Of a stretch of DNA of 45,117 bases, positions 1 to 45,117 are shown one piece after another; position 1 is the stretch's first letter; each line of letters begins with the position of its first letter. A program made the position numbers and the translations under genes. The notes below the pieces were generated by a model. It made no database searches. It saw only the letters and a program-made list of their open reading frames with translations, and was not told where the DNA came from. Source of the stretch: Clostridia bacterium (GTDB lineage Bacteria; Bacillota; Clostridia; Lachnospirales; Lachnospiraceae); NCBI GenBank assembly GCA_910574835.1, contig CAJTDE010000035.1:1-45117 (forward strand), given 5' to 3'.

Positions 1-13
1 TATAGTAAACGAC
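1..13. repeat. IS630 left terminal inverted repeat
   Basis: TATAGTAAACGAC is perfectly complementary to 1153-1165. It lies just downstream of the transposase stop at 35-37. Confidence 0.85.
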
Positions 14-34
14 GTTAATTCTTTCCGTTTGACT

Positions 35-535
35 CTAGGAAAAAGAGCATAAAGTAGCAAGCTTGTCATTGGGCTTCTTAAAAGTTGAAAACCAATTATC
101 AAGGACTCCAACTAACTTTTCAAGAGTCTCCCAGAATCGGTTATGTGTTTTCTCACGACGAGTAACCCTCCATACTTGCTCGATCGGATTAAGATCAGGT
201 GAATATGGCGGGAGGGAGATTATGGTTGCAGCTTCTTTAATGTCTGCATACTGCCCGTCTTCATTGATAAGACGTTTTGCTTTTTTGTGCCAGGGAGCAT
301 TGTCCATCACGATGTAAAGGTGTTTGCCATCCTCTACAGGATGTGATGCGAGGAATTCACGTATACATGTTATCGTTGTCTCATAATTGAACCAGTCCGG
401 CTTTGTGATGAAGAGTTCGCCTGTTTCTGGAATCATAAAACCGCTATAAGCAACGGATTTATGCCCGGGATATGACTTGACCTTCGGACAACTGCCTTTC
501 GGATACCAGGCGCGGGTAACCGTGGATTCTGCCAT
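35..535 (-). CDS. IS630 family transposase, catalytic (DDE) frame
   Basis: This is the C-terminal catalytic half of an IS630 transposase. Visible hallmarks are IVMDNAPWHK (second acidic residue and the conserved N-x-x-x-H) and LPPYSPDLNPIEQVW, which carries the terminal acidic residue of the DDE triad. The frame is open upstream of the ATG at 535, back to about 598, and there reads YQDEVHF, the first catalytic Asp region. It is therefore meant to be expressed by a -1 frameshift from the upstream HTH frame rather than from its own ATG. Seen: motifs and frame relation. Inferred: programmed frameshifting. Confidence 0.88.
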   Translation of the reverse strand: MAESTVTRAWYPKGSCPKVKSYPGHKSVAYSGFMIPETGELFITKPDWFNYETTITCIREFLASHPVEDGKHLYIVMDNAPWHKKAKRLINEDGQYADIKEAATIISLPPYSPDLNPIEQVWRVTRREKTHNRFWETLEKLVGVLDNWFSTFKKPNDKLATLCSFS

Positions 536-582
536 GAAGTGAACTTCGTCCTGGTAGCATATGATTGCGTCCGGATCGTTTT

Positions 583-1092
583 CTAGCTCTGAGATGTTTT
601 TTTAAATTCATCACGCAATGGGTTCTCTTCATTGCCTTTGGAAGGAAATGTCTGTGGGCGTATCAAAGAGAATCCCAGTTCATGCAGTAGCCGCTGGCAT
701 TGCCTTACACATAGAGAGATATCGTACTGCGAAGCAATATAGTCCGATAAGGATGGCCCATCCCAAACAGTATATCCAAAATCATTTGGGTCAGAAGTTA
801 CGACGACTTTAATATTTTCTTTTTGGGAATTAGTAAGGGATTGCGGACGCCCAGGCTGTTTGCGTGGACGGAGAGCCTCAAACCCATACTCATCAACAGA
901 CCTGACCCAGTTAGAAAGAGTACGGTCGGTTTCGCCAGAGGCATCGGCAAGCGATTTAGCGTTCACACCGCGGAGCAGGAGATTAACAATAGTTACTTTT
1001 CTTATGAATTTGGCATCATCTGAAGACGAAACGATCCGATTGCCTTCTGCTATTAAAGCGTTTTTGTCCGATTTAAACTTTCTAACATTCAT
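583..1092 (-). CDS. IS630 family transposase, N-terminal helix-turn-helix frame
   Basis: This is the 169-aa DNA-binding half of the transposase. It has an HTH_29/winged-helix type region (AKSLADASGETDRTLSNWV) followed by the basic linker RPRKQPGRPQSL typical of IS630/Tc1-like proteins. It ends at 583-585, shortly after a run of seven A on the coding strand. A -1 slip there joins it to the catalytic frame to give one protein of about 350 aa, the usual size for the family. It binds the element's terminal repeats. Confidence 0.86.
   Translation of the reverse strand: MNVRKFKSDKNALIAEGNRIVSSSDDAKFIRKVTIVNLLLRGVNAKSLADASGETDRTLSNWVRSVDEYGFEALRPRKQPGRPQSLTNSQKENIKVVVTSDPNDFGYTVWDGPSLSDYIASQYDISLCVRQCQRLLHELGFSLIRPQTFPSKGNEENPLRDEFKKTSQS
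597..603 (-). other. Putative -1 ribosomal frameshift site (A7) in the transposase
   Basis: Seven T on the plus strand (A7 in the mRNA) precede the stop of the HTH frame. Re-reading one base shifts ...KK into N-I-S-E-L-E and on into the catalytic YQDEVHF. Such A-runs are the standard slippery site in two-frame IS elements. An ordinary one-base indel would look the same in a single copy. Confidence 0.65.
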
Positions 1093-1150
1093 GCTATCAC
1101 CTCAGTATTATTTTACTAAGGGATATCTGAAAAGTAAATAGAAAATATTT

Positions 1151-2203
1151 ATGTCGTTTACTATAATTGAACAGTTTTGGCCCGAAGCAGACAGCAGCAA
1201 TCCGGCAAATTCGCTGAAAAACATGATGTTTAAGACGCGGCAGATGTTAAAGACCATGTTTCCGTTCCAGGAGAATCTTATTGTGACGCTCCAGGGCTGT
1301 TTTGCGTGGAATCAATCCGCGCAGATTGAAGTAGACGCAGAAAAATTTGAACAGCTTTGCCTGGAAGTAAGAAAACGCTCCGGGGAGAATTACGTGGAAG
1401 GTCTCCTTTGCGCCGCCGCTCTCTATAAAGGCGATTTCCTTCCGGGAAATGACAGTGAATGGGCCTTATCCCTGAGGCGCTATTATCAGACCTTATACCT
1501 GGACATCTGTAAGATGGCGTTGCCTCTTTTGCAGGAACGGGAGCGATGGACAGAAATGATTGGTATCTGCGAGCAGGCATCGGGTGCGGCTGCGGGCACG
1601 GATACCTTTCTTGCGTATGAGATGCAGGCGCTAATAGCGATGGGCCAGCCGGAGCAGGCGGTTTCGGCCTACGAAGCGTTTCGGGAAATGCTTTGGGAGG
1701 AATTTGAGATTGAGCCTACGGAACAGATGGAGCAGATTTACCTTCTGGCCGAAGGAATGTGTCAGAACCATGTGGATGAAAGCGATATATTAAGGCTTGT
1801 AGCGGAACAGGAGGTAGAGGGGCGGGCATTTTTCTGCACCTTTGGTGTATTCCGGAGCATTGTGGCCCTGGAAAGACGTCATCTGGAACGCTCGGGGAAA
1901 AGCTCCGTACTTCTGCTTGTAAGTCTGGGCAATAAAGTGACACCTACAACGGATTCCAGGAGACTTGAGCGGATACTGGAGGAAGGGCTGCGGACAGGGG
2001 ACCCAATCGCCAGGCTGAACGCCGGCTCCTATCTGCTTATGCTTACCGGAGCCACGGAGGAAAATGCCCGGATTGTTATGGAGCGCCTGGATCGGGCCTT
2101 TCATAAAACGTATTCCCACTCCAAGGCATGTATTTCTTTTCGCACATTTCCCCTGGAGCCGCAAATAACTGTTGAAAAATCATGGGAAATAACCGGCAAT
2201 TAA
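1151..2203 (+). CDS. BTAD-domain (SARP-type) regulator, 5' end cut by IS630
   Basis: The first residues after the IS (EQFWPEADSSNPANSLKNMM) match the end of an OmpR-type winged helix as found in SARP/BTAD regulators. The bacterial transcriptional activator (TPR-like) domain follows at about residues 60-200, including ALYKGDFLPG. The C-terminal 130 residues resemble a degenerate GGDEF fold: RLNAGSYLLMLTGATEENA sits where RxGGDEF would be, without the catalytic signature. This last point is inference. The start ATG is donated by the IS end and has no clear ribosome site, and most of the DNA-binding domain is missing, so the gene is probably non-functional although open for 350 codons. Confidence 0.75.
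   Translation: MSFTIIEQFWPEADSSNPANSLKNMMFKTRQMLKTMFPFQENLIVTLQGCFAWNQSAQIEVDAEKFEQLCLEVRKRSGENYVEGLLCAAALYKGDFLPGNDSEWALSLRRYYQTLYLDICKMALPLLQERERWTEMIGICEQASGAAAGTDTFLAYEMQALIAMGQPEQAVSAYEAFREMLWEEFEIEPTEQMEQIYLLAEGMCQNHVDESDILRLVAEQEVEGRAFFCTFGVFRSIVALERRHLERSGKSSVLLLVSLGNKVTPTTDSRRLERILEEGLRTGDPIARLNAGSYLLMLTGATEENARIVMERLDRAFHKTYSHSKACISFRTFPLEPQITVEKSWEITGN
1153..1165. repeat. IS630 right terminal inverted repeat
   Basis: GTCGTTTACTATA is the exact reverse complement of 1-13. It carries the first in-frame ATG (1151) of the interrupted BTAD gene, so the element donates a start codon to the truncated gene. Confidence 0.85.
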
Positions 2204-2369
2204 CCGGGGACTGCTATATTAAACGAAAAGTAATATCCCTTATACCGGGCAAATCCATTTACATGCATATGCATTTGCGTTCGGAAACTGATTGTATGAG
2301 GCGAACCGGAAGTGATATTACAATACTGAGATAATAACCGTAATAATAACTGGAACGGAGAACGGGAAT

Positions 2370-2747
2370 ATGATGCTTCGGGAACGGATGCTCCCCTGTC
2401 AGAGCAGGGAGGCGGTAGTCACGGTACGATCCTACCAAAACGGTATTCTGGATGGCTATCTCCAGCATCCAAGATTGGAAAAGAAAGAAAAACTGAAAAG
2501 CGTGTCACAGCTCGTTCTGCTCCTTGACGGTTTGATTGACCTGGAAGGCTCATGGAGCACTCCCATGTCTTTCGTGACCCGGGAACACCTAAATGCCGAG
2601 GACGCAGCGGTCTTCAAGATTCAGATTATGTTCCGGGAGCACTATACATGGCAGGGCAGATTGATTTGGGAAAATGAAAATCAGGAAATCGTATTTCACA
2701 GCGCAATCGAACTGATACAGCTTTTGGATGAGATTCTTGCGGAATAG
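2370..2747 (+). CDS. Hypothetical protein, 125 aa
   Basis: This is a soluble, mixed alpha/beta small protein with no membrane segment, no Cys motifs and no family I can name. A GGAG at 2357-2360 precedes two tandem ATGs (2370, 2373). Its C-terminus (FHSAIELIQLLDEILAE) is predicted amphipathic helix. It follows the BTAD regulator on the same strand after 166 bp that hold only a short ATGCATATGCAT palindrome. It may be a partner of the regulator, but the sequence gives no direct support for that. Confidence 0.6.
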   Translation: MMLRERMLPCQSREAVVTVRSYQNGILDGYLQHPRLEKKEKLKSVSQLVLLLDGLIDLEGSWSTPMSFVTREHLNAEDAAVFKIQIMFREHYTWQGRLIWENENQEIVFHSAIELIQLLDEILAE

Positions 2748-2781
2748 AAGAAGAGAATAAGAGACAGAGAAGGATATATCT

Positions 2782-2922
2782 ATGGCAGAGAAAGAATTAC
2801 GCAAATTAAATCGCAGAGAGCTATTGAAGCTGCTTCTGATCCAATGTGAGGAAATGGATCGGATGCAGCAGGAATATGACGAAATGAAAACAAAGCTGGA
2901 AACCTTTATGGAGAGTGATTGA
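2782..2922 (+). CDS. Short coiled-coil protein, probably 3'-truncated
   Basis: The 46 codons begin MAEKELRKLNRRELLKLLL, a start typical of small Clostridia proteins with an N-terminal LxxLxRxELLELLL motif and a long coiled coil, which as I recall them usually exceed 100 aa. Here the coiled coil (EEMDRMQQEYDEMKTKLETF) stops abruptly. From 2918 an overlapping frame reads as the tail of an AlbA_2 regulator. A deletion junction at about 2910-2918 is the simplest explanation. Confidence 0.5.
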   Translation: MAEKELRKLNRRELLKLLLIQCEEMDRMQQEYDEMKTKLETFMESD

Positions 2923-3070
2923 GTCAAAACCATCTATTTCACAGAGGAAAATCGCGATATTGGTTGGTGTTAGCTATGATACGGTTCGATATCATATGGA
3001 AAATATGAAAAAGCGGGAAATCATTGTACGAAAAAGAAATGGACGAAGTGGGAAATGGATTGTTTTGTAA
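2918..3070 (+). pseudogene. C-terminal winged-helix remnant of an AlbA_2/Schlafen-type regulator
   Basis: An open frame without its own start reads IESKPSISQRKIAILVGVS, then YDTVRYHMENMKKREII and ends GRSGKWIVL. This matches the C-terminal winged helix of the intact AlbA_2 protein at 7563-8918 (QIAEMLGEKHDTIKYHM, ending KGKWIIK). Everything upstream of the wHTH is absent. It directly follows the truncated coiled-coil gene, so it marks a deletion scar. Confidence 0.7.
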
Positions 3071-3198
3071 ACTGTCAGCTACTATACGCTATGGCAGGAA
3101 ATTAAAACTGAAAGTGTGGAAAACAAGGCTCTAAGTGCAGTTATTGCATTTTGGGTCTTTTTTTATTCCGAAAACAATAAAATATTATTCCTTTTAGT

Positions 3199-3227
3199 TG
3201 ATAATGTTCCGAAAATAAGATATCCTA
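3199..3227 (+). promoter_or_regulatory. Putative promoter of the Fic gene
   Basis: TTGATA (3199-3204) and TATCCT (3222-3227) are spaced by 17 bp and end 25 bp before the Fic start. The sequence TTCCGAAAA occurs twice, the second time within the spacer, and could be an operator. The rest of 3071-3198 is AT-rich with a T-run at about 3160 and no gene. Confidence 0.45.
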
Positions 3228-3252
3228 TTGAGGGAAGAGAGGTACGATCTTT

Positions 3253-4143
3253 ATGTATATTACAGTAAAGCAGGCGGCAGAAAAGTGGGGAATTTCTGAC
3301 AGACGAGTGCGTATACTTTGCTCGGAAGGAAAAATTTCAGGAGCCACACGAGAAGGGCGTAGTTGGATGCTCCCGTCAGATGCGAAAAAACCACAGGATG
3401 GACGTTTTAAAGCGACAGAAAGTTTACTGAAAGCCATAGACAGGAAGAAAAGAGAACTGGATACCAGACGCCCGTTGACTGAGGGTGAGATGGAACGCCT
3501 GACTGAGGAATTTATTATTGAGTATACTTATAATTCAAATGCAATTGAGGGAAATACTCTAACCCTTCGTGAGACGGATATGGTTTTGCGCGGCCTGACG
3601 ATTGACAGGAAACCGTTAAAAGACCATATGGAGGCGGTCGGGCATAAAGAAGCGTTTGATTTAGTGCGGGATTTGGTAAAAGAGCAGATTTCTTTATCGG
3701 AGAGTATTATCAAGCAGATACACTATCTTGTATTAGCGGATAAACGGGAGGACCGGGGGGTTTACAGAAGAGTCCCCGTCAGAATTATGGGTGCGAAACA
3801 TGAACCGGTACAGCCCTATTTGATCCAGCCTAAAATGGAGCAGTTGTTGGAGGCTTATAGGAATAGTACGGATCATATCATTCCTCGGCTCGCGCGCTTC
3901 CATATTGAATTTGAAGGGATTCATCCTTTTATAGACGGAAATGGCAGAACCGGCAGGCTGCTTGTAAATTTGGAATTGATGAAAGCCGGATATCCGCCAA
4001 TTGATATTAAATTTGCAGACCGGATTTCGTATTACAATGCATTTGACGAATACTATGCAAAGCATAATCTTGGTGCGATGGAAAAGTTGTTTGCAGGTTA
4101 TGTGAATGCAAGACTAGACAATTACTTGATGATATTGGAATGA
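3253..4143 (+). CDS. Fic family protein with N-terminal HTH
   Basis: This is a 296-aa protein that probably transfers AMP from ATP to a hydroxyl side chain of a target protein. Residues 1-45 (ITVKQAAEKWGISDRRVRIL) form a MerR/excisionase-like helix-turn-helix. The Fic core motif HPFIDGNGRTGR lies at 224-235 with the catalytic His224. An upstream S-N-A-I-E-G (95-100) fits the class II autoinhibitory S/T-xxx-E-G/N motif, so the enzyme should be self-inhibited. All key residues are present. No antitoxin partner is adjacent. The HTH suggests autoregulation, possibly via the repeats upstream. It may be part of a defence or toxin repertoire, but the target is unknown. Confidence 0.9.
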   Translation: MYITVKQAAEKWGISDRRVRILCSEGKISGATREGRSWMLPSDAKKPQDGRFKATESLLKAIDRKKRELDTRRPLTEGEMERLTEEFIIEYTYNSNAIEGNTLTLRETDMVLRGLTIDRKPLKDHMEAVGHKEAFDLVRDLVKEQISLSESIIKQIHYLVLADKREDRGVYRRVPVRIMGAKHEPVQPYLIQPKMEQLLEAYRNSTDHIIPRLARFHIEFEGIHPFIDGNGRTGRLLVNLELMKAGYPPIDIKFADRISYYNAFDEYYAKHNLGAMEKLFAGYVNARLDNYLMILE

Positions 4144-4149
4144 TGTCTT

Positions 4150-4185
4150 CGCAAAATGTGCTAAAACACGGCGAATCAACGCAAT
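4150..4185. repeat. 36-bp direct repeat, copy 1
   Basis: It begins CGCAAAATGTGCTAAAACAC and continues to 4185; it matches 7261-7296 at 34 of 36 positions in the same orientation. This copy lies just after the Fic stop, the other just upstream of the interrupted phosphatase start. The pair brackets a 3.1-kb block of accessory genes. Confidence 0.8.
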
Positions 4186-4193
4186 GTTCCAAA

Positions 4194-4241
4194 ACACGCA
4201 GAAAATCAGTCGTAATAAAATACGATTGATTTTCTGCGTGT
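4194..4241. promoter_or_regulatory. 19-bp inverted repeat, putative operator of the AlbA_2 gene
   Basis: The arms are 4194-4212 (ACACGCAGAAAATCAGTCG) and 4223-4241, with one mismatch and a 10-bp AT-rich loop. The right arm covers the -35 box of the promoter below. A repressor-binding role is inferred from position; it could also terminate Fic transcripts, although no T-run follows. Confidence 0.6.
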
Positions 4242-4254
4242 TTCTGCGTATAAT
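4226..4254 (+). promoter_or_regulatory. Promoter of the AlbA_2 gene
   Basis: TTGATT (4226-4231), 17-bp spacer, TATAAT (4249-4254): a near-consensus sigma-A promoter 34 bp before the ATG. The -35 lies in the right arm of the inverted repeat, so a protein bound there would block transcription. Confidence 0.7.
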
Positions 4255-4287
4255 ATAAGCAGTAAAATTGGAAAGGGAGAGCAGTGT

Positions 4288-5541
4288 ATGCGTGAAACAA
4301 GAACAATAGAGTTCAAAGAAATGATTACAAATACATTTTTAAAAACAGTAAGCGCCTTTTCGAATTATGATGGTGGAGAAATATTTTTTGGCATTGATGA
4401 CAATGGTAATATCAAAGAACTGCCGGATGTAAAGCAAGCGTGTCTGGATATCGAAAATAAAATTAATGACAACATTACTCCGCAGCCTGATTATACACTG
4501 GAATTGCAGAATAATGAAAGAACGATAAAACTGACTGTAAAAGGCGGGCTTCAAAAGCCATATTTATATAAATCGAAAGCGTATAAGCGAAATGATACTG
4601 CAACGATAGAGACTGACACACTGGAACTGTCAAGACTGATTTTAGAAGGAAAAAATATCAGGTTTGAAGAATTGCCGTGTGAAGATCAAGATCTAACTTT
4701 TGATACGCTATGTCAAAAATTAAAAGAATATATTCAAATTGAAACTTTTAATCAGGATACTTTGAAAACGCTGAACTTATATAACAGCGCCACCGGATAT
4801 AACAATGCGGCTGGTATTTTGGCGGATAAAAATCATTTTCCGGGAATTGATATAGTGAGGTTCGGTGAAAACATCAGTGTGATTCATAAGAGAGCAACAT
4901 TTGATAACATATCCATTTTAGCAGGCTACGAAAAAGTATCAGAGGTATTCAAAGATTATTATCAATATGAGGAAATTCAAGGCGCCGAAAGGAAAAAGAC
5001 AGAAAAAATACCGGAGGCCGCGTTTAGAGAAGCAATCGCAAACGCGCTGATTCATAGGGCGTGGGATGTGGAGTCACAGATAAAAGTTTCGATGTTTGAC
5101 GACAGAATAGAGATTATTTCTCCGGGAGGACTGCCTTCCGGAATAACAGAAGATGAGTATTTATCGGGGAAACTTTCAGTCTTAAGAAATAGAAATCTTG
5201 CAAATGTATTTTACAGGCTGGGGTTTGTCGAAATATTCGGTACTGGAATTACACGGATAAAGCAGTTCTATGAAGAAGGATTGAAGCAGCCGGATTTTGA
5301 AGTGTCGGAAAATACAATTAAGATTGTACTTCCGGTTTTTGAGAAAAACCTGAATTTAACGGAAGACGAAAGAAAAGTATATAAAATTTTAAGCAAAACA
5401 ATGCTGAAATCAATTAGCGAAATTGCTCCTTACACCCCGTTTGGTAAATCAAAGACAACACAATTACTGAAAGAGTTGGGGAAAAAAGGTGTTGTGAAAA
5501 TTGAAGGCAGAGGAAGGGGGACTAAGTATGTGATAAAGTAA
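4288..5541 (+). CDS. AlbA_2 (Schlafen AAA_4-like) DNA-binding / ATPase-fold regulator
   Basis: This 417-aa protein belongs to the group often annotated as RecG-like helicase or putative transcriptional regulator. The AlbA_2 domain is at about 1-125, with TIEFKE and the AFSNYDGGEIFFGIDDNG signature. A GHKL/HATPase_c_4-like region is at about 245-345 (FREAIANALIHRAWD, then IEIISPGGLPSGI and FYRLGFVEIFGTGI). The winged helix is at about 355-417, ending GRGTKYVIK. GGAAAGGGAGAG precedes the ATG. The function in the cell is not established; a role as DNA-binding regulator of neighbouring accessory genes is inferred from domains and from the palindromic promoter. Confidence 0.85.
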   Translation: MRETRTIEFKEMITNTFLKTVSAFSNYDGGEIFFGIDDNGNIKELPDVKQACLDIENKINDNITPQPDYTLELQNNERTIKLTVKGGLQKPYLYKSKAYKRNDTATIETDTLELSRLILEGKNIRFEELPCEDQDLTFDTLCQKLKEYIQIETFNQDTLKTLNLYNSATGYNNAAGILADKNHFPGIDIVRFGENISVIHKRATFDNISILAGYEKVSEVFKDYYQYEEIQGAERKKTEKIPEAAFREAIANALIHRAWDVESQIKVSMFDDRIEIISPGGLPSGITEDEYLSGKLSVLRNRNLANVFYRLGFVEIFGTGITRIKQFYEEGLKQPDFEVSENTIKIVLPVFEKNLNLTEDERKVYKILSKTMLKSISEIAPYTPFGKSKTTQLLKELGKKGVVKIEGRGRGTKYVIK

Positions 5542-5599
5542 TCAACCCATGTGAACTTTGATGATGCGAAAGTCCGGAAACACAGAGTTTAGGAACAGT

Positions 5600-5626
5600 C
5601 CCAAAAACCTGTAAAATCAAGCATTT
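5600..5626. other. att-like remnant (third copy of the element-end core)
   Basis: The stretch reads CCCAAAAACCTGTAAAATCA and then AGCATTT. It resembles 7361-7388 and 31117-31142, the sequences at the two ends of the integrated element (shared pattern CCRAAAAAGCCTGTARAATCAA). It may be the scar of an earlier insertion or excision. The surrounding 5542-5739 has no gene. Confidence 0.35.
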
Positions 5627-5739
5627 GAGAAGAAATACGGAACATATTAGGAGCCTTCTTCGTGTTGCGGATGAAAATGCATGCTATTGGTATATGATTT
5701 GCCTGACTGAAAAATCGAACGTCAAGGAGATGGCATACT

Positions 5740-6159
5740 ATGCAGAAATATATAAAGAACAGGGTACATGAATTGTACTGGAATGATGATATAAACTGTG
5801 CAAGGACAGCAATTATTTGTCTGAGTGAATTATTTGAAACCATGATTGAACCACAGGTAATTTGGTCTGCGGTTGGATTGCATGGTGCAGGCGGGTATAG
5901 GGCGCAATGTGGCTTAGTGGAAGGAACGCTTATGTTTATAGGAATTTATCTCCATGCACTGGGAAAAACAGAAACTGAAATTGTATCTGTCTGTTATGAT
6001 TTTGCGTCTGCTTTTGACAGTACATTTGGCTCATTAAGATGTTTTGAATTACGCCCTACAGGTTTTTCAGAAAACGACCTGCCCCATATGTGTGAAAATC
6101 TGACTTGTAAGGGTATTGAATTTTCATATCAGTATATTTTAAAAATCACTAAGAAATAA
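5740..6159 (+). CDS. C_GCAxxG_C_C family (putative redox-active) protein
   Basis: The 139-aa protein has the layout of PF09719: an N-terminal helix with C (NCARTAIICLSELFE), a glycine-rich HGAGGYRAQCGLVEGTLMF in place of the classical GCAxxG segment, and the C-terminal FGSLRCFELRP matching the FGSxxCxEL signature. The first Cys of the GCAxxG motif is replaced (HGAGG), so metal or redox function may be altered. AAGGAG at 5726-5731 sets the start. It lies 16 bp before the HsdM remnant. Function of the family is not established. Confidence 0.75.
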   Translation: MQKYIKNRVHELYWNDDINCARTAIICLSELFETMIEPQVIWSAVGLHGAGGYRAQCGLVEGTLMFIGIYLHALGKTETEIVSVCYDFASAFDSTFGSLRCFELRPTGFSENDLPHMCENLTCKGIEFSYQYILKITKK

Positions 6160-6175
6160 ACATGAGGAAAAACCA

Positions 6176-7012
6176 ATGATTAATATTCGTAAATTAGAAG
6201 CAGAATTATGGGAATCAGCTGACCTGCTTCGTGCAGGTTCAAAGCTAACATCCAACCAGTACTGTATGCCGGTACTTGGCTTGATTTTTCTGCGTTATGC
6301 ATATAGCCGATTTAAAATGGTAGAGGCGGAAATTCTCAAAAATCGTCCGTCTCGTGGCGGCAGAGTAATGCCGGTAGAAGCAAGTGACTTTGCAGCTAAA
6401 AGTGCACTGTTTCTTCCAAAAGAAGCACAGTACGATTATTTATTAAATCTTCCGGACGATATTGCGTCTGCAGGGTTAGTGAATCGAGACGGACAGACAA
6501 TGACCAGCCTTGGTGAAGTAGTTAATAACGCAATGGCACTGATAGAAGAACAAAGCGACCAGCTTACAGGTGTTATTAAATCGGGAGATGAAGCGAACAG
6601 TTTCTATCACGATGCCCACAACCTTGACGGCTGCTGTGACTATGTAATGGCAAATCCGCCCTTTAATGTGGACAAGGTGAAAGCAGAGTCTTGTGAAAGC
6701 GCAAAACGTCTGCCCTTTGGTATGACAAGTGTTAATAAAAATAAAGAAGTTGGAAACGGAAACTATTTGTGGATTTCTTTTTTACGCAAAGATGTCGGTT
6801 TGAATAAAACGGAAAAGGCTGTCTTGAGATTGCTAATCGAAGATTCGGATAGAACTGCCCATGTGATTGCGGCAGAGATAGGAGTTACAAAACGTACGAT
6901 TGAGCGCACTTTTGTTAGTCTTCAGAAAAAAGGAAAAATAGAACGTATAGGATCTAAGCGTGATGGAATGTGGGGGTTATTCAATAATATCGTTCATGGT
7001 CTACAGTATTAG
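6176..7012 (+). pseudogene. Gutted type I methyltransferase (HsdM) fused to an AlbA_2 winged-helix tail
   Basis: Residues 1-135 match the helical N-terminal domain of HsdM (LEAELWESADLLRAGSKLTS, LGLIFLRYAYSRF). Residues about 140-205 contain the methylase motif IV region CDYVMANPPFNVDKV and GNYLWISF. The intervening SAM-binding motif I block is missing. From about residue 206 the frame runs into an unrelated winged helix (LNKTEKAVLRLLIEDSD, GVTKRTIERTFVSLQKKGKI) typical of AlbA_2 regulators. The frame stays open across two deletions, but no methyltransferase activity is possible without motif I. No hsdS or hsdR is nearby. Confidence 0.8.
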
Positions 7013-7200
7013 GAAAGGAAGTGCCGTGTATGCAACCAGAGGAACAAGTTCTTGCTGTTCTGGCGTGCAGTTGTCTTTAAAAACATTCTAGCAATATCAG
7101 AATTGGTACTACATTGTTTTAGAGCATAGGTTTGTGCTAAAATACCAGAGTAGTAAAAACCCAAAATTCTTACTACGTTTCACGGCTTCAACATGCCATA

Positions 7201-7277
7201 TTTTGCCACGTTTTGCTCATTCTGTGATTTTTTAACAATATTCATCAGAAAAATAAGCCTCGCAAAACGTGCCAAAA
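7201..7277. repeat. Inverted repeat upstream of the interrupted phosphatase gene
   Basis: TTTTGCCACGTTTTGC (7201-7216) pairs with GCAAAACGTGCCAAAA (7262-7277) at 15 of 16 positions around a 45-bp loop. The right arm is part of the 36-bp repeat. It may be an operator or an RNA hairpin. Otherwise 7013-7260 holds no gene that I can support. Confidence 0.55.
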
Positions 7278-7296
7278 CACGGCGAATCAACGCAAT
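7261..7296. repeat. 36-bp direct repeat, copy 2
   Basis: 34 of 36 positions match 4150-4185. It ends 3 bp before the AGGAGGA ribosome site (7299-7305) of the phosphatase 5' remnant, so in the uninterrupted chromosome it lies in the phosphatase promoter or leader. Confidence 0.8.
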
Positions 7297-7338
7297 TTAG
7301 GAGGAATTTTTATTATGATTAAGATACTTTTCGTGTGT

Positions 7339-7345
7339 CACGGCA
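7339..7345. other. Putative attL crossover (CACGGCA)
   Basis: These seven bases are shared with 31194-31200 at the same codon position (Cys-His-Gly-Asn of the P-loop). Sequences diverge inside the element on the right of this copy and on the left of the other, which is what tyrosine-recombinase insertion leaves. Seven bp fits the 6-8-bp overlap of such enzymes. The exact crossover is inferred. Confidence 0.6.
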
Positions 7346-7360
7346 GTATCTTGAAATGTT

Positions 7361-7388
7361 CCGAAAAAGCCTGTAGAATCAATGATTT
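7361..7388. other. Element-end core-like sequence, left
   Basis: It reads CCGAAAAAGCCTGTAGAATC and on to ATTT, similar to 31117-31142 near the right end and to 5600-5626. It probably represents integrase core or arm binding sequence. Confidence 0.45.
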
Positions 7389-7407
7389 CACGCTTCGATA
7401 AGGTATT

Positions 7408-7428
7408 TACTACACCACTACTACACCA
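7408..7428. repeat. Integrase arm-type repeats, left end
   Basis: Two direct copies of TACTACACCA (7408-7417, 7419-7428). The same decamer occurs twice just after the integrase gene (31021-31030, 31033-31042). Paired short direct repeats at both ends fit arm-binding sites of a Tn916-type integrase. Confidence 0.6.
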
Positions 7429-7517
7429 TTTTTGAAAGAGCCTTGAAATGACAATCAGAAAATTAAAATAGATTTTATGAGGATATAGTATTTTGTAGAG
7501 GATTTTGTTATGATATG

Positions 7518-7544
7518 AATTGGGTAGATGTTATCTACCCAATT
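7518..7544. promoter_or_regulatory. Perfect 12-bp inverted repeat, putative operator
   Basis: AATTGGGTAGAT (7518-7529) and ATCTACCCAATT (7533-7544) flank GTT. A candidate -10 box, TATGAT, lies at 7509-7514, so the repeat would sit at the transcription start. The AlbA_2 protein gene begins 18 bp downstream with GGAGGTG. Autorepression by that protein is inferred. Confidence 0.7.
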
Positions 7545-7562
7545 TGACTTGGAGGTGCTTTC

Positions 7563-8918
7563 ATGGCAGAGAGTCAGAATATTGAATGGAAAGAATCATG
7601 GCGGGATGAATATCTCAAATGGATATGCGGTTTTGCCAATGCGCAGGGCGGAAAGATTTATATCGGTACAAATGATGATGGTACTGTCATTGGCATCCAA
7701 GACAGTAAGAAGCTCATGGAAGATATTCCCAATAAAGTAAGAGATATTCTGGGAATTATCATAGATGTGAATTTGTTATCTGAAGACGGAAAAGAATACA
7801 TTGAAATTTGTGTCAGTTCAAATACTTATCCTGTGAATTACAGGGGAGAGTATCATTATCGGAGCGGAAGCACAAAACAGTTGCTTAAAGGACAGGCATT
7901 GAATCAGTTCCTCTTAAAAAAGACTGGCATTACCTGGGATAGTGTTCCCATACAGGATGTTGCAGTAAGGGATTTGCGGAATGATAGTTTTGATATTTTT
8001 CGTGAACAGGCCGTTCTTAGCAAAAGAATGGACAAAAAAGATGTCGATTCTTCCAATGAGCAATTGCTGGATAGTTTAAATCTGCTTGACCATGGTATGT
8101 TCAAGCGGGCGGCGATTTTACTATTTCATCATAATCCGGAGAAATGGATACCAGGTTCTTATGTAAAAATTGGCTATTTTGAAACAGATTCAGAATTGCG
8201 GTACCAGGATGAAATACATGGGTCACTGATTTCACAGGCTGATAGAGTTGTGGATTTGATTTTTACCAAATACCTGAAAGCAGAAATCTCTTATCAGGGA
8301 GTTACAAGGGTAGAAACTTATCCTTTTCCAAAGGAGGCGATTAGAGAAGCCGTTTTTAATGCCATCGCCCACAAATTCTATGGAACTTTGATACCGATTC
8401 AAATCAGGGTATATGCGGATAAAATCATGATTGCAAACGATTGCGTGTTTCCTGATGATTGGACGGTTGATGATTTGATGGGAAGTCATCGTTCCAGACC
8501 ATATAATCCACTCATTGCGAATACTTTCTTTCGTGCAGGCTTTATCGAAGCATGGGGACGGGGAATTGAGAAAATTAAGGATAGCTGTGCGCAGGCCGGG
8601 AATCCTATGCCAGAGTATATGGTGAAAAAAGAGGATATTATGGTGACGTTTAAAAGTTTGATGACTGACACAACCCAAGATACTACCCAAGCTGTTACCC
8701 AAGGTACTACCCAAGTTGGTTTTCAAAATATTGAGAATTCGATTCCTATGCGGATTATAAAAGTTATCAAAGATAATCCAGCATTATCACAAAGCCAGAT
8801 TGCAGAAATGCTTGGTGAAAAACATGATACGATTAAATATCATATGCGGAAAATGCGTTTGTCTGGGGTGATCGAAAGAGAAGGAAGCAGTCAAAAGGGA
8901 AAGTGGATTATAAAATAA
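7563..8918 (+). CDS. AlbA_2 (Schlafen AAA_4-like) regulator at the head of the defence cargo
   Basis: The 451-aa protein has an AlbA_2 domain at about 1-120 (NIEWKESWRDEYLKWICGF, then ANAQGGKIYIGTNDDGTVIG) and a GHKL-like region at about 255-345 (KEAIREAVFNAIAHKFYG, AWGRGIEKIKDSC). A linker of repeated TTQ units follows (TTQDTTQAVTQGTTQV, about 370-385), then a winged helix (QSQIAEMLGEKHDTIKYHM) ending KGKWIIK. It is the same architecture as the protein at 4288 but not a recent copy. It is the first gene inside the element, co-directional with the helicase operon that starts 258 bp later, and has a palindromic operator, so it is a candidate regulator of the defence genes. Confidence 0.85.
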   Translation: MAESQNIEWKESWRDEYLKWICGFANAQGGKIYIGTNDDGTVIGIQDSKKLMEDIPNKVRDILGIIIDVNLLSEDGKEYIEICVSSNTYPVNYRGEYHYRSGSTKQLLKGQALNQFLLKKTGITWDSVPIQDVAVRDLRNDSFDIFREQAVLSKRMDKKDVDSSNEQLLDSLNLLDHGMFKRAAILLFHHNPEKWIPGSYVKIGYFETDSELRYQDEIHGSLISQADRVVDLIFTKYLKAEISYQGVTRVETYPFPKEAIREAVFNAIAHKFYGTLIPIQIRVYADKIMIANDCVFPDDWTVDDLMGSHRSRPYNPLIANTFFRAGFIEAWGRGIEKIKDSCAQAGNPMPEYMVKKEDIMVTFKSLMTDTTQDTTQAVTQGTTQVGFQNIENSIPMRIIKVIKDNPALSQSQIAEMLGEKHDTIKYHMRKMRLSGVIEREGSSQKGKWIIK

Positions 8919-8956
8919 AGTGTTGTTACCTTAATCAAGTGCTAATAGAACATTAA

Positions 8957-9220
8957 AAACTATATGAGTGGAATCGTACAAAACCGAAGGAGGAAAGTGA
9001 GATCAGTACAGCTTCACTGGCGAAGCTTGGCAAGAATGCCAATATCACGACAGATGTTTTGGTGAAGATCTCCAATGCTTTGGAATGCGATTTTTCTGAC
9101 ATCATGGAGATGGTTCCAGTAGAAGAAAAGGCTGATTTTTCCCCAAAAGCGCAAAAGATTGAAAGGATAAATTGTTATGGTAGATTACGCACCGGGGATG
9201 AGAACCATCATTCGAGATGA
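8957..9220 (+). pseudogene. XRE/Cro-type HTH regulator, 5'-truncated
   Basis: An open frame without a start reads STASLAKLGKNANITTDVLV then KISNALECDFSDIMEMV, the C-terminal two thirds of a small HTH_26/Cro-type repressor. The first helices are replaced by unrelated sequence (8957-9010). Its 3' end overlaps the SNF2 start by 44 bp in another frame. A relative of this gene probably once controlled the operon. Confidence 0.65.
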
Positions 9221-11999
9221 GGAATGGATGGTCAAGAAGGTCGAAAAGAACAACATGGGGAATAATGCCCTGTACTGTGTAGGTGTATCGCCTCTGGTAA
9301 AGGACAAAGAGGCAGTTTTTCTGACTGATCTGGAAGAGATTGCTGTGGTGGATCCAAAGGATGTAAAGCTTGTCATTGATGGGTCATCCTTTTTCCGAAG
9401 GACGCAGCTGTATCTGGAAAGTCAGTGGAGGCAGCAGATTCCAACAGATACGGATTTACATATCGGAGATAAGGCGGCTATGGACTTAATGCCTTATCAG
9501 CTTGAGCCTACTCAGATTTCGCTTCGCAGACCGCGGCAGCGCATCCTGATTGCAGATACTGTCGGCCTTGGTAAAACATTGGAAGCCGGTATCCTGATGA
9601 GCGAACTGATTGCCAGAGGAAAGGGCAGGCGGATTCTGGTCGTTACGGTCAAGAGTATGATGACACAGTTCCAGAAAGAAATGTGGAATCGCTTCACGAT
9701 ACCGTTGGTGCGTCTGGACTCAAAGAAGATTCATGATATAAGAGCAAAGCTACCATCAAATTATAATCCGTTCAGCTATTACGATAAGACAATCGTGTCT
9801 ATTGATACGCTGAAGAGAGATATCGAATATAGAACGCACTTGGAGAAGGCGTACTGGGATATCATTGTAATTGATGAGGCTCAGAATGTTGCAGAGCGTG
9901 GCAATCATCAGGCACAGCGATCAAGATTAGCCAAACTGCTTGCAGATCGTTCAGATACTATGATTATGCTTTCAGCGACTCCTCATGATGGACGTGCCAA
10001 GAGTTTTGCATCATTGATGAATATGCTGGATCCTACAGCTATAGCGAATCCGGATGATTACACCAAGGATGATATCAAAGGCTTGTGTGTGCGTCGTTTC
10101 AAAAAGGACGTGAAGGATCAGGTCAGCGGTTCGTTCCTAGAAAGAAGAATTGAATTACAGCGTTGCAAAGCTTCGGGCAAGGAAGAAATTGCTTTTGATA
10201 TCTTCGCTGAGATGCAGCTGCAGATGGACTTGAGCAAAACCAAGGCTCAGGGACGACTTTTTAAAACCAGTCTGGAAAAGTCGCTCTTTTCCAGTCCGGC
10301 AGCATGCATTAAGAGTATTGATGCAAGACTTAACAAACTTCGTAAGAAGTATACAGATAATGAAATCAAGGACATCCGTGCGCTGGAAGAACTGAAGAGG
10401 GCATTGGAGAATATTACTCCTGCTGATTTTTCGAGATATCAGCAGCTCCTTTCTCTGTTGAAAGATAAAGAATACGGTTGGACCGGAGCGACAGATGATC
10501 GTGTGGTTATCTTTACAGAGCGAATAGAAACCATGAAATATCTGGCTGCAAGACTTCGGGAGGATCTGAAGCTGCCAGCAAATGCAATCCAGGAGATTTC
10601 CGGGGCGATGAGTGATGCGGAGCAGCAGACGATCGTTGAGAATTTTGGACGTGAGGAAGCTCCGGTTAGAGTACTTGTTGCATCTGATGTCGCATCAGAG
10701 GGGCTTAACCTGCATTATCTCAGTCACAGGATGATTCATTTTGATATCCCGTGGTCGCTTATGGTGTTCCAGCAGAGAAACGGACGTATCGACCGTTATG
10801 GCCAGCAGAAACGTCCGGATATCCGCTATATGATGATTGAAAGTGATAATTCACAGATTAAAGGTGATATGAGGATTATTGAGATTCTGATTACCAAGGA
10901 AGAGCAAGCACTGAAGAATATTGGAGATCCGGCATTATTGCTTGGCAAGTTTTCTATTGAGGATGAAGAGCTGGTGGTTTCCGACGCTATCGAGAACGGA
11001 TCGGATGCGGATGCATTTTCAGAGACTCTGGATAGTGGGGAGGCGGAATTTGATCCGTTTGAGGCGTTGATGGCGGCCTCTGCCGATACAAGTGAGCCGA
11101 CAAAAGTAAAAAATGATGAAACACTGTTTTCGGATGCCGATTACTTATATCTGGCTATGAGTTATCTGAATCAGTCTGAAAGTCATCCGGTAGAAAAGCT
11201 TCAGTCTGTATCCGGACTGGAGGTTACCGTGACACCGGATATGAGAAAGCGTCTTACAGCGCTTCTTCCAGATGAAGCTATGCCTCAGGGTGATTATTTA
11301 AGGTTGTCTGATGATAAAGAATTCTGTATGGGAGAAATGAAAAGAAGCATGCAGAATAATATGGCTGAGACAGCTTGGCCAAAGGTTCAGTATCTTTGGA
11401 AGCAGCATCCATTATTTACCTGGGTAAATGATAAGGGTGGGCTGTTGTATGGACGTGGAGAAGCTCCGTTTGTTGGCATTCCGGATAAGATGAAACCGGA
11501 AGAGACCATTTTCATCGTTACGGGAAGCATTCCTAACAAGCGTTCCACTCCGCTGGTAGATGAATGGTTTGGGCTCCAATATGAGAATGGCAAATTTGTA
11601 AAGAGCCTGAGCATGAACGAACTGCTTGCGCATACCGGATTCCGAAGCACAAAAATCCCGAACAGCGCAAGCCTAACAGAGGCTGATGTGACTGCAGCAG
11701 AAGGATTACTGCCGGATGCTGTTGAACATGCAAAGGAATACCTGGATGGGTACTATCAGAGCTATCAAAGCCATATCAATCCGCTCTTGGACAAAGAATT
11801 AGACAAGCTGGCTGAACTGGAGACACGTCATAAATACTATCAGCTGTCCTTGTTTGAAAGTGAAAGAAAGAAAAGCGAGCAGGAACGTATGGTAGATGAA
11901 CTGTTTGATAAGTTTACAACTTGGGTTACAGACACCATGTCGATACAGAATAATCCCTATATTCGGATTATGGCGGTAATAAAGGGGGTAACAAGATGA
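9177..11999 (+). CDS. SNF2/RapA-like helicase (DrmD-like)
   Basis: This 940-aa superfamily 2 ATPase translocates on DNA. Motif I DTVGLGKT lies at about 126-133, motif II IDEAQN (DEAQ variant of DEAH) at about 231-236, and motif III LSATPHDGR at about 262-270. The helicase C-terminal motifs V/VI (LVASDVASEGLNLHYLSHRM, then QQRNGRIDRYGQ) lie at about 500-543. A 350-residue C-terminal region without recognised domain follows. Length and domain order fit DrmD of class 1 DISARM and HepA-type defence helicases. The start at 9177 follows GAAAGGAT. It overlaps the methyltransferase by ATGA, so the two are translationally coupled. The antiphage role is inferred from context. Confidence 0.88.
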   Translation: MVDYAPGMRTIIRDEEWMVKKVEKNNMGNNALYCVGVSPLVKDKEAVFLTDLEEIAVVDPKDVKLVIDGSSFFRRTQLYLESQWRQQIPTDTDLHIGDKAAMDLMPYQLEPTQISLRRPRQRILIADTVGLGKTLEAGILMSELIARGKGRRILVVTVKSMMTQFQKEMWNRFTIPLVRLDSKKIHDIRAKLPSNYNPFSYYDKTIVSIDTLKRDIEYRTHLEKAYWDIIVIDEAQNVAERGNHQAQRSRLAKLLADRSDTMIMLSATPHDGRAKSFASLMNMLDPTAIANPDDYTKDDIKGLCVRRFKKDVKDQVSGSFLERRIELQRCKASGKEEIAFDIFAEMQLQMDLSKTKAQGRLFKTSLEKSLFSSPAACIKSIDARLNKLRKKYTDNEIKDIRALEELKRALENITPADFSRYQQLLSLLKDKEYGWTGATDDRVVIFTERIETMKYLAARLREDLKLPANAIQEISGAMSDAEQQTIVENFGREEAPVRVLVASDVASEGLNLHYLSHRMIHFDIPWSLMVFQQRNGRIDRYGQQKRPDIRYMMIESDNSQIKGDMRIIEILITKEEQALKNIGDPALLLGKFSIEDEELVVSDAIENGSDADAFSETLDSGEAEFDPFEALMAASADTSEPTKVKNDETLFSDADYLYLAMSYLNQSESHPVEKLQSVSGLEVTVTPDMRKRLTALLPDEAMPQGDYLRLSDDKEFCMGEMKRSMQNNMAETAWPKVQYLWKQHPLFTWVNDKGGLLYGRGEAPFVGIPDKMKPEETIFIVTGSIPNKRSTPLVDEWFGLQYENGKFVKSLSMNELLAHTGFRSTKIPNSASLTEADVTAAEGLLPDAVEHAKEYLDGYYQSYQSHINPLLDKELDKLAELETRHKYYQLSLFESERKKSEQERMVDELFDKFTTWVTDTMSIQNNPYIRIMAVIKGVTR

Positions 12000-14900
12000 G
12001 CATGGATTTAACCGGAATTACCAACCAAAACGAATATTACACAAATCATTATTTCTCATCAATCTTTGAAGAGAATGCTTCTGAGACGATCTCTGCATGG
12101 AGAGCAGAGGCGAAGGAGAGTGAAGAGATCAGGATACCATGGGCGCTCCTGCGCGATGTGGCGCGGCAGTATTACCCGGCTCATGATCGTTTCCTTCGTT
12201 CCAAGTTCAATACCCAGACTCTGGTTAATATTCGCTCGCTTGCTGATATGTACTTAAGAGCTCTGGGATATCCGGAAGCGAAGCCGGAATGGATAGAGAT
12301 TGATGATACGCTTAAGGCACCGGTATACCTGGAACTTATCAAGGCGAATGGAGCACCGGCCTTATGGATTCTGCTTGCAACCTCTAATGATAAAGAAGCT
12401 GCCATTCTGGACAAGTTTTGTTTTGCTGCAGATGAAGTAGCAGAAGAAGGGCTGTATTCAGTACCGGCCAATATTCTTACCGATATTCCGAATGAGGATC
12501 TCATTACAAAGATCCTGTTTGGTCAGGCAGAGCCTCCACGCTTTATTCTGTTGATTGACATGAACCAGATTGCGCTCATCGACCGAAATAAGTGGAATGA
12601 GAAGAGATATCTGCAATTTGAACTTGAGGATATATTCAGTCGTCACGAAGAATCCACACTGCAGGCGATGGCAGTTCTTCTGCATAGAAATAGTTTGTGC
12701 CCTGAAGACGGAACAGCACTCCTGGACGAACTGGATGCTAATTCTCAGAAGCATGCTGCAGGGGTATCACAGGATCTGAAGTATGCACTCCGTGAAAGCA
12801 TAGAGATTCTTGGAAACGAAGTACTTTACGATATGGTTACTCATCGGGGGAGGAATCTGGAAACAGATCCGGTAGATGCCGGCAACCTGACCTTAGAATG
12901 CCTGCGGTATATGTACCGTATGCTTTTTGTGCTCTTTATTGAGGCAAGACCGGAACTTGGGTATGCACCGATCCAGAATCTGACATATAAGTCTGGATAC
13001 TCCTTGGATAATCTTCGAGACATTGCTGATGATATCCGAGATGACGTGACTGAGGTTGGAGATGGGTATTTCCTTCATGAGACACTTTCCAAACTGTACA
13101 ACCTGATTTACAGCGGATATCCGGAGACTGAGGAAGATCTGTTGAAGTATTCTCAGGAAGAGAGCCTGCACGATATGTTCGTAATTGCACCACTTAAGGC
13201 ACACATCTTTGATCCTGATTATACAAAGATGATTACAAAGTCGAAGCTTCGCAATTCCTGCATGCTTCGGATTATAGACCTTATGAGCCTTACACGTGAG
13301 ACTGGGCGGCGGAATGACAGGCGTGGGCGTATTTCTTATGCGAATCTGGGAATCAACCAGATGGGATCCGTGTATGAGGCCCTGCTTTCTTATCGTGGAT
13401 TTATCGCTGAGACAACGCTCTTTGAAGTAAAGCGTGCCGGAGACAGCTTTAATGAATTGGACGTTGGTTACTTCGTTACCGAAGATGAGTTGGATGAGTA
13501 TACCGAAGATGAGCGTGTTCGCTATGAGAAGAATGATCCGGATGGAAAGTATAAGAAGGGTCAGCTCCGCAAATACGAGAAAGGGACTTTTGTATATCGT
13601 CTGGCTGGCAGAGAAAGAGAAAAATCTGCCTCTTATTACACGCCGGAAGTCCTGACGAAGTGCCTGGTTAAGTATGCTTTGAAAGAACTGCTGGAAGGAA
13701 AGACCGCAGATGAGATTCTTCATTTGACCATCTGCGAGCCGGCAATGGGATCCGCAGCATTCTTGAATGAGGCCATCACGCAGCTTGCGGAAGCGTATCT
13801 GGATAAAAAACAGAAAGAGCGCGGGGAGATGATCCCTGCAAATGATCGGTTGAAAGAACTGCAGAAGGTCAAGATGTATATGGCAGACAGGAATGTTTAT
13901 GGCATTGACCTGAATCCTGTTGCCGTAGAACTGGCCGAAGTATCACTCTGGCTGAATACGATCTATGAAGGCGGCTTTGTGCCGTGGTTTGGTACGCAGC
14001 TGATTAATGGCAATTCGCTGATAGGAGCAAGAAGACAAGTGTACCGTGTGGAAGCCCTCAGCACTACATCAAAAGGGCTTCGTTGGTATGAGAATGCGCC
14101 TGACAGAGTGCCACTTGGAACAAAGCGTATGACGCGAAAGCAGGTATATCATTTTCTGCTGGGTGACCCTGGCATGTGTAGCTATTCTGATAAAGTCATC
14201 AAATCGCTGGAGCCGGATAAAATCAAGACAATGGCAAAGTGGAGTAAGAAGTTTACTGAGCCTTACAACAATGATGATCTGGTGACGCTGCTTCGCTTGT
14301 CTACGGCAATTGATGAACTGTGGGAGGCTCAGATTAATCTCAGAAAGGAAGTGGAAGCTAAAACACAGGACTCTCTGTCTATTTATGGATATGAGGATGA
14401 TGTTACGGATTCTCACACAACCATCAGGCAGAAGGATCAGATTCTGAGTGAACTGTACAAATCTGAACACATGAGAAATGCAGGTCCATATGCAAGATTA
14501 AAGTTTGCTATGGATTATTGGTGCGCACTTTGGTTCTGGCCGATTGATAAGGCAGATTTGTTGCCGAGCAGAAGTGAATTCCTCTTTGACATGTCTTTGA
14601 TACTGGAAGGCACAATGGCATCTGTGAATGTCAGCAGAGAGACCAAAGGCGGACAGATGTCTTTATTCCCTACAGAAATGGAACAGATAGCACTGGATAT
14701 AGTTGCCACATATGGCTCTGGATCTGTGGTGGATATTCCACGCTTGCGTAAAGAAAACCCGCGACTCAATCTTGCATACGAGATTGCAGAGCAGAATCAC
14801 TTTATGCACTGGGAGTTGGAATTTGTAGATCTATTTGCTGAAAGAGGTGGATTTGATTTAGTAATCGGGAATCCGCCTTGGATCAAAGTGAAGTGGGGAG

Positions 14901-16774
14901 AATTTGATGTCCTTTCAGAAAAAAATCCTCGGTTTGCAATTAAAAAGTTAAATGCTGCCCAAGTTAAGGAGCTTCGGGCAGTAGCTTTAAAGAATTCTAC
15001 GGAACAAGAAGATTATGAGTCGGAATACGTTTCCGCAGCAGGTCAACTTAATTATTATAACTGCGAGGTTAATTATCCTCTTTTACGTGGCCAACAAACC
15101 AATCTGTATAAATGTATTCTCCCACAAGCTTGGTATATAGCAAATGCAAATGGTGTTTCAGCGTTTATTCATCCCGATGGGGTTTATGATGATCCTAATG
15201 GTGGATTATTAAGAAAAGTATTGTATCCAAAGCTAAGAAAGAGATTTCAATTCGTAAATGAAAAACTACTCTTTACGGAGATAAGTGATACAAGTATCTA
15301 TGGGCTGAATATATACTCAAACGCATCAACGAAATCGTTTGACATGGTCTCGCATTGCTATTATCCAAGCACAATCGACGAATCATATGAAGGAGCACAT
15401 CAAAGTGAACCTATTCCAGAAATGAAAGATGCGAATGGAAATTGGAATGTTTCTGGACATCCTCGTCGAGTAGTAAAAATAGGGAAGGATGAGCTAGCAA
15501 GTATAGCGAAAGTATATGATGATCCTGAAACTCCACAGTCTACAAGATTACCAGTAATCTATGCAGTAGATTTATTAGGCGTGATTGAACGATACGCAGA
15601 GCAGACAGTTAAAATTGCTGATTATATTGGGAAAACTGATGTATACATGACACAATTACTGGATGAGACCGCATCACAGAGTAATCATGTAATTTCTGAA
15701 GGCTCACATTTCCCAGAGGATGATTATGACTTTGTATATTGTGGCCCATATATTTCAATCTCGAATCCTTTGTTTAAAACGCCTCGAAGAGTATGTAAGG
15801 AGAAGGCTGACTATGACAAAGTCGATTTACAAATGATCAGTAGTGGTTACATTCAGCGTTCTAAGTACGCGATTGAAGAAACTATGATGGATTATTTGTC
15901 GGCTTCGCCTAGAACTGAAAAGAATACTCGATATATTGATACTTATCGGATTGCGGCAAGAAAAATGTTAGGTTTGAACCAAGAGAGAACACTAATGTCA
16001 GCGATCATTCCGCCAAAAACATCTCATATCAATGGTATCTATGGAATGTACTTGGAAGATGGAAATTTGCTTATGTTTATACAGGGACTGATGTCATCGT
16101 TGCCGTATGATTATCTTATTAGATCTTTGGGGAAAAGTAATTTTCTCGATGACACAGCATACAAGATTCCAGTAATTGAAACAAATAGAAGAGGAGCCAT
16201 AGTATTAAGAGCATTAATGTTGAATTGTGTCTCAGAGAGATATCAAGATTTATGGGGAAAATGCTGGGACCAGTCGTTTTGCTTAGATAGTTGGTCAAAT
16301 GAAGATGACAAATTATCAAGAGGAATCTTTAAATCATTATCATCGGTGTGGAGTAGTTCCTCTTTTCTGAAATCTGATTATGAGAGAAGATGGGCGTTGA
16401 TTGAGACAGATGTATTGGTCGCACAGTCACTTGGAATGGATTTAAAACAACTGCTTACAGTTTATAGAACTCAATTTCCAGTGTTAAAAAAGTATGAAGA
16501 AGATACTTGGTATGACCATAACGGACGTATTGTATTTACAAATAATCGCAGCTTAACTGGAGTTGGGTTTGATCGAAATGAATGGGAAAATAGCATAAAG
16601 GATGCTCCTGCAGGTAAGAGATTCTGCCGTACCATTACCGATGATACTATGCCTGGAGGACCAGTTGAAAGAACTATAGAGTATGTTGCTCCGTTCGACC
16701 GTTGTGATCGAGAGCAGGATTACGAAATTGCATGGAAGTTCTTTGAAGAGAAATATAAAGACTCTGTGCAGTAA
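11996..16774 (+). CDS. Large N6-adenine DNA methyltransferase (Eco57I/DrmMI/PglX-like)
   Basis: This 1592-aa protein should modify host DNA using S-adenosylmethionine. Motif I CEPAMGSAAFL is at about 579 (family form DPACGSGxFL) followed by YGIDLNPVAVELAEVSLWLN (about 633), and motif IV GNPPWIKV is at about 956. The 320-residue insertion between motif I and NPPW is long. The N-terminal 550 residues (with FILLIDMNQIALIDRNKWN) resemble the N-terminal region of Eco57I/PglX-type enzymes, with no nuclease motif that I can identify. Codons from about 14820 to 16560 are visibly more AT-rich than either side, which fits an exchanged target-recognition domain. It overlaps the SNF2 gene and precedes the DUF1998 helicase by 25 bp. 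Confidence 0.87.
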   Translation: MSMDLTGITNQNEYYTNHYFSSIFEENASETISAWRAEAKESEEIRIPWALLRDVARQYYPAHDRFLRSKFNTQTLVNIRSLADMYLRALGYPEAKPEWIEIDDTLKAPVYLELIKANGAPALWILLATSNDKEAAILDKFCFAADEVAEEGLYSVPANILTDIPNEDLITKILFGQAEPPRFILLIDMNQIALIDRNKWNEKRYLQFELEDIFSRHEESTLQAMAVLLHRNSLCPEDGTALLDELDANSQKHAAGVSQDLKYALRESIEILGNEVLYDMVTHRGRNLETDPVDAGNLTLECLRYMYRMLFVLFIEARPELGYAPIQNLTYKSGYSLDNLRDIADDIRDDVTEVGDGYFLHETLSKLYNLIYSGYPETEEDLLKYSQEESLHDMFVIAPLKAHIFDPDYTKMITKSKLRNSCMLRIIDLMSLTRETGRRNDRRGRISYANLGINQMGSVYEALLSYRGFIAETTLFEVKRAGDSFNELDVGYFVTEDELDEYTEDERVRYEKNDPDGKYKKGQLRKYEKGTFVYRLAGREREKSASYYTPEVLTKCLVKYALKELLEGKTADEILHLTICEPAMGSAAFLNEAITQLAEAYLDKKQKERGEMIPANDRLKELQKVKMYMADRNVYGIDLNPVAVELAEVSLWLNTIYEGGFVPWFGTQLINGNSLIGARRQVYRVEALSTTSKGLRWYENAPDRVPLGTKRMTRKQVYHFLLGDPGMCSYSDKVIKSLEPDKIKTMAKWSKKFTEPYNNDDLVTLLRLSTAIDELWEAQINLRKEVEAKTQDSLSIYGYEDDVTDSHTTIRQKDQILSELYKSEHMRNAGPYARLKFAMDYWCALWFWPIDKADLLPSRSEFLFDMSLILEGTMASVNVSRETKGGQMSLFPTEMEQIALDIVATYGSGSVVDIPRLRKENPRLNLAYEIAEQNHFMHWELEFVDLFAERGGFDLVIGNPPWIKVKWGEFDVLSEKNPRFAIKKLNAAQVKELRAVALKNSTEQEDYESEYVSAAGQLNYYNCEVNYPLLRGQQTNLYKCILPQAWYIANANGVSAFIHPDGVYDDPNGGLLRKVLYPKLRKRFQFVNEKLLFTEISDTSIYGLNIYSNASTKSFDMVSHCYYPSTIDESYEGAHQSEPIPEMKDANGNWNVSGHPRRVVKIGKDELASIAKVYDDPETPQSTRLPVIYAVDLLGVIERYAEQTVKIADYIGKTDVYMTQLLDETASQSNHVISEGSHFPEDDYDFVYCGPYISISNPLFKTPRRVCKEKADYDKVDLQMISSGYIQRSKYAIEETMMDYLSASPRTEKNTRYIDTYRIAARKMLGLNQERTLMSAIIPPKTSHINGIYGMYLEDGNLLMFIQGLMSSLPYDYLIRSLGKSNFLDDTAYKIPVIETNRRGAIVLRALMLNCVSERYQDLWGKCWDQSFCLDSWSNEDDKLSRGIFKSLSSVWSSSSFLKSDYERRWALIETDVLVAQSLGMDLKQLLTVYRTQFPVLKKYEEDTWYDHNGRIVFTNNRSLTGVGFDRNEWENSIKDAPAGKRFCRTITDDTMPGGPVERTIEYVAPFDRCDREQDYEIAWKFFEEKYKDSVQ

Positions 16775-16799
16775 TACATGATGAAGGAGGCTATGCAGT

Positions 16800-19700
16800 A
16801 TGTTACCTTCCATACTTGCCAAGCAATTGGAAAAGGGAATTGGGGATTATATCGAGACCACATTCCCGATGACGAATGAGCCTTTTAAAGGCTCCGTTAG
16901 GAATATGCTGGAGACAAAGGATTCTGTTTATCATGAACCCTATGTATCTGTGCGCCTTCCTTTCCGTGTGGCAGAGAAGATGCCGGACTGTTTCGAAGCA
17001 ATCCATCCTGCATACCTCCCGTATGTTCATCAGGATACAGCTTTTCAGAGACTGACCGGAGATGATGGGCGATCCACATTGATTGCAACAGGAACCGGTT
17101 CCGGTAAGACGGAGTGTTTCCTGTATCCTATTTTGGAATACTGTTATCAGCATCGAGGAGAGAATGGCATCAAGGCACTCATTATCTATCCGATGAATGC
17201 ATTGGCAACGGATCAGGCAAGACGTATAGCAGGCCTTATTCACAAAAGTCCGGAGCTACGGGGGAATGTGACTGTTGGTATGTATGTCGGTGGCCGGGAG
17301 CACACACCAAGCCGCATGATGAGTGAAGACAATGTCATCACGGACCATGAAACATTGCTTAATACACCGCCAGATATTCTTATGACGAACTATAAGATGC
17401 TGGATTACCTGCTTGTTCGTCCCAAGGATGCCGGGCTCTGGAAGGATAACGCACCAGATACACTGAAATATATCGCTGTCGATGAGTTACATACTTTTGA
17501 TGGTGCACAGGGCACAGATCTTGCCTGCTTGCTTCGACGTCTTAAATCGCGTCTGTGGACACCGGCAGGCTATCTTTGCTGCATCGGAACATCTGCAACG
17601 ATGGGATCCAAGGATAACGGTAAAGGAATCCTGGAATATGCATCTGAGATCTTTGGAGAACCGTTTGAGGAGAATGCAGTCATCACGGAGGACAGACTTT
17701 CACCGGCAGAGTTCTTTGCAGATTCTGACATCACGGATTTTACTATTCCGTCAGATGAGCAAGTCAAGAAACTTACTACTTTGACACAACAGGATGATGA
17801 GAAGGCCTATATTGCTGAGGCGGTAAAGGCATGGATGAATCTTCCTGATATCAACATTTCAACACCAGAGGGAAAGATCGCTTTAGGAAAACAGCTGATG
17901 CATCATAGCTTTATGCAGGCGATGATTTCCTTCATAAAGGGGAATTATTATCAAGTATCAGCGATCGTTGATGAATTGCAGGTCAATTATCCGGCACTGA
18001 AAGAGATGGAAGACCCGGCAGAGGCTGTAAATGCACTTCTGGCGCTTATTTCCTATGCCAGAACAGGATCGGCGGAAAGTCTGAGGCCTTTCCTAAATGT
18101 TCAGGTCCAGCTTTGGATGAGAGAACTGCGTCGTCTGGTGGCAAAGGTGTCATCAAAGATGATTACATACTCTATCGCACATGATTTGAATACACAACAG
18201 GCGAAGCAGTATTTGCCCGTGGTAAACTGCCGTGATTGTGGAGCTACCGGATGGACGTCGATATTAAGCGAGCGCATGAATGCTACCATAACAAGCCTGG
18301 AAGCATTCTATAACCTGTATTTTAAAGCGGATGAGAAGATTGTAATGATGTTCCCTCATAAGGAGAGCGAGCGTCCGTGGGGATTTATAGAAGCCCAATT
18401 ATGCCCTGAGTGCTTGCAGGTAAAGCTTGGAGAGGATGCATCTGCCTCTTGTGATAATTGCGGGGCCGATACGGTTAAAGTCCTGATTCCGAATCCGATC
18501 AAAACCTCAGGTTCTAAAAATCATAAGCAGTTTGTGTGCCCGTTCTGCGGATCAAAGCGAGGCATCTCCCTGATGGGTCTTCGGAGCGCTACGGAGATCA
18601 GCACGAGCATCTCACAGTTGTTTGCATCAAAATTTAATGATGACAAAAAGACACTGGCATTTTCTGATAATGTACAGGATGCTGCACATCGTGCCGGATT
18701 CTTCAATGCCAGAACATGGAGATTCGGATTTAGAAGCGCACTGCAGCGTTATGTAGAAAACGGTGGAGCAGGGAAGTCGCTTGCTGATTTTACAAAGGGG
18801 TTCATCGATTACTGGCATGATCAGATGGATGATGAAAGCTTTGTCAGCTTCTTTATAGCCCCGAATATGACTTGGATGCGTGCCTATGAGGAAATGATTC
18901 AGAATCGTAAGCTGGGTAAGGATGCACTTGCCAAAAAGCTGATGTCTGATATAGAAAAAAGGATCTTCTATGAGATCATGCTAGAATACGGTCTTACAAG
19001 CCGTATTGGACGTACATTGGAGAAGTCAGGCTGTTCCTGCCTGTCTTTCAAGGAGGAAGAGCTTCTTGAGGTCGCCGGGAATGTGCATGAGCGTGTGACC
19101 AATGAAATCGGGTCGCTGCCGAACACCTCTGCGAAGCGATATGAGCAGATGGTTGCAGGCTATGTAAATATCATGCGGCAGAATGGTGCATTTGATGATG
19201 ATGCATTCTATCTGTTTTTGAAAGAAAACGGAAACACTTATCTGCTTTCCAATGACCGGGTGAGCTGGATGCCCGGAAGACAGTCCGGCAGAAATACTCC
19301 GCGATTTATTTTTAAGCAGAATAATCCTACAGGAAAACGGAATTTCAATTTCGATACTGTGGCAGAGAGAAAATATATAGACTGGATTTCTTCATGTTGT
19401 GATGAATTTATGATTGAGCCATCGACTTTTACAATAATCAGCCAGATTATTCTGGAGGAACTGGTGAAGTCCAGTCTGGTGGTAACGATTCAGGTTGCTC
19501 CGGACTATGTTGTCTATGGATTGAATAAGAACCATGTATACATCACGAACAAGGTGATACAGCTTAAGTGCGACACCTGTGGAATCGGTCATGTTGTTTC
19601 TGAAGAGAATAAGGATTTATGGGAAGGCGCTCCTTGCACGAGAAGCGTCTGCAATGGTTCTTTTGAAGCAGAAGAGAGTAATGAACTGGATTATTACGGA

Positions 19701-22700
19701 AAACTATTCACATCCGGTGATATCGCCAGAATAAATGCTAAGGAGCACACCGGCCTGCTGGAACGTGATGACAGAGAAGCGCTGGAGGTAGACTTCAAGC
19801 GGTGTAAGGACGGACAGAAGGTCTGGGATCCGAATGTACTGTCTTGTACACCTACGCTTGAGATGGGTATCGATATCGGTGACCTCTCTACAGTCATTCT
19901 TTGTAGCATGCCTCCGGCTCAGGCACAATTCCTGCAGCGTACCGGACGTGCAGGGCGTAAAGATGGAAATGCGTTGACATTGGCTATTGCAGCTGCGAGA
20001 CCTCATGATCTGTACTTCTATGCGGATCCACTGGATATGATGGAAGGCAATGTGCAGCCACCGAAAATCTTCCTGAAGGCTTCTGCTGTTTTGGAGCGTC
20101 AGTTTGTTGCCTACTGCATGGATTCCTGGGTGAAGCGTGGAGTACCGGAGCAGTCCATTCCGAAAAACATAGGAATCATCCTTGGGAAATTAGAGAACCA
20201 TCCGATGGATATGTTCCCGTTTAATTTCCTGAGTTATGTACAGAGTAACCTTACACATCTACTGAATTCATTTATTCAGTTGTTTGTTCAGTATCTGGAC
20301 GATATGGCAAAGCAGGAACTGAAAGAATTTGCCCAGGGTAACCGTCTCAAAAAGAGTCCGATGCATATGAGCATTCTTGAAGCTTTTGAGGCGATGAAAA
20401 AGCAGAGAGATTCTTTGTCTGCGAGTATAAAGCAGCTGAAGGATATGGTGAAGGATCTGGAAAGCAAACCGAAAGATTTTTCCTATGAGGACGAAATAAA
20501 AGAACTGAAGGCAGAGCAGGCAGCTCTCATCAATGTATTAAAGGAACTGAACAAAAAAGATGTATTCAATTTCTTGTCAGATGAGGGACTGCTTCCAAAC
20601 TATGCCTTCCCGGAGGCCGGAATCATTCTGAAAGCTGTCCTATATCGTAAGGATGAGGCAGATGCCGGCGAGGGTGAAACAAAGAAAAAATATAGAAAGT
20701 CTGTTTATGAATATAGCCGCAGTGCTTCTGCAGCTATCAGCGAATTTGCACCGAATAACAGTTTTTATGTTGACGGTAGAAAGCTGACAATAGACCAGAT
20801 TGATCTGACCAGCTCCCAGTCGGCCAAGTGGAGATTGTGTCCAAACTGCTCTCATGCACAGATTGAAGAGGCAGGAAAGAATACTGCATGCTGTCCGCAG
20901 TGCGGAAGTCCTGCATGGGCGGATTCTGGACAGGTCCGCAATATGTTGAAGGTGCAGATGGTCTATTCCAATATGGATTATACCAAGAGCCTTATTTCTG
21001 ATGAGAGCGATGACCGGTCAAATGTATTCTACTGCAAGCAGTTGCTTGTAGATGTAGACGAAGATCATGATATTTCAAGTGCTTACCAAATGGACAATGA
21101 AGAGTTTGCGTTTGGATATGAGTTTGTAAAGAAAGCTACTCTTAGAGAAATCAATTTCGGTGAAAGCGATATGGTGGGTGAGAAGCTTTCTGTGTCTGGT
21201 GTTGAAGATGTCAGAAAGGGCTTCAAGCTCTGTAAGTACTGCGGAAAGATTCAGCCAGATCACGGAAAAGAAGTACACACTTTCTATTGTAAGACCAGGA
21301 AGATGCCTGCATTCAGCAATGATCCATTTGAAGAGTGCTTATTCCTTTACCGCGAGTTTGCAACAGAGGCGCTGCGTATCTTGATTCCGGCCACAACAAT
21401 GGATTCTTCCAATGTACGAACAGAGTCGTTCACAGCTACTTTTATGCTTGGTATGAAGGAATACTTTGGTAATGTGGATCACTTGCGGGCAACGGTTAGC
21501 GAAGTACCGGTTCCGGATGCTGATTACCGGAAGCAGTATCTTGTAATATATGATTCTGTTCCTGGCGGTACGGGATACTTGAAGCAATTGATGAATGAAA
21601 AGAATTCGCTCATCGATATCTTCGAACGTGCGCTTCAGAAACTGGAACAGTGTTCCTGCAAGGAAGATCCGCAGAAAGATGGTTGCTATCATTGCTTGTA
21701 TGCATATAGGCAGAGTCAGAATATTGGCAACATTTCTCGAAGCACAGCAATCCAGATTCTCAGATCTATTCTGAGTGGGAAAGACAATCTGACAAATATA
21801 GAGAAACTAGCCAACGTTCCCGTCAACTCTTTGTTTGACAGTGAACTGGAGCGGCGTTTTGTAGAAGCTCTTGCTCAAATGGGAAATGAGAACCGCAAGG
21901 TGGATATTTCCAAGTCGCTCATTTCCGGCAAGGAAGGATACATACTAAAGATCAATGATCAGACTTGGGAGATTGAACCTCAGGTATTGCTTGATGCTAC
22001 TCAGGGTGTCAAGGTTACTTGTAAGCCGGATTTCATTATTAGTCCTGTTGGGAAATCAGATAAGCTTCCGGTCGCAATCTTTACAGATGGCTTTATCTAT
22101 CATAAGGATAAAGTCGCAGATGACACATTAAAGAGGGAAGCAATCCGAAGAAGCAGAAGGTATCGTGTATGGAGTCTCAGCTGGAGAGATGTACAGTCTG
22201 TGTTTACCCAGCAGGGAGATTATTTCACGCCGACATTGACCTACGAGAAGATGCCATCCGGTGCAAAGATGTATCAGCCTACGATCAGTGCAGCCAAAGC
22301 GGATGCTTTAAGGCCAAACAAGATGTCTGCTATGGAATTGCTGATGAGATATCTGGAAATGGATGGATCTGATAAGTTGTTTGCGGCGCATGCACATGGT
22401 ATATCTCTATCCCTTCTGGAACCGGCAAAGGCAGCAAGTACTATTGATTTCATCAATTGGAATGACATTACCGGAAAGGTGAACGGGCAGACTCATTATA
22501 CAGAGGATGATTTCGTGCAGCCGGGGACATTCTTTGGTACGTGGATTCCACGGAGTGATAATACACATCTTTACATGTATGCCGGAATTCTGGCAGCGAA
22601 GATGAAATCTGACAGAAATGCATCTGTTTCGGTTTGTGCTGTGCTGGATGACCGTAAAGATTCCAGAACGGACAAGTATGAACAGGAGTGGAATGGCTTT

Positions 22701-23123
22701 TGGCAGTTCTCTAATGTGATGCAGTTTGATGATCAGTTTATCGCTGTATGCTATACGGGACTCGACAATCAGACATATTCAGCGTTGCCTAATGGCAAGG
22801 TGGAAACCTCAGCAGAAGATGTTGTACCGTCTGAAATATCCGTGGAAGTCTGGGATGAAATAAAATCCATGTTGTTTGATGATATCAGTAAGAGTATTGC
22901 TGATGAATGTAAAATGCGTGGTATTCCTGCACCTGAAGAGGCGGGGTATGAGCTTGCGGATGCATCCGGAGAAGTCATCGCTGAAATTGAGCTGGCATGG
23001 ACTAAGAGTAAAATTGGATTTATGACCGAAGATCAAGTTGCAAATATTGAAAAGGCCAAAGCTTCAGGTTGGAAAATATTTACCGTATCGGATGAGATAG
23101 ATGATACGTTCAAGGAGGTGTGA
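16800..23123 (+). CDS. Giant DEAD/DEAH helicase with DUF1998/MZB and C-terminal nuclease-like domain (DrmA-DrmB / DruE-like)
   Basis: In this 2107-aa protein, motif I ATGTGSGKTE lies at about 96-105, DELH at about 228, motif V GIDIGDLSTV at about 1022 and motif VI QRTGRAGR at about 1045. Zinc-type Cys pairs are at about 476 (CRDCG), 534/550 (CPEC, CDNC), 579 (CPFC), 1346/1363 (CPNC, CPQC) and 1477 (CKYC). A coiled coil spans about 1200-1254. CSC...GCYHCLYAYR (about 1617-1635) is the MZB/DUF1998 zinc motif. Residues about 1675-1790 look like a Vsr/DUF559-type nuclease: SELERRF, then CKPDFI, then VAIFTDGFIYH. The size and DUF1998 recall Druantia DruE; the gene order recalls DISARM DrmA and DrmB in one chain. 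AAGGAGG 7 bp before the ATG sets the start. Confidence 0.87.
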   Translation: MLPSILAKQLEKGIGDYIETTFPMTNEPFKGSVRNMLETKDSVYHEPYVSVRLPFRVAEKMPDCFEAIHPAYLPYVHQDTAFQRLTGDDGRSTLIATGTGSGKTECFLYPILEYCYQHRGENGIKALIIYPMNALATDQARRIAGLIHKSPELRGNVTVGMYVGGREHTPSRMMSEDNVITDHETLLNTPPDILMTNYKMLDYLLVRPKDAGLWKDNAPDTLKYIAVDELHTFDGAQGTDLACLLRRLKSRLWTPAGYLCCIGTSATMGSKDNGKGILEYASEIFGEPFEENAVITEDRLSPAEFFADSDITDFTIPSDEQVKKLTTLTQQDDEKAYIAEAVKAWMNLPDINISTPEGKIALGKQLMHHSFMQAMISFIKGNYYQVSAIVDELQVNYPALKEMEDPAEAVNALLALISYARTGSAESLRPFLNVQVQLWMRELRRLVAKVSSKMITYSIAHDLNTQQAKQYLPVVNCRDCGATGWTSILSERMNATITSLEAFYNLYFKADEKIVMMFPHKESERPWGFIEAQLCPECLQVKLGEDASASCDNCGADTVKVLIPNPIKTSGSKNHKQFVCPFCGSKRGISLMGLRSATEISTSISQLFASKFNDDKKTLAFSDNVQDAAHRAGFFNARTWRFGFRSALQRYVENGGAGKSLADFTKGFIDYWHDQMDDESFVSFFIAPNMTWMRAYEEMIQNRKLGKDALAKKLMSDIEKRIFYEIMLEYGLTSRIGRTLEKSGCSCLSFKEEELLEVAGNVHERVTNEIGSLPNTSAKRYEQMVAGYVNIMRQNGAFDDDAFYLFLKENGNTYLLSNDRVSWMPGRQSGRNTPRFIFKQNNPTGKRNFNFDTVAERKYIDWISSCCDEFMIEPSTFTIISQIILEELVKSSLVVTIQVAPDYVVYGLNKNHVYITNKVIQLKCDTCGIGHVVSEENKDLWEGAPCTRSVCNGSFEAEESNELDYYGKLFTSGDIARINAKEHTGLLERDDREALEVDFKRCKDGQKVWDPNVLSCTPTLEMGIDIGDLSTVILCSMPPAQAQFLQRTGRAGRKDGNALTLAIAAARPHDLYFYADPLDMMEGNVQPPKIFLKASAVLERQFVAYCMDSWVKRGVPEQSIPKNIGIILGKLENHPMDMFPFNFLSYVQSNLTHLLNSFIQLFVQYLDDMAKQELKEFAQGNRLKKSPMHMSILEAFEAMKKQRDSLSASIKQLKDMVKDLESKPKDFSYEDEIKELKAEQAALINVLKELNKKDVFNFLSDEGLLPNYAFPEAGIILKAVLYRKDEADAGEGETKKKYRKSVYEYSRSASAAISEFAPNNSFYVDGRKLTIDQIDLTSSQSAKWRLCPNCSHAQIEEAGKNTACCPQCGSPAWADSGQVRNMLKVQMVYSNMDYTKSLISDESDDRSNVFYCKQLLVDVDEDHDISSAYQMDNEEFAFGYEFVKKATLREINFGESDMVGEKLSVSGVEDVRKGFKLCKYCGKIQPDHGKEVHTFYCKTRKMPAFSNDPFEECLFLYREFATEALRILIPATTMDSSNVRTESFTATFMLGMKEYFGNVDHLRATVSEVPVPDADYRKQYLVIYDSVPGGTGYLKQLMNEKNSLIDIFERALQKLEQCSCKEDPQKDGCYHCLYAYRQSQNIGNISRSTAIQILRSILSGKDNLTNIEKLANVPVNSLFDSELERRFVEALAQMGNENRKVDISKSLISGKEGYILKINDQTWEIEPQVLLDATQGVKVTCKPDFIISPVGKSDKLPVAIFTDGFIYHKDKVADDTLKREAIRRSRRYRVWSLSWRDVQSVFTQQGDYFTPTLTYEKMPSGAKMYQPTISAAKADALRPNKMSAMELLMRYLEMDGSDKLFAAHAHGISLSLLEPAKAASTIDFINWNDITGKVNGQTHYTEDDFVQPGTFFGTWIPRSDNTHLYMYAGILAAKMKSDRNASVSVCAVLDDRKDSRTDKYEQEWNGFWQFSNVMQFDDQFIAVCYTGLDNQTYSALPNGKVETSAEDVVPSEISVEVWDEIKSMLFDDISKSIADECKMRGIPAPEEAGYELADASGEVIAEIELAWTKSKIGFMTEDQVANIEKAKASGWKIFTVSDEIDDTFKEV

Positions 23124-23126
23124 TAG

Positions 23127-25229
23127 ATGGAGGTAGCAGCAAAGGTAGCAATATCCGCAGATTTTCTTACGGCATTTGCAGCGTTGCCGAGGCAGATTCA
23201 GGGGAAGGTTACAGAGTTCATCAATAAGTTCCGTAATAATCCACAGTCTCCGGGAATCAACTATGAAAAAATTAATGGCGGAATGGACAAAAAAATCTGG
23301 TCTGTACGGATTGATGATACCTACCGTGGAATCACCGTAAGACAGCCTGAGACGGGCGTTTATCTGCTTCTCTGGGTCGATCATCATGATGAGGCCTATG
23401 ATTGGGCGAGGAATAAAAAATGTGAGATCAATCCGAAGACTGGAGCCATTCAGGTATTTGATATTGTGACAACACCGGTTGTGGAACCGGCAGCACAGGA
23501 CGTTGTACTGTTTGCGGAACTTACGGATAAGGGTCTGATTGAGCTTGGAGTTCCGGAAGAGCAGATCCCATTTGTGAGGTCTATCGGAGATGCACAGGAG
23601 TTTTATGATAAGAAAAGCAGCTTCTCAGGTGATACATTTGAGGCGCTTTCATGGGTTGTTGAAGGCATCCCTGTTGATGAGGTAATTGAGCTCTTCCGAG
23701 AAGAGAAGGAGGGCAGTGAACCTACAGAGAACCTGGCGGATGCGTTGGAAAGCCCGTTATCGCTAAAATCCTTTGTGGTTGTTGAAGGGGAAGAAGAACT
23801 CCGCCGAGTCATGGCAGAGCCACTTGAAAAATGGAGAGTATTCCTTCATCCGACACAGAGAAAAATTGTTAATAAAAGCTATTCTGGTTCTGCAAGAGTA
23901 CTTGGTGGTGCAGGCACCGGAAAAACTGTTGTTGCAATGCACAGAGCTAAGCATTTGGCAGCGGAGTTGAAGGATAAAGAAAGAATCCTTTTTACTACCT
24001 ATACAGCAAACCTGGCCTCTGATATCAAGGATAATCTGAGAAAGATTTGTACGTTGGATGAGATCAGAAGAATTGATGTGATCAATCTTGATGCGTGGGT
24101 ATCTCAGTTCCTTCGTGAGCATGGATATCCAGCTGAGATTGTCTACGAAGAAAAGGCTGATAATCTCTGGGAAGAAGCGGTGCTGGGAACGGATTTTTCC
24201 GGTGAATTCCCTGTAAGTTTCTATGAAGAAGAATATAATCGTGTTGTTGTCGCACAGGAGGCGTTTTCGCTAGAGAAATATGTAAAGGCAAGCAGAACCG
24301 GACGCGGTACCAGGCTGGATAGAAAGAAGAGAATGCAGATCTGGAAGGTGTTTGAAGCATACCAGAATCTGATGAAGGAAAATCAGGTCCGAGATATCAA
24401 CACTGCTATGTATGAGTGCAGGTTGTTAATAGAAAAAATATCCTCAGAAACGAGGTATAAGCATGTCATCGTTGATGAGGGACAGGATCTTAGCGCAAAT
24501 GCATTTCATCTGCTCAGGTCAATTGCCGGTGAAGAGCACGAGAACGATATCTTTATAGTCGGCGATGCGCACCAGAGGATTTATAAAAACAAGGCTGCTC
24601 TGTCAAAATGTGGAATCAATATCAGAGGAAGAAGCAGCGTTCTGAGAATCAATTATAGAACAACGGAAGAGATTCGGAAGGCGGCATTTGCTTTACTGAA
24701 TGGAATATCCTTTGATGATCTTGACGATTCATTCGACACTGGGGACCGTTGTCAGTCCCTTACGCATGGATTAGTTCCGGAGATAATTGCTACAGCGAAC
24801 GCAAATGAGGAATTTGATGCAATCCTGGCAAAAGTCAAAGGGTTGATCGATGGCGGTGTGTCCGCAAAAAATATCTGTGTTGTCGCCAGGACGCACAAAT
24901 TGCTGGATGATTACATCGCTCATTTCACTTCGAGCGGGATCCGCTGTTATGAGATCAAGGGAAATAAGGCGGATGATCGTGGGCTGGATGGAATCCGTGT
25001 TGCTACGATGCACAGGGTTAAGGGACTGGAGTTCCAGTATGTGTTTGTTGTGGCGGCCAACAATCGGATTATTCCGTTAGCTTCGGCAATTGACCATACG
25101 GATGCAGTCAGTGAGCAGGAAACAATGACTGCTGAAAAGTGTCTGCTATATGTAGCACTGACAAGAGCTCAAAAGGGTGCTTATATCAGTGGATATGGCA
25201 AGATGTCGGAGTTTCTGCAAGGAAAGTAA
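23127..25229 (+). CDS. RelE/ParE-like domain fused to a UvrD/Rep helicase
   Basis: In this 700-aa protein, residues 1-95 (FLTAFAALPRQIQGKVTEFI, KIWSVRIDDTYRGITVRQ, VYLLLWVDHHDEAYDWA) have the fold signature of RelE/ParE-type toxins. A superfamily 1 helicase follows: motif I GGAGTGKTVVA at about 260, motif II VDEGQDLS at about 448, motif III GDAHQRIYKN at about 478, INYRTTEEI at about 508, HRVKGLEFQYV at about 628 and ALTRAQKG at about 677. It starts 3 bp after the DUF1998 gene, with AAGGAGGTG inside that gene's end. Such fusions are known in accessory loci; whether the RelE-like part cuts RNA or binds nucleic acid is unknown. Confidence 0.87.
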   Translation: MEVAAKVAISADFLTAFAALPRQIQGKVTEFINKFRNNPQSPGINYEKINGGMDKKIWSVRIDDTYRGITVRQPETGVYLLLWVDHHDEAYDWARNKKCEINPKTGAIQVFDIVTTPVVEPAAQDVVLFAELTDKGLIELGVPEEQIPFVRSIGDAQEFYDKKSSFSGDTFEALSWVVEGIPVDEVIELFREEKEGSEPTENLADALESPLSLKSFVVVEGEEELRRVMAEPLEKWRVFLHPTQRKIVNKSYSGSARVLGGAGTGKTVVAMHRAKHLAAELKDKERILFTTYTANLASDIKDNLRKICTLDEIRRIDVINLDAWVSQFLREHGYPAEIVYEEKADNLWEEAVLGTDFSGEFPVSFYEEEYNRVVVAQEAFSLEKYVKASRTGRGTRLDRKKRMQIWKVFEAYQNLMKENQVRDINTAMYECRLLIEKISSETRYKHVIVDEGQDLSANAFHLLRSIAGEEHENDIFIVGDAHQRIYKNKAALSKCGINIRGRSSVLRINYRTTEEIRKAAFALLNGISFDDLDDSFDTGDRCQSLTHGLVPEIIATANANEEFDAILAKVKGLIDGGVSAKNICVVARTHKLLDDYIAHFTSSGIRCYEIKGNKADDRGLDGIRVATMHRVKGLEFQYVFVVAANNRIIPLASAIDHTDAVSEQETMTAEKCLLYVALTRAQKGAYISGYGKMSEFLQGK

Positions 25230-25253
25230 CTATCGTTAAGGAGTATCAGAATT

Positions 25254-26387
25254 ATGAGTTTGATTCTATGCCCAGAATGTGGAACTAAAATCTCTGATAG
25301 GGCGACAAAGTGTCCTCATTGCGGTTTCCAGAGCGCGGATGCTGAACGGCCCATTAGCGAACAAGATAAATACGAGATTGTTCCAATCTTTGAATATGAT
25401 ATTGAGGAGTGGAAACCTAATAGGGGAGATCTGAGTGTGATTTCCTATGAGGACAATAAAACCCTTATCGAATATTTTGGTAGTTGGAAAACGATACAGG
25501 TTAAGCTTCCGGCTATTGCTGAAGTCATTGGGGCTATGGCAAATAAAAAGCATGTGATGATTGCCAAAATGGATAGCTATGTTAAAGACTTGATCGATAA
25601 AGGAATATACCGCTTTACGATTGATAAACAGGGAGAAATTCTTCCGACAATCAGAGATGCTGACGGTTTTGTAAAGCAAGTCCGGTTGGAAGACATGTCC
25701 CTTACGCCAAACCTGACACAGTCGCTGAATAATCTCTCTACGCATGTTGTTATGGCACAGATATTAGATGAGATTGAGTATGTCGGAGACGCCATTAGAG
25801 AGATACATATTGAACTACAGAATGATCGGCTGGCTATGGCCGAAAGTTCCCGTGATAAATTGAAGCAGGCACGGATGATACAGGATGCAAAGCTGAGAGA
25901 AATTGCTTTAATAGGAGTTGTAAACAGCGCGACAGATGCGAAGAGAACCCTTATGCGAAATTTCTCTCAGAATATAAGTCATATTATTGAACATTCTCAT
26001 AAGAGCGATCTTCAGCTGATACTATCCCCAAAGGGTGAGAGAGATATCAGCCAAAAAGCTATTGATTCCTTCCAAGCCCTTGTGTATATAACGAATGCTG
26101 TTCAAATAGAATGCGAAGGTTATGCAATGCTTGGGGAGTATGAGCCGTGTTGCGAATGTTTAAGTGAGTTCAAAACATTTATTGAAGACAATGGTCTTAA
26201 TAAGAGAGATACATTGCTTCTGCTCAATGAAAATTCTTCACAGAAAAGAATTGAGATTGTAGATGAGTTTTCAGATATAGCTGCAAGAATATCGTCGTTT
26301 GATATATCTTTAGGGCAGATAGAGTTTCAGATGCGGGATTTGCTGACAGCAACAGATGACGGAGGTGAAAATGATGACCAAGAATAA
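25254..26387 (+). CDS. Zinc-ribbon protein of the defence operon, function unknown
   Basis: The 377-aa protein begins with a rubredoxin-like zinc ribbon (CPECGTKISDRATKCPHCGF, residues 6-25). About 90 residues of mixed fold follow, then a long, mostly helical, charged region (about 140-377) without membrane segments. CCEC occurs at about 300. It is 24 bp after the helicase gene, with AAGGAG before the ATG, and overlaps the next gene. The helical body suggests an adaptor or scaffold. I recognise no named family. Confidence 0.65.
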   Translation: MSLILCPECGTKISDRATKCPHCGFQSADAERPISEQDKYEIVPIFEYDIEEWKPNRGDLSVISYEDNKTLIEYFGSWKTIQVKLPAIAEVIGAMANKKHVMIAKMDSYVKDLIDKGIYRFTIDKQGEILPTIRDADGFVKQVRLEDMSLTPNLTQSLNNLSTHVVMAQILDEIEYVGDAIREIHIELQNDRLAMAESSRDKLKQARMIQDAKLREIALIGVVNSATDAKRTLMRNFSQNISHIIEHSHKSDLQLILSPKGERDISQKAIDSFQALVYITNAVQIECEGYAMLGEYEPCCECLSEFKTFIEDNGLNKRDTLLLLNENSSQKRIEIVDEFSDIAARISSFDISLGQIEFQMRDLLTATDDGGENDDQE

Positions 26388-26595
26388 GGTTGCTGATAAT
26401 AGTGAAATAATGTATTGTAAGAAGTGCGGATGCGAGCTTTCGAGTACAAATAAGCATAAGATCTGTGATAACTGCAGGAGAGAACGCGCGGTAAAAATCA
26501 GAAATGGTGCGCTTGGTGCAGTTGGAACTGTGAGCAGCATCGCACTCTTCGTCATAACCAGAGGAAAACACGGTGGCAGAGGAACAAAGGCATAA
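26371..26595 (+). CDS. Small zinc-ribbon membrane protein
   Basis: The 74-aa protein has CKKCGCE and CDNCRRE (two CxxC knuckles, about 16-40), a basic stretch, and one hydrophobic segment (GALGAVGTVSSIALFVITRG, about 48-67), ending in GKHGGRGTKA. The start at 26371 is chosen because GGAGGTG lies 8 bp upstream; an in-frame ATG at 26356 has no such site. It overlaps the preceding gene by 17 bp, the last gene of the operon. It might anchor the complex at the membrane (inference). Confidence 0.6.
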   Translation: MMTKNKVADNSEIMYCKKCGCELSSTNKHKICDNCRRERAVKIRNGALGAVGTVSSIALFVITRGKHGGRGTKA

Positions 26596-26822
26596 TAATT
26601 ATAAATAATGATTTCAGCGGATCGCCGGTGACAAACTGGGAGCTGCTATTTTTTATGTCAGTCTTTTTTATAAAAAAGTCATGTATTTTCTTCAAAAAGG
26701 GGTTAGGGGAATATATCCCTTAGCAACCAAAAGCAAGCAGATTTTTCAATAGATTCTGGCAGGAAAAAATTGAAAAAATGAACCTATGTTATGACATAGA
26801 CAGTGCTTGCTATTCTTATACC
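26596..26822. other. Non-coding spacer after the defence operon
   Basis: No gene seen. It holds a 16-bp palindrome CTTTTTTATAAAAAAG (26663-26678) and a small hairpin CTATGT-TATG-ACATAG (26784-26799). No convincing T-tailed terminator stem was found for the 17-kb operon. Confidence 0.5.
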
Positions 26823-27235
26823 GACTTTTTGGTTATCATGACTTTCGATTATAAAGCCTTGTAAACACTGGATTTTTTTACAAAAAAGTCGTGATAACTT
26901 TTTGAGGATTGCCTAAAATTTCCCGATTTTTCTCTGAAATCAATTCCGTAAAAAGTCGGGATAACTCTTTACATGAAACATTTACGGAACTTGATTTTTG
27001 AGCATATCGCATCAAAGGTTTAAAAAGTTTTATTACTTTTTCACAAAAGAAGGACTTTTTATCTGTTTCAGAAAAAAAAGTTATCCCGACTTTTTGCTCT
27101 GCATTTCCGGCTGGAATTTTTGGATTTTCTGAAAATCTGTAAAAAGTTATCCCGACTTTTTTGATGAAAAACCCTGATTTTATCAGCTTTCTTTCTGAAA
27201 GTCGTGATAACTCAAGAGTCATGATAACTATTCCA
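26823..27235. repeat. Array of iteron-like near-palindromes, AAAAAGT-N7-ACTTTTT
   Basis: Clear copies are 26883-26903, 26950-26970, 27075-27095 and 27141-27161. Degenerate or partial copies are at 26824-26845, 27022-27041, 27198-27213 and 27217-27232. The N7 core is CGTGATA, CGGGATA or CATGATA, or the complement TATCCCG, so units occur in both orientations. Spacing is irregular (45-120 bp). The array lies 0.65 kb before a replisome organizer and a DnaC-like loader, which suggests binding sites for an initiator. A minus-strand frame of 123 codons across it merely translates the repeats (KVGITF repeated). Confidence 0.7.
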
Positions 27236-27404
27236 GAAATGGAATACAAACGGGTTTAGTATGCATAGGCAGACTGTTCCAAAACCAATACAGGCGTTAC
27301 CGTCCATACTGATTGAAAAAATTCTGAAAAGTTTTGAAATAGGAAGGAATTTTGCACCTTTACCATTTACTATTATAAGGGGCTAAACGAAGGGAGGAAA
27401 GTAT

Positions 27405-27710
27405 ATGATCGCCACAGACCGCAGAATGGAAATTGTCAATATTCTTGGGGTCAGTGGTCACGTTACATCAAGGGATTTGGCGTTTTCGTTCGCACGATAT
27501 GCAACGACATTTTAACCCTCGCCTATGGTTATCCCATATACACAAAGTAGGGAGCAGGTGGTGGAATTTTTATTATGGACAGTTATAAGCTGTACAACAA
27601 TACACTTACATAATACGAGCAAGAAAACTCAAAAAATGTATGATGAGACGGAGGGAGAAGATAAAAAATCCTGGAACGTGTTTTCCAAAAATATGGGGCT
27701 TATAAGCTGA
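27405..27710 (+). pseudogene. DeoR/HTH_11-type regulator remnant
   Basis: After GGGAGGAAAG the frame starts MIATDRRMEIVNILGVSGHV, the usual beginning of small transposon-borne HTH_11 regulators, but stops at 27513. A second frame continues with CNDILTLAYGYPIYT, matching the RDIEILS..YPIYT part of the same family, and a third with GIFIMDSY. At least two frameshifts and base losses separate them. It stands between the repeat array and the replication genes. Confidence 0.6.
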
Positions 27711-27828
27711 AACTTTAGTACAAGTATATCAAAAACTGAATACATAATCCCATATATGATTCTGCAATTCTTCCCAATTGTTTGCAGATGTTTTCGTGGG
27801 ATTTTGAATTATTATCATTAACACAGCG

Positions 27829-27873
27829 AAAGGGCAGTTACAGATCTATGGGAAAGGTCTGTGCTGTCCTTTT
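27829..27873 (+). terminator. Hairpin with T-run upstream of the replisome organizer gene
   Basis: AAAGGGCAG (27829-27837) and ACAGATC (27840-27846) fold back on GGTCTGT (27856-27862) and CTGTCCTTT (27864-27872), followed by TTTTG. It lies 22 bp before the start codon, with AAGGAGG between. It could be an intrinsic terminator or an attenuator for the replication genes. Confidence 0.6.
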
Positions 27874-27894
27874 TGTGCGTTTAAGGAGGCATTT

Positions 27895-28647
27895 ATGGCA
27901 AAGAGATATTACTGGCTAAAGCTGAAAGCAGACTGGTTTTCAGACAAGCGCATCAAGAAATTACGATCCATAGCGGGCGGTGACACACATACGATTATCT
28001 ACCTGAAAATGATGCTGTTATTACTAAAGGACGAGGGGAAACTTTACTTTGAGGGAGCGGAGGACAACTTCGCTTCGGAGATTGCGCTTGCGCTTGACGA
28101 GGACGCAGAGAACGTAAAGCTGACACTTGCATTTTTACGGCGGCATGGTCTGATAGAAATCTGTGATGATGACGAGTATCAGCTTACGGAAGTCCCGTCA
28201 ATTATCGGAACGGAAACAGCTTCAGCGATGCGTGTGAGGGCGCATAGGGAACGGAAAAAACAGTATGTCACAGAGGGCAGGCTGTTACAATGTAACACAG
28301 CTGAAATGGATTGTAATAATTTGAAACAGATTTGTAGCGTAGAGAAAGAGATAGAGATAGATAAAGAATTAGAAAAAGAGGGAGAGAAAGGAACACCCAC
28401 CCACACTGCTTATGGGAAATTCTGTAATGTTTTTCTCTCTGATGCGGAGCTTGAGGGCCTGAAATCAGAACTGCCTGACAAATGGGAATATTACATCCAC
28501 CACTTATCCGCATATATCGCTTCAAGTGGACGGAAATACCATAACCATGCCGCCACGATTTACAAATGGGCGCAGGAGGATATTGGAAAGGCAGCGCCAA
28601 AGAAAGGGATACCTGATTATTCATATAGTGAGGAGGACAGTTTATGA
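27895..28647 (+). CDS. Phage replisome organizer N-terminal domain protein (DnaD/DnaB-like initiator)
   Basis: The 250-aa protein begins KRYYWLKLKADWFSDKRIKK with a winged helix (about 1-110) typical of Rep_Org_N proteins of Firmicute phages and ICEs. A basic segment (RVRAHRERKKQ), an acidic Glu/Lys-rich linker and a C-terminal helical region follow. These proteins bind origin DNA and recruit a helicase loader. It overlaps the next gene by ATGA, so they form a replication pair. The nearby iteron-like array is a plausible target. Confidence 0.85.
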   Translation: MAKRYYWLKLKADWFSDKRIKKLRSIAGGDTHTIIYLKMMLLLLKDEGKLYFEGAEDNFASEIALALDEDAENVKLTLAFLRRHGLIEICDDDEYQLTEVPSIIGTETASAMRVRAHRERKKQYVTEGRLLQCNTAEMDCNNLKQICSVEKEIEIDKELEKEGEKGTPTHTAYGKFCNVFLSDAELEGLKSELPDKWEYYIHHLSAYIASSGRKYHNHAATIYKWAQEDIGKAAPKKGIPDYSYSEEDSL

Positions 28648-28725
28648 GCAATGTTTTAGATAACGTGGTTCTGGATATGATGGACACAACAAAGAAACCG
28701 GAGGATTATAAGGGGGGAGGACGGG

Positions 28726-29496
28726 TTGCTGTACTGTGGGAAATGCCATAAACCCAAAGAAGCTTATTTTCCCCAGGGCAAAGCTTTATTCGGGCGTGAC
28801 CGCCACCCGTCTGAATGTGACTGTCGCCGGGCAGAACGTGAAAGGTTGGAAAAAAAGGAATTAGAGAAAAAACACAGTGACGAGGTTGAACGCCTGAAAC
28901 GGGACGGCTTCACTGATCCGGCTATGCGGCACTGGACTTTTGGGAATGACAACGGTAATTGCCCACAGATAGAGAAAGCGCATTTTTATGTGGAGTATTG
29001 GGAAACAATGAAGTCTGAAAATATCGGCTACTTGTTATGGGGAAATGTTGGTACCGGAAAAAGCTATTTTGCAGGCTGTATCGCTAATGCCCTTATGGAG
29101 CAGGAAATACCCGTCTGCATGACAAACTTTGCTATGATACTGAATAACCTCTTTACCAGTGCAGAAGGCAGGAATGAATACATAACAAGGCTGTGCGCCT
29201 ATCCTCTGCTTATCCTTGACGATTTTGGAATGGAAAGGGGTACGGAATACGGTCTTGGGCAGGTCTATAACGTGATAGACAGCCGATACCGCAGTAATAA
29301 GCCACTGATTACGACAACAAACCTCACGCTGGAGCAGATGCAGCACCCGCAGGACACAGCCCACGCACGCATTTATGACAGGATGCTTGAAATGTGCGTA
29401 CCTGTCTGCTTTACAGGCGGGAACTTCCGCAGAGTGACCGCACAGCAGAAAATGCATCGGTTAAAGAAACTCATGGAGGGAGGCGAAAGCCAATGA
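28726..29496 (+). CDS. DnaC/IstB-like helicase loader ATPase, probably frameshifted at its 5' end
   Basis: This AAA+ ATPase has an N-terminal zinc motif YCGKCHKPK...ECDCRR (about 3-30), Walker A WGNVGTGKSYF (about 105) and Walker B LLILDDFG (about 163). It should load replicative helicase at the element's origin. The natural start is probably ATG 28644 (MSNVLDNVVLDMMDTTKKPE), which overlaps the replisome organizer stop. A run of six G (28712-28717) puts that frame out by one base, and it ends at 28751. Removing one G restores a 283-aa protein. Alternatively translation starts at TTG 28726 behind GGGGGGAGG, giving 256 aa, or the G-run is slippery. Confidence 0.8.
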   Translation: MLYCGKCHKPKEAYFPQGKALFGRDRHPSECDCRRAERERLEKKELEKKHSDEVERLKRDGFTDPAMRHWTFGNDNGNCPQIEKAHFYVEYWETMKSENIGYLLWGNVGTGKSYFAGCIANALMEQEIPVCMTNFAMILNNLFTSAEGRNEYITRLCAYPLLILDDFGMERGTEYGLGQVYNVIDSRYRSNKPLITTTNLTLEQMQHPQDTAHARIYDRMLEMCVPVCFTGGNFRRVTAQQKMHRLKKLMEGGESQ

Positions 29497-29687
29497 AAGA
29501 AGTTCCTATTTGGGAAAAGAGTAACCTAAGTCTGGAAGAAGCGGCAGCTTATTCTGGAATTGGCATTAATTAACTGCGCAAGCTTACAAATGAGAAGAAC
29601 TGCCGGTTTGTCCTGTGGGTTGGCAATAAGCGGTTAATCAAACGCCGCTTGTTCGATCAGTATATCGAGCAGGAATATTCTATCTGA
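29493..29687 (+). pseudogene. xis: Tn916-type excisionase, interrupted by an in-frame stop
   Basis: The frame reads PIWEKSNLSLEEAAAYSGIG then TAA (29571-29573), continuing in the same frame LRKLTNEKNCRFVLWVGNKR and ending at 29687. Together these are the full 64-residue excisionase of Tn916-like elements, which directs excision by the neighbouring integrase. The stop lies where the family has Lys (AAA to TAA is one base). It overlaps the DnaC-like gene by ATGA. Unless the stop is suppressed, excision should be crippled. Confidence 0.8.
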
Positions 29688-29807
29688 CAATAGCAGTTAT
29701 CTCATTTCTTGCGGTTTTTATGAAACTTGTGGTGTAAAATCAGCTTTGATATGGTACAATGAATGAGTCATATCAAGGCTCTTTCCATCACGGAAAGGAG
29801 TTTGAAA

Positions 29808-31007
29808 ATGTCCGAGAAGAGAAAAGACAATAAAGGGAGAATCCTGCGGACAGGAGAGAGCCAAAGAAAAGACCTGATTTATCAATATCGTTATACTGAT
29901 ATCCGTGGCAAGCGCCAGACCATTTATTCCTCTGATTTGAAAGAGCTGCGGCAAAAAGAAAAGACGATTCAAAAGCAGCTTGACGACGGAATTGACTATG
30001 CTGCCGGAAAGATTACCGTAATAGACCTTTTAGAGCGATACATCAGTCTGAAACAGGGAGTTCGCTACAACACGAAAGTCGGTTACAATTTTGTGCTGAA
30101 TTTAGTCAGGAAAGAAGATTTCGGTTATCGTCAGATAAGGGATATCAAAGTATCAGATGCCCAAAAGTGGATTATGAAGCTTCACGACGAGGGGAAAGGA
30201 TACAGCACTATTACAAGCGTCCGGGGCGTTGTCAAGCCAGCCTTTCAAATGGCATACAATGAGGATATTATCCGCAGAAATCCCTTTGATTTCAAATTGG
30301 TTGATGTTGTTCCTAACGATTCACAGAAGCGGATTGCCATGACGGAGGAACAGCAGGAGCTTTGGATGGGCTTTATCCGGAGGGATAAGACTTATGCGAA
30401 GTATTACGATGAATTTGTTGTGTTGCTGGGAACCGGTATGCGTGTCAGCGAGTTTTGCAGTTTAACAAAGAGAGATTTGGATTTTGAAAATCGGAGAACC
30501 CGGATGGATCACCAGCTTGTCCGGGAGAGGGGCGGAAAGTATTATGTCGAGAAAACCAAGACAGAATGCGGGTGCCGTTACATTCCCATGACAGAAGAAG
30601 TTTATCAAGGTCTGAACAATATCCTTGCCCGCCGCAAAAAAGTGAAAACAGAAATCATTGTAGACGGGTACAGCAGTTTCCTTTTGCTGGATAAAGACGA
30701 TAAGCCTAAAGTGGCGCTGCATATCGAAAATGAAATGCGCTGGGCTATGAAGAAATACAAGAAGCTGCATCCGGATAAGCCGCTGCCCCATATCACGCCC
30801 CATGTGTTCCGTCATACGTTCTGTACAAACATGGCAAATGCCGATATGGATATCAAAAACCTGCAATATGTAATGGGGCATTCTGATGTAGGTGTTACAT
30901 TGAATGTTTACACTCATGCAAGTTTCGACCGGGCGGCAGAGCAAATGGCGAAAATTATTGACTTTAAAGAAACCGATATGCAGGGAAAGAAGAGAAAATC
31001 AGGTTGA
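29808..31007 (+). CDS. int: Tn916-type tyrosine recombinase/integrase
   Basis: This 399-aa integrase has an N-terminal arm-binding domain (IYQYRYTDIRGKRQTIYSSD, about 24-45), a SAM-like core-binding domain (about 65-155) and a catalytic domain. Catalytic residues are visible: Arg in LGTGMRVSE (about 211), HVFRHTF (H-x-x-R, about 331-334), the GHSDVGVTLNVYTH box (about 357) with Tyr as nucleophile in NVY. The start 29808 follows AAAGGAG; a longer frame upstream lacks a site. It lies at the element's right end, 160 bp before the phosphatase gene it is inferred to target. Confidence 0.93.
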   Translation: MSEKRKDNKGRILRTGESQRKDLIYQYRYTDIRGKRQTIYSSDLKELRQKEKTIQKQLDDGIDYAAGKITVIDLLERYISLKQGVRYNTKVGYNFVLNLVRKEDFGYRQIRDIKVSDAQKWIMKLHDEGKGYSTITSVRGVVKPAFQMAYNEDIIRRNPFDFKLVDVVPNDSQKRIAMTEEQQELWMGFIRRDKTYAKYYDEFVVLLGTGMRVSEFCSLTKRDLDFENRRTRMDHQLVRERGGKYYVEKTKTECGCRYIPMTEEVYQGLNNILARRKKVKTEIIVDGYSSFLLLDKDDKPKVALHIENEMRWAMKKYKKLHPDKPLPHITPHVFRHTFCTNMANADMDIKNLQYVMGHSDVGVTLNVYTHASFDRAAEQMAKIIDFKETDMQGKKRKSG

Positions 31008-31020
31008 AAATACATCAATC

Positions 31021-31042
31021 TACTACACCACTTACTACACCA
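31021..31042. repeat. Integrase arm-type repeats, right end
   Basis: TACTACACCA at 31021-31030 and 31033-31042, the same decamer pair as at 7408-7428, immediately after the integrase stop. Confidence 0.6.
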
Positions 31043-31116
31043 TTTGCCCGTGAATTTGCGTAGAATTATAAAGAATTGCGTATGTTTCGGGCAAAATACA
31101 AAATTGAAGAAAAGTG

Positions 31117-31142
31117 CCAAAAAGCCTAAAATATCAAGGTTT
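31117..31142. other. Element-end core-like sequence, right
   Basis: It begins CCAAAAAGCCTAAAATATCA and ends GGTTT, resembling 7361-7388. It lies 28 bp before the rebuilt phosphatase start. Confidence 0.4.
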
Positions 31143-31169
31143 GTAGGCTTATGAAAGGATATAATCAAG

Positions 31170-31643
31170 ATGATAAAAATACTCTTTATTTGCCACGGCA
31201 ATATTTGCCGCAGCCCAATGTCTCAATTTGTCATGCAGGATCTCGTAAACAAAAAGGGCCTTACCTCCCACTTCTACATCGACTCCGCCGCCACCAGCAC
31301 CGAGGAGCTTGGCAACGGCGTCCACTATGGAACGAGAGGAAAGCTAAAGGAAATGGGCATCCCTGTGCTGAACCACCGGGCCACACAGCTTAAACGTTCT
31401 GACTATGATCAATACGATTACATCATCGGAATGGATCAGTGGAATCAAAAAAACATGCTGCGAATCTTGGGAAAAGATCCCGAAAATAAAGTATCTCTGC
31501 TCATGGATTTCACAGCGCACCCCCGTGATATTGCGGATCCCTGGTATACAGGAAATTTTGATGTAACATATGATGACGTACTGGAAGGCTGTGAAGCACT
31601 CCTTGCCCATATTCTGCAGGAGGACAGCGACCGGCTTTATTAA
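31170..31643 (+). CDS. Low-molecular-weight protein-tyrosine phosphatase
   Basis: The 157-aa enzyme hydrolyses phosphotyrosine on proteins. The P-loop CHGNICRS (8-15, Cys-x5-Arg-Ser) is intact, and the catalytic Asp is in DPWY (about 122). Length is typical. The first eight to ten codons appear to be supplied by the integrated element, whose attR lies in the P-loop codons; the original start is at 7315. The ribosome site here (AAAGGAT, 31154-31160) is weaker and more distant than the AGGAGGA at the old start, so insertion may have changed expression. Confidence 0.92.
   Translation: MIKILFICHGNICRSPMSQFVMQDLVNKKGLTSHFYIDSAATSTEELGNGVHYGTRGKLKEMGIPVLNHRATQLKRSDYDQYDYIIGMDQWNQKNMLRILGKDPENKVSLLMDFTAHPRDIADPWYTGNFDVTYDDVLEGCEALLAHILQEDSDRLY
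31194..31200. other. Putative attR crossover (CACGGCA) within the phosphatase P-loop
   Basis: Identical to 7339-7345 and in the same codon phase. Left of it is element-supplied sequence (start codon and first codons), right of it the original chromosomal gene. Confidence 0.6.
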
Positions 31644-31824
31644 GCATATTTCCCAACACAAAGGCTGTAGAAAAATAAGACAAAAGGTTTTTAAATCCAC
31701 AAGCAAAACCCCAAAGGATATAAAAACCAGAAATCATATTTTCCTACGGCCTTATTCGTTAATATCCTAACACAATCCTTTCCCCCGAAATTTATGAACA
31801 TTTATTAAGATTCTATTAATACTA

Positions 31825-31854
31825 TTGACACCACTATATTATACATTGTATAGT
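31825..31854 (+). promoter_or_regulatory. Promoter and putative PadR operator
   Basis: TTGACA (31825-31830), 18 bp, TATAGT (31849-31854). TATACA-T-TGTATA (31840-31852) is an inverted repeat overlapping the -10, a likely site for autorepression by the PadR protein. The surrounding 31644-31900 is AT-rich and non-coding. Confidence 0.6.
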
Positions 31855-31935
31855 ATAAACATCCTATAATACTATATAACATATAATATTATATTTCATT
31901 TCATTAAACATGGAGTTAATAAGAACCCATAAGAT

Positions 31936-31999
31936 ATACCTTACCGTACAAACCCACCCGCCCAAAGGCACATATAAGAAAGAAGTACCCGTAAGGTAT
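31936..31999 (+). promoter_or_regulatory. Leader hairpin upstream of padR
   Basis: ATACCTTAC (31936-31944) pairs with GTAAGGTAT (31991-31999), extended by GTAC/GTAC after a bulge, in the transcribed leader. The role is unknown; no T-run follows, so it is not a simple terminator. Confidence 0.4.
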
Positions 32000-32025
32000 A
32001 AAAATCAGGATAAGGAGAGAGCTAC

Positions 32026-32346
32026 ATGGTATTTAACACAGGAGCGGCCCTCCTGGATGCAATCGTACTGGCCGTAGTATCCAACGACGCGGAGGGAACC
32101 TACGGTTACAAGATCACCCAGGATGTACGCCAGGCTATCGAGATATCCGAATCCACCTTATATCCGGTACTGCGCCGGCTCCAAAAGGACGGCTGCCTGG
32201 AAACCTACGACATGGAATACGGAGGCAGAAACCGCAGATACTACCGGATCACAGAGGCAGGATCGGCACAGCTGAATCTGTACAAGACAGAGTGGAAGCA
32301 GTATTCCACCAAAATTTCGAAACTATTTGCGGGGAGAGGTGTGTAA
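32026..32346 (+). CDS. PadR family transcriptional regulator
   Basis: The 106-aa protein is the short PadR class: a winged helix with GTYGYKITQDV, SESTLYPVLRRLQKDGCLE and YYRITEAGSAQL, and a single C-terminal dimerisation helix. It is the first gene of an operon with DUF1700, DUF4097 and PspC genes and overlaps the DUF1700 start (TAATG). PadR regulators usually repress their own operon; the inverted repeat at the -10 box fits. AAGGAGAG precedes the ATG. Confidence 0.93.
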   Translation: MVFNTGAALLDAIVLAVVSNDAEGTYGYKITQDVRQAIEISESTLYPVLRRLQKDGCLETYDMEYGGRNRRYYRITEAGSAQLNLYKTEWKQYSTKISKLFAGRGV

Positions 32347-33059
32347 TGAATCGGAAGGAATTTATGGAAAGGCTTGAACGTCTGCTGTGGAATATCTCAG
32401 ACAGCGAGCGGGAGGAAGCCTTACAGTACTACAACGACTACTTCGATGACGCAGGAGAGGAAAATGAGGCAAAGGTCATCGAAGAACTGGGAAGCCCCAA
32501 TCAGGTAGCCCAGAAAATCAAAGCCGGATGCTCCGACCAGACATCCGAGTATTCGGAACAGGGCTATGAAGACACCCGTTTCCGGACAGCTCAGGAAGTA
32601 ATATCCAAAGAGGAAGCACAGCGGGAGCAGGCAAATGAAGGAAGCCGCGGAGCAGGCAGAAAACCAGGAAGAAATTCCGAAGCAGATACCTGGAAAATCA
32701 TAGCAATCATTCTGCTGTGTATACTGGCCTCTCCAATCATCCTGCCCATAGGAGGCGCCATATTTGCCGTCATAGCCGCCGTGGTTTTCGGAATCGGGGG
32801 CGTATGCATCGGAATTGTTGCGGCAGGTTTTGCAATCCTCATAACCGGCATCATTTTAATCGGAACCGGAATAGCCGAAATCTTTGTGACGCCGGCCGTA
32901 GGTCTGGCCCTGACGGGAGTGGGCTGTCTCATCTTTGCACTGGGAATCATGCTGTCACTCTTCACCATCTGGTGCTGCATAAAAATATTACCGTGGCTGA
33001 TCCGGGGAATCGTAGGATTAGTCAGCTATCCCTTTCGAAAGGCAGGTGCAAATAAATGA
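32346..33059 (+). CDS. DUF1700 (HAAS domain) membrane protein
   Basis: In this 237-aa protein, residues 1-60 (EFMERLERLLWNISDSEREE, YYNDYFDDAGEENE, VIEELGSPNQVAQKI) are the HAAS helical domain that accompanies PadR regulators. After a charged linker, three to four hydrophobic segments follow (about 117-225), including the glycine-rich FAVIAAVVFGIGGVCIGIVA. It probably passes an envelope signal to PadR or acts with the DUF4097 protein. It overlaps both neighbours. Confidence 0.9.
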   Translation: MNRKEFMERLERLLWNISDSEREEALQYYNDYFDDAGEENEAKVIEELGSPNQVAQKIKAGCSDQTSEYSEQGYEDTRFRTAQEVISKEEAQREQANEGSRGAGRKPGRNSEADTWKIIAIILLCILASPIILPIGGAIFAVIAAVVFGIGGVCIGIVAAGFAILITGIILIGTGIAEIFVTPAVGLALTGVGCLIFALGIMLSLFTIWCCIKILPWLIRGIVGLVSYPFRKAGANK

Positions 33060-34144
33060 AATCATTAACAAAATTTTGCCTTATAGTGGCATCCATCTTT
33101 GTAGTATTGGGAATCGTGGGAGTAGTAGCCGGCGTAAGCCTGGGCGCAAGACCCGGCCAGTTTTTGAGAATGGTTCACTATCATAACGATGTGCTGCCCT
33201 GGAATTATCGTTACTGGAATTTCTGGGATGACTGGGATGTGGCAGACGATGTAAATGATCTGCAGGAAGATTTGCGGGATGAAATGGGAGACTGGAAAGA
33301 CGACTTGCAGGATGAAATGGATGACTGGAGTGAAGATCTGCAGGACGAAATGGACGACTGGCGTGACGATGTTACGGACTGGAAAAATGATATGGACGAG
33401 TGGGGCAATATGCCGAGCATAGACGAGGAAGAGGAGGCGGCCGGAGAAGGCATGTACGCAGATCAGGGAACCTTTGGAGGAACACACACGGAAAAGCTGA
33501 AACTGGATTTGGATCGAAGCACCGTAAAAATTTTCACCCACGACGGTGAGGGAATCCGGATAAAAACCCAGAATACCGAAGATTATTTCAAAATCATTGA
33601 AAACGGAGATACCCTTCTTCTGGAAGATCACCGCGGCTGCCGCCGCAAAAATGCCCTTCACCTGGAGCTTTATCTGCCTGAACGCACATTGGAAAAAATC
33701 GAACTGAGCCTGGGTGTGAGCAAGCTTCAGATAGAAACCCTCCGGGCAGAAAAACTGGAATTGAATCTGGGTACAGGAGAGGCATGGCTCAATACCGCAG
33801 AAACGGAAAAAGCTGATATAGGACTGGGAGCCGGCGAACTGAAACTGGACAATTTGGAAGCAGAAAAGGCATATCTGCAGGTGGGAACCGGAGTGTTAGG
33901 CGTGAAACATTTCGCAGGCGGCGATCTGGAACTGGAATGCGGCGTCGGCGCCCTAGACATTAACGTACAGGGGGAAGAGAGCGACTACAACTACATCTTA
34001 AGCTGCGGAATCGGAACCATCAATCTGAACGGCCGCAAATATTCCGGCCTGGGCCGGGAAGAAACCCTCAACAAAGGCGCATCCAAAAAAATAAGCATGG
34101 AATGCGGAATTGGTGATATCAGCCTGAAAATGACAGAAGAGTAG
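33056..34144 (+). CDS. DUF4097 (putative adhesin fold) protein with hendecad stalk
   Basis: The 362-aa protein has an N-terminal membrane anchor or signal (FCLIVASIFVVLGIVGVVAG, about 6-25). An acidic stretch at about 70-120 contains three 11-residue repeats (DLQDEMDDW plus two), and a DUF4097 beta-helix-like domain (about 145-360) has repeated short beta strands ending SGLGREETLNKGASKKISME. It is probably extracytoplasmic and part of a stress-sensing operon. The ATGA overlap with the DUF1700 gene shows coupling. Confidence 0.85.
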   Translation: MKSLTKFCLIVASIFVVLGIVGVVAGVSLGARPGQFLRMVHYHNDVLPWNYRYWNFWDDWDVADDVNDLQEDLRDEMGDWKDDLQDEMDDWSEDLQDEMDDWRDDVTDWKNDMDEWGNMPSIDEEEEAAGEGMYADQGTFGGTHTEKLKLDLDRSTVKIFTHDGEGIRIKTQNTEDYFKIIENGDTLLLEDHRGCRRKNALHLELYLPERTLEKIELSLGVSKLQIETLRAEKLELNLGTGEAWLNTAETEKADIGLGAGELKLDNLEAEKAYLQVGTGVLGVKHFAGGDLELECGVGALDINVQGEESDYNYILSCGIGTINLNGRKYSGLGREETLNKGASKKISMECGIGDISLKMTEE

Positions 34145-34299
34145 CAAAGAGCACAAAATAAATATAACGGAACCGGAAACAGCAAAACGAATATAGTACA
34201 TGGAAGCATTTACAGGCACATACAGCTGCGGCCGGAATGTTTCCTGAATAAAAATGTACAATATTAATTTTACAAAACTAAAATGGAGAGCAGATAAAT

Positions 34300-34491
34300 A
34301 TGGAAGAAAAGAGATTAATCAGATCAAGAACCAACAAAATGATTTGCGGCGTATGCGGAGGAATCGGCGAATATTTTCACATCGACCCCACCGTTATCCG
34401 CCTCATATGGGTCATCCTGACCATCGGCGGCTTCGGAAGCGGACTCATAGCCTACATTGTAGCAGCCGTCATCATACCCGAAGAATTTTAA
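34300..34491 (+). CDS. PspC domain protein
   Basis: The 63-aa membrane protein starts RLIRSRTNKMICGVCGGIGE, followed by YFHIDPTVIRLIWVI and the hydrophobic GGFGSGLIAYIVAAVIIPEE: a complete PspC domain. It is linked to envelope stress responses and here ends the PadR operon, 155 bp after the DUF4097 gene, with GGAGAG before the ATG and a terminator 20 bp downstream. Confidence 0.92.
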   Translation: MEEKRLIRSRTNKMICGVCGGIGEYFHIDPTVIRLIWVILTIGGFGSGLIAYIVAAVIIPEEF

Positions 34492-34510
34492 ACCAAAAAA
34501 GCAAAGAGCC

Positions 34511-34549
34511 AAATAAGGGAGCTTTCAGCCAAAGAAAGCCCCCTTATTT
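34511..34549. terminator. Terminator hairpin between convergent pspC and the DUF4303-like gene
   Basis: AAATAAGGG-A-GCTTTC (34511-34526) pairs with GAAAGC-C-CCCTTATTT (34534-34549), 15 of 16 bp with a 7-nt loop. T-rich tracts on both strands make it usable in both directions. Confidence 0.8.
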
Positions 34550-34600
34550 CTCATAAATACCCCCTTTTATATTGGAATGAGAAAACATTTCTTTTCCCAC

Positions 34601-35074
34601 TTACTCACATGTTTCTAAATATTCGGACAGCAGAACAGAAGACGGATTCAATCGTAAAGCCCTGCTGTATTCCGAGCCATCTTCGTCAGGCGGCGCCTGT
34701 TCCACATTAATAACCACACGCTCACGTTCTTTTCCGGTTCCAAAAAGCCCCGAACGATCAAGCCTTTTCATTGCTTCCTCCAGAGAATCAATCCGTACAC
34801 CCCACTCAATATCATAAAGTTCATCCACAGATAATCCATCCGCTCTTTTATCCGGCAAGTCACTTACCTCGCCAAAAAATTCGTCATATCCATAAACAGC
34901 ATAGGGAGAATCTGCGCTGTCCCATTTCCACCACCACTTATCTTCATCCGATATTTGCTGTTCGATAATTGATTTTTCGAAAGCTTCGTAAGACCATGCT
35001 GAAATATATGGATGCAAGCCTTCATCAAATATAAGCGCATAGAAATAAAAATGTTCTTTGGTTGTTTCTTTCAA
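34601..35074 (-). CDS. DUF4303-like protein, probable 5' truncation
   Basis: The 157-aa protein has the aromatic-rich EHFYFYALIFDEGLHPYISA and DKWWWKWDSADSPYA, features of DUF4303 immunity-type proteins. The frame is open upstream to about 35140 (KAAGAAFLSL before the assigned start) but has no ATG, only the TTG at 35074 and no good ribosome site, so the N-terminus seems damaged or the true start is unusual. It is divergent from prfB and convergent with the PspC gene. Function is unknown. Confidence 0.55.
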   Translation of the reverse strand: MKETTKEHFYFYALIFDEGLHPYISAWSYEAFEKSIIEQQISDEDKWWWKWDSADSPYAVYGYDEFFGEVSDLPDKRADGLSVDELYDIEWGVRIDSLEEAMKRLDRSGLFGTGKERERVVINVEQAPPDEDGSEYSRALRLNPSSVLLSEYLETCE

Positions 35075-35143
35075 AGACAGAAACGCTGCTCCGGCAGCTT
35101 TTACAGTAGGCGAACAGCAACCTGAACTTTACTGCGCAAAGTC

Positions 35144-35172
35144 TTGCGCCATACATACAAGTTTGCTATACT
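35144..35172 (+). promoter_or_regulatory. Putative prfB promoter
   Basis: TTGCGC (35144-35149), 17-bp spacer, TATACT (35167-35172), 111 bp before the prfB ATG. Confidence 0.5.
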
Positions 35173-35283
35173 AGATAATCATGAAGCCGGTCAGCAAGGA
35201 ATAAACCAAGCCAAAAGTATCAAAATATAAGCTTCGGAATCCAGGCCGGCATCACGACAATCCAAAATGAAAGAGGTGGTAAA

Positions 35284-36403
35284 ATGGTAGAACTAGATCA
35301 GTTTAAGTACACCTTAAACAACTATCAGGGACCATTAGTAGAATTGAGGGATTCACTTTGACCTGGCTGACAAGGCAAAGCGAATCGAAGAATTAGAACG
35401 TGAAATGGAAGCCCCCGGCTACTGGGACAACACCGAAAAATCCCAGGAAGGCATGCGGGAGCTTAAAAATCTGAAAGACGAGTCCGAAGACTACGAAAAC
35501 CTGCGTCAGCAATACGAGGACATCGAAACCCTCATTGAAATGGGCTACGAAGAAAGCGACGCATCCCTCATCCCGGAGATACAGGGCGAACTGGACGCCT
35601 TCGTAAACAAACTGGAGTCCATGAAAATCAAAACCCTCCTGTCCGGAGAATACGACAGCAACAACGCCATCCTGAAGCTAAACGCAGGAGCCGGCGGAAC
35701 CGAAAGCTGCGACTGGGCCGGCATGCTCTACCGCATGTACACCCGATGGGCCGAGCGCAAAGGCTTCACCATAGAAGTCCTGGACTATCTGGACGGCGAC
35801 GAAGCAGGCATCAAATCCGTAACCTTCCAGGTCAACGGCGAAAACGCCTACGGCTACCTGAAATCCGAAAAAGGCGTCCACCGCCTGGTACGCATTTCAC
35901 CTTTCAACGCCCAGGGCAAGCGCCAGACCTCCTTCGTATCCCTGGACGTCATGCCCGACATCGAAGACGAGATCGACCTGGACATCAGAGACGAAGACCT
36001 GCGCATCGACACCTACCGATCCAGCGGCGCCGGCGGTCAGCACATCAACAAAACCTCCTCCGCCATCCGGATCACCCATCTGCCCACCGGAATCGTAGTC
36101 CAGTGCCAAAACGAGCGATCCCAGTTCCAGAACAAAGACAAAGCCATGCAAATGCTAAAAGCCAAGCTCTATCTCCTGGAACAACAAAAAAACGCCGAAA
36201 AACTCTCCGGCATCCGCGGCGAGGTCAAAGAAATAGGCTGGGGCAACCAAATCCGATCCTACGTCATGCAGCCCTACACAATGGTCAAGGACCACCGCAC
36301 CAACGCCGAAATCAGCAACACCGGCAGCGTCCTGGACGGCAACCTGGACCCATTCATCAACGCCTACCTAAAATGGCTGACCACAGGCCCGGAAGAAGAA
36401 TAA
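35284..36403 (+). CDS. prfB: Peptide chain release factor 2, with programmed +1 frameshift
   Basis: RF2 releases polypeptides at UGA and UAA. The short first frame (25 codons) starts after GAGGTGG and ends CTT TGA at 35356-35361. A +1 shift gives CTT|GAC and continues DLADKAKRIEELEREMEAPG. The main frame carries the anticodon-like SPF (RISPFNAQ), GGQ in SSGAGGQHINKTSS (about residue 245) and PYTMVKDHR near the end. A Shine-Dalgarno-like GAGGG (35346-35350) just before the shift is the standard stimulator. Codons are strikingly C-ending and GC-rich compared with both sides. Confidence 0.96.
35346..35361 (+). promoter_or_regulatory. prfB autoregulatory +1 frameshift site
   Basis: GAGGG, then CTTTGAC (35356-35362): the conserved slippery Leu codon plus UGA. 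Low RF2 allows slipping and more RF2 to be made. Confidence 0.93.
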
Positions 36404-36487
36404 CCCAACAACAAAACACCTAACCACCAGAGATTTATTATCAAAGGGTGTTTATACAACCAAACCTTATTTAAAAATCAAAACTAA

Positions 36488-37360
36488 AGCTCCCACTTCC
36501 CAATTTATTCAAAACATTCAAAGTCAGGGAATGGAGCGAATACGGAAACATTCTGTAAAGAAAAATCCGCAATTTTTATTGTTCTTCCGGAGGAAGATAA
36601 TACAAAGTATTTTATGGTGTCACTGTTTCTGCAGCAGCTGTATCGTGAAATGCTGACCATCGCTGACGAGCATGGTGGGAAGCTGCCGAACCGTGTAATG
36701 ATGTTTGCGGATGAGATTGGTACGATCCCTAAAATTGAATCAATGGAGATGATGTTCTCTGCAGGACGTTCTAGACAGATCAGTATGATTCCCATTATCC
36801 AGAGCTTTGCACAGCTGGAAAAGAACTATGGAAAGGAAGGCTCCAGCATCATCATCGATAACTGTCAGGACATTCTGTTTGGCGGATTTGCACCGAATTC
36901 GGAAAGTGCGGAGATTTTATCGAAAGCACTTGGAAACCGGACTGTTCTGTCCGGTTCCATCTCCAGAGGAAAGAACGATCCGAGCCAGAGCCTGCAGATG
37001 ATGAGCCGTCCTCTGATGTCACCGGACGAATTGAAAACACTTCCAAAAGGACATTTTATCCTTGCAAAAACGGGAAACTGTCCTATGCAGACCCGGCTTC
37101 CCCTGTTTCTTAAATGGGGGATTCAGTTTGGCGATGCGTATGAGGTGCCGGAGCAGGCTGCCAGAAGTGTGAAGTATGCAGATCGCTTTGAACTGGAACA
37201 GGAGATTGTGCGGCGCAGAGATGCAGAAGATGATGAATGGGAAGAACCGCCAATGTCTGATGCCGGTGAAACACGCAAGGGCGGTCAGCAACAGTCACAA
37301 GCGCAGACGACGAAAGAACACAGCAGCATACCAAGACGTCCTCCGCTGCGAACCGATTAG
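36488..37360 (+). pseudogene. C-terminal fragment of a VirD4/TraG coupling protein
   Basis: An open frame without a start (first ATG 36614) reads SGNGANTETFCKEKSAIFIV, then RVMMFADEIGTIPKIESMEM, SIIIDNCQDILFGGFAPNSE and KTLPKGHFILAKTGN. This is the C-terminal third of a type IV coupling protein, including the Walker B-like FADEIG. Walker A and the membrane domain are gone. It begins 85 bp after prfB, so an ICE remnant abuts prfB. It is a non-functional relic, although expression from 36614 (248 aa) is possible. Confidence 0.82.
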
Positions 37361-37374
37361 GAGGTGATCCAGGT

Positions 37375-37638
37375 ATGGGGTATTTTTCTAACATCTACAA
37401 AGCAGAACTGCCCCATCGTGCCAAAACCGTGTATATGTATTTGAAAGACCGGAGCAATGCACAGGGACAATGCTATCCAGCGATTGGTACCATCGCAAAG
37501 GAACTACATCTGTCCCGGCGCACGGTGGAACGTGCGATTCAGGATTTGATTACAGCCGGACTCTTAAAGAAAGAACAACGTTGGCGGGAGAACGGCGGCA
37601 GGAGCAGTCTGCTGTTTACTCTGACAGACTGTAATTAA
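37375..37638 (+). CDS. Helix-turn-helix protein of ICE origin
   Basis: The 87-aa protein contains a winged helix: AKTVYMYLKDRSNAQGQCYP, AIGTIAKELHLSRRTVERAI, DLITAGLLKKEQRW. Similar small proteins follow the coupling protein in Tn1549-like elements of Clostridia. AGGAGGTG precedes the ATG, and it begins 15 bp after the coupling-protein stop. Its role is probably transcriptional control of transfer genes (inference). Confidence 0.78.
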   Translation: MGYFSNIYKAELPHRAKTVYMYLKDRSNAQGQCYPAIGTIAKELHLSRRTVERAIQDLITAGLLKKEQRWRENGGRSSLLFTLTDCN

Positions 37639-37645
37639 AAAGTAT

Positions 37646-37680
37646 CGCCACCAAGGGGAGCATCTGTCCTCTTGGTGGCG
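37646..37680 (+). other. Strong hairpin after the HTH gene
   Basis: CGCCACCAAGGGG (37646-37658) pairs with CCTCTTGGTGGCG (37668-37680), 12 of 13 bp. No T-run follows, so it is not a standard intrinsic terminator; it may be an ICE processing or regulatory site. Confidence 0.5.
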
Positions 37681-37751
37681 TATGGATTATGTCACTGCGG
37701 CGTATCCAGAAGGGATCACTTGAAGAAATCCTAATAGACAGAGAAAAAGAA

Positions 37752-37771
37752 CCACCTTCCGTGAAAGGTGG
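37752..37771 (-). terminator. Terminator of the XRE gene
   Basis: On the minus strand CCACCTT-TCACGG-AAGGTGG is followed by TTCTTTTTCTC, 8 bp beyond the XRE stop. Confidence 0.75.
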
Positions 37772-37778
37772 CAGTCTC

Positions 37779-38114
37779 TTATCTGTTGTTCAGCATCTCC
37801 TGAATTGCTGCGCGGATAACAGATTTATCACGGTCGTTCAGTCGCATATACTGACGCAAAAGCTGTTGATCCTCGCTGTCTATGTGCTGAATCTGTGGAT
37901 GAAGGATAGCATCGCCAGGGATGTTTAAGGTGTCAACAAGACGCAAAAGAATATCGATGCTTGGACGCTTTTCCTCGTTCTCTAAAGCCATAAGGAAGCG
38001 GGCGGTAGTTCCCACTTTTTCCGCAACCTCTTCCTGTGTTCGATTTGCATCTACACGGTATTTTTTGAAGATAGGCCCCATGTAGGAAATATCCATTTTT
38101 TCTGTTTCAGCCAC
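37779..38114 (-). CDS. XRE family transcriptional regulator
   Basis: The 111-aa protein has an N-terminal Cro/C1 HTH: IFKKYRVDANRTQEEVAEKV, GTTARFLMALENEEKRPSID, ILLRLVDTLNIP. A C-terminal helical region (DQQLLRQYMRLNDRDKSVIR) follows. It is probably the repressor of the mobile-element relic. AGGTGA precedes the start. It is transcribed toward the coupling-protein remnant with its own terminator. The 38115-38250 upstream stretch holds no other gene. Confidence 0.87.
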   Translation of the reverse strand: MAETEKMDISYMGPIFKKYRVDANRTQEEVAEKVGTTARFLMALENEEKRPSIDILLRLVDTLNIPGDAILHPQIQHIDSEDQQLLRQYMRLNDRDKSVIRAAIQEMLNNR

Positions 38115-38252
38115 TATCAGTTCACCTCCAATACCATTTTACAGTTCAGGTATCGAGGCGTGAACGTTCTGCGAGTTCGTGAATAACACGAAATATGAAA
38201 AAAGGTGCCATATAAAGTAACACCATATTTAACAAATGTAAGAAAATAAAAG

Positions 38253-38292
38253 GACAACTTTGCTATTCTGATTTTACAGAAGCAAAGTTGTC
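38253..38292. terminator. Bidirectional terminator downstream of hcp
   Basis: GACAACTTTGCT (38253-38264) and AGCAAAGTTGTC (38281-38292) form a perfect 12-bp stem, with a T-run after it on the plus strand and CCTTTTATTTT after it on the minus strand. The hcp stop is 20 bp away. Confidence 0.82.
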
Positions 38293-38312
38293 TTTTTTAT
38301 TTATGCATGAGT

Positions 38313-39941
38313 TTAAAAAAAGAATTTCAGATCTTTTTCTACTGTGCTAATTCCCGCAATACCAAAGTTCTCTACCAAAACTTTTGCCACATTGGGGCTG
38401 AGGAATGCCGGGAGAGTGGGACCGAGATGGATATTCTTCACGCCAAGATACAGAAGCGCCAGCAGAACGATGACAGCCTTCTGCTCATACCACGCAATGT
38501 TGTAGGCGATGGGCAGGTCGTTGATATCGTCCAGACCGAAAACTTCCTTGAGCTTCAAAGCAATGACAGCCAGAGAATACGAATCGTTGCACTGCCCGGC
38601 GTCCAGAACACGAGGAATGCCGTTGATGTCGCCCAAAGGCAGTTTGTTGTACTTGTATTTCGCGCATCCGGCTGTCAAGATCACAGCATCTTTCTGCAGT
38701 GCCTTGGCAAATTCGGTATAGTATTCCCGGCTCTTGGCACGGCCGTCACAGCCCGCCATCACAACGAACTTTTTGATCGCGCCGCTTTTTACCGCATCGA
38801 CCACCTGATCCGCCAGAGCCAGAACCTGCGCGTGTGCAAATCCGCCGATCAGCTCTCCTGTTTCAATTTCAGTAGGTGCAGCGCATCTTTTTGCGTGTTC
38901 AATGATAACGGAAAAATCCTTCTGCTCCCCGATTTCTCCTGGGATATGGGTACATCCCGGATATCCTGCTGCGCCAGTAGTGTAGAGTCTGTCTTTGTAG
39001 CTGTCTTTAGGAGGCACGATGCAGTTGGTCGTCATCAGGATAGGACCGTTGAAGGATTCAAATTCCTCCTTCTGCTTCCACCACGCATTGCCGTAGTTGC
39101 CGATAAAGTTGGGATACTTTTTGAATGCCGGGTAATAGTGGGCAGGGAGCATCTCGGAATGGGTATAAACATCCACGCCGGTTCCCTGTGTCTGCTCCAG
39201 CAGCATTTCCAAATCCCGCAGGTCGTGACCGGAAACCAGAATACCGGGATTTGTCCCAACGCCAATATTTACCTTCGTAATTTCGGGATTTCCATAGGCT
39301 TCCGTGTTGGCCTTGTCCAGCAGAGCCATACCGGATACGCCGTGTTTTCCGGTTTCCATTGTCAGAGCAATCAATTCTTCTACGCTGAGATTGTCATCCA
39401 GTGTAGCTGCCAGCGCCCGCTGAAGGAAGGCATCGACCTCCTCATCATCCTTCAGTAGAACGTTTGCGTGTTTGGAGTATGCGGACAATCCCTTCAGACC
39501 GTAGGTAATCAGTTCTCGCAGAGAACGGATATCCTCGTTTTCAGTAGAAAGAACACCGACAGTTGCGGCTTTTTCTTCCCAATTGCCAGAGCCATTCCAT
39601 TTTGCCGCTTCGGGCAGACCGGAAGGATCGGCAATCTGCGCCAACAGCACATCTTTTTCAGTCAGTGTGGCACGGATTCTTGCCTCAATGCTCTCTTTGT
39701 CAAAATTTGCATTGGTGATGGTGGTGAACAGATTCAGGGTAATCAAGTGATTGATTTCCGCAGATACCTGCTTCCCTTCCTGACGCAGTGCAGTTGTAAC
39801 AGCTGAAATCCCTTTTGTGACATAGACCAGCAGATCCTGCATAGCTGCCACATCAGGCTTCTTCCCGCATACACCGGACATGGTGCAACCTTTGCACCCG
39901 GCGGTTTCCTGACACTGATAGCAAAACATTTTTTGTTCCAT
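38313..39941 (-). CDS. hcp: Hybrid cluster protein (hydroxylamine / NO reductase)
   Basis: The 542-aa cytoplasmic Fe-S enzyme protects anaerobes from reactive nitrogen species. The N-terminal cysteines 7, 10, 19 and 25 ([20 protein letters not shown]) have the C-x2-C-x8-C-x5-C spacing of class I [4Fe-4S] Hcp. Hybrid-cluster ligands appear in later segments ([57 protein letters not shown]). AGGAGGT lies before the ATG. It is last of a minus-strand group with a ferredoxin, a cupin and a 4Fe-4S protein, opposite a Crp/Fnr regulator that probably controls it. Confidence 0.95.
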
Positions 39942-40020
39942 AATAGACCTCCTAAAAACTTTTAAAATTTGAAATGATGTAGTTACTTTTCAATCAAAAA
40001 AGTATATAGATGCGCTTGAA

Positions 40021-40209
40021 TTAATCTTCCCAAGCGATTGCAGACACAGGACACGAATCAATTGCATCCTGCACGGCGCTTTGATTGTCATCGTTTGCTG
40101 GTTGGTATGCTTCCGCCTTCTCGTGCTCATTCATACGAAAAACTTCGTCGCAGATCCCACAGCAAAGCCCGCAGCCAATGCAGGGATTCTGATCTACTTT
40201 TATTTTCAT
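40021..40209 (-). CDS. Ferredoxin, single [4Fe-4S]
   Basis: The 62-aa electron carrier has NPCIGCGLCCGICDEVF near the N-terminus (C-x2-C-x2-C-x3-C type, with an extra Cys) and a distal DSCPVSAI that supplies the fourth ligand: the monocluster ferredoxin layout. The start at 40209 (MKIKVDQNP) follows GGGAGGTG and is preferred over a longer in-frame start. It probably donates electrons to Hcp, encoded 79 bp downstream. Confidence 0.88.
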   Translation of the reverse strand: MKIKVDQNPCIGCGLCCGICDEVFRMNEHEKAEAYQPANDDNQSAVQDAIDSCPVSAIAWED

Positions 40210-40242
40210 AAAATCACCTCCCTCTGTCAATTTTACGTTTGA

Positions 40243-40575
40243 TTAAAATACAACGACCAAAAGCATCTTGAACGCTTCCTGTCCATATACCGCGTGAGGG
40301 TGTTCAGCTGGCATGACGATGGATTCTCCTTCATGCAACAGATATTCTGTGCCGTCAATGGTGATTTTTCCAACGCCGTCCAGACAGGTTACGAAAGCGT
40401 CGCCGCCCGATTCATGGGTGCTGATTTCCTCGCCCTTTGCGAATGAGAACAGGGTAATACTTACTGCCGGATTTTGCGCCAGCGTCTTGCTGACTACCTG
40501 CCCCTCCTGATAGGAGATCTGCTCCTTCAGCGTCAGAACCTCGGCTTGCGCAATGTTTTTCATTTTTTTACTCAT
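40243..40575 (-). CDS. Cupin domain protein
   Basis: The 110-aa single-domain cupin has motif 1 EISTHESGGDAFVTCLDGVG (His and Glu-type metal ligands) and motif 2 LLHEGESIVMPAEHPHAVYG. The start at 40575 (MSKKMKN) follows GGAGGTGA; an in-frame ATG 18 bp earlier lacks a site. Small cupins of this type often stand beside hcp and ferredoxin genes. The substrate is unknown. Confidence 0.87.
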   Translation of the reverse strand: MSKKMKNIAQAEVLTLKEQISYQEGQVVSKTLAQNPAVSITLFSFAKGEEISTHESGGDAFVTCLDGVGKITIDGTEYLLHEGESIVMPAEHPHAVYGQEAFKMLLVVVF

Positions 40576-40650
40576 AACAGTCACCTCCTGCAATATAATT
40601 TGTTTTTGTCTGTCGGATATATTCCAAAAACTGAAGAACCGAATCAGAGG

Positions 40651-41364
40651 TTATTCCAGAATCTTTCCATCAATCGAGATAGTGACCACCTGCCAGGGAA
40701 TGAATTTTCCGCTTGCCTGCAATGCTTTTTTAGCAGCTAACTCCAGTCCGCCGCAGCAGGGAACTTCCATCCGCACAATGGTCACGCTCTGGATATTGTT
40801 GTTTTGGATAATCTGCGTCAGCTTTTCGCTGTAATCCACGTTGTCCAGCTTGGGGCAGCCAATCAGCGTAACCTTCCCACGCATAAAATCCTCGTGCATT
40901 CTGGCATAGGCATATGCGCTGCAATCTGCCGCAATCAGCAACTTGGCTCCTTCAAAATAGGGGGCACCTACTGGGACCAGCTTAATTTGGCAGGGCCACT
41001 GCCTCAGCTGTGACTCAGCCTGCATCGGGGCAGAAGGAGCAGATTCCTGCGAATGCTGGATTCGCTGCATTCGGCTGCCCGGGCAACCCGCATGAACACC
41101 AACGGAAGGAGAATTCATTCTGTTCTTTTTTCTCATATTTTCCTGCACAGCCTTTTCGTCATAGGCAGCAGCTTCCCGTTCCACAAAGGAAATCGCACCG
41201 GTGGGGCAGGTGGGCAGGCAATCGCCCAGACCATCGCAATAATCGTCCCGCAGGAGTTTTGCCTTCCCGTTTACCATGCCGATAGCCCCTTCATGGCAGG
41301 CTTCGGCGCAGGCCCCACATCCATTGCACTTTTCTTCGTCTATCTGAATAATTTTCCGAATCAT
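40651..41364 (-). CDS. 4Fe-4S ferredoxin-domain protein of the hcp cluster
   Basis: In this 237-aa protein, residues 1-65 hold a two-cluster ferredoxin domain (CNGCGACAEACHEGAI, then CDGLGDCLPTCPTGAI). A linker with further Cys follows. The C-terminal domain (LLIAADCSAYAYARMHEDFM, VTLIGCPKLDNVDY, VRMEVPCCGGLELAAKKAL) has conserved-looking Cys, including a CC pair. It is the first gene of the minus-strand hcp operon, divergent from the Crp/Fnr gene. It probably feeds electrons to Hcp; the C-terminal domain has no function that I can name. Confidence 0.82.
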   Translation of the reverse strand: MIRKIIQIDEEKCNGCGACAEACHEGAIGMVNGKAKLLRDDYCDGLGDCLPTCPTGAISFVEREAAAYDEKAVQENMRKKNRMNSPSVGVHAGCPGSRMQRIQHSQESAPSAPMQAESQLRQWPCQIKLVPVGAPYFEGAKLLIAADCSAYAYARMHEDFMRGKVTLIGCPKLDNVDYSEKLTQIIQNNNIQSVTIVRMEVPCCGGLELAAKKALQASGKFIPWQVVTISIDGKILE

Positions 41365-41426
41365 GTTTGCTTCATCCTTTCTCTTGCGTTTCTGGATTTA
41401 GTATACTATAATATGAAATGAAAGTC

Positions 41427-41442
41427 TGTTGTTATAACAACA
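41427..41442. promoter_or_regulatory. 16-bp perfect palindrome in the divergent promoter region, putative Crp/Fnr site
   Basis: TGTTGTTATAACAACA (41427-41442) lies between the divergent hcp-cluster and Crp/Fnr genes. A TATAAT-like box (41407-41412) precedes it on the plus strand, so it is in the early leader of the regulator gene and upstream of the minus-strand start. This is a good candidate for autoregulation and for control of the hcp operon. Confidence 0.65.
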
Positions 41443-41455
41443 AGGAGTGAAAAAT

Positions 41456-42118
41456 ATGAATTTATCCAATACACAACTGTTTCGAGGACTGGAAGAAGCA
41501 GAGATTACATCTCTTTTGGGTTGCCTGAATGCCACAACGCGTAGTTTTCAAAAAGGAGAGGTAATCCTTTCAGAAGGAAACATCACGGAAAATATCGGGA
41601 TCTTGCTGTCCGGCCTGGCGGTGATCTCCTGCAACGATATCTGGGGCAATACCAGTATTTTGGGTCATGTTGCGCCCGGCTCTGTATTCGCCGAGGTGTA
41701 TGCCTGCATTCCGGGGGAGCCGATGTTGGTTACGGTGTCCGCTGCGGAGGATACATCCATATTGTTTATGAATGTGGGGCGTGTCCTGGCTACTTGTACC
41801 AATGCCTGTCCATTCCACACAAGACTTGTCCGAAATCTGCTGACTGTCTGCGCTCACAGAAACCTTCAGCTTTCTCAAAGAATCCAGCATACCAGTTCCA
41901 AATCCATTCGGGGGCGGTTGATGTCCTATTTTTCGGAATGCGCCAAACGCGCCGGGAGCAATTCTTTCCTGATCCCCTACAACCGCCAACAGTTAGCTGA
42001 TTATCTGAATGTGGACCGCAGTACCATGTGTAACGAGCTTTCAAAAATGCAAAAAGACGGAATTATTGAGTACAGCAAGAATCAATTTTTATTAAAAGAT
42101 AGCTTGATGTTTCAATAG
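41456..42118 (+). CDS. Crp/Fnr family transcriptional regulator
   Basis: In this 220-aa protein, a cyclic-nucleotide-binding fold (about 1-120: FQKGEVILSEGNITENIGIL, LGHVAPGSVFAEVYAC) is followed by a dimer helix and an Fnr-type HTH (PYNRQQLADYLNVDRSTMCN, ELSKMQKDGII). Several Cys in the sensor domain (CNATT, SCND, YACIP, ATCTNACPF) could hold an Fe-S cluster or sense NO or redox. The start 41456 is chosen because AAGGAG lies 8 bp upstream; GTG 41447 is the alternative. Its place opposite hcp suggests it is the nitrosative or redox regulator of that operon. Confidence 0.9.
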   Translation: MNLSNTQLFRGLEEAEITSLLGCLNATTRSFQKGEVILSEGNITENIGILLSGLAVISCNDIWGNTSILGHVAPGSVFAEVYACIPGEPMLVTVSAAEDTSILFMNVGRVLATCTNACPFHTRLVRNLLTVCAHRNLQLSQRIQHTSSKSIRGRLMSYFSECAKRAGSNSFLIPYNRQQLADYLNVDRSTMCNELSKMQKDGIIEYSKNQFLLKDSLMFQ

Positions 42119-42213
42119 AGAGTATGAGTGATTCATTGTATGTTTTCTGATGATCTATTTTATCAAAAAAATACTTTTAAGTGTCCTTCAAAAATCTCTC
42201 AAGCTGTTATATA

Positions 42214-43176
42214 TCAATATGTTATACCTTTCCAATACATGGGAGTTATAACTTCTGCAATCTCTGGCAGAGTGACATCCCGCAAGGCCCATCGTTTGAA
42301 CTCCTCAAAACCAGTACGGTCTACAATGTAGCCAATATGCTCTTTTCCGCCGGGAGCATTGGGGTCGATGTACTCCTTCACATAGTCGTAGGTATTGAGA
42401 ATTATTTTGATAATACTGTCTTCGTCCACCCACTTGATGAAATCTTCACCCAGACGCGGGTTCTTTTTTCCAGTTCTACCCAGCAAAGTAAGTCTATAGT
42501 ATTTCTTTTCACTACGAGTCCATGCAGCATTCGGACAGGCCAAAACACATTCTCCACAGCCAATGCATCGCCGCTCATCTCGTTGAGGACGGAAGTTGAC
42601 TGGCTTCAGAGCCTCAACAGATTTCTTTTTGCAGGCTTTTACACAGGCCCCGCAGCTAACACAACGATCAGACTCAAGATGAGGTACTGTCATACCCATG
42701 ATGCCAAAGTCATGCATACGTACTTTGGCACAATCATTGGGGCAACCAGTCAGAGCAATCTTAAAGTGGAGATCGTTGGGGAAAACAGCTTTTTCAATAC
42801 GCTGGGCAAGCGCAGTGGTATCATAACAGGCGAATGGACAGACACGGTTGCCCACGCAAGCGGTGATATTTCGGGTTCCAGCAGCAGGATAGCCGCAGCC
42901 CACTTCATCCTGATTGATCTCCAAACCGTCAATCAGGCTTTGAAGGGCAGCATTAACCTCTGGCATCTTTTCAAAAGGAATACCAGGAATCTCAAATCCC
43001 TGTCGGCTGGTAATATGAACTGTGCCATTTCCGAAAGTTTCTGCAATATGCTGAATTTGGCTCAGATATTTGGCATCCAGATGACCACCGGGAACACGGA
43101 TTCTGGAAGCAGTCATACCACGTTCTTTAGTGACACGAAACGCATTCTTTTTTAGTATTTTTGTGTTGATATCCAT
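42214..43176 (-). CDS. asrC: Anaerobic sulfite reductase subunit C
   Basis: The 320-aa siroheme catalytic subunit reduces sulfite to sulfide. Siroheme/[4Fe-4S] ligands appear as ACVGNRVCPFAC (C-x5-C) and TGCPNDCAKVR (C-x3-C). An inserted two-cluster ferredoxin domain follows (CVSCGACVKACKKK, CIGCGECVLACPNAA). VHITSRQGFEIPGI is a typical sulfite/nitrite reductase half-domain. It is last gene of asrABC, 11 bp after asrB. Confidence 0.95.
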   Translation of the reverse strand: MDINTKILKKNAFRVTKERGMTASRIRVPGGHLDAKYLSQIQHIAETFGNGTVHITSRQGFEIPGIPFEKMPEVNAALQSLIDGLEINQDEVGCGYPAAGTRNITACVGNRVCPFACYDTTALAQRIEKAVFPNDLHFKIALTGCPNDCAKVRMHDFGIMGMTVPHLESDRCVSCGACVKACKKKSVEALKPVNFRPQRDERRCIGCGECVLACPNAAWTRSEKKYYRLTLLGRTGKKNPRLGEDFIKWVDEDSIIKIILNTYDYVKEYIDPNAPGGKEHIGYIVDRTGFEEFKRWALRDVTLPEIAEVITPMYWKGITY

Positions 43177-43187
43177 GTTACCCCTCC

Positions 43188-43982
43188 TTAATCTACTAAA
43201 AATTTCCCTTTGGTATAGTTAAATACTGGACCGTCCAGGCAAACATAGGTGTCCCCAATCTTACAGTGACCGCACTTGCCCAGACCGCAGCACATTTTCC
43301 GTTCCTGAGAAATCCAGACATTTTCTTCTGGAAGTCCAATATCCAGTAATCCCTGCACGGAAAAGCGCATCATGGCAGGAGGCCCTACTACAACAGCCAC
43401 TGTGTTCTGCACATTATCCAGTTTGATTTGAGGGATGTACTGAGTAACAAGGCCCACATGACAGGCAACATCCTCTTCTGCACAATCTACCGTAAGGATG
43501 ATATCCATGTTTTTTTTCCAGAGCTTCAGATCGTTGCGGAAAAGAATGTCATGCGACGTTTTGAAGCCTGCAATCAGAGTCATATGCCCCCGCTGCTCTG
43601 GATGATTGAAAAAGTAATCCACCACTCCTCGAACAGGCGATAGACCAGTTCCGCCAGCCATGACGATGATGTCCTTACCTGCATAGTCTGATACATCGAA
43701 TCCATTCCCATAGGGACCACGCAGCAAAAGAGTATCACCCACATAATGTTCAAAAACTTCATTGGTAACCTTGCCCACTCGACGAATGGTTAGATCTACG
43801 AAGTTGTCTCCAATACCACTGACTGATATAGGAGCTTCTCCATATTTAGGAATCGACACTTCAAAAAACTGTCCCGGCTTAACATCTCCTTGAAACTCCA
43901 TACGGAACGTATACTCAATTTTTGTGTGCCGAATTACTTCCAAAATTTTGGATGGGAAAGGAATATAATCATTTTTCATCAT
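43188..43982 (-). CDS. asrB: Anaerobic sulfite reductase subunit B
   Basis: The 264-aa flavin/NAD(P)H subunit has a ferredoxin-NADP reductase fold: PGQFFEVSIPKYGEAPISVS (FAD), MAGGTGLSPVRGVVDYFF (NAD) and VVGPPAMMRFSV. The C-terminal CCGLGKCGHCKIGDTYVC holds a [2Fe-2S] cluster. It overlaps the end of asrA by 4 bp and accepts electrons from NADH for AsrA and AsrC. Confidence 0.94.
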   Translation of the reverse strand: MMKNDYIPFPSKILEVIRHTKIEYTFRMEFQGDVKPGQFFEVSIPKYGEAPISVSGIGDNFVDLTIRRVGKVTNEVFEHYVGDTLLLRGPYGNGFDVSDYAGKDIIVMAGGTGLSPVRGVVDYFFNHPEQRGHMTLIAGFKTSHDILFRNDLKLWKKNMDIILTVDCAEEDVACHVGLVTQYIPQIKLDNVQNTVAVVVGPPAMMRFSVQGLLDIGLPEENVWISQERKMCCGLGKCGHCKIGDTYVCLDGPVFNYTKGKFLVD

Positions 43983-44995
43983 TGTTCAGTCACCTCCGTC
44001 ATAGCACTCTGCAATTTGTTGATGCAACCTGAAAATGAGATATACTCCGGACAGATATCGTCGCATCGTCCGCAACCCACACACATGTGATAGCCATTGC
44101 GTTGTTTGTAGTCCAGTACCTTGTGCAGTACCTTGAACCGCATCCGTTCTCCGTTTTTTTTCCGATAACTGCCGCCACCGGCCACATCGGTAAAGCCATC
44201 TACCATACAGGAGGCCCAGATACGACGGCGCTCTCCAACCTTGCCATTCTCACTATAAAAGAGATCCTGCATAGTAAAGCAGGTACAGGTAGGACAGACA
44301 AAATTGCAACGTCCACAGTTGATGCAGCGGCTATTGTATTCCTCCCACATAGTACTTTTGGCCACCTCTGCGGTCAGATTTTCAGGGACTTGAACTGTAA
44401 CTTGGTTTTCAGTGACATGAGCAGGGATGACTTCCTGCTGTTCACATCCAGCTTGTACTAACTGTTTCACCCATGCCTCATCCTTACAGTCCACCAGATA
44501 GGTGCCGTCAGGCTGGCGGTCGATGCTCATATCATATTTAGTGCTTACATTGGTTCCCATACTGACGCAGAAGCAATTTTCAAAGGAATGTTCACAGCCC
44601 ATCAGCACAATCTTAATGTTATCCCGCAGATGCTGATAGTAATAATCTGCTGGACCGTTGTGTAGGTACATATCGTCCAGCCGCTTAAGAGCATATAGGT
44701 CGCAGCTACGCAAGAAAATGACTGCGCCTTTTTGGGGAAAATCGGCTTCTTTGGTTTGCCCTTCCGTAAAGAAGAACAGGGTTTGAGAAACGGGTGTCAG
44801 CACTTCCTTGAAGGAATAATCAGATTTTTTGTCGAACACGATTTCGTCAGCATGTTCAATTTTTCCATAACGGATACAATCTGTATCAGAAAAGCGTCCG
44901 CCGCCAGAAAAGTTGCGGGGAGCATAGATATGGTAATTTGTTTGCCATGTCTGAAATAATACATTCAGTTGCATATCAGTAATATGAAAGCCCAT
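43979..44995 (-). CDS. asrA: Anaerobic sulfite reductase subunit A
   Basis: The 338-aa electron-transfer subunit has two [4Fe-4S] ferredoxin motifs: CINCGRCNFVCPTCTCF (about 224) and CVGCGRCDDICPEY (about 305). An N-terminal region of the hydrogenase/sulfur-reductase beta type precedes them. It is first gene of asrABC; GGGAGGA lies 4 bp before the ATG. The operon makes H2S from sulfite. Confidence 0.94.
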   Translation of the reverse strand: MGFHITDMQLNVLFQTWQTNYHIYAPRNFSGGGRFSDTDCIRYGKIEHADEIVFDKKSDYSFKEVLTPVSQTLFFFTEGQTKEADFPQKGAVIFLRSCDLYALKRLDDMYLHNGPADYYYQHLRDNIKIVLMGCEHSFENCFCVSMGTNVSTKYDMSIDRQPDGTYLVDCKDEAWVKQLVQAGCEQQEVIPAHVTENQVTVQVPENLTAEVAKSTMWEEYNSRCINCGRCNFVCPTCTCFTMQDLFYSENGKVGERRRIWASCMVDGFTDVAGGGSYRKKNGERMRFKVLHKVLDYKQRNGYHMCVGCGRCDDICPEYISFSGCINKLQSAMTEVTEQ

Positions 44996-45030
44996 ATATT
45001 TTCCTCCCTATATTGTCAAGTGATTTTCCT

Positions 45031-45051
45031 TAAAAATTCAAGGAATTTTTA
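45031..45051. promoter_or_regulatory. Palindrome upstream of asrA, putative operator
   Basis: TAAAAATTC (45031-45039) and GAATTTTTA (45043-45051) flank AAG: a perfect 9-bp inverted repeat 36 bp before the asrA start. It differs from the TGTTGTTATAACAACA site, so a separate regulator is likely. The rest to 45117 shows no gene. Confidence 0.55.
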
Positions 45052-45117
45052 TTGTTACTCTCAGATAAATGAGCCAAGGAAATGGACATTTCTCTGTATC
45101 TGGTACGAAAATAGAGG

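Follow-up and report, generated by a model that had tools for sequence, protein, structure and literature searches.

An ARMADA type II operon in a Clostridia genome, with an exchangeable region in ArmB and an accessory zinc-ribbon gene pair

The 45,117-nucleotide stretch of Clostridia DNA analysed here (the window) carries at 9177-26595, all on the plus strand, the six co-directional, overlapping or tightly spaced open reading frames that an initial annotation had placed there, with domains as it had described. The genes, and the parts of them that matter below, are:

8967..9176, + strand: upstream region, presumed (predicted) promoter; the blastn matches of two relatives, L096 (G394) and L097 (G391), both begin at 8967
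9177..11999, + strand: ArmA, SNF2/RapA-like helicase, 940 aa, with Walker A K133 and Walker B D233 (Pfam, motif mapping)
11996..16774, + strand: ArmB, PglX/type IIG-like DNA methyltransferase (adenine by motif), 1592 aa, with SAM motif G585 and NPPW N959
14896..16472, + strand: exchangeable cassette within ArmB, about residues 967-1492, read as the target-recognition region (DNA comparison, G+C)
16800..23123, + strand: ArmC, YprA/DruE-like helicase, 2107 aa, with an MZB domain, conserved CxxC pairs, Walker A K103 and Walker B D228 (alignment, tree)
21840..22109, + strand: putative nuclease residues of ArmC, of Vsr/PD-(D/E)xK type; E1684, D1744, D1763-G1764 and H1768 are conserved
23127..25229, + strand: ArmD, 700 aa, a GajB/UvrD-like SF1 helicase preceded in the same chain by a RelE-like region (about residues 1-100), with K266 and D450
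25254..26387, + strand: gene E, 377-aa zinc-ribbon protein, accessory and outside the ARMADA core
26356..26595, + strand: gene F, partner of gene E and overlapping it; its 79-aa product has CxxC pairs and a hydrophobic stretch

Genes armA and armB overlap by 4 nt, gene F overlaps gene E by 32 nt, and gene E starts 24 nt behind armD in the same direction. By blastn, the block common to Lachnospiraceae relatives starts at 8967 in the two relatives listed and ends at 26676 in two others (L039, L040). The layout is not a product of chance because relatives elsewhere keep the same A-B-C-D order, which recurs in Clostridia, E. coli and a cyanobacterium. Pfam assigns SNF2-rel and Helicase_C domains to ArmA; ArmB has Eco57I/N6_Mtase domains with a single NPPW, ArmC combines DEAD, Helicase_C and MZB (the domain formerly called DUF1998), and ArmD has UvrD behind a weak N-terminal Gp49 match that stays under its cut-off. 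A zinc ribbon was found in the gene E product by profile search; in that of gene F, scanned with NCBIfam profiles only, the CxxC pairs and hydrophobic stretch were noted by eye. Profile searches of 9177-26595 revealed neither a separate DrmB gene nor a PLD nuclease gene. The earlier description holds in that a single chain combines DrmA- and DrmB-like parts, DrmC is absent, a different nuclease-like domain is present and an SF1 helicase bearing a toxin-like domain is an addition. Downstream lie a Tn916-type integrase (29763-31007), a phage replisome-organiser gene and an IstB-like ATPase, and upstream there are transposase pieces. These neighbours lend partial support to the suggestion that the operon is cargo of an integrated element; no element ends were found, nor attachment sites in a search limited to exact 22-mers separated by over 3 kb.

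ARMADA type II has been described in a preprint by Bell et al. (2025) for E. coli strains NCTC 12900 and ATCC 8739, where it stops phages and needs all four genes (PMC12458937). The four large proteins of the window score as ordinary members of this system, so that of the two options left open by the initial annotation, a relative already known but loosely annotated fits, and a distinct type is not supported. Identity to the ATCC 8739 proteins is 47.7% over 959 columns for ArmA, 40.6% over 1672 for ArmB, 36.4% over 2181 for ArmC and 44.8% over 701 for ArmD, the last being a full-length match that places a GajB/UvrD helicase with an N-terminal RelE-like domain after ArmC. Gene order (ArmA-ArmB-ArmC-ArmD, co-directional) and full-length similarity match the ARMADA II loci of both ATCC 8739 and E. 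coli plasmid pQnrS1_005237. Moreover, all eight residues mutated in the preprint, two of which caused only partial loss of defence, are conserved in the window's proteins; the published numbers are those of NCTC 12900 and, in each of the two E. coli protein sets compared, hit the motifs concerned (PMC12458937). In a tree, ten labelled ArmC rows including ATCC 8739 form one clade (support 100/100) that stands apart from DruE and from a locus with C-A-B order, although several of the eight outgroup rows sit on long branches and, according to a warning from the program, the joining of L081 with the clade may be false. The likeness thus extends over genes, order, domains, functional residues and ArmC clade, and the differences are the host, here Clostridia, and the extra E-F pair. 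On these comparisons we consider it likely that the four large genes form an antiphage system of the ordinary ARMADA type II kind, working much as proposed below and accompanied by an accessory zinc-ribbon gene pair.

Some parts are less readily recognised. The nuclease-type residues of ArmC are conserved in all ArmC rows compared, yet this C-terminal region had no sequence match in Pfam or PDB, and its assignment to the Vsr type comes from the preprint (PMC12458937). Likewise, the N-terminal region of ArmD has residues conserved across relatives, but its RelE-like character is weak by profile or PDB sequence (one RelK match, not significant at E 0.93). ArmB found no PDB sequence match at E 0.01, whereas ArmC retrieved ten helicases, among them 9tu7, 9wae and YprA 6znp.

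Among 5426 complete E. coli genomes, 475 have an armB match covering at least 80% and 519 have any match, at least one of these being a short chance match. Viral contigs contain 20 loci with an ArmC match; in the 15 examined (all except L090-L094), five have A-B-C-D (L075-L078, L080), one (L079) has B, C and D, and the remaining nine contain YprA-type genes that are more distantly related. Some relatives carry genes inserted between armB and armC; L079 apart, three of the inserted proteins lacked a Pfam match at 1e-4 and six a PADLOC match at 1e-3, and one inserted gene in L076 resembles AlbA-like genes.

That the operon is antiphage and related to class 1 DISARM and Druantia, as first annotated, is supported by homology. 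The profile searches proposed at that stage returned DrmD, DrmA, DrmMI and DruE matches, albeit with DrmD under its cut-off and the listed PglX models at no more than 22.2 bits (PADLOC) and 26.1 bits (NCBIfam, cut-off 900). Like DISARM class 1, the window combines an SNF2 helicase with a large methyltransferase and a YprA-type helicase; ArmA matches DrmD (PADLOC 322.9 bits, NCBIfam 338.3 bits) and a DrmA model (224.3 bits), ArmB matches DrmMI (185 bits, both PADLOC), and the preprint has ARMADA sharing two more genes with class 1 DISARM (PMC12458937). A class 1 variant with DrmA and DrmB fused and DrmC lost is nonetheless extremely unlikely: the NCBIfam DrmD score falls far short of the cut-off of 610, ArmC is nearer to DruE (377 bits) than to DrmA (55 bits) in PADLOC, separate DrmB and PLD-type DrmC were not seen in the operon, a RelE-UvrD gene is extra, and the full-length matches are to ARMADA II instead. 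Both the kinship of ArmC and the set of genes present contradict DISARM membership. Could the operon then be Druantia, with DruE joined by a methyltransferase and helicases? DruE is the top PADLOC family for ArmC, and the best PDB match of ArmC, the 2108-aa DEAD/DEAH helicase 9tu7 (E 1.1e-52), may itself be DruE. The ARMADA and Druantia YprA proteins are called closest kin (PMC12458937), and Druantia III likewise has a giant YprA-type helicase, with a C-terminal nuclease (PMC13192584) such as is predicted for ArmC. Against this, no DruH match appeared among the families listed for the operon, a methyltransferase and two more helicases are present, the gene that precedes armA in ATCC 8739, taken as DruE, gives with the window's ArmC a best BLAST segment of 235 columns as compared to 2181 for ArmC of that strain, and the tree separates the window's ArmC from DruE, though on long branches. 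We therefore set this reading aside as barely tenable.

PADLOC's best ArmB model, REase_MTase_IIG (868 bits), raises the prospect that ArmB works on its own as a type IIG restriction-modification enzyme and its neighbours act separately. This seems very unlikely given how widely the A-B-C-D order is kept (Clostridia, E. coli, a cyanobacterium), and the model itself probably contains ArmB proteins. BREX, too, leaves traces in the profiles, with ArmA matching the BrxHI and BrxHII helicase models (206.7 and 189.7 bits, PADLOC), but the NCBIfam PglX score lies far below its cut-off and no other BREX core gene was among the best families listed for the operon, which speaks against BREX membership.

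Within the ARMADA type II frame, ArmB exchanges part of its sequence. In the close relative L067, about 1.5 kb (14.9-16.5 kb) is swapped and has no DNA match to the window, while the DNA on its two sides is 87.9% and 90.0% identical; the left edge of this cassette is soft (14896-15283). For L068 the DNA comparison gave no match and the breakpoint was taken from protein identity alone. The G+C content is 0.371 in the window's cassette against 0.455 and 0.446 on its two sides, and it also drops in all seven E. coli armB genes measured. In E. coli, the corresponding region is hypervariable: two blocks, with nine classes for the first and seven for the second, reassort into 15 combinations among 18 distinct sequences whose flanks are 95-98% identical, a count that is not a frequency since the sequences were hand-picked from 60 of the 519 matches. 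The region between the blocks varies as well (mean pairwise identity 0.63-0.94). At third codon positions, identity is 0.950 and 0.887 in the flanks yet 0.443 and 0.453 in the two blocks; values near 0.45 imply import of diverged DNA, not point change. Type I restriction HsdS has two exchangeable recognition modules between conserved parts, an arrangement that ArmB repeats with the difference that its modules share one chain with the methyltransferase. BREX BrxX/PglX is likewise an adenine methyltransferase with conserved N- and C-terminal parts around a recognition domain of two subdomains that is its most variable part, the same layout as in ArmB, which is longer (1592 aa versus about 1205) (PMC11842806). 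The exchange in ArmB is compatible with a reading of DNA sequence in the manner of BREX and type I restriction, and the ArmB modules probably set DNA sequence specificity.

An alternative would have the blocks vary through selection for escape from phage inhibitors rather than as setters of specificity, and phage Ocr does contact the recognition domain of BrxX (PMC11842806). However, the imported, diverged DNA, the reassortment of two blocks and the match to the layout of a known recognition domain make this rather unlikely as the explanation, although inhibitor escape and change of specificity can act together. As for what follows recognition, the SAM-motif mutant G605A retained partial defence, and self-toxicity of methyltransferase mutants, which a simple restriction model predicts, goes unmentioned in the available text of the preprint (PMC12458937); both points count against the mode of working proposed below.

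Genes E and F are accessory to ARMADA and not part of its core. A scan with two short peptide patterns, which detects close relatives only, located the 377-aa gene at 28 loci, 14 of them beside type I, II or III restriction genes, five in ARMADA and nine in neither setting, so that the six genes do not form one unit as initially annotated. Could E and F all the same be core genes of this ARMADA lineage, its fifth and sixth? Their orientation and close spacing behind armD, within the DNA block conserved to 26676, would favour it. On the other side, no such pair was found after armD in L075, L076 (where only 550 nt are covered), L077, L078, L080, G382 or G021, or on the plasmids of E. coli and Pseudanabaena (E had no plasmid-collection match). 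The pair is decayed in two of the five ARMADA loci, with E truncated and F lost in L064 and F lost in L041, and 23 of the 28 E loci are without ARMADA; we thus regard core membership as unlikely. In the class survey, only the window's own genome has both the 377-aa gene and ArmB at the thresholds used. With HsdR N-terminal domains present in 99 of the 196 genomes of the class, adjacency to an HsdR gene by chance would, as a rough yardstick, be well under 1% per gene. Gene E had no match in the plasmid or phage collections, one in viral contigs and one in PDB (E 0.6, over the zinc ribbon). Its AlphaFold2 model is poor (mean pLDDT 59.1, pTM 0.47), albeit better in the helical part at about 190-350, and no fold was therefore inferred. 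The preprint's main text does not mention a zinc ribbon (PMC12458937). Perhaps the pair has a regulatory or adaptor role, which is a guess.

How might the parts work together? In E. coli, ARMADA II requires its helicase and NPPW motifs, and its action is direct and non-abortive (PMC12458937). ArmB would recognise its sequence through the two exchangeable modules and methylate adenine there in host DNA, a mark of self that phage DNA would lack. Unmodified phage DNA may then be bound by ArmB together with the translocase ArmA, which would let two further helicases unwind and damage it while the host survives: ArmC, with its putative C-terminal Vsr-type nuclease, and ArmD, of UvrD type with the RelE-like domain. 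The roles given here to the individual helicases are inferred, and so is DNA cleavage through the Vsr-type domain. Taken jointly, the two ideas that ARMADA is a sequence reader evolving by combinatorial exchange of two modules in one giant methyltransferase, and that E-F is a shared plug-in working with ARMADA as well as type I, AlwI-type II and type III systems, are held tentatively, with doubt slightly prevailing.

The operon is thus a member of a system that already has a name and has been put to the test in E. coli. What goes beyond the available text of the preprint, whose description of ARMADA type II does not include ArmB block exchange, is this cassette exchange and an E-F pair outside the ARMADA core (PMC12458937). 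A review assumes that DNA lacking modification is foreign to ARMADA (PMC12904381), an idea on which the exchange of ArmB modules offers a direct, testable handle, while the E-F pair would mark, and possibly help, restriction systems.

ORF calls confirm the six co-directional genes at 9177-26595 (+) in which the initial annotation saw a DISARM/Druantia-like antiphage system with a non-standard gene set. That observation was sound, and the system itself is already known: judged by sequence, the operon is ARMADA type II, the name given to this gene set in the preprint PMC12458937 (cited throughout from the part of it covered here). Domain matches are from Pfam for genes 1 to 5 and from an NCBIfam scan for gene 6.

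Gene 1 (+), ArmA: SNF2-rel/Helicase_C
Gene 2 (+), ArmB: Eco57I/N6 methylase
Gene 3 (+), ArmC: DEAD, Helicase_C and MZB
Gene 4 (+), ArmD: UvrD; N-terminal Gp49 match weak
Gene 5 (+), E, 377 aa: zinc ribbon
Gene 6 (+), F, 79 aa, overlapping E: single match, far under its cut-off

The hybrid DISARM/Druantia impression arose because PADLOC-DB (2023) assigns the four large proteins to separate models (DrmD, type IIG, DruE, GajB). End to end, these proteins share 47.7 (ArmA), 40.6 (ArmB), 36.4 (ArmC) and 44.8% (ArmD) identity with those of E. coli ATCC 8739, one of two strains tested in PMC12458937 and represented here by a second assembly, and similar matches were obtained with the E. coli plasmid pQnrS1_005237 and a Pseudanabaena plasmid. 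The eight residues mutated in that preprint, numbered for E. coli NCTC 12900 (ArmA K136, D236; ArmB G605, N971; ArmC K110, D234; ArmD K266, D454), hit named motifs in both E. coli protein sets (ATCC 8739, pQnrS1_005237), and their window equivalents are kept (ArmA K133, D233; ArmB G585, N959; ArmC K103, D228; ArmD K266, D450). Our tree of 18 YprA-type proteins unites the ten labelled A-B-C-D (counting L079, where no ArmA was seen) in one clade with 100/100 support, with DruE and a locus of C-A-B order outside; several of its outgroups sit on long branches, and the program flags the join with locus L081 as possibly false. At E 1e-60, our class survey detected ArmB in 4 genomes out of 391, the window's own counted and one a fragment. 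An E. coli system is reported to protect against 13 of 80 phages in a non-abortive manner, and deletion of any single gene abolished defence (PMC12458937).

Our sample of 19 E. coli ArmB genes (the query plus 18 picked by hand among 60 listed of 519 records; 18 of the 19 sequences distinct) points to an exchange of modules. Mean pairwise identity, 0.96-1.00 to about residue 1000 and 0.88-0.89 to 1100, drops to 0.43-0.58 in a first block (about 1100-1195) and to 0.41-0.56 in a second (1349-1445), with 0.63-0.94 between the two and a return to 0.97-1.00 beyond. Grouped at 85% identity, the 18 distinct picked sequences fall into 9 first-block classes, 7 second-block classes and 15 combinations, first-block class 1 pairing with second-block classes 1, 5 and 6. 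Since third-codon-position identity is low in the blocks (0.443, 0.453) compared to the flanks (0.950, 0.887), diverged DNA must have been imported. Among Lachnospiraceae relatives, locus L067 matches window DNA at 87.9% identity across 10496-14896 (extending to 15283 under a more sensitive blastn setting) and at 90.0% across 16472-18271, with no match between, and the ArmB protein of L068, 92-100% identical ahead of residue 960, drops to 32-65% identity from there to about 1480. L066 matches at 91.1% across 10496-16756, cassette included, so the cassette is not simply unalignable. L075, L077, G382 and G021, more distant relatives, likewise lose DNA similarity in the cassette stretch, and G+C is 0.371 at 14896-16471 versus 0.455 and 0.446 on its two sides. 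This pattern is reminiscent of BREX BrxX, whose N-terminal, methyltransferase and C-terminal parts are conserved and whose two-subdomain recognition domain is most variable (PMC11842806, in the part covered).

E was matched at E 0.001 in 37 of the 391 surveyed genomes; 30 of these matches cover its first residues (the zinc ribbon) only and two further ones are weak (26%), full-length relatives (64-79% identity) occurring in four genomes other than that of the window. ArmB (E 1e-60) is absent from all four, and E from all three other ArmB genomes of the survey. A genome-contig scan gave 27 E loci, 28 with the window, which are partly redundant and some on short contigs; for most of those with restriction genes, the class comes from BLAST similarity to a few loci annotated with Pfam.

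Neighbourhoods of E
ARMADA, 5/28: window, L039, L040, L041, L064
Type I restriction, 9/28: L042, L043, L044, L047, L049, L054, L055, L057, L058
Type III restriction and AIPR, 3/28: L045, L046 (assigned on similar gene lengths and its AIPR), L062 (assigned on its AIPR and a fragment that matches type III weakly)
AlwI-type restriction, 2/28: L056, L060
None of these, 9/28: L048, L050-L053, L059, L061, L063, L065

Neighbours in the last group include glutamine synthetase (L052) and glucanotransferase (L061), and L050 has an MmeI-type methyltransferase piece three ORFs from E. By tblastn, F was matched in 30 of 32 rows (six of the 30 being three same-contig pairs, and the L059 match spanning 20 residues only) and was missing in L041 and L064, the latter with a shortened E. 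E and F thus form a linked pair: half of the loci place it beside restriction genes and 5/28 beside ARMADA, which in general does not need it. The predicted structure of E was too poor for interpretation.

Directly before E in L044, L045, L046, L047 and L062, in type I as well as type III operons, lies a 582-aa AIPR protein sharing 97-99% identity with its L027 counterpart, and AIPR-E-F may travel together. In L055, L057 and L058, HsdS copies and half-copies and a recombinase-like gene adjoin E, followed by HsdR, an arrangement that looks like a shuffling specificity locus. GmrSD genes precede E in L042 and L043, and a GmrSD/HEC-like protein follows armD at L075:18431-20272, in the position that E has in the window.

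The conserved block (8967-26676) is embedded in a mosaic of mobile genes, with transposase pieces and Fic and AlbA-like genes upstream; no element ends were found. The closest named relatives belong to the Lachnospiraceae.

4288-5541 and 7563-8918: two AlbA/HATPase/winged-helix genes
27895-31007 and 36614-37360 (downstream): replisome organiser, IstB-like ATPase, Tn916-type integrase, C-terminal coupling-protein piece

The downstream genes are left over from one or more mobile elements. Each AlbA/HATPase/winged-helix gene is preceded by one copy of an exact 23-bp direct repeat (4163, 7274); L040:17951-18390 is a stretch 71% alike, and a similar gene is found in the armB-armC gap of L076 and close to E in L026 and L048. 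The ORF at 6176-7012, an HsdM N-terminal region and N6 methylase piece joined to a winged-helix domain resembling the C-terminal ends of the adjoining AlbA-like genes, is probably a remnant or chimera.

Gene order is strict according to PMC12458937. Inserted accessory genes, mutually unrelated by BLAST, occupy the armB-armC gap in L064/L066, L068/L040, L032, L075 and L076. At L079:1-8836 an ArmB-like ORF is seemingly broken by a 1834-aa ORF near the recognition region, a short ArmB-like end following, and in G021 (L034:15537-20000, L035:1-1887) the ArmC frame seems to be divided into two ORFs close to the C-terminus. On an E. coli plasmid (L036:1-19097) and a chromosome (L069:2602-25381), armA directly follows a DEAD/DEAH helicase gene, presumably druE, the arrangement that PMC12458937 reports for Zorya-Druantia-ARMADA islands.

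Two points were not found described in the literature covered: the exchange of ArmB modules, of which neither the part of the ARMADA preprint covered (PMC12458937) nor the literature listings gave an account, and how E-F is spread. A review already includes ARMADA in its list of systems that supposedly handle unmodified DNA as foreign (PMC12904381, in the part covered). DruE, a studied relative of ArmC, is a helicase-nuclease loading on 3' single-stranded DNA (PMC13192584, likewise), and ArmC conserves Vsr-type residues (E1684, D1744, D1763, H1768); together these favour a model which, although it does not fully explain the partial activity of the E. coli G605A mutant, sees ArmC and ArmD licensed by ArmB. 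To our minds, ArmB with ArmA would recognise DNA sequence, as the variation suggests, and this recognition would license ArmC and ArmD on unmodified DNA, while methylation, going by what is known of the family, would mark self.
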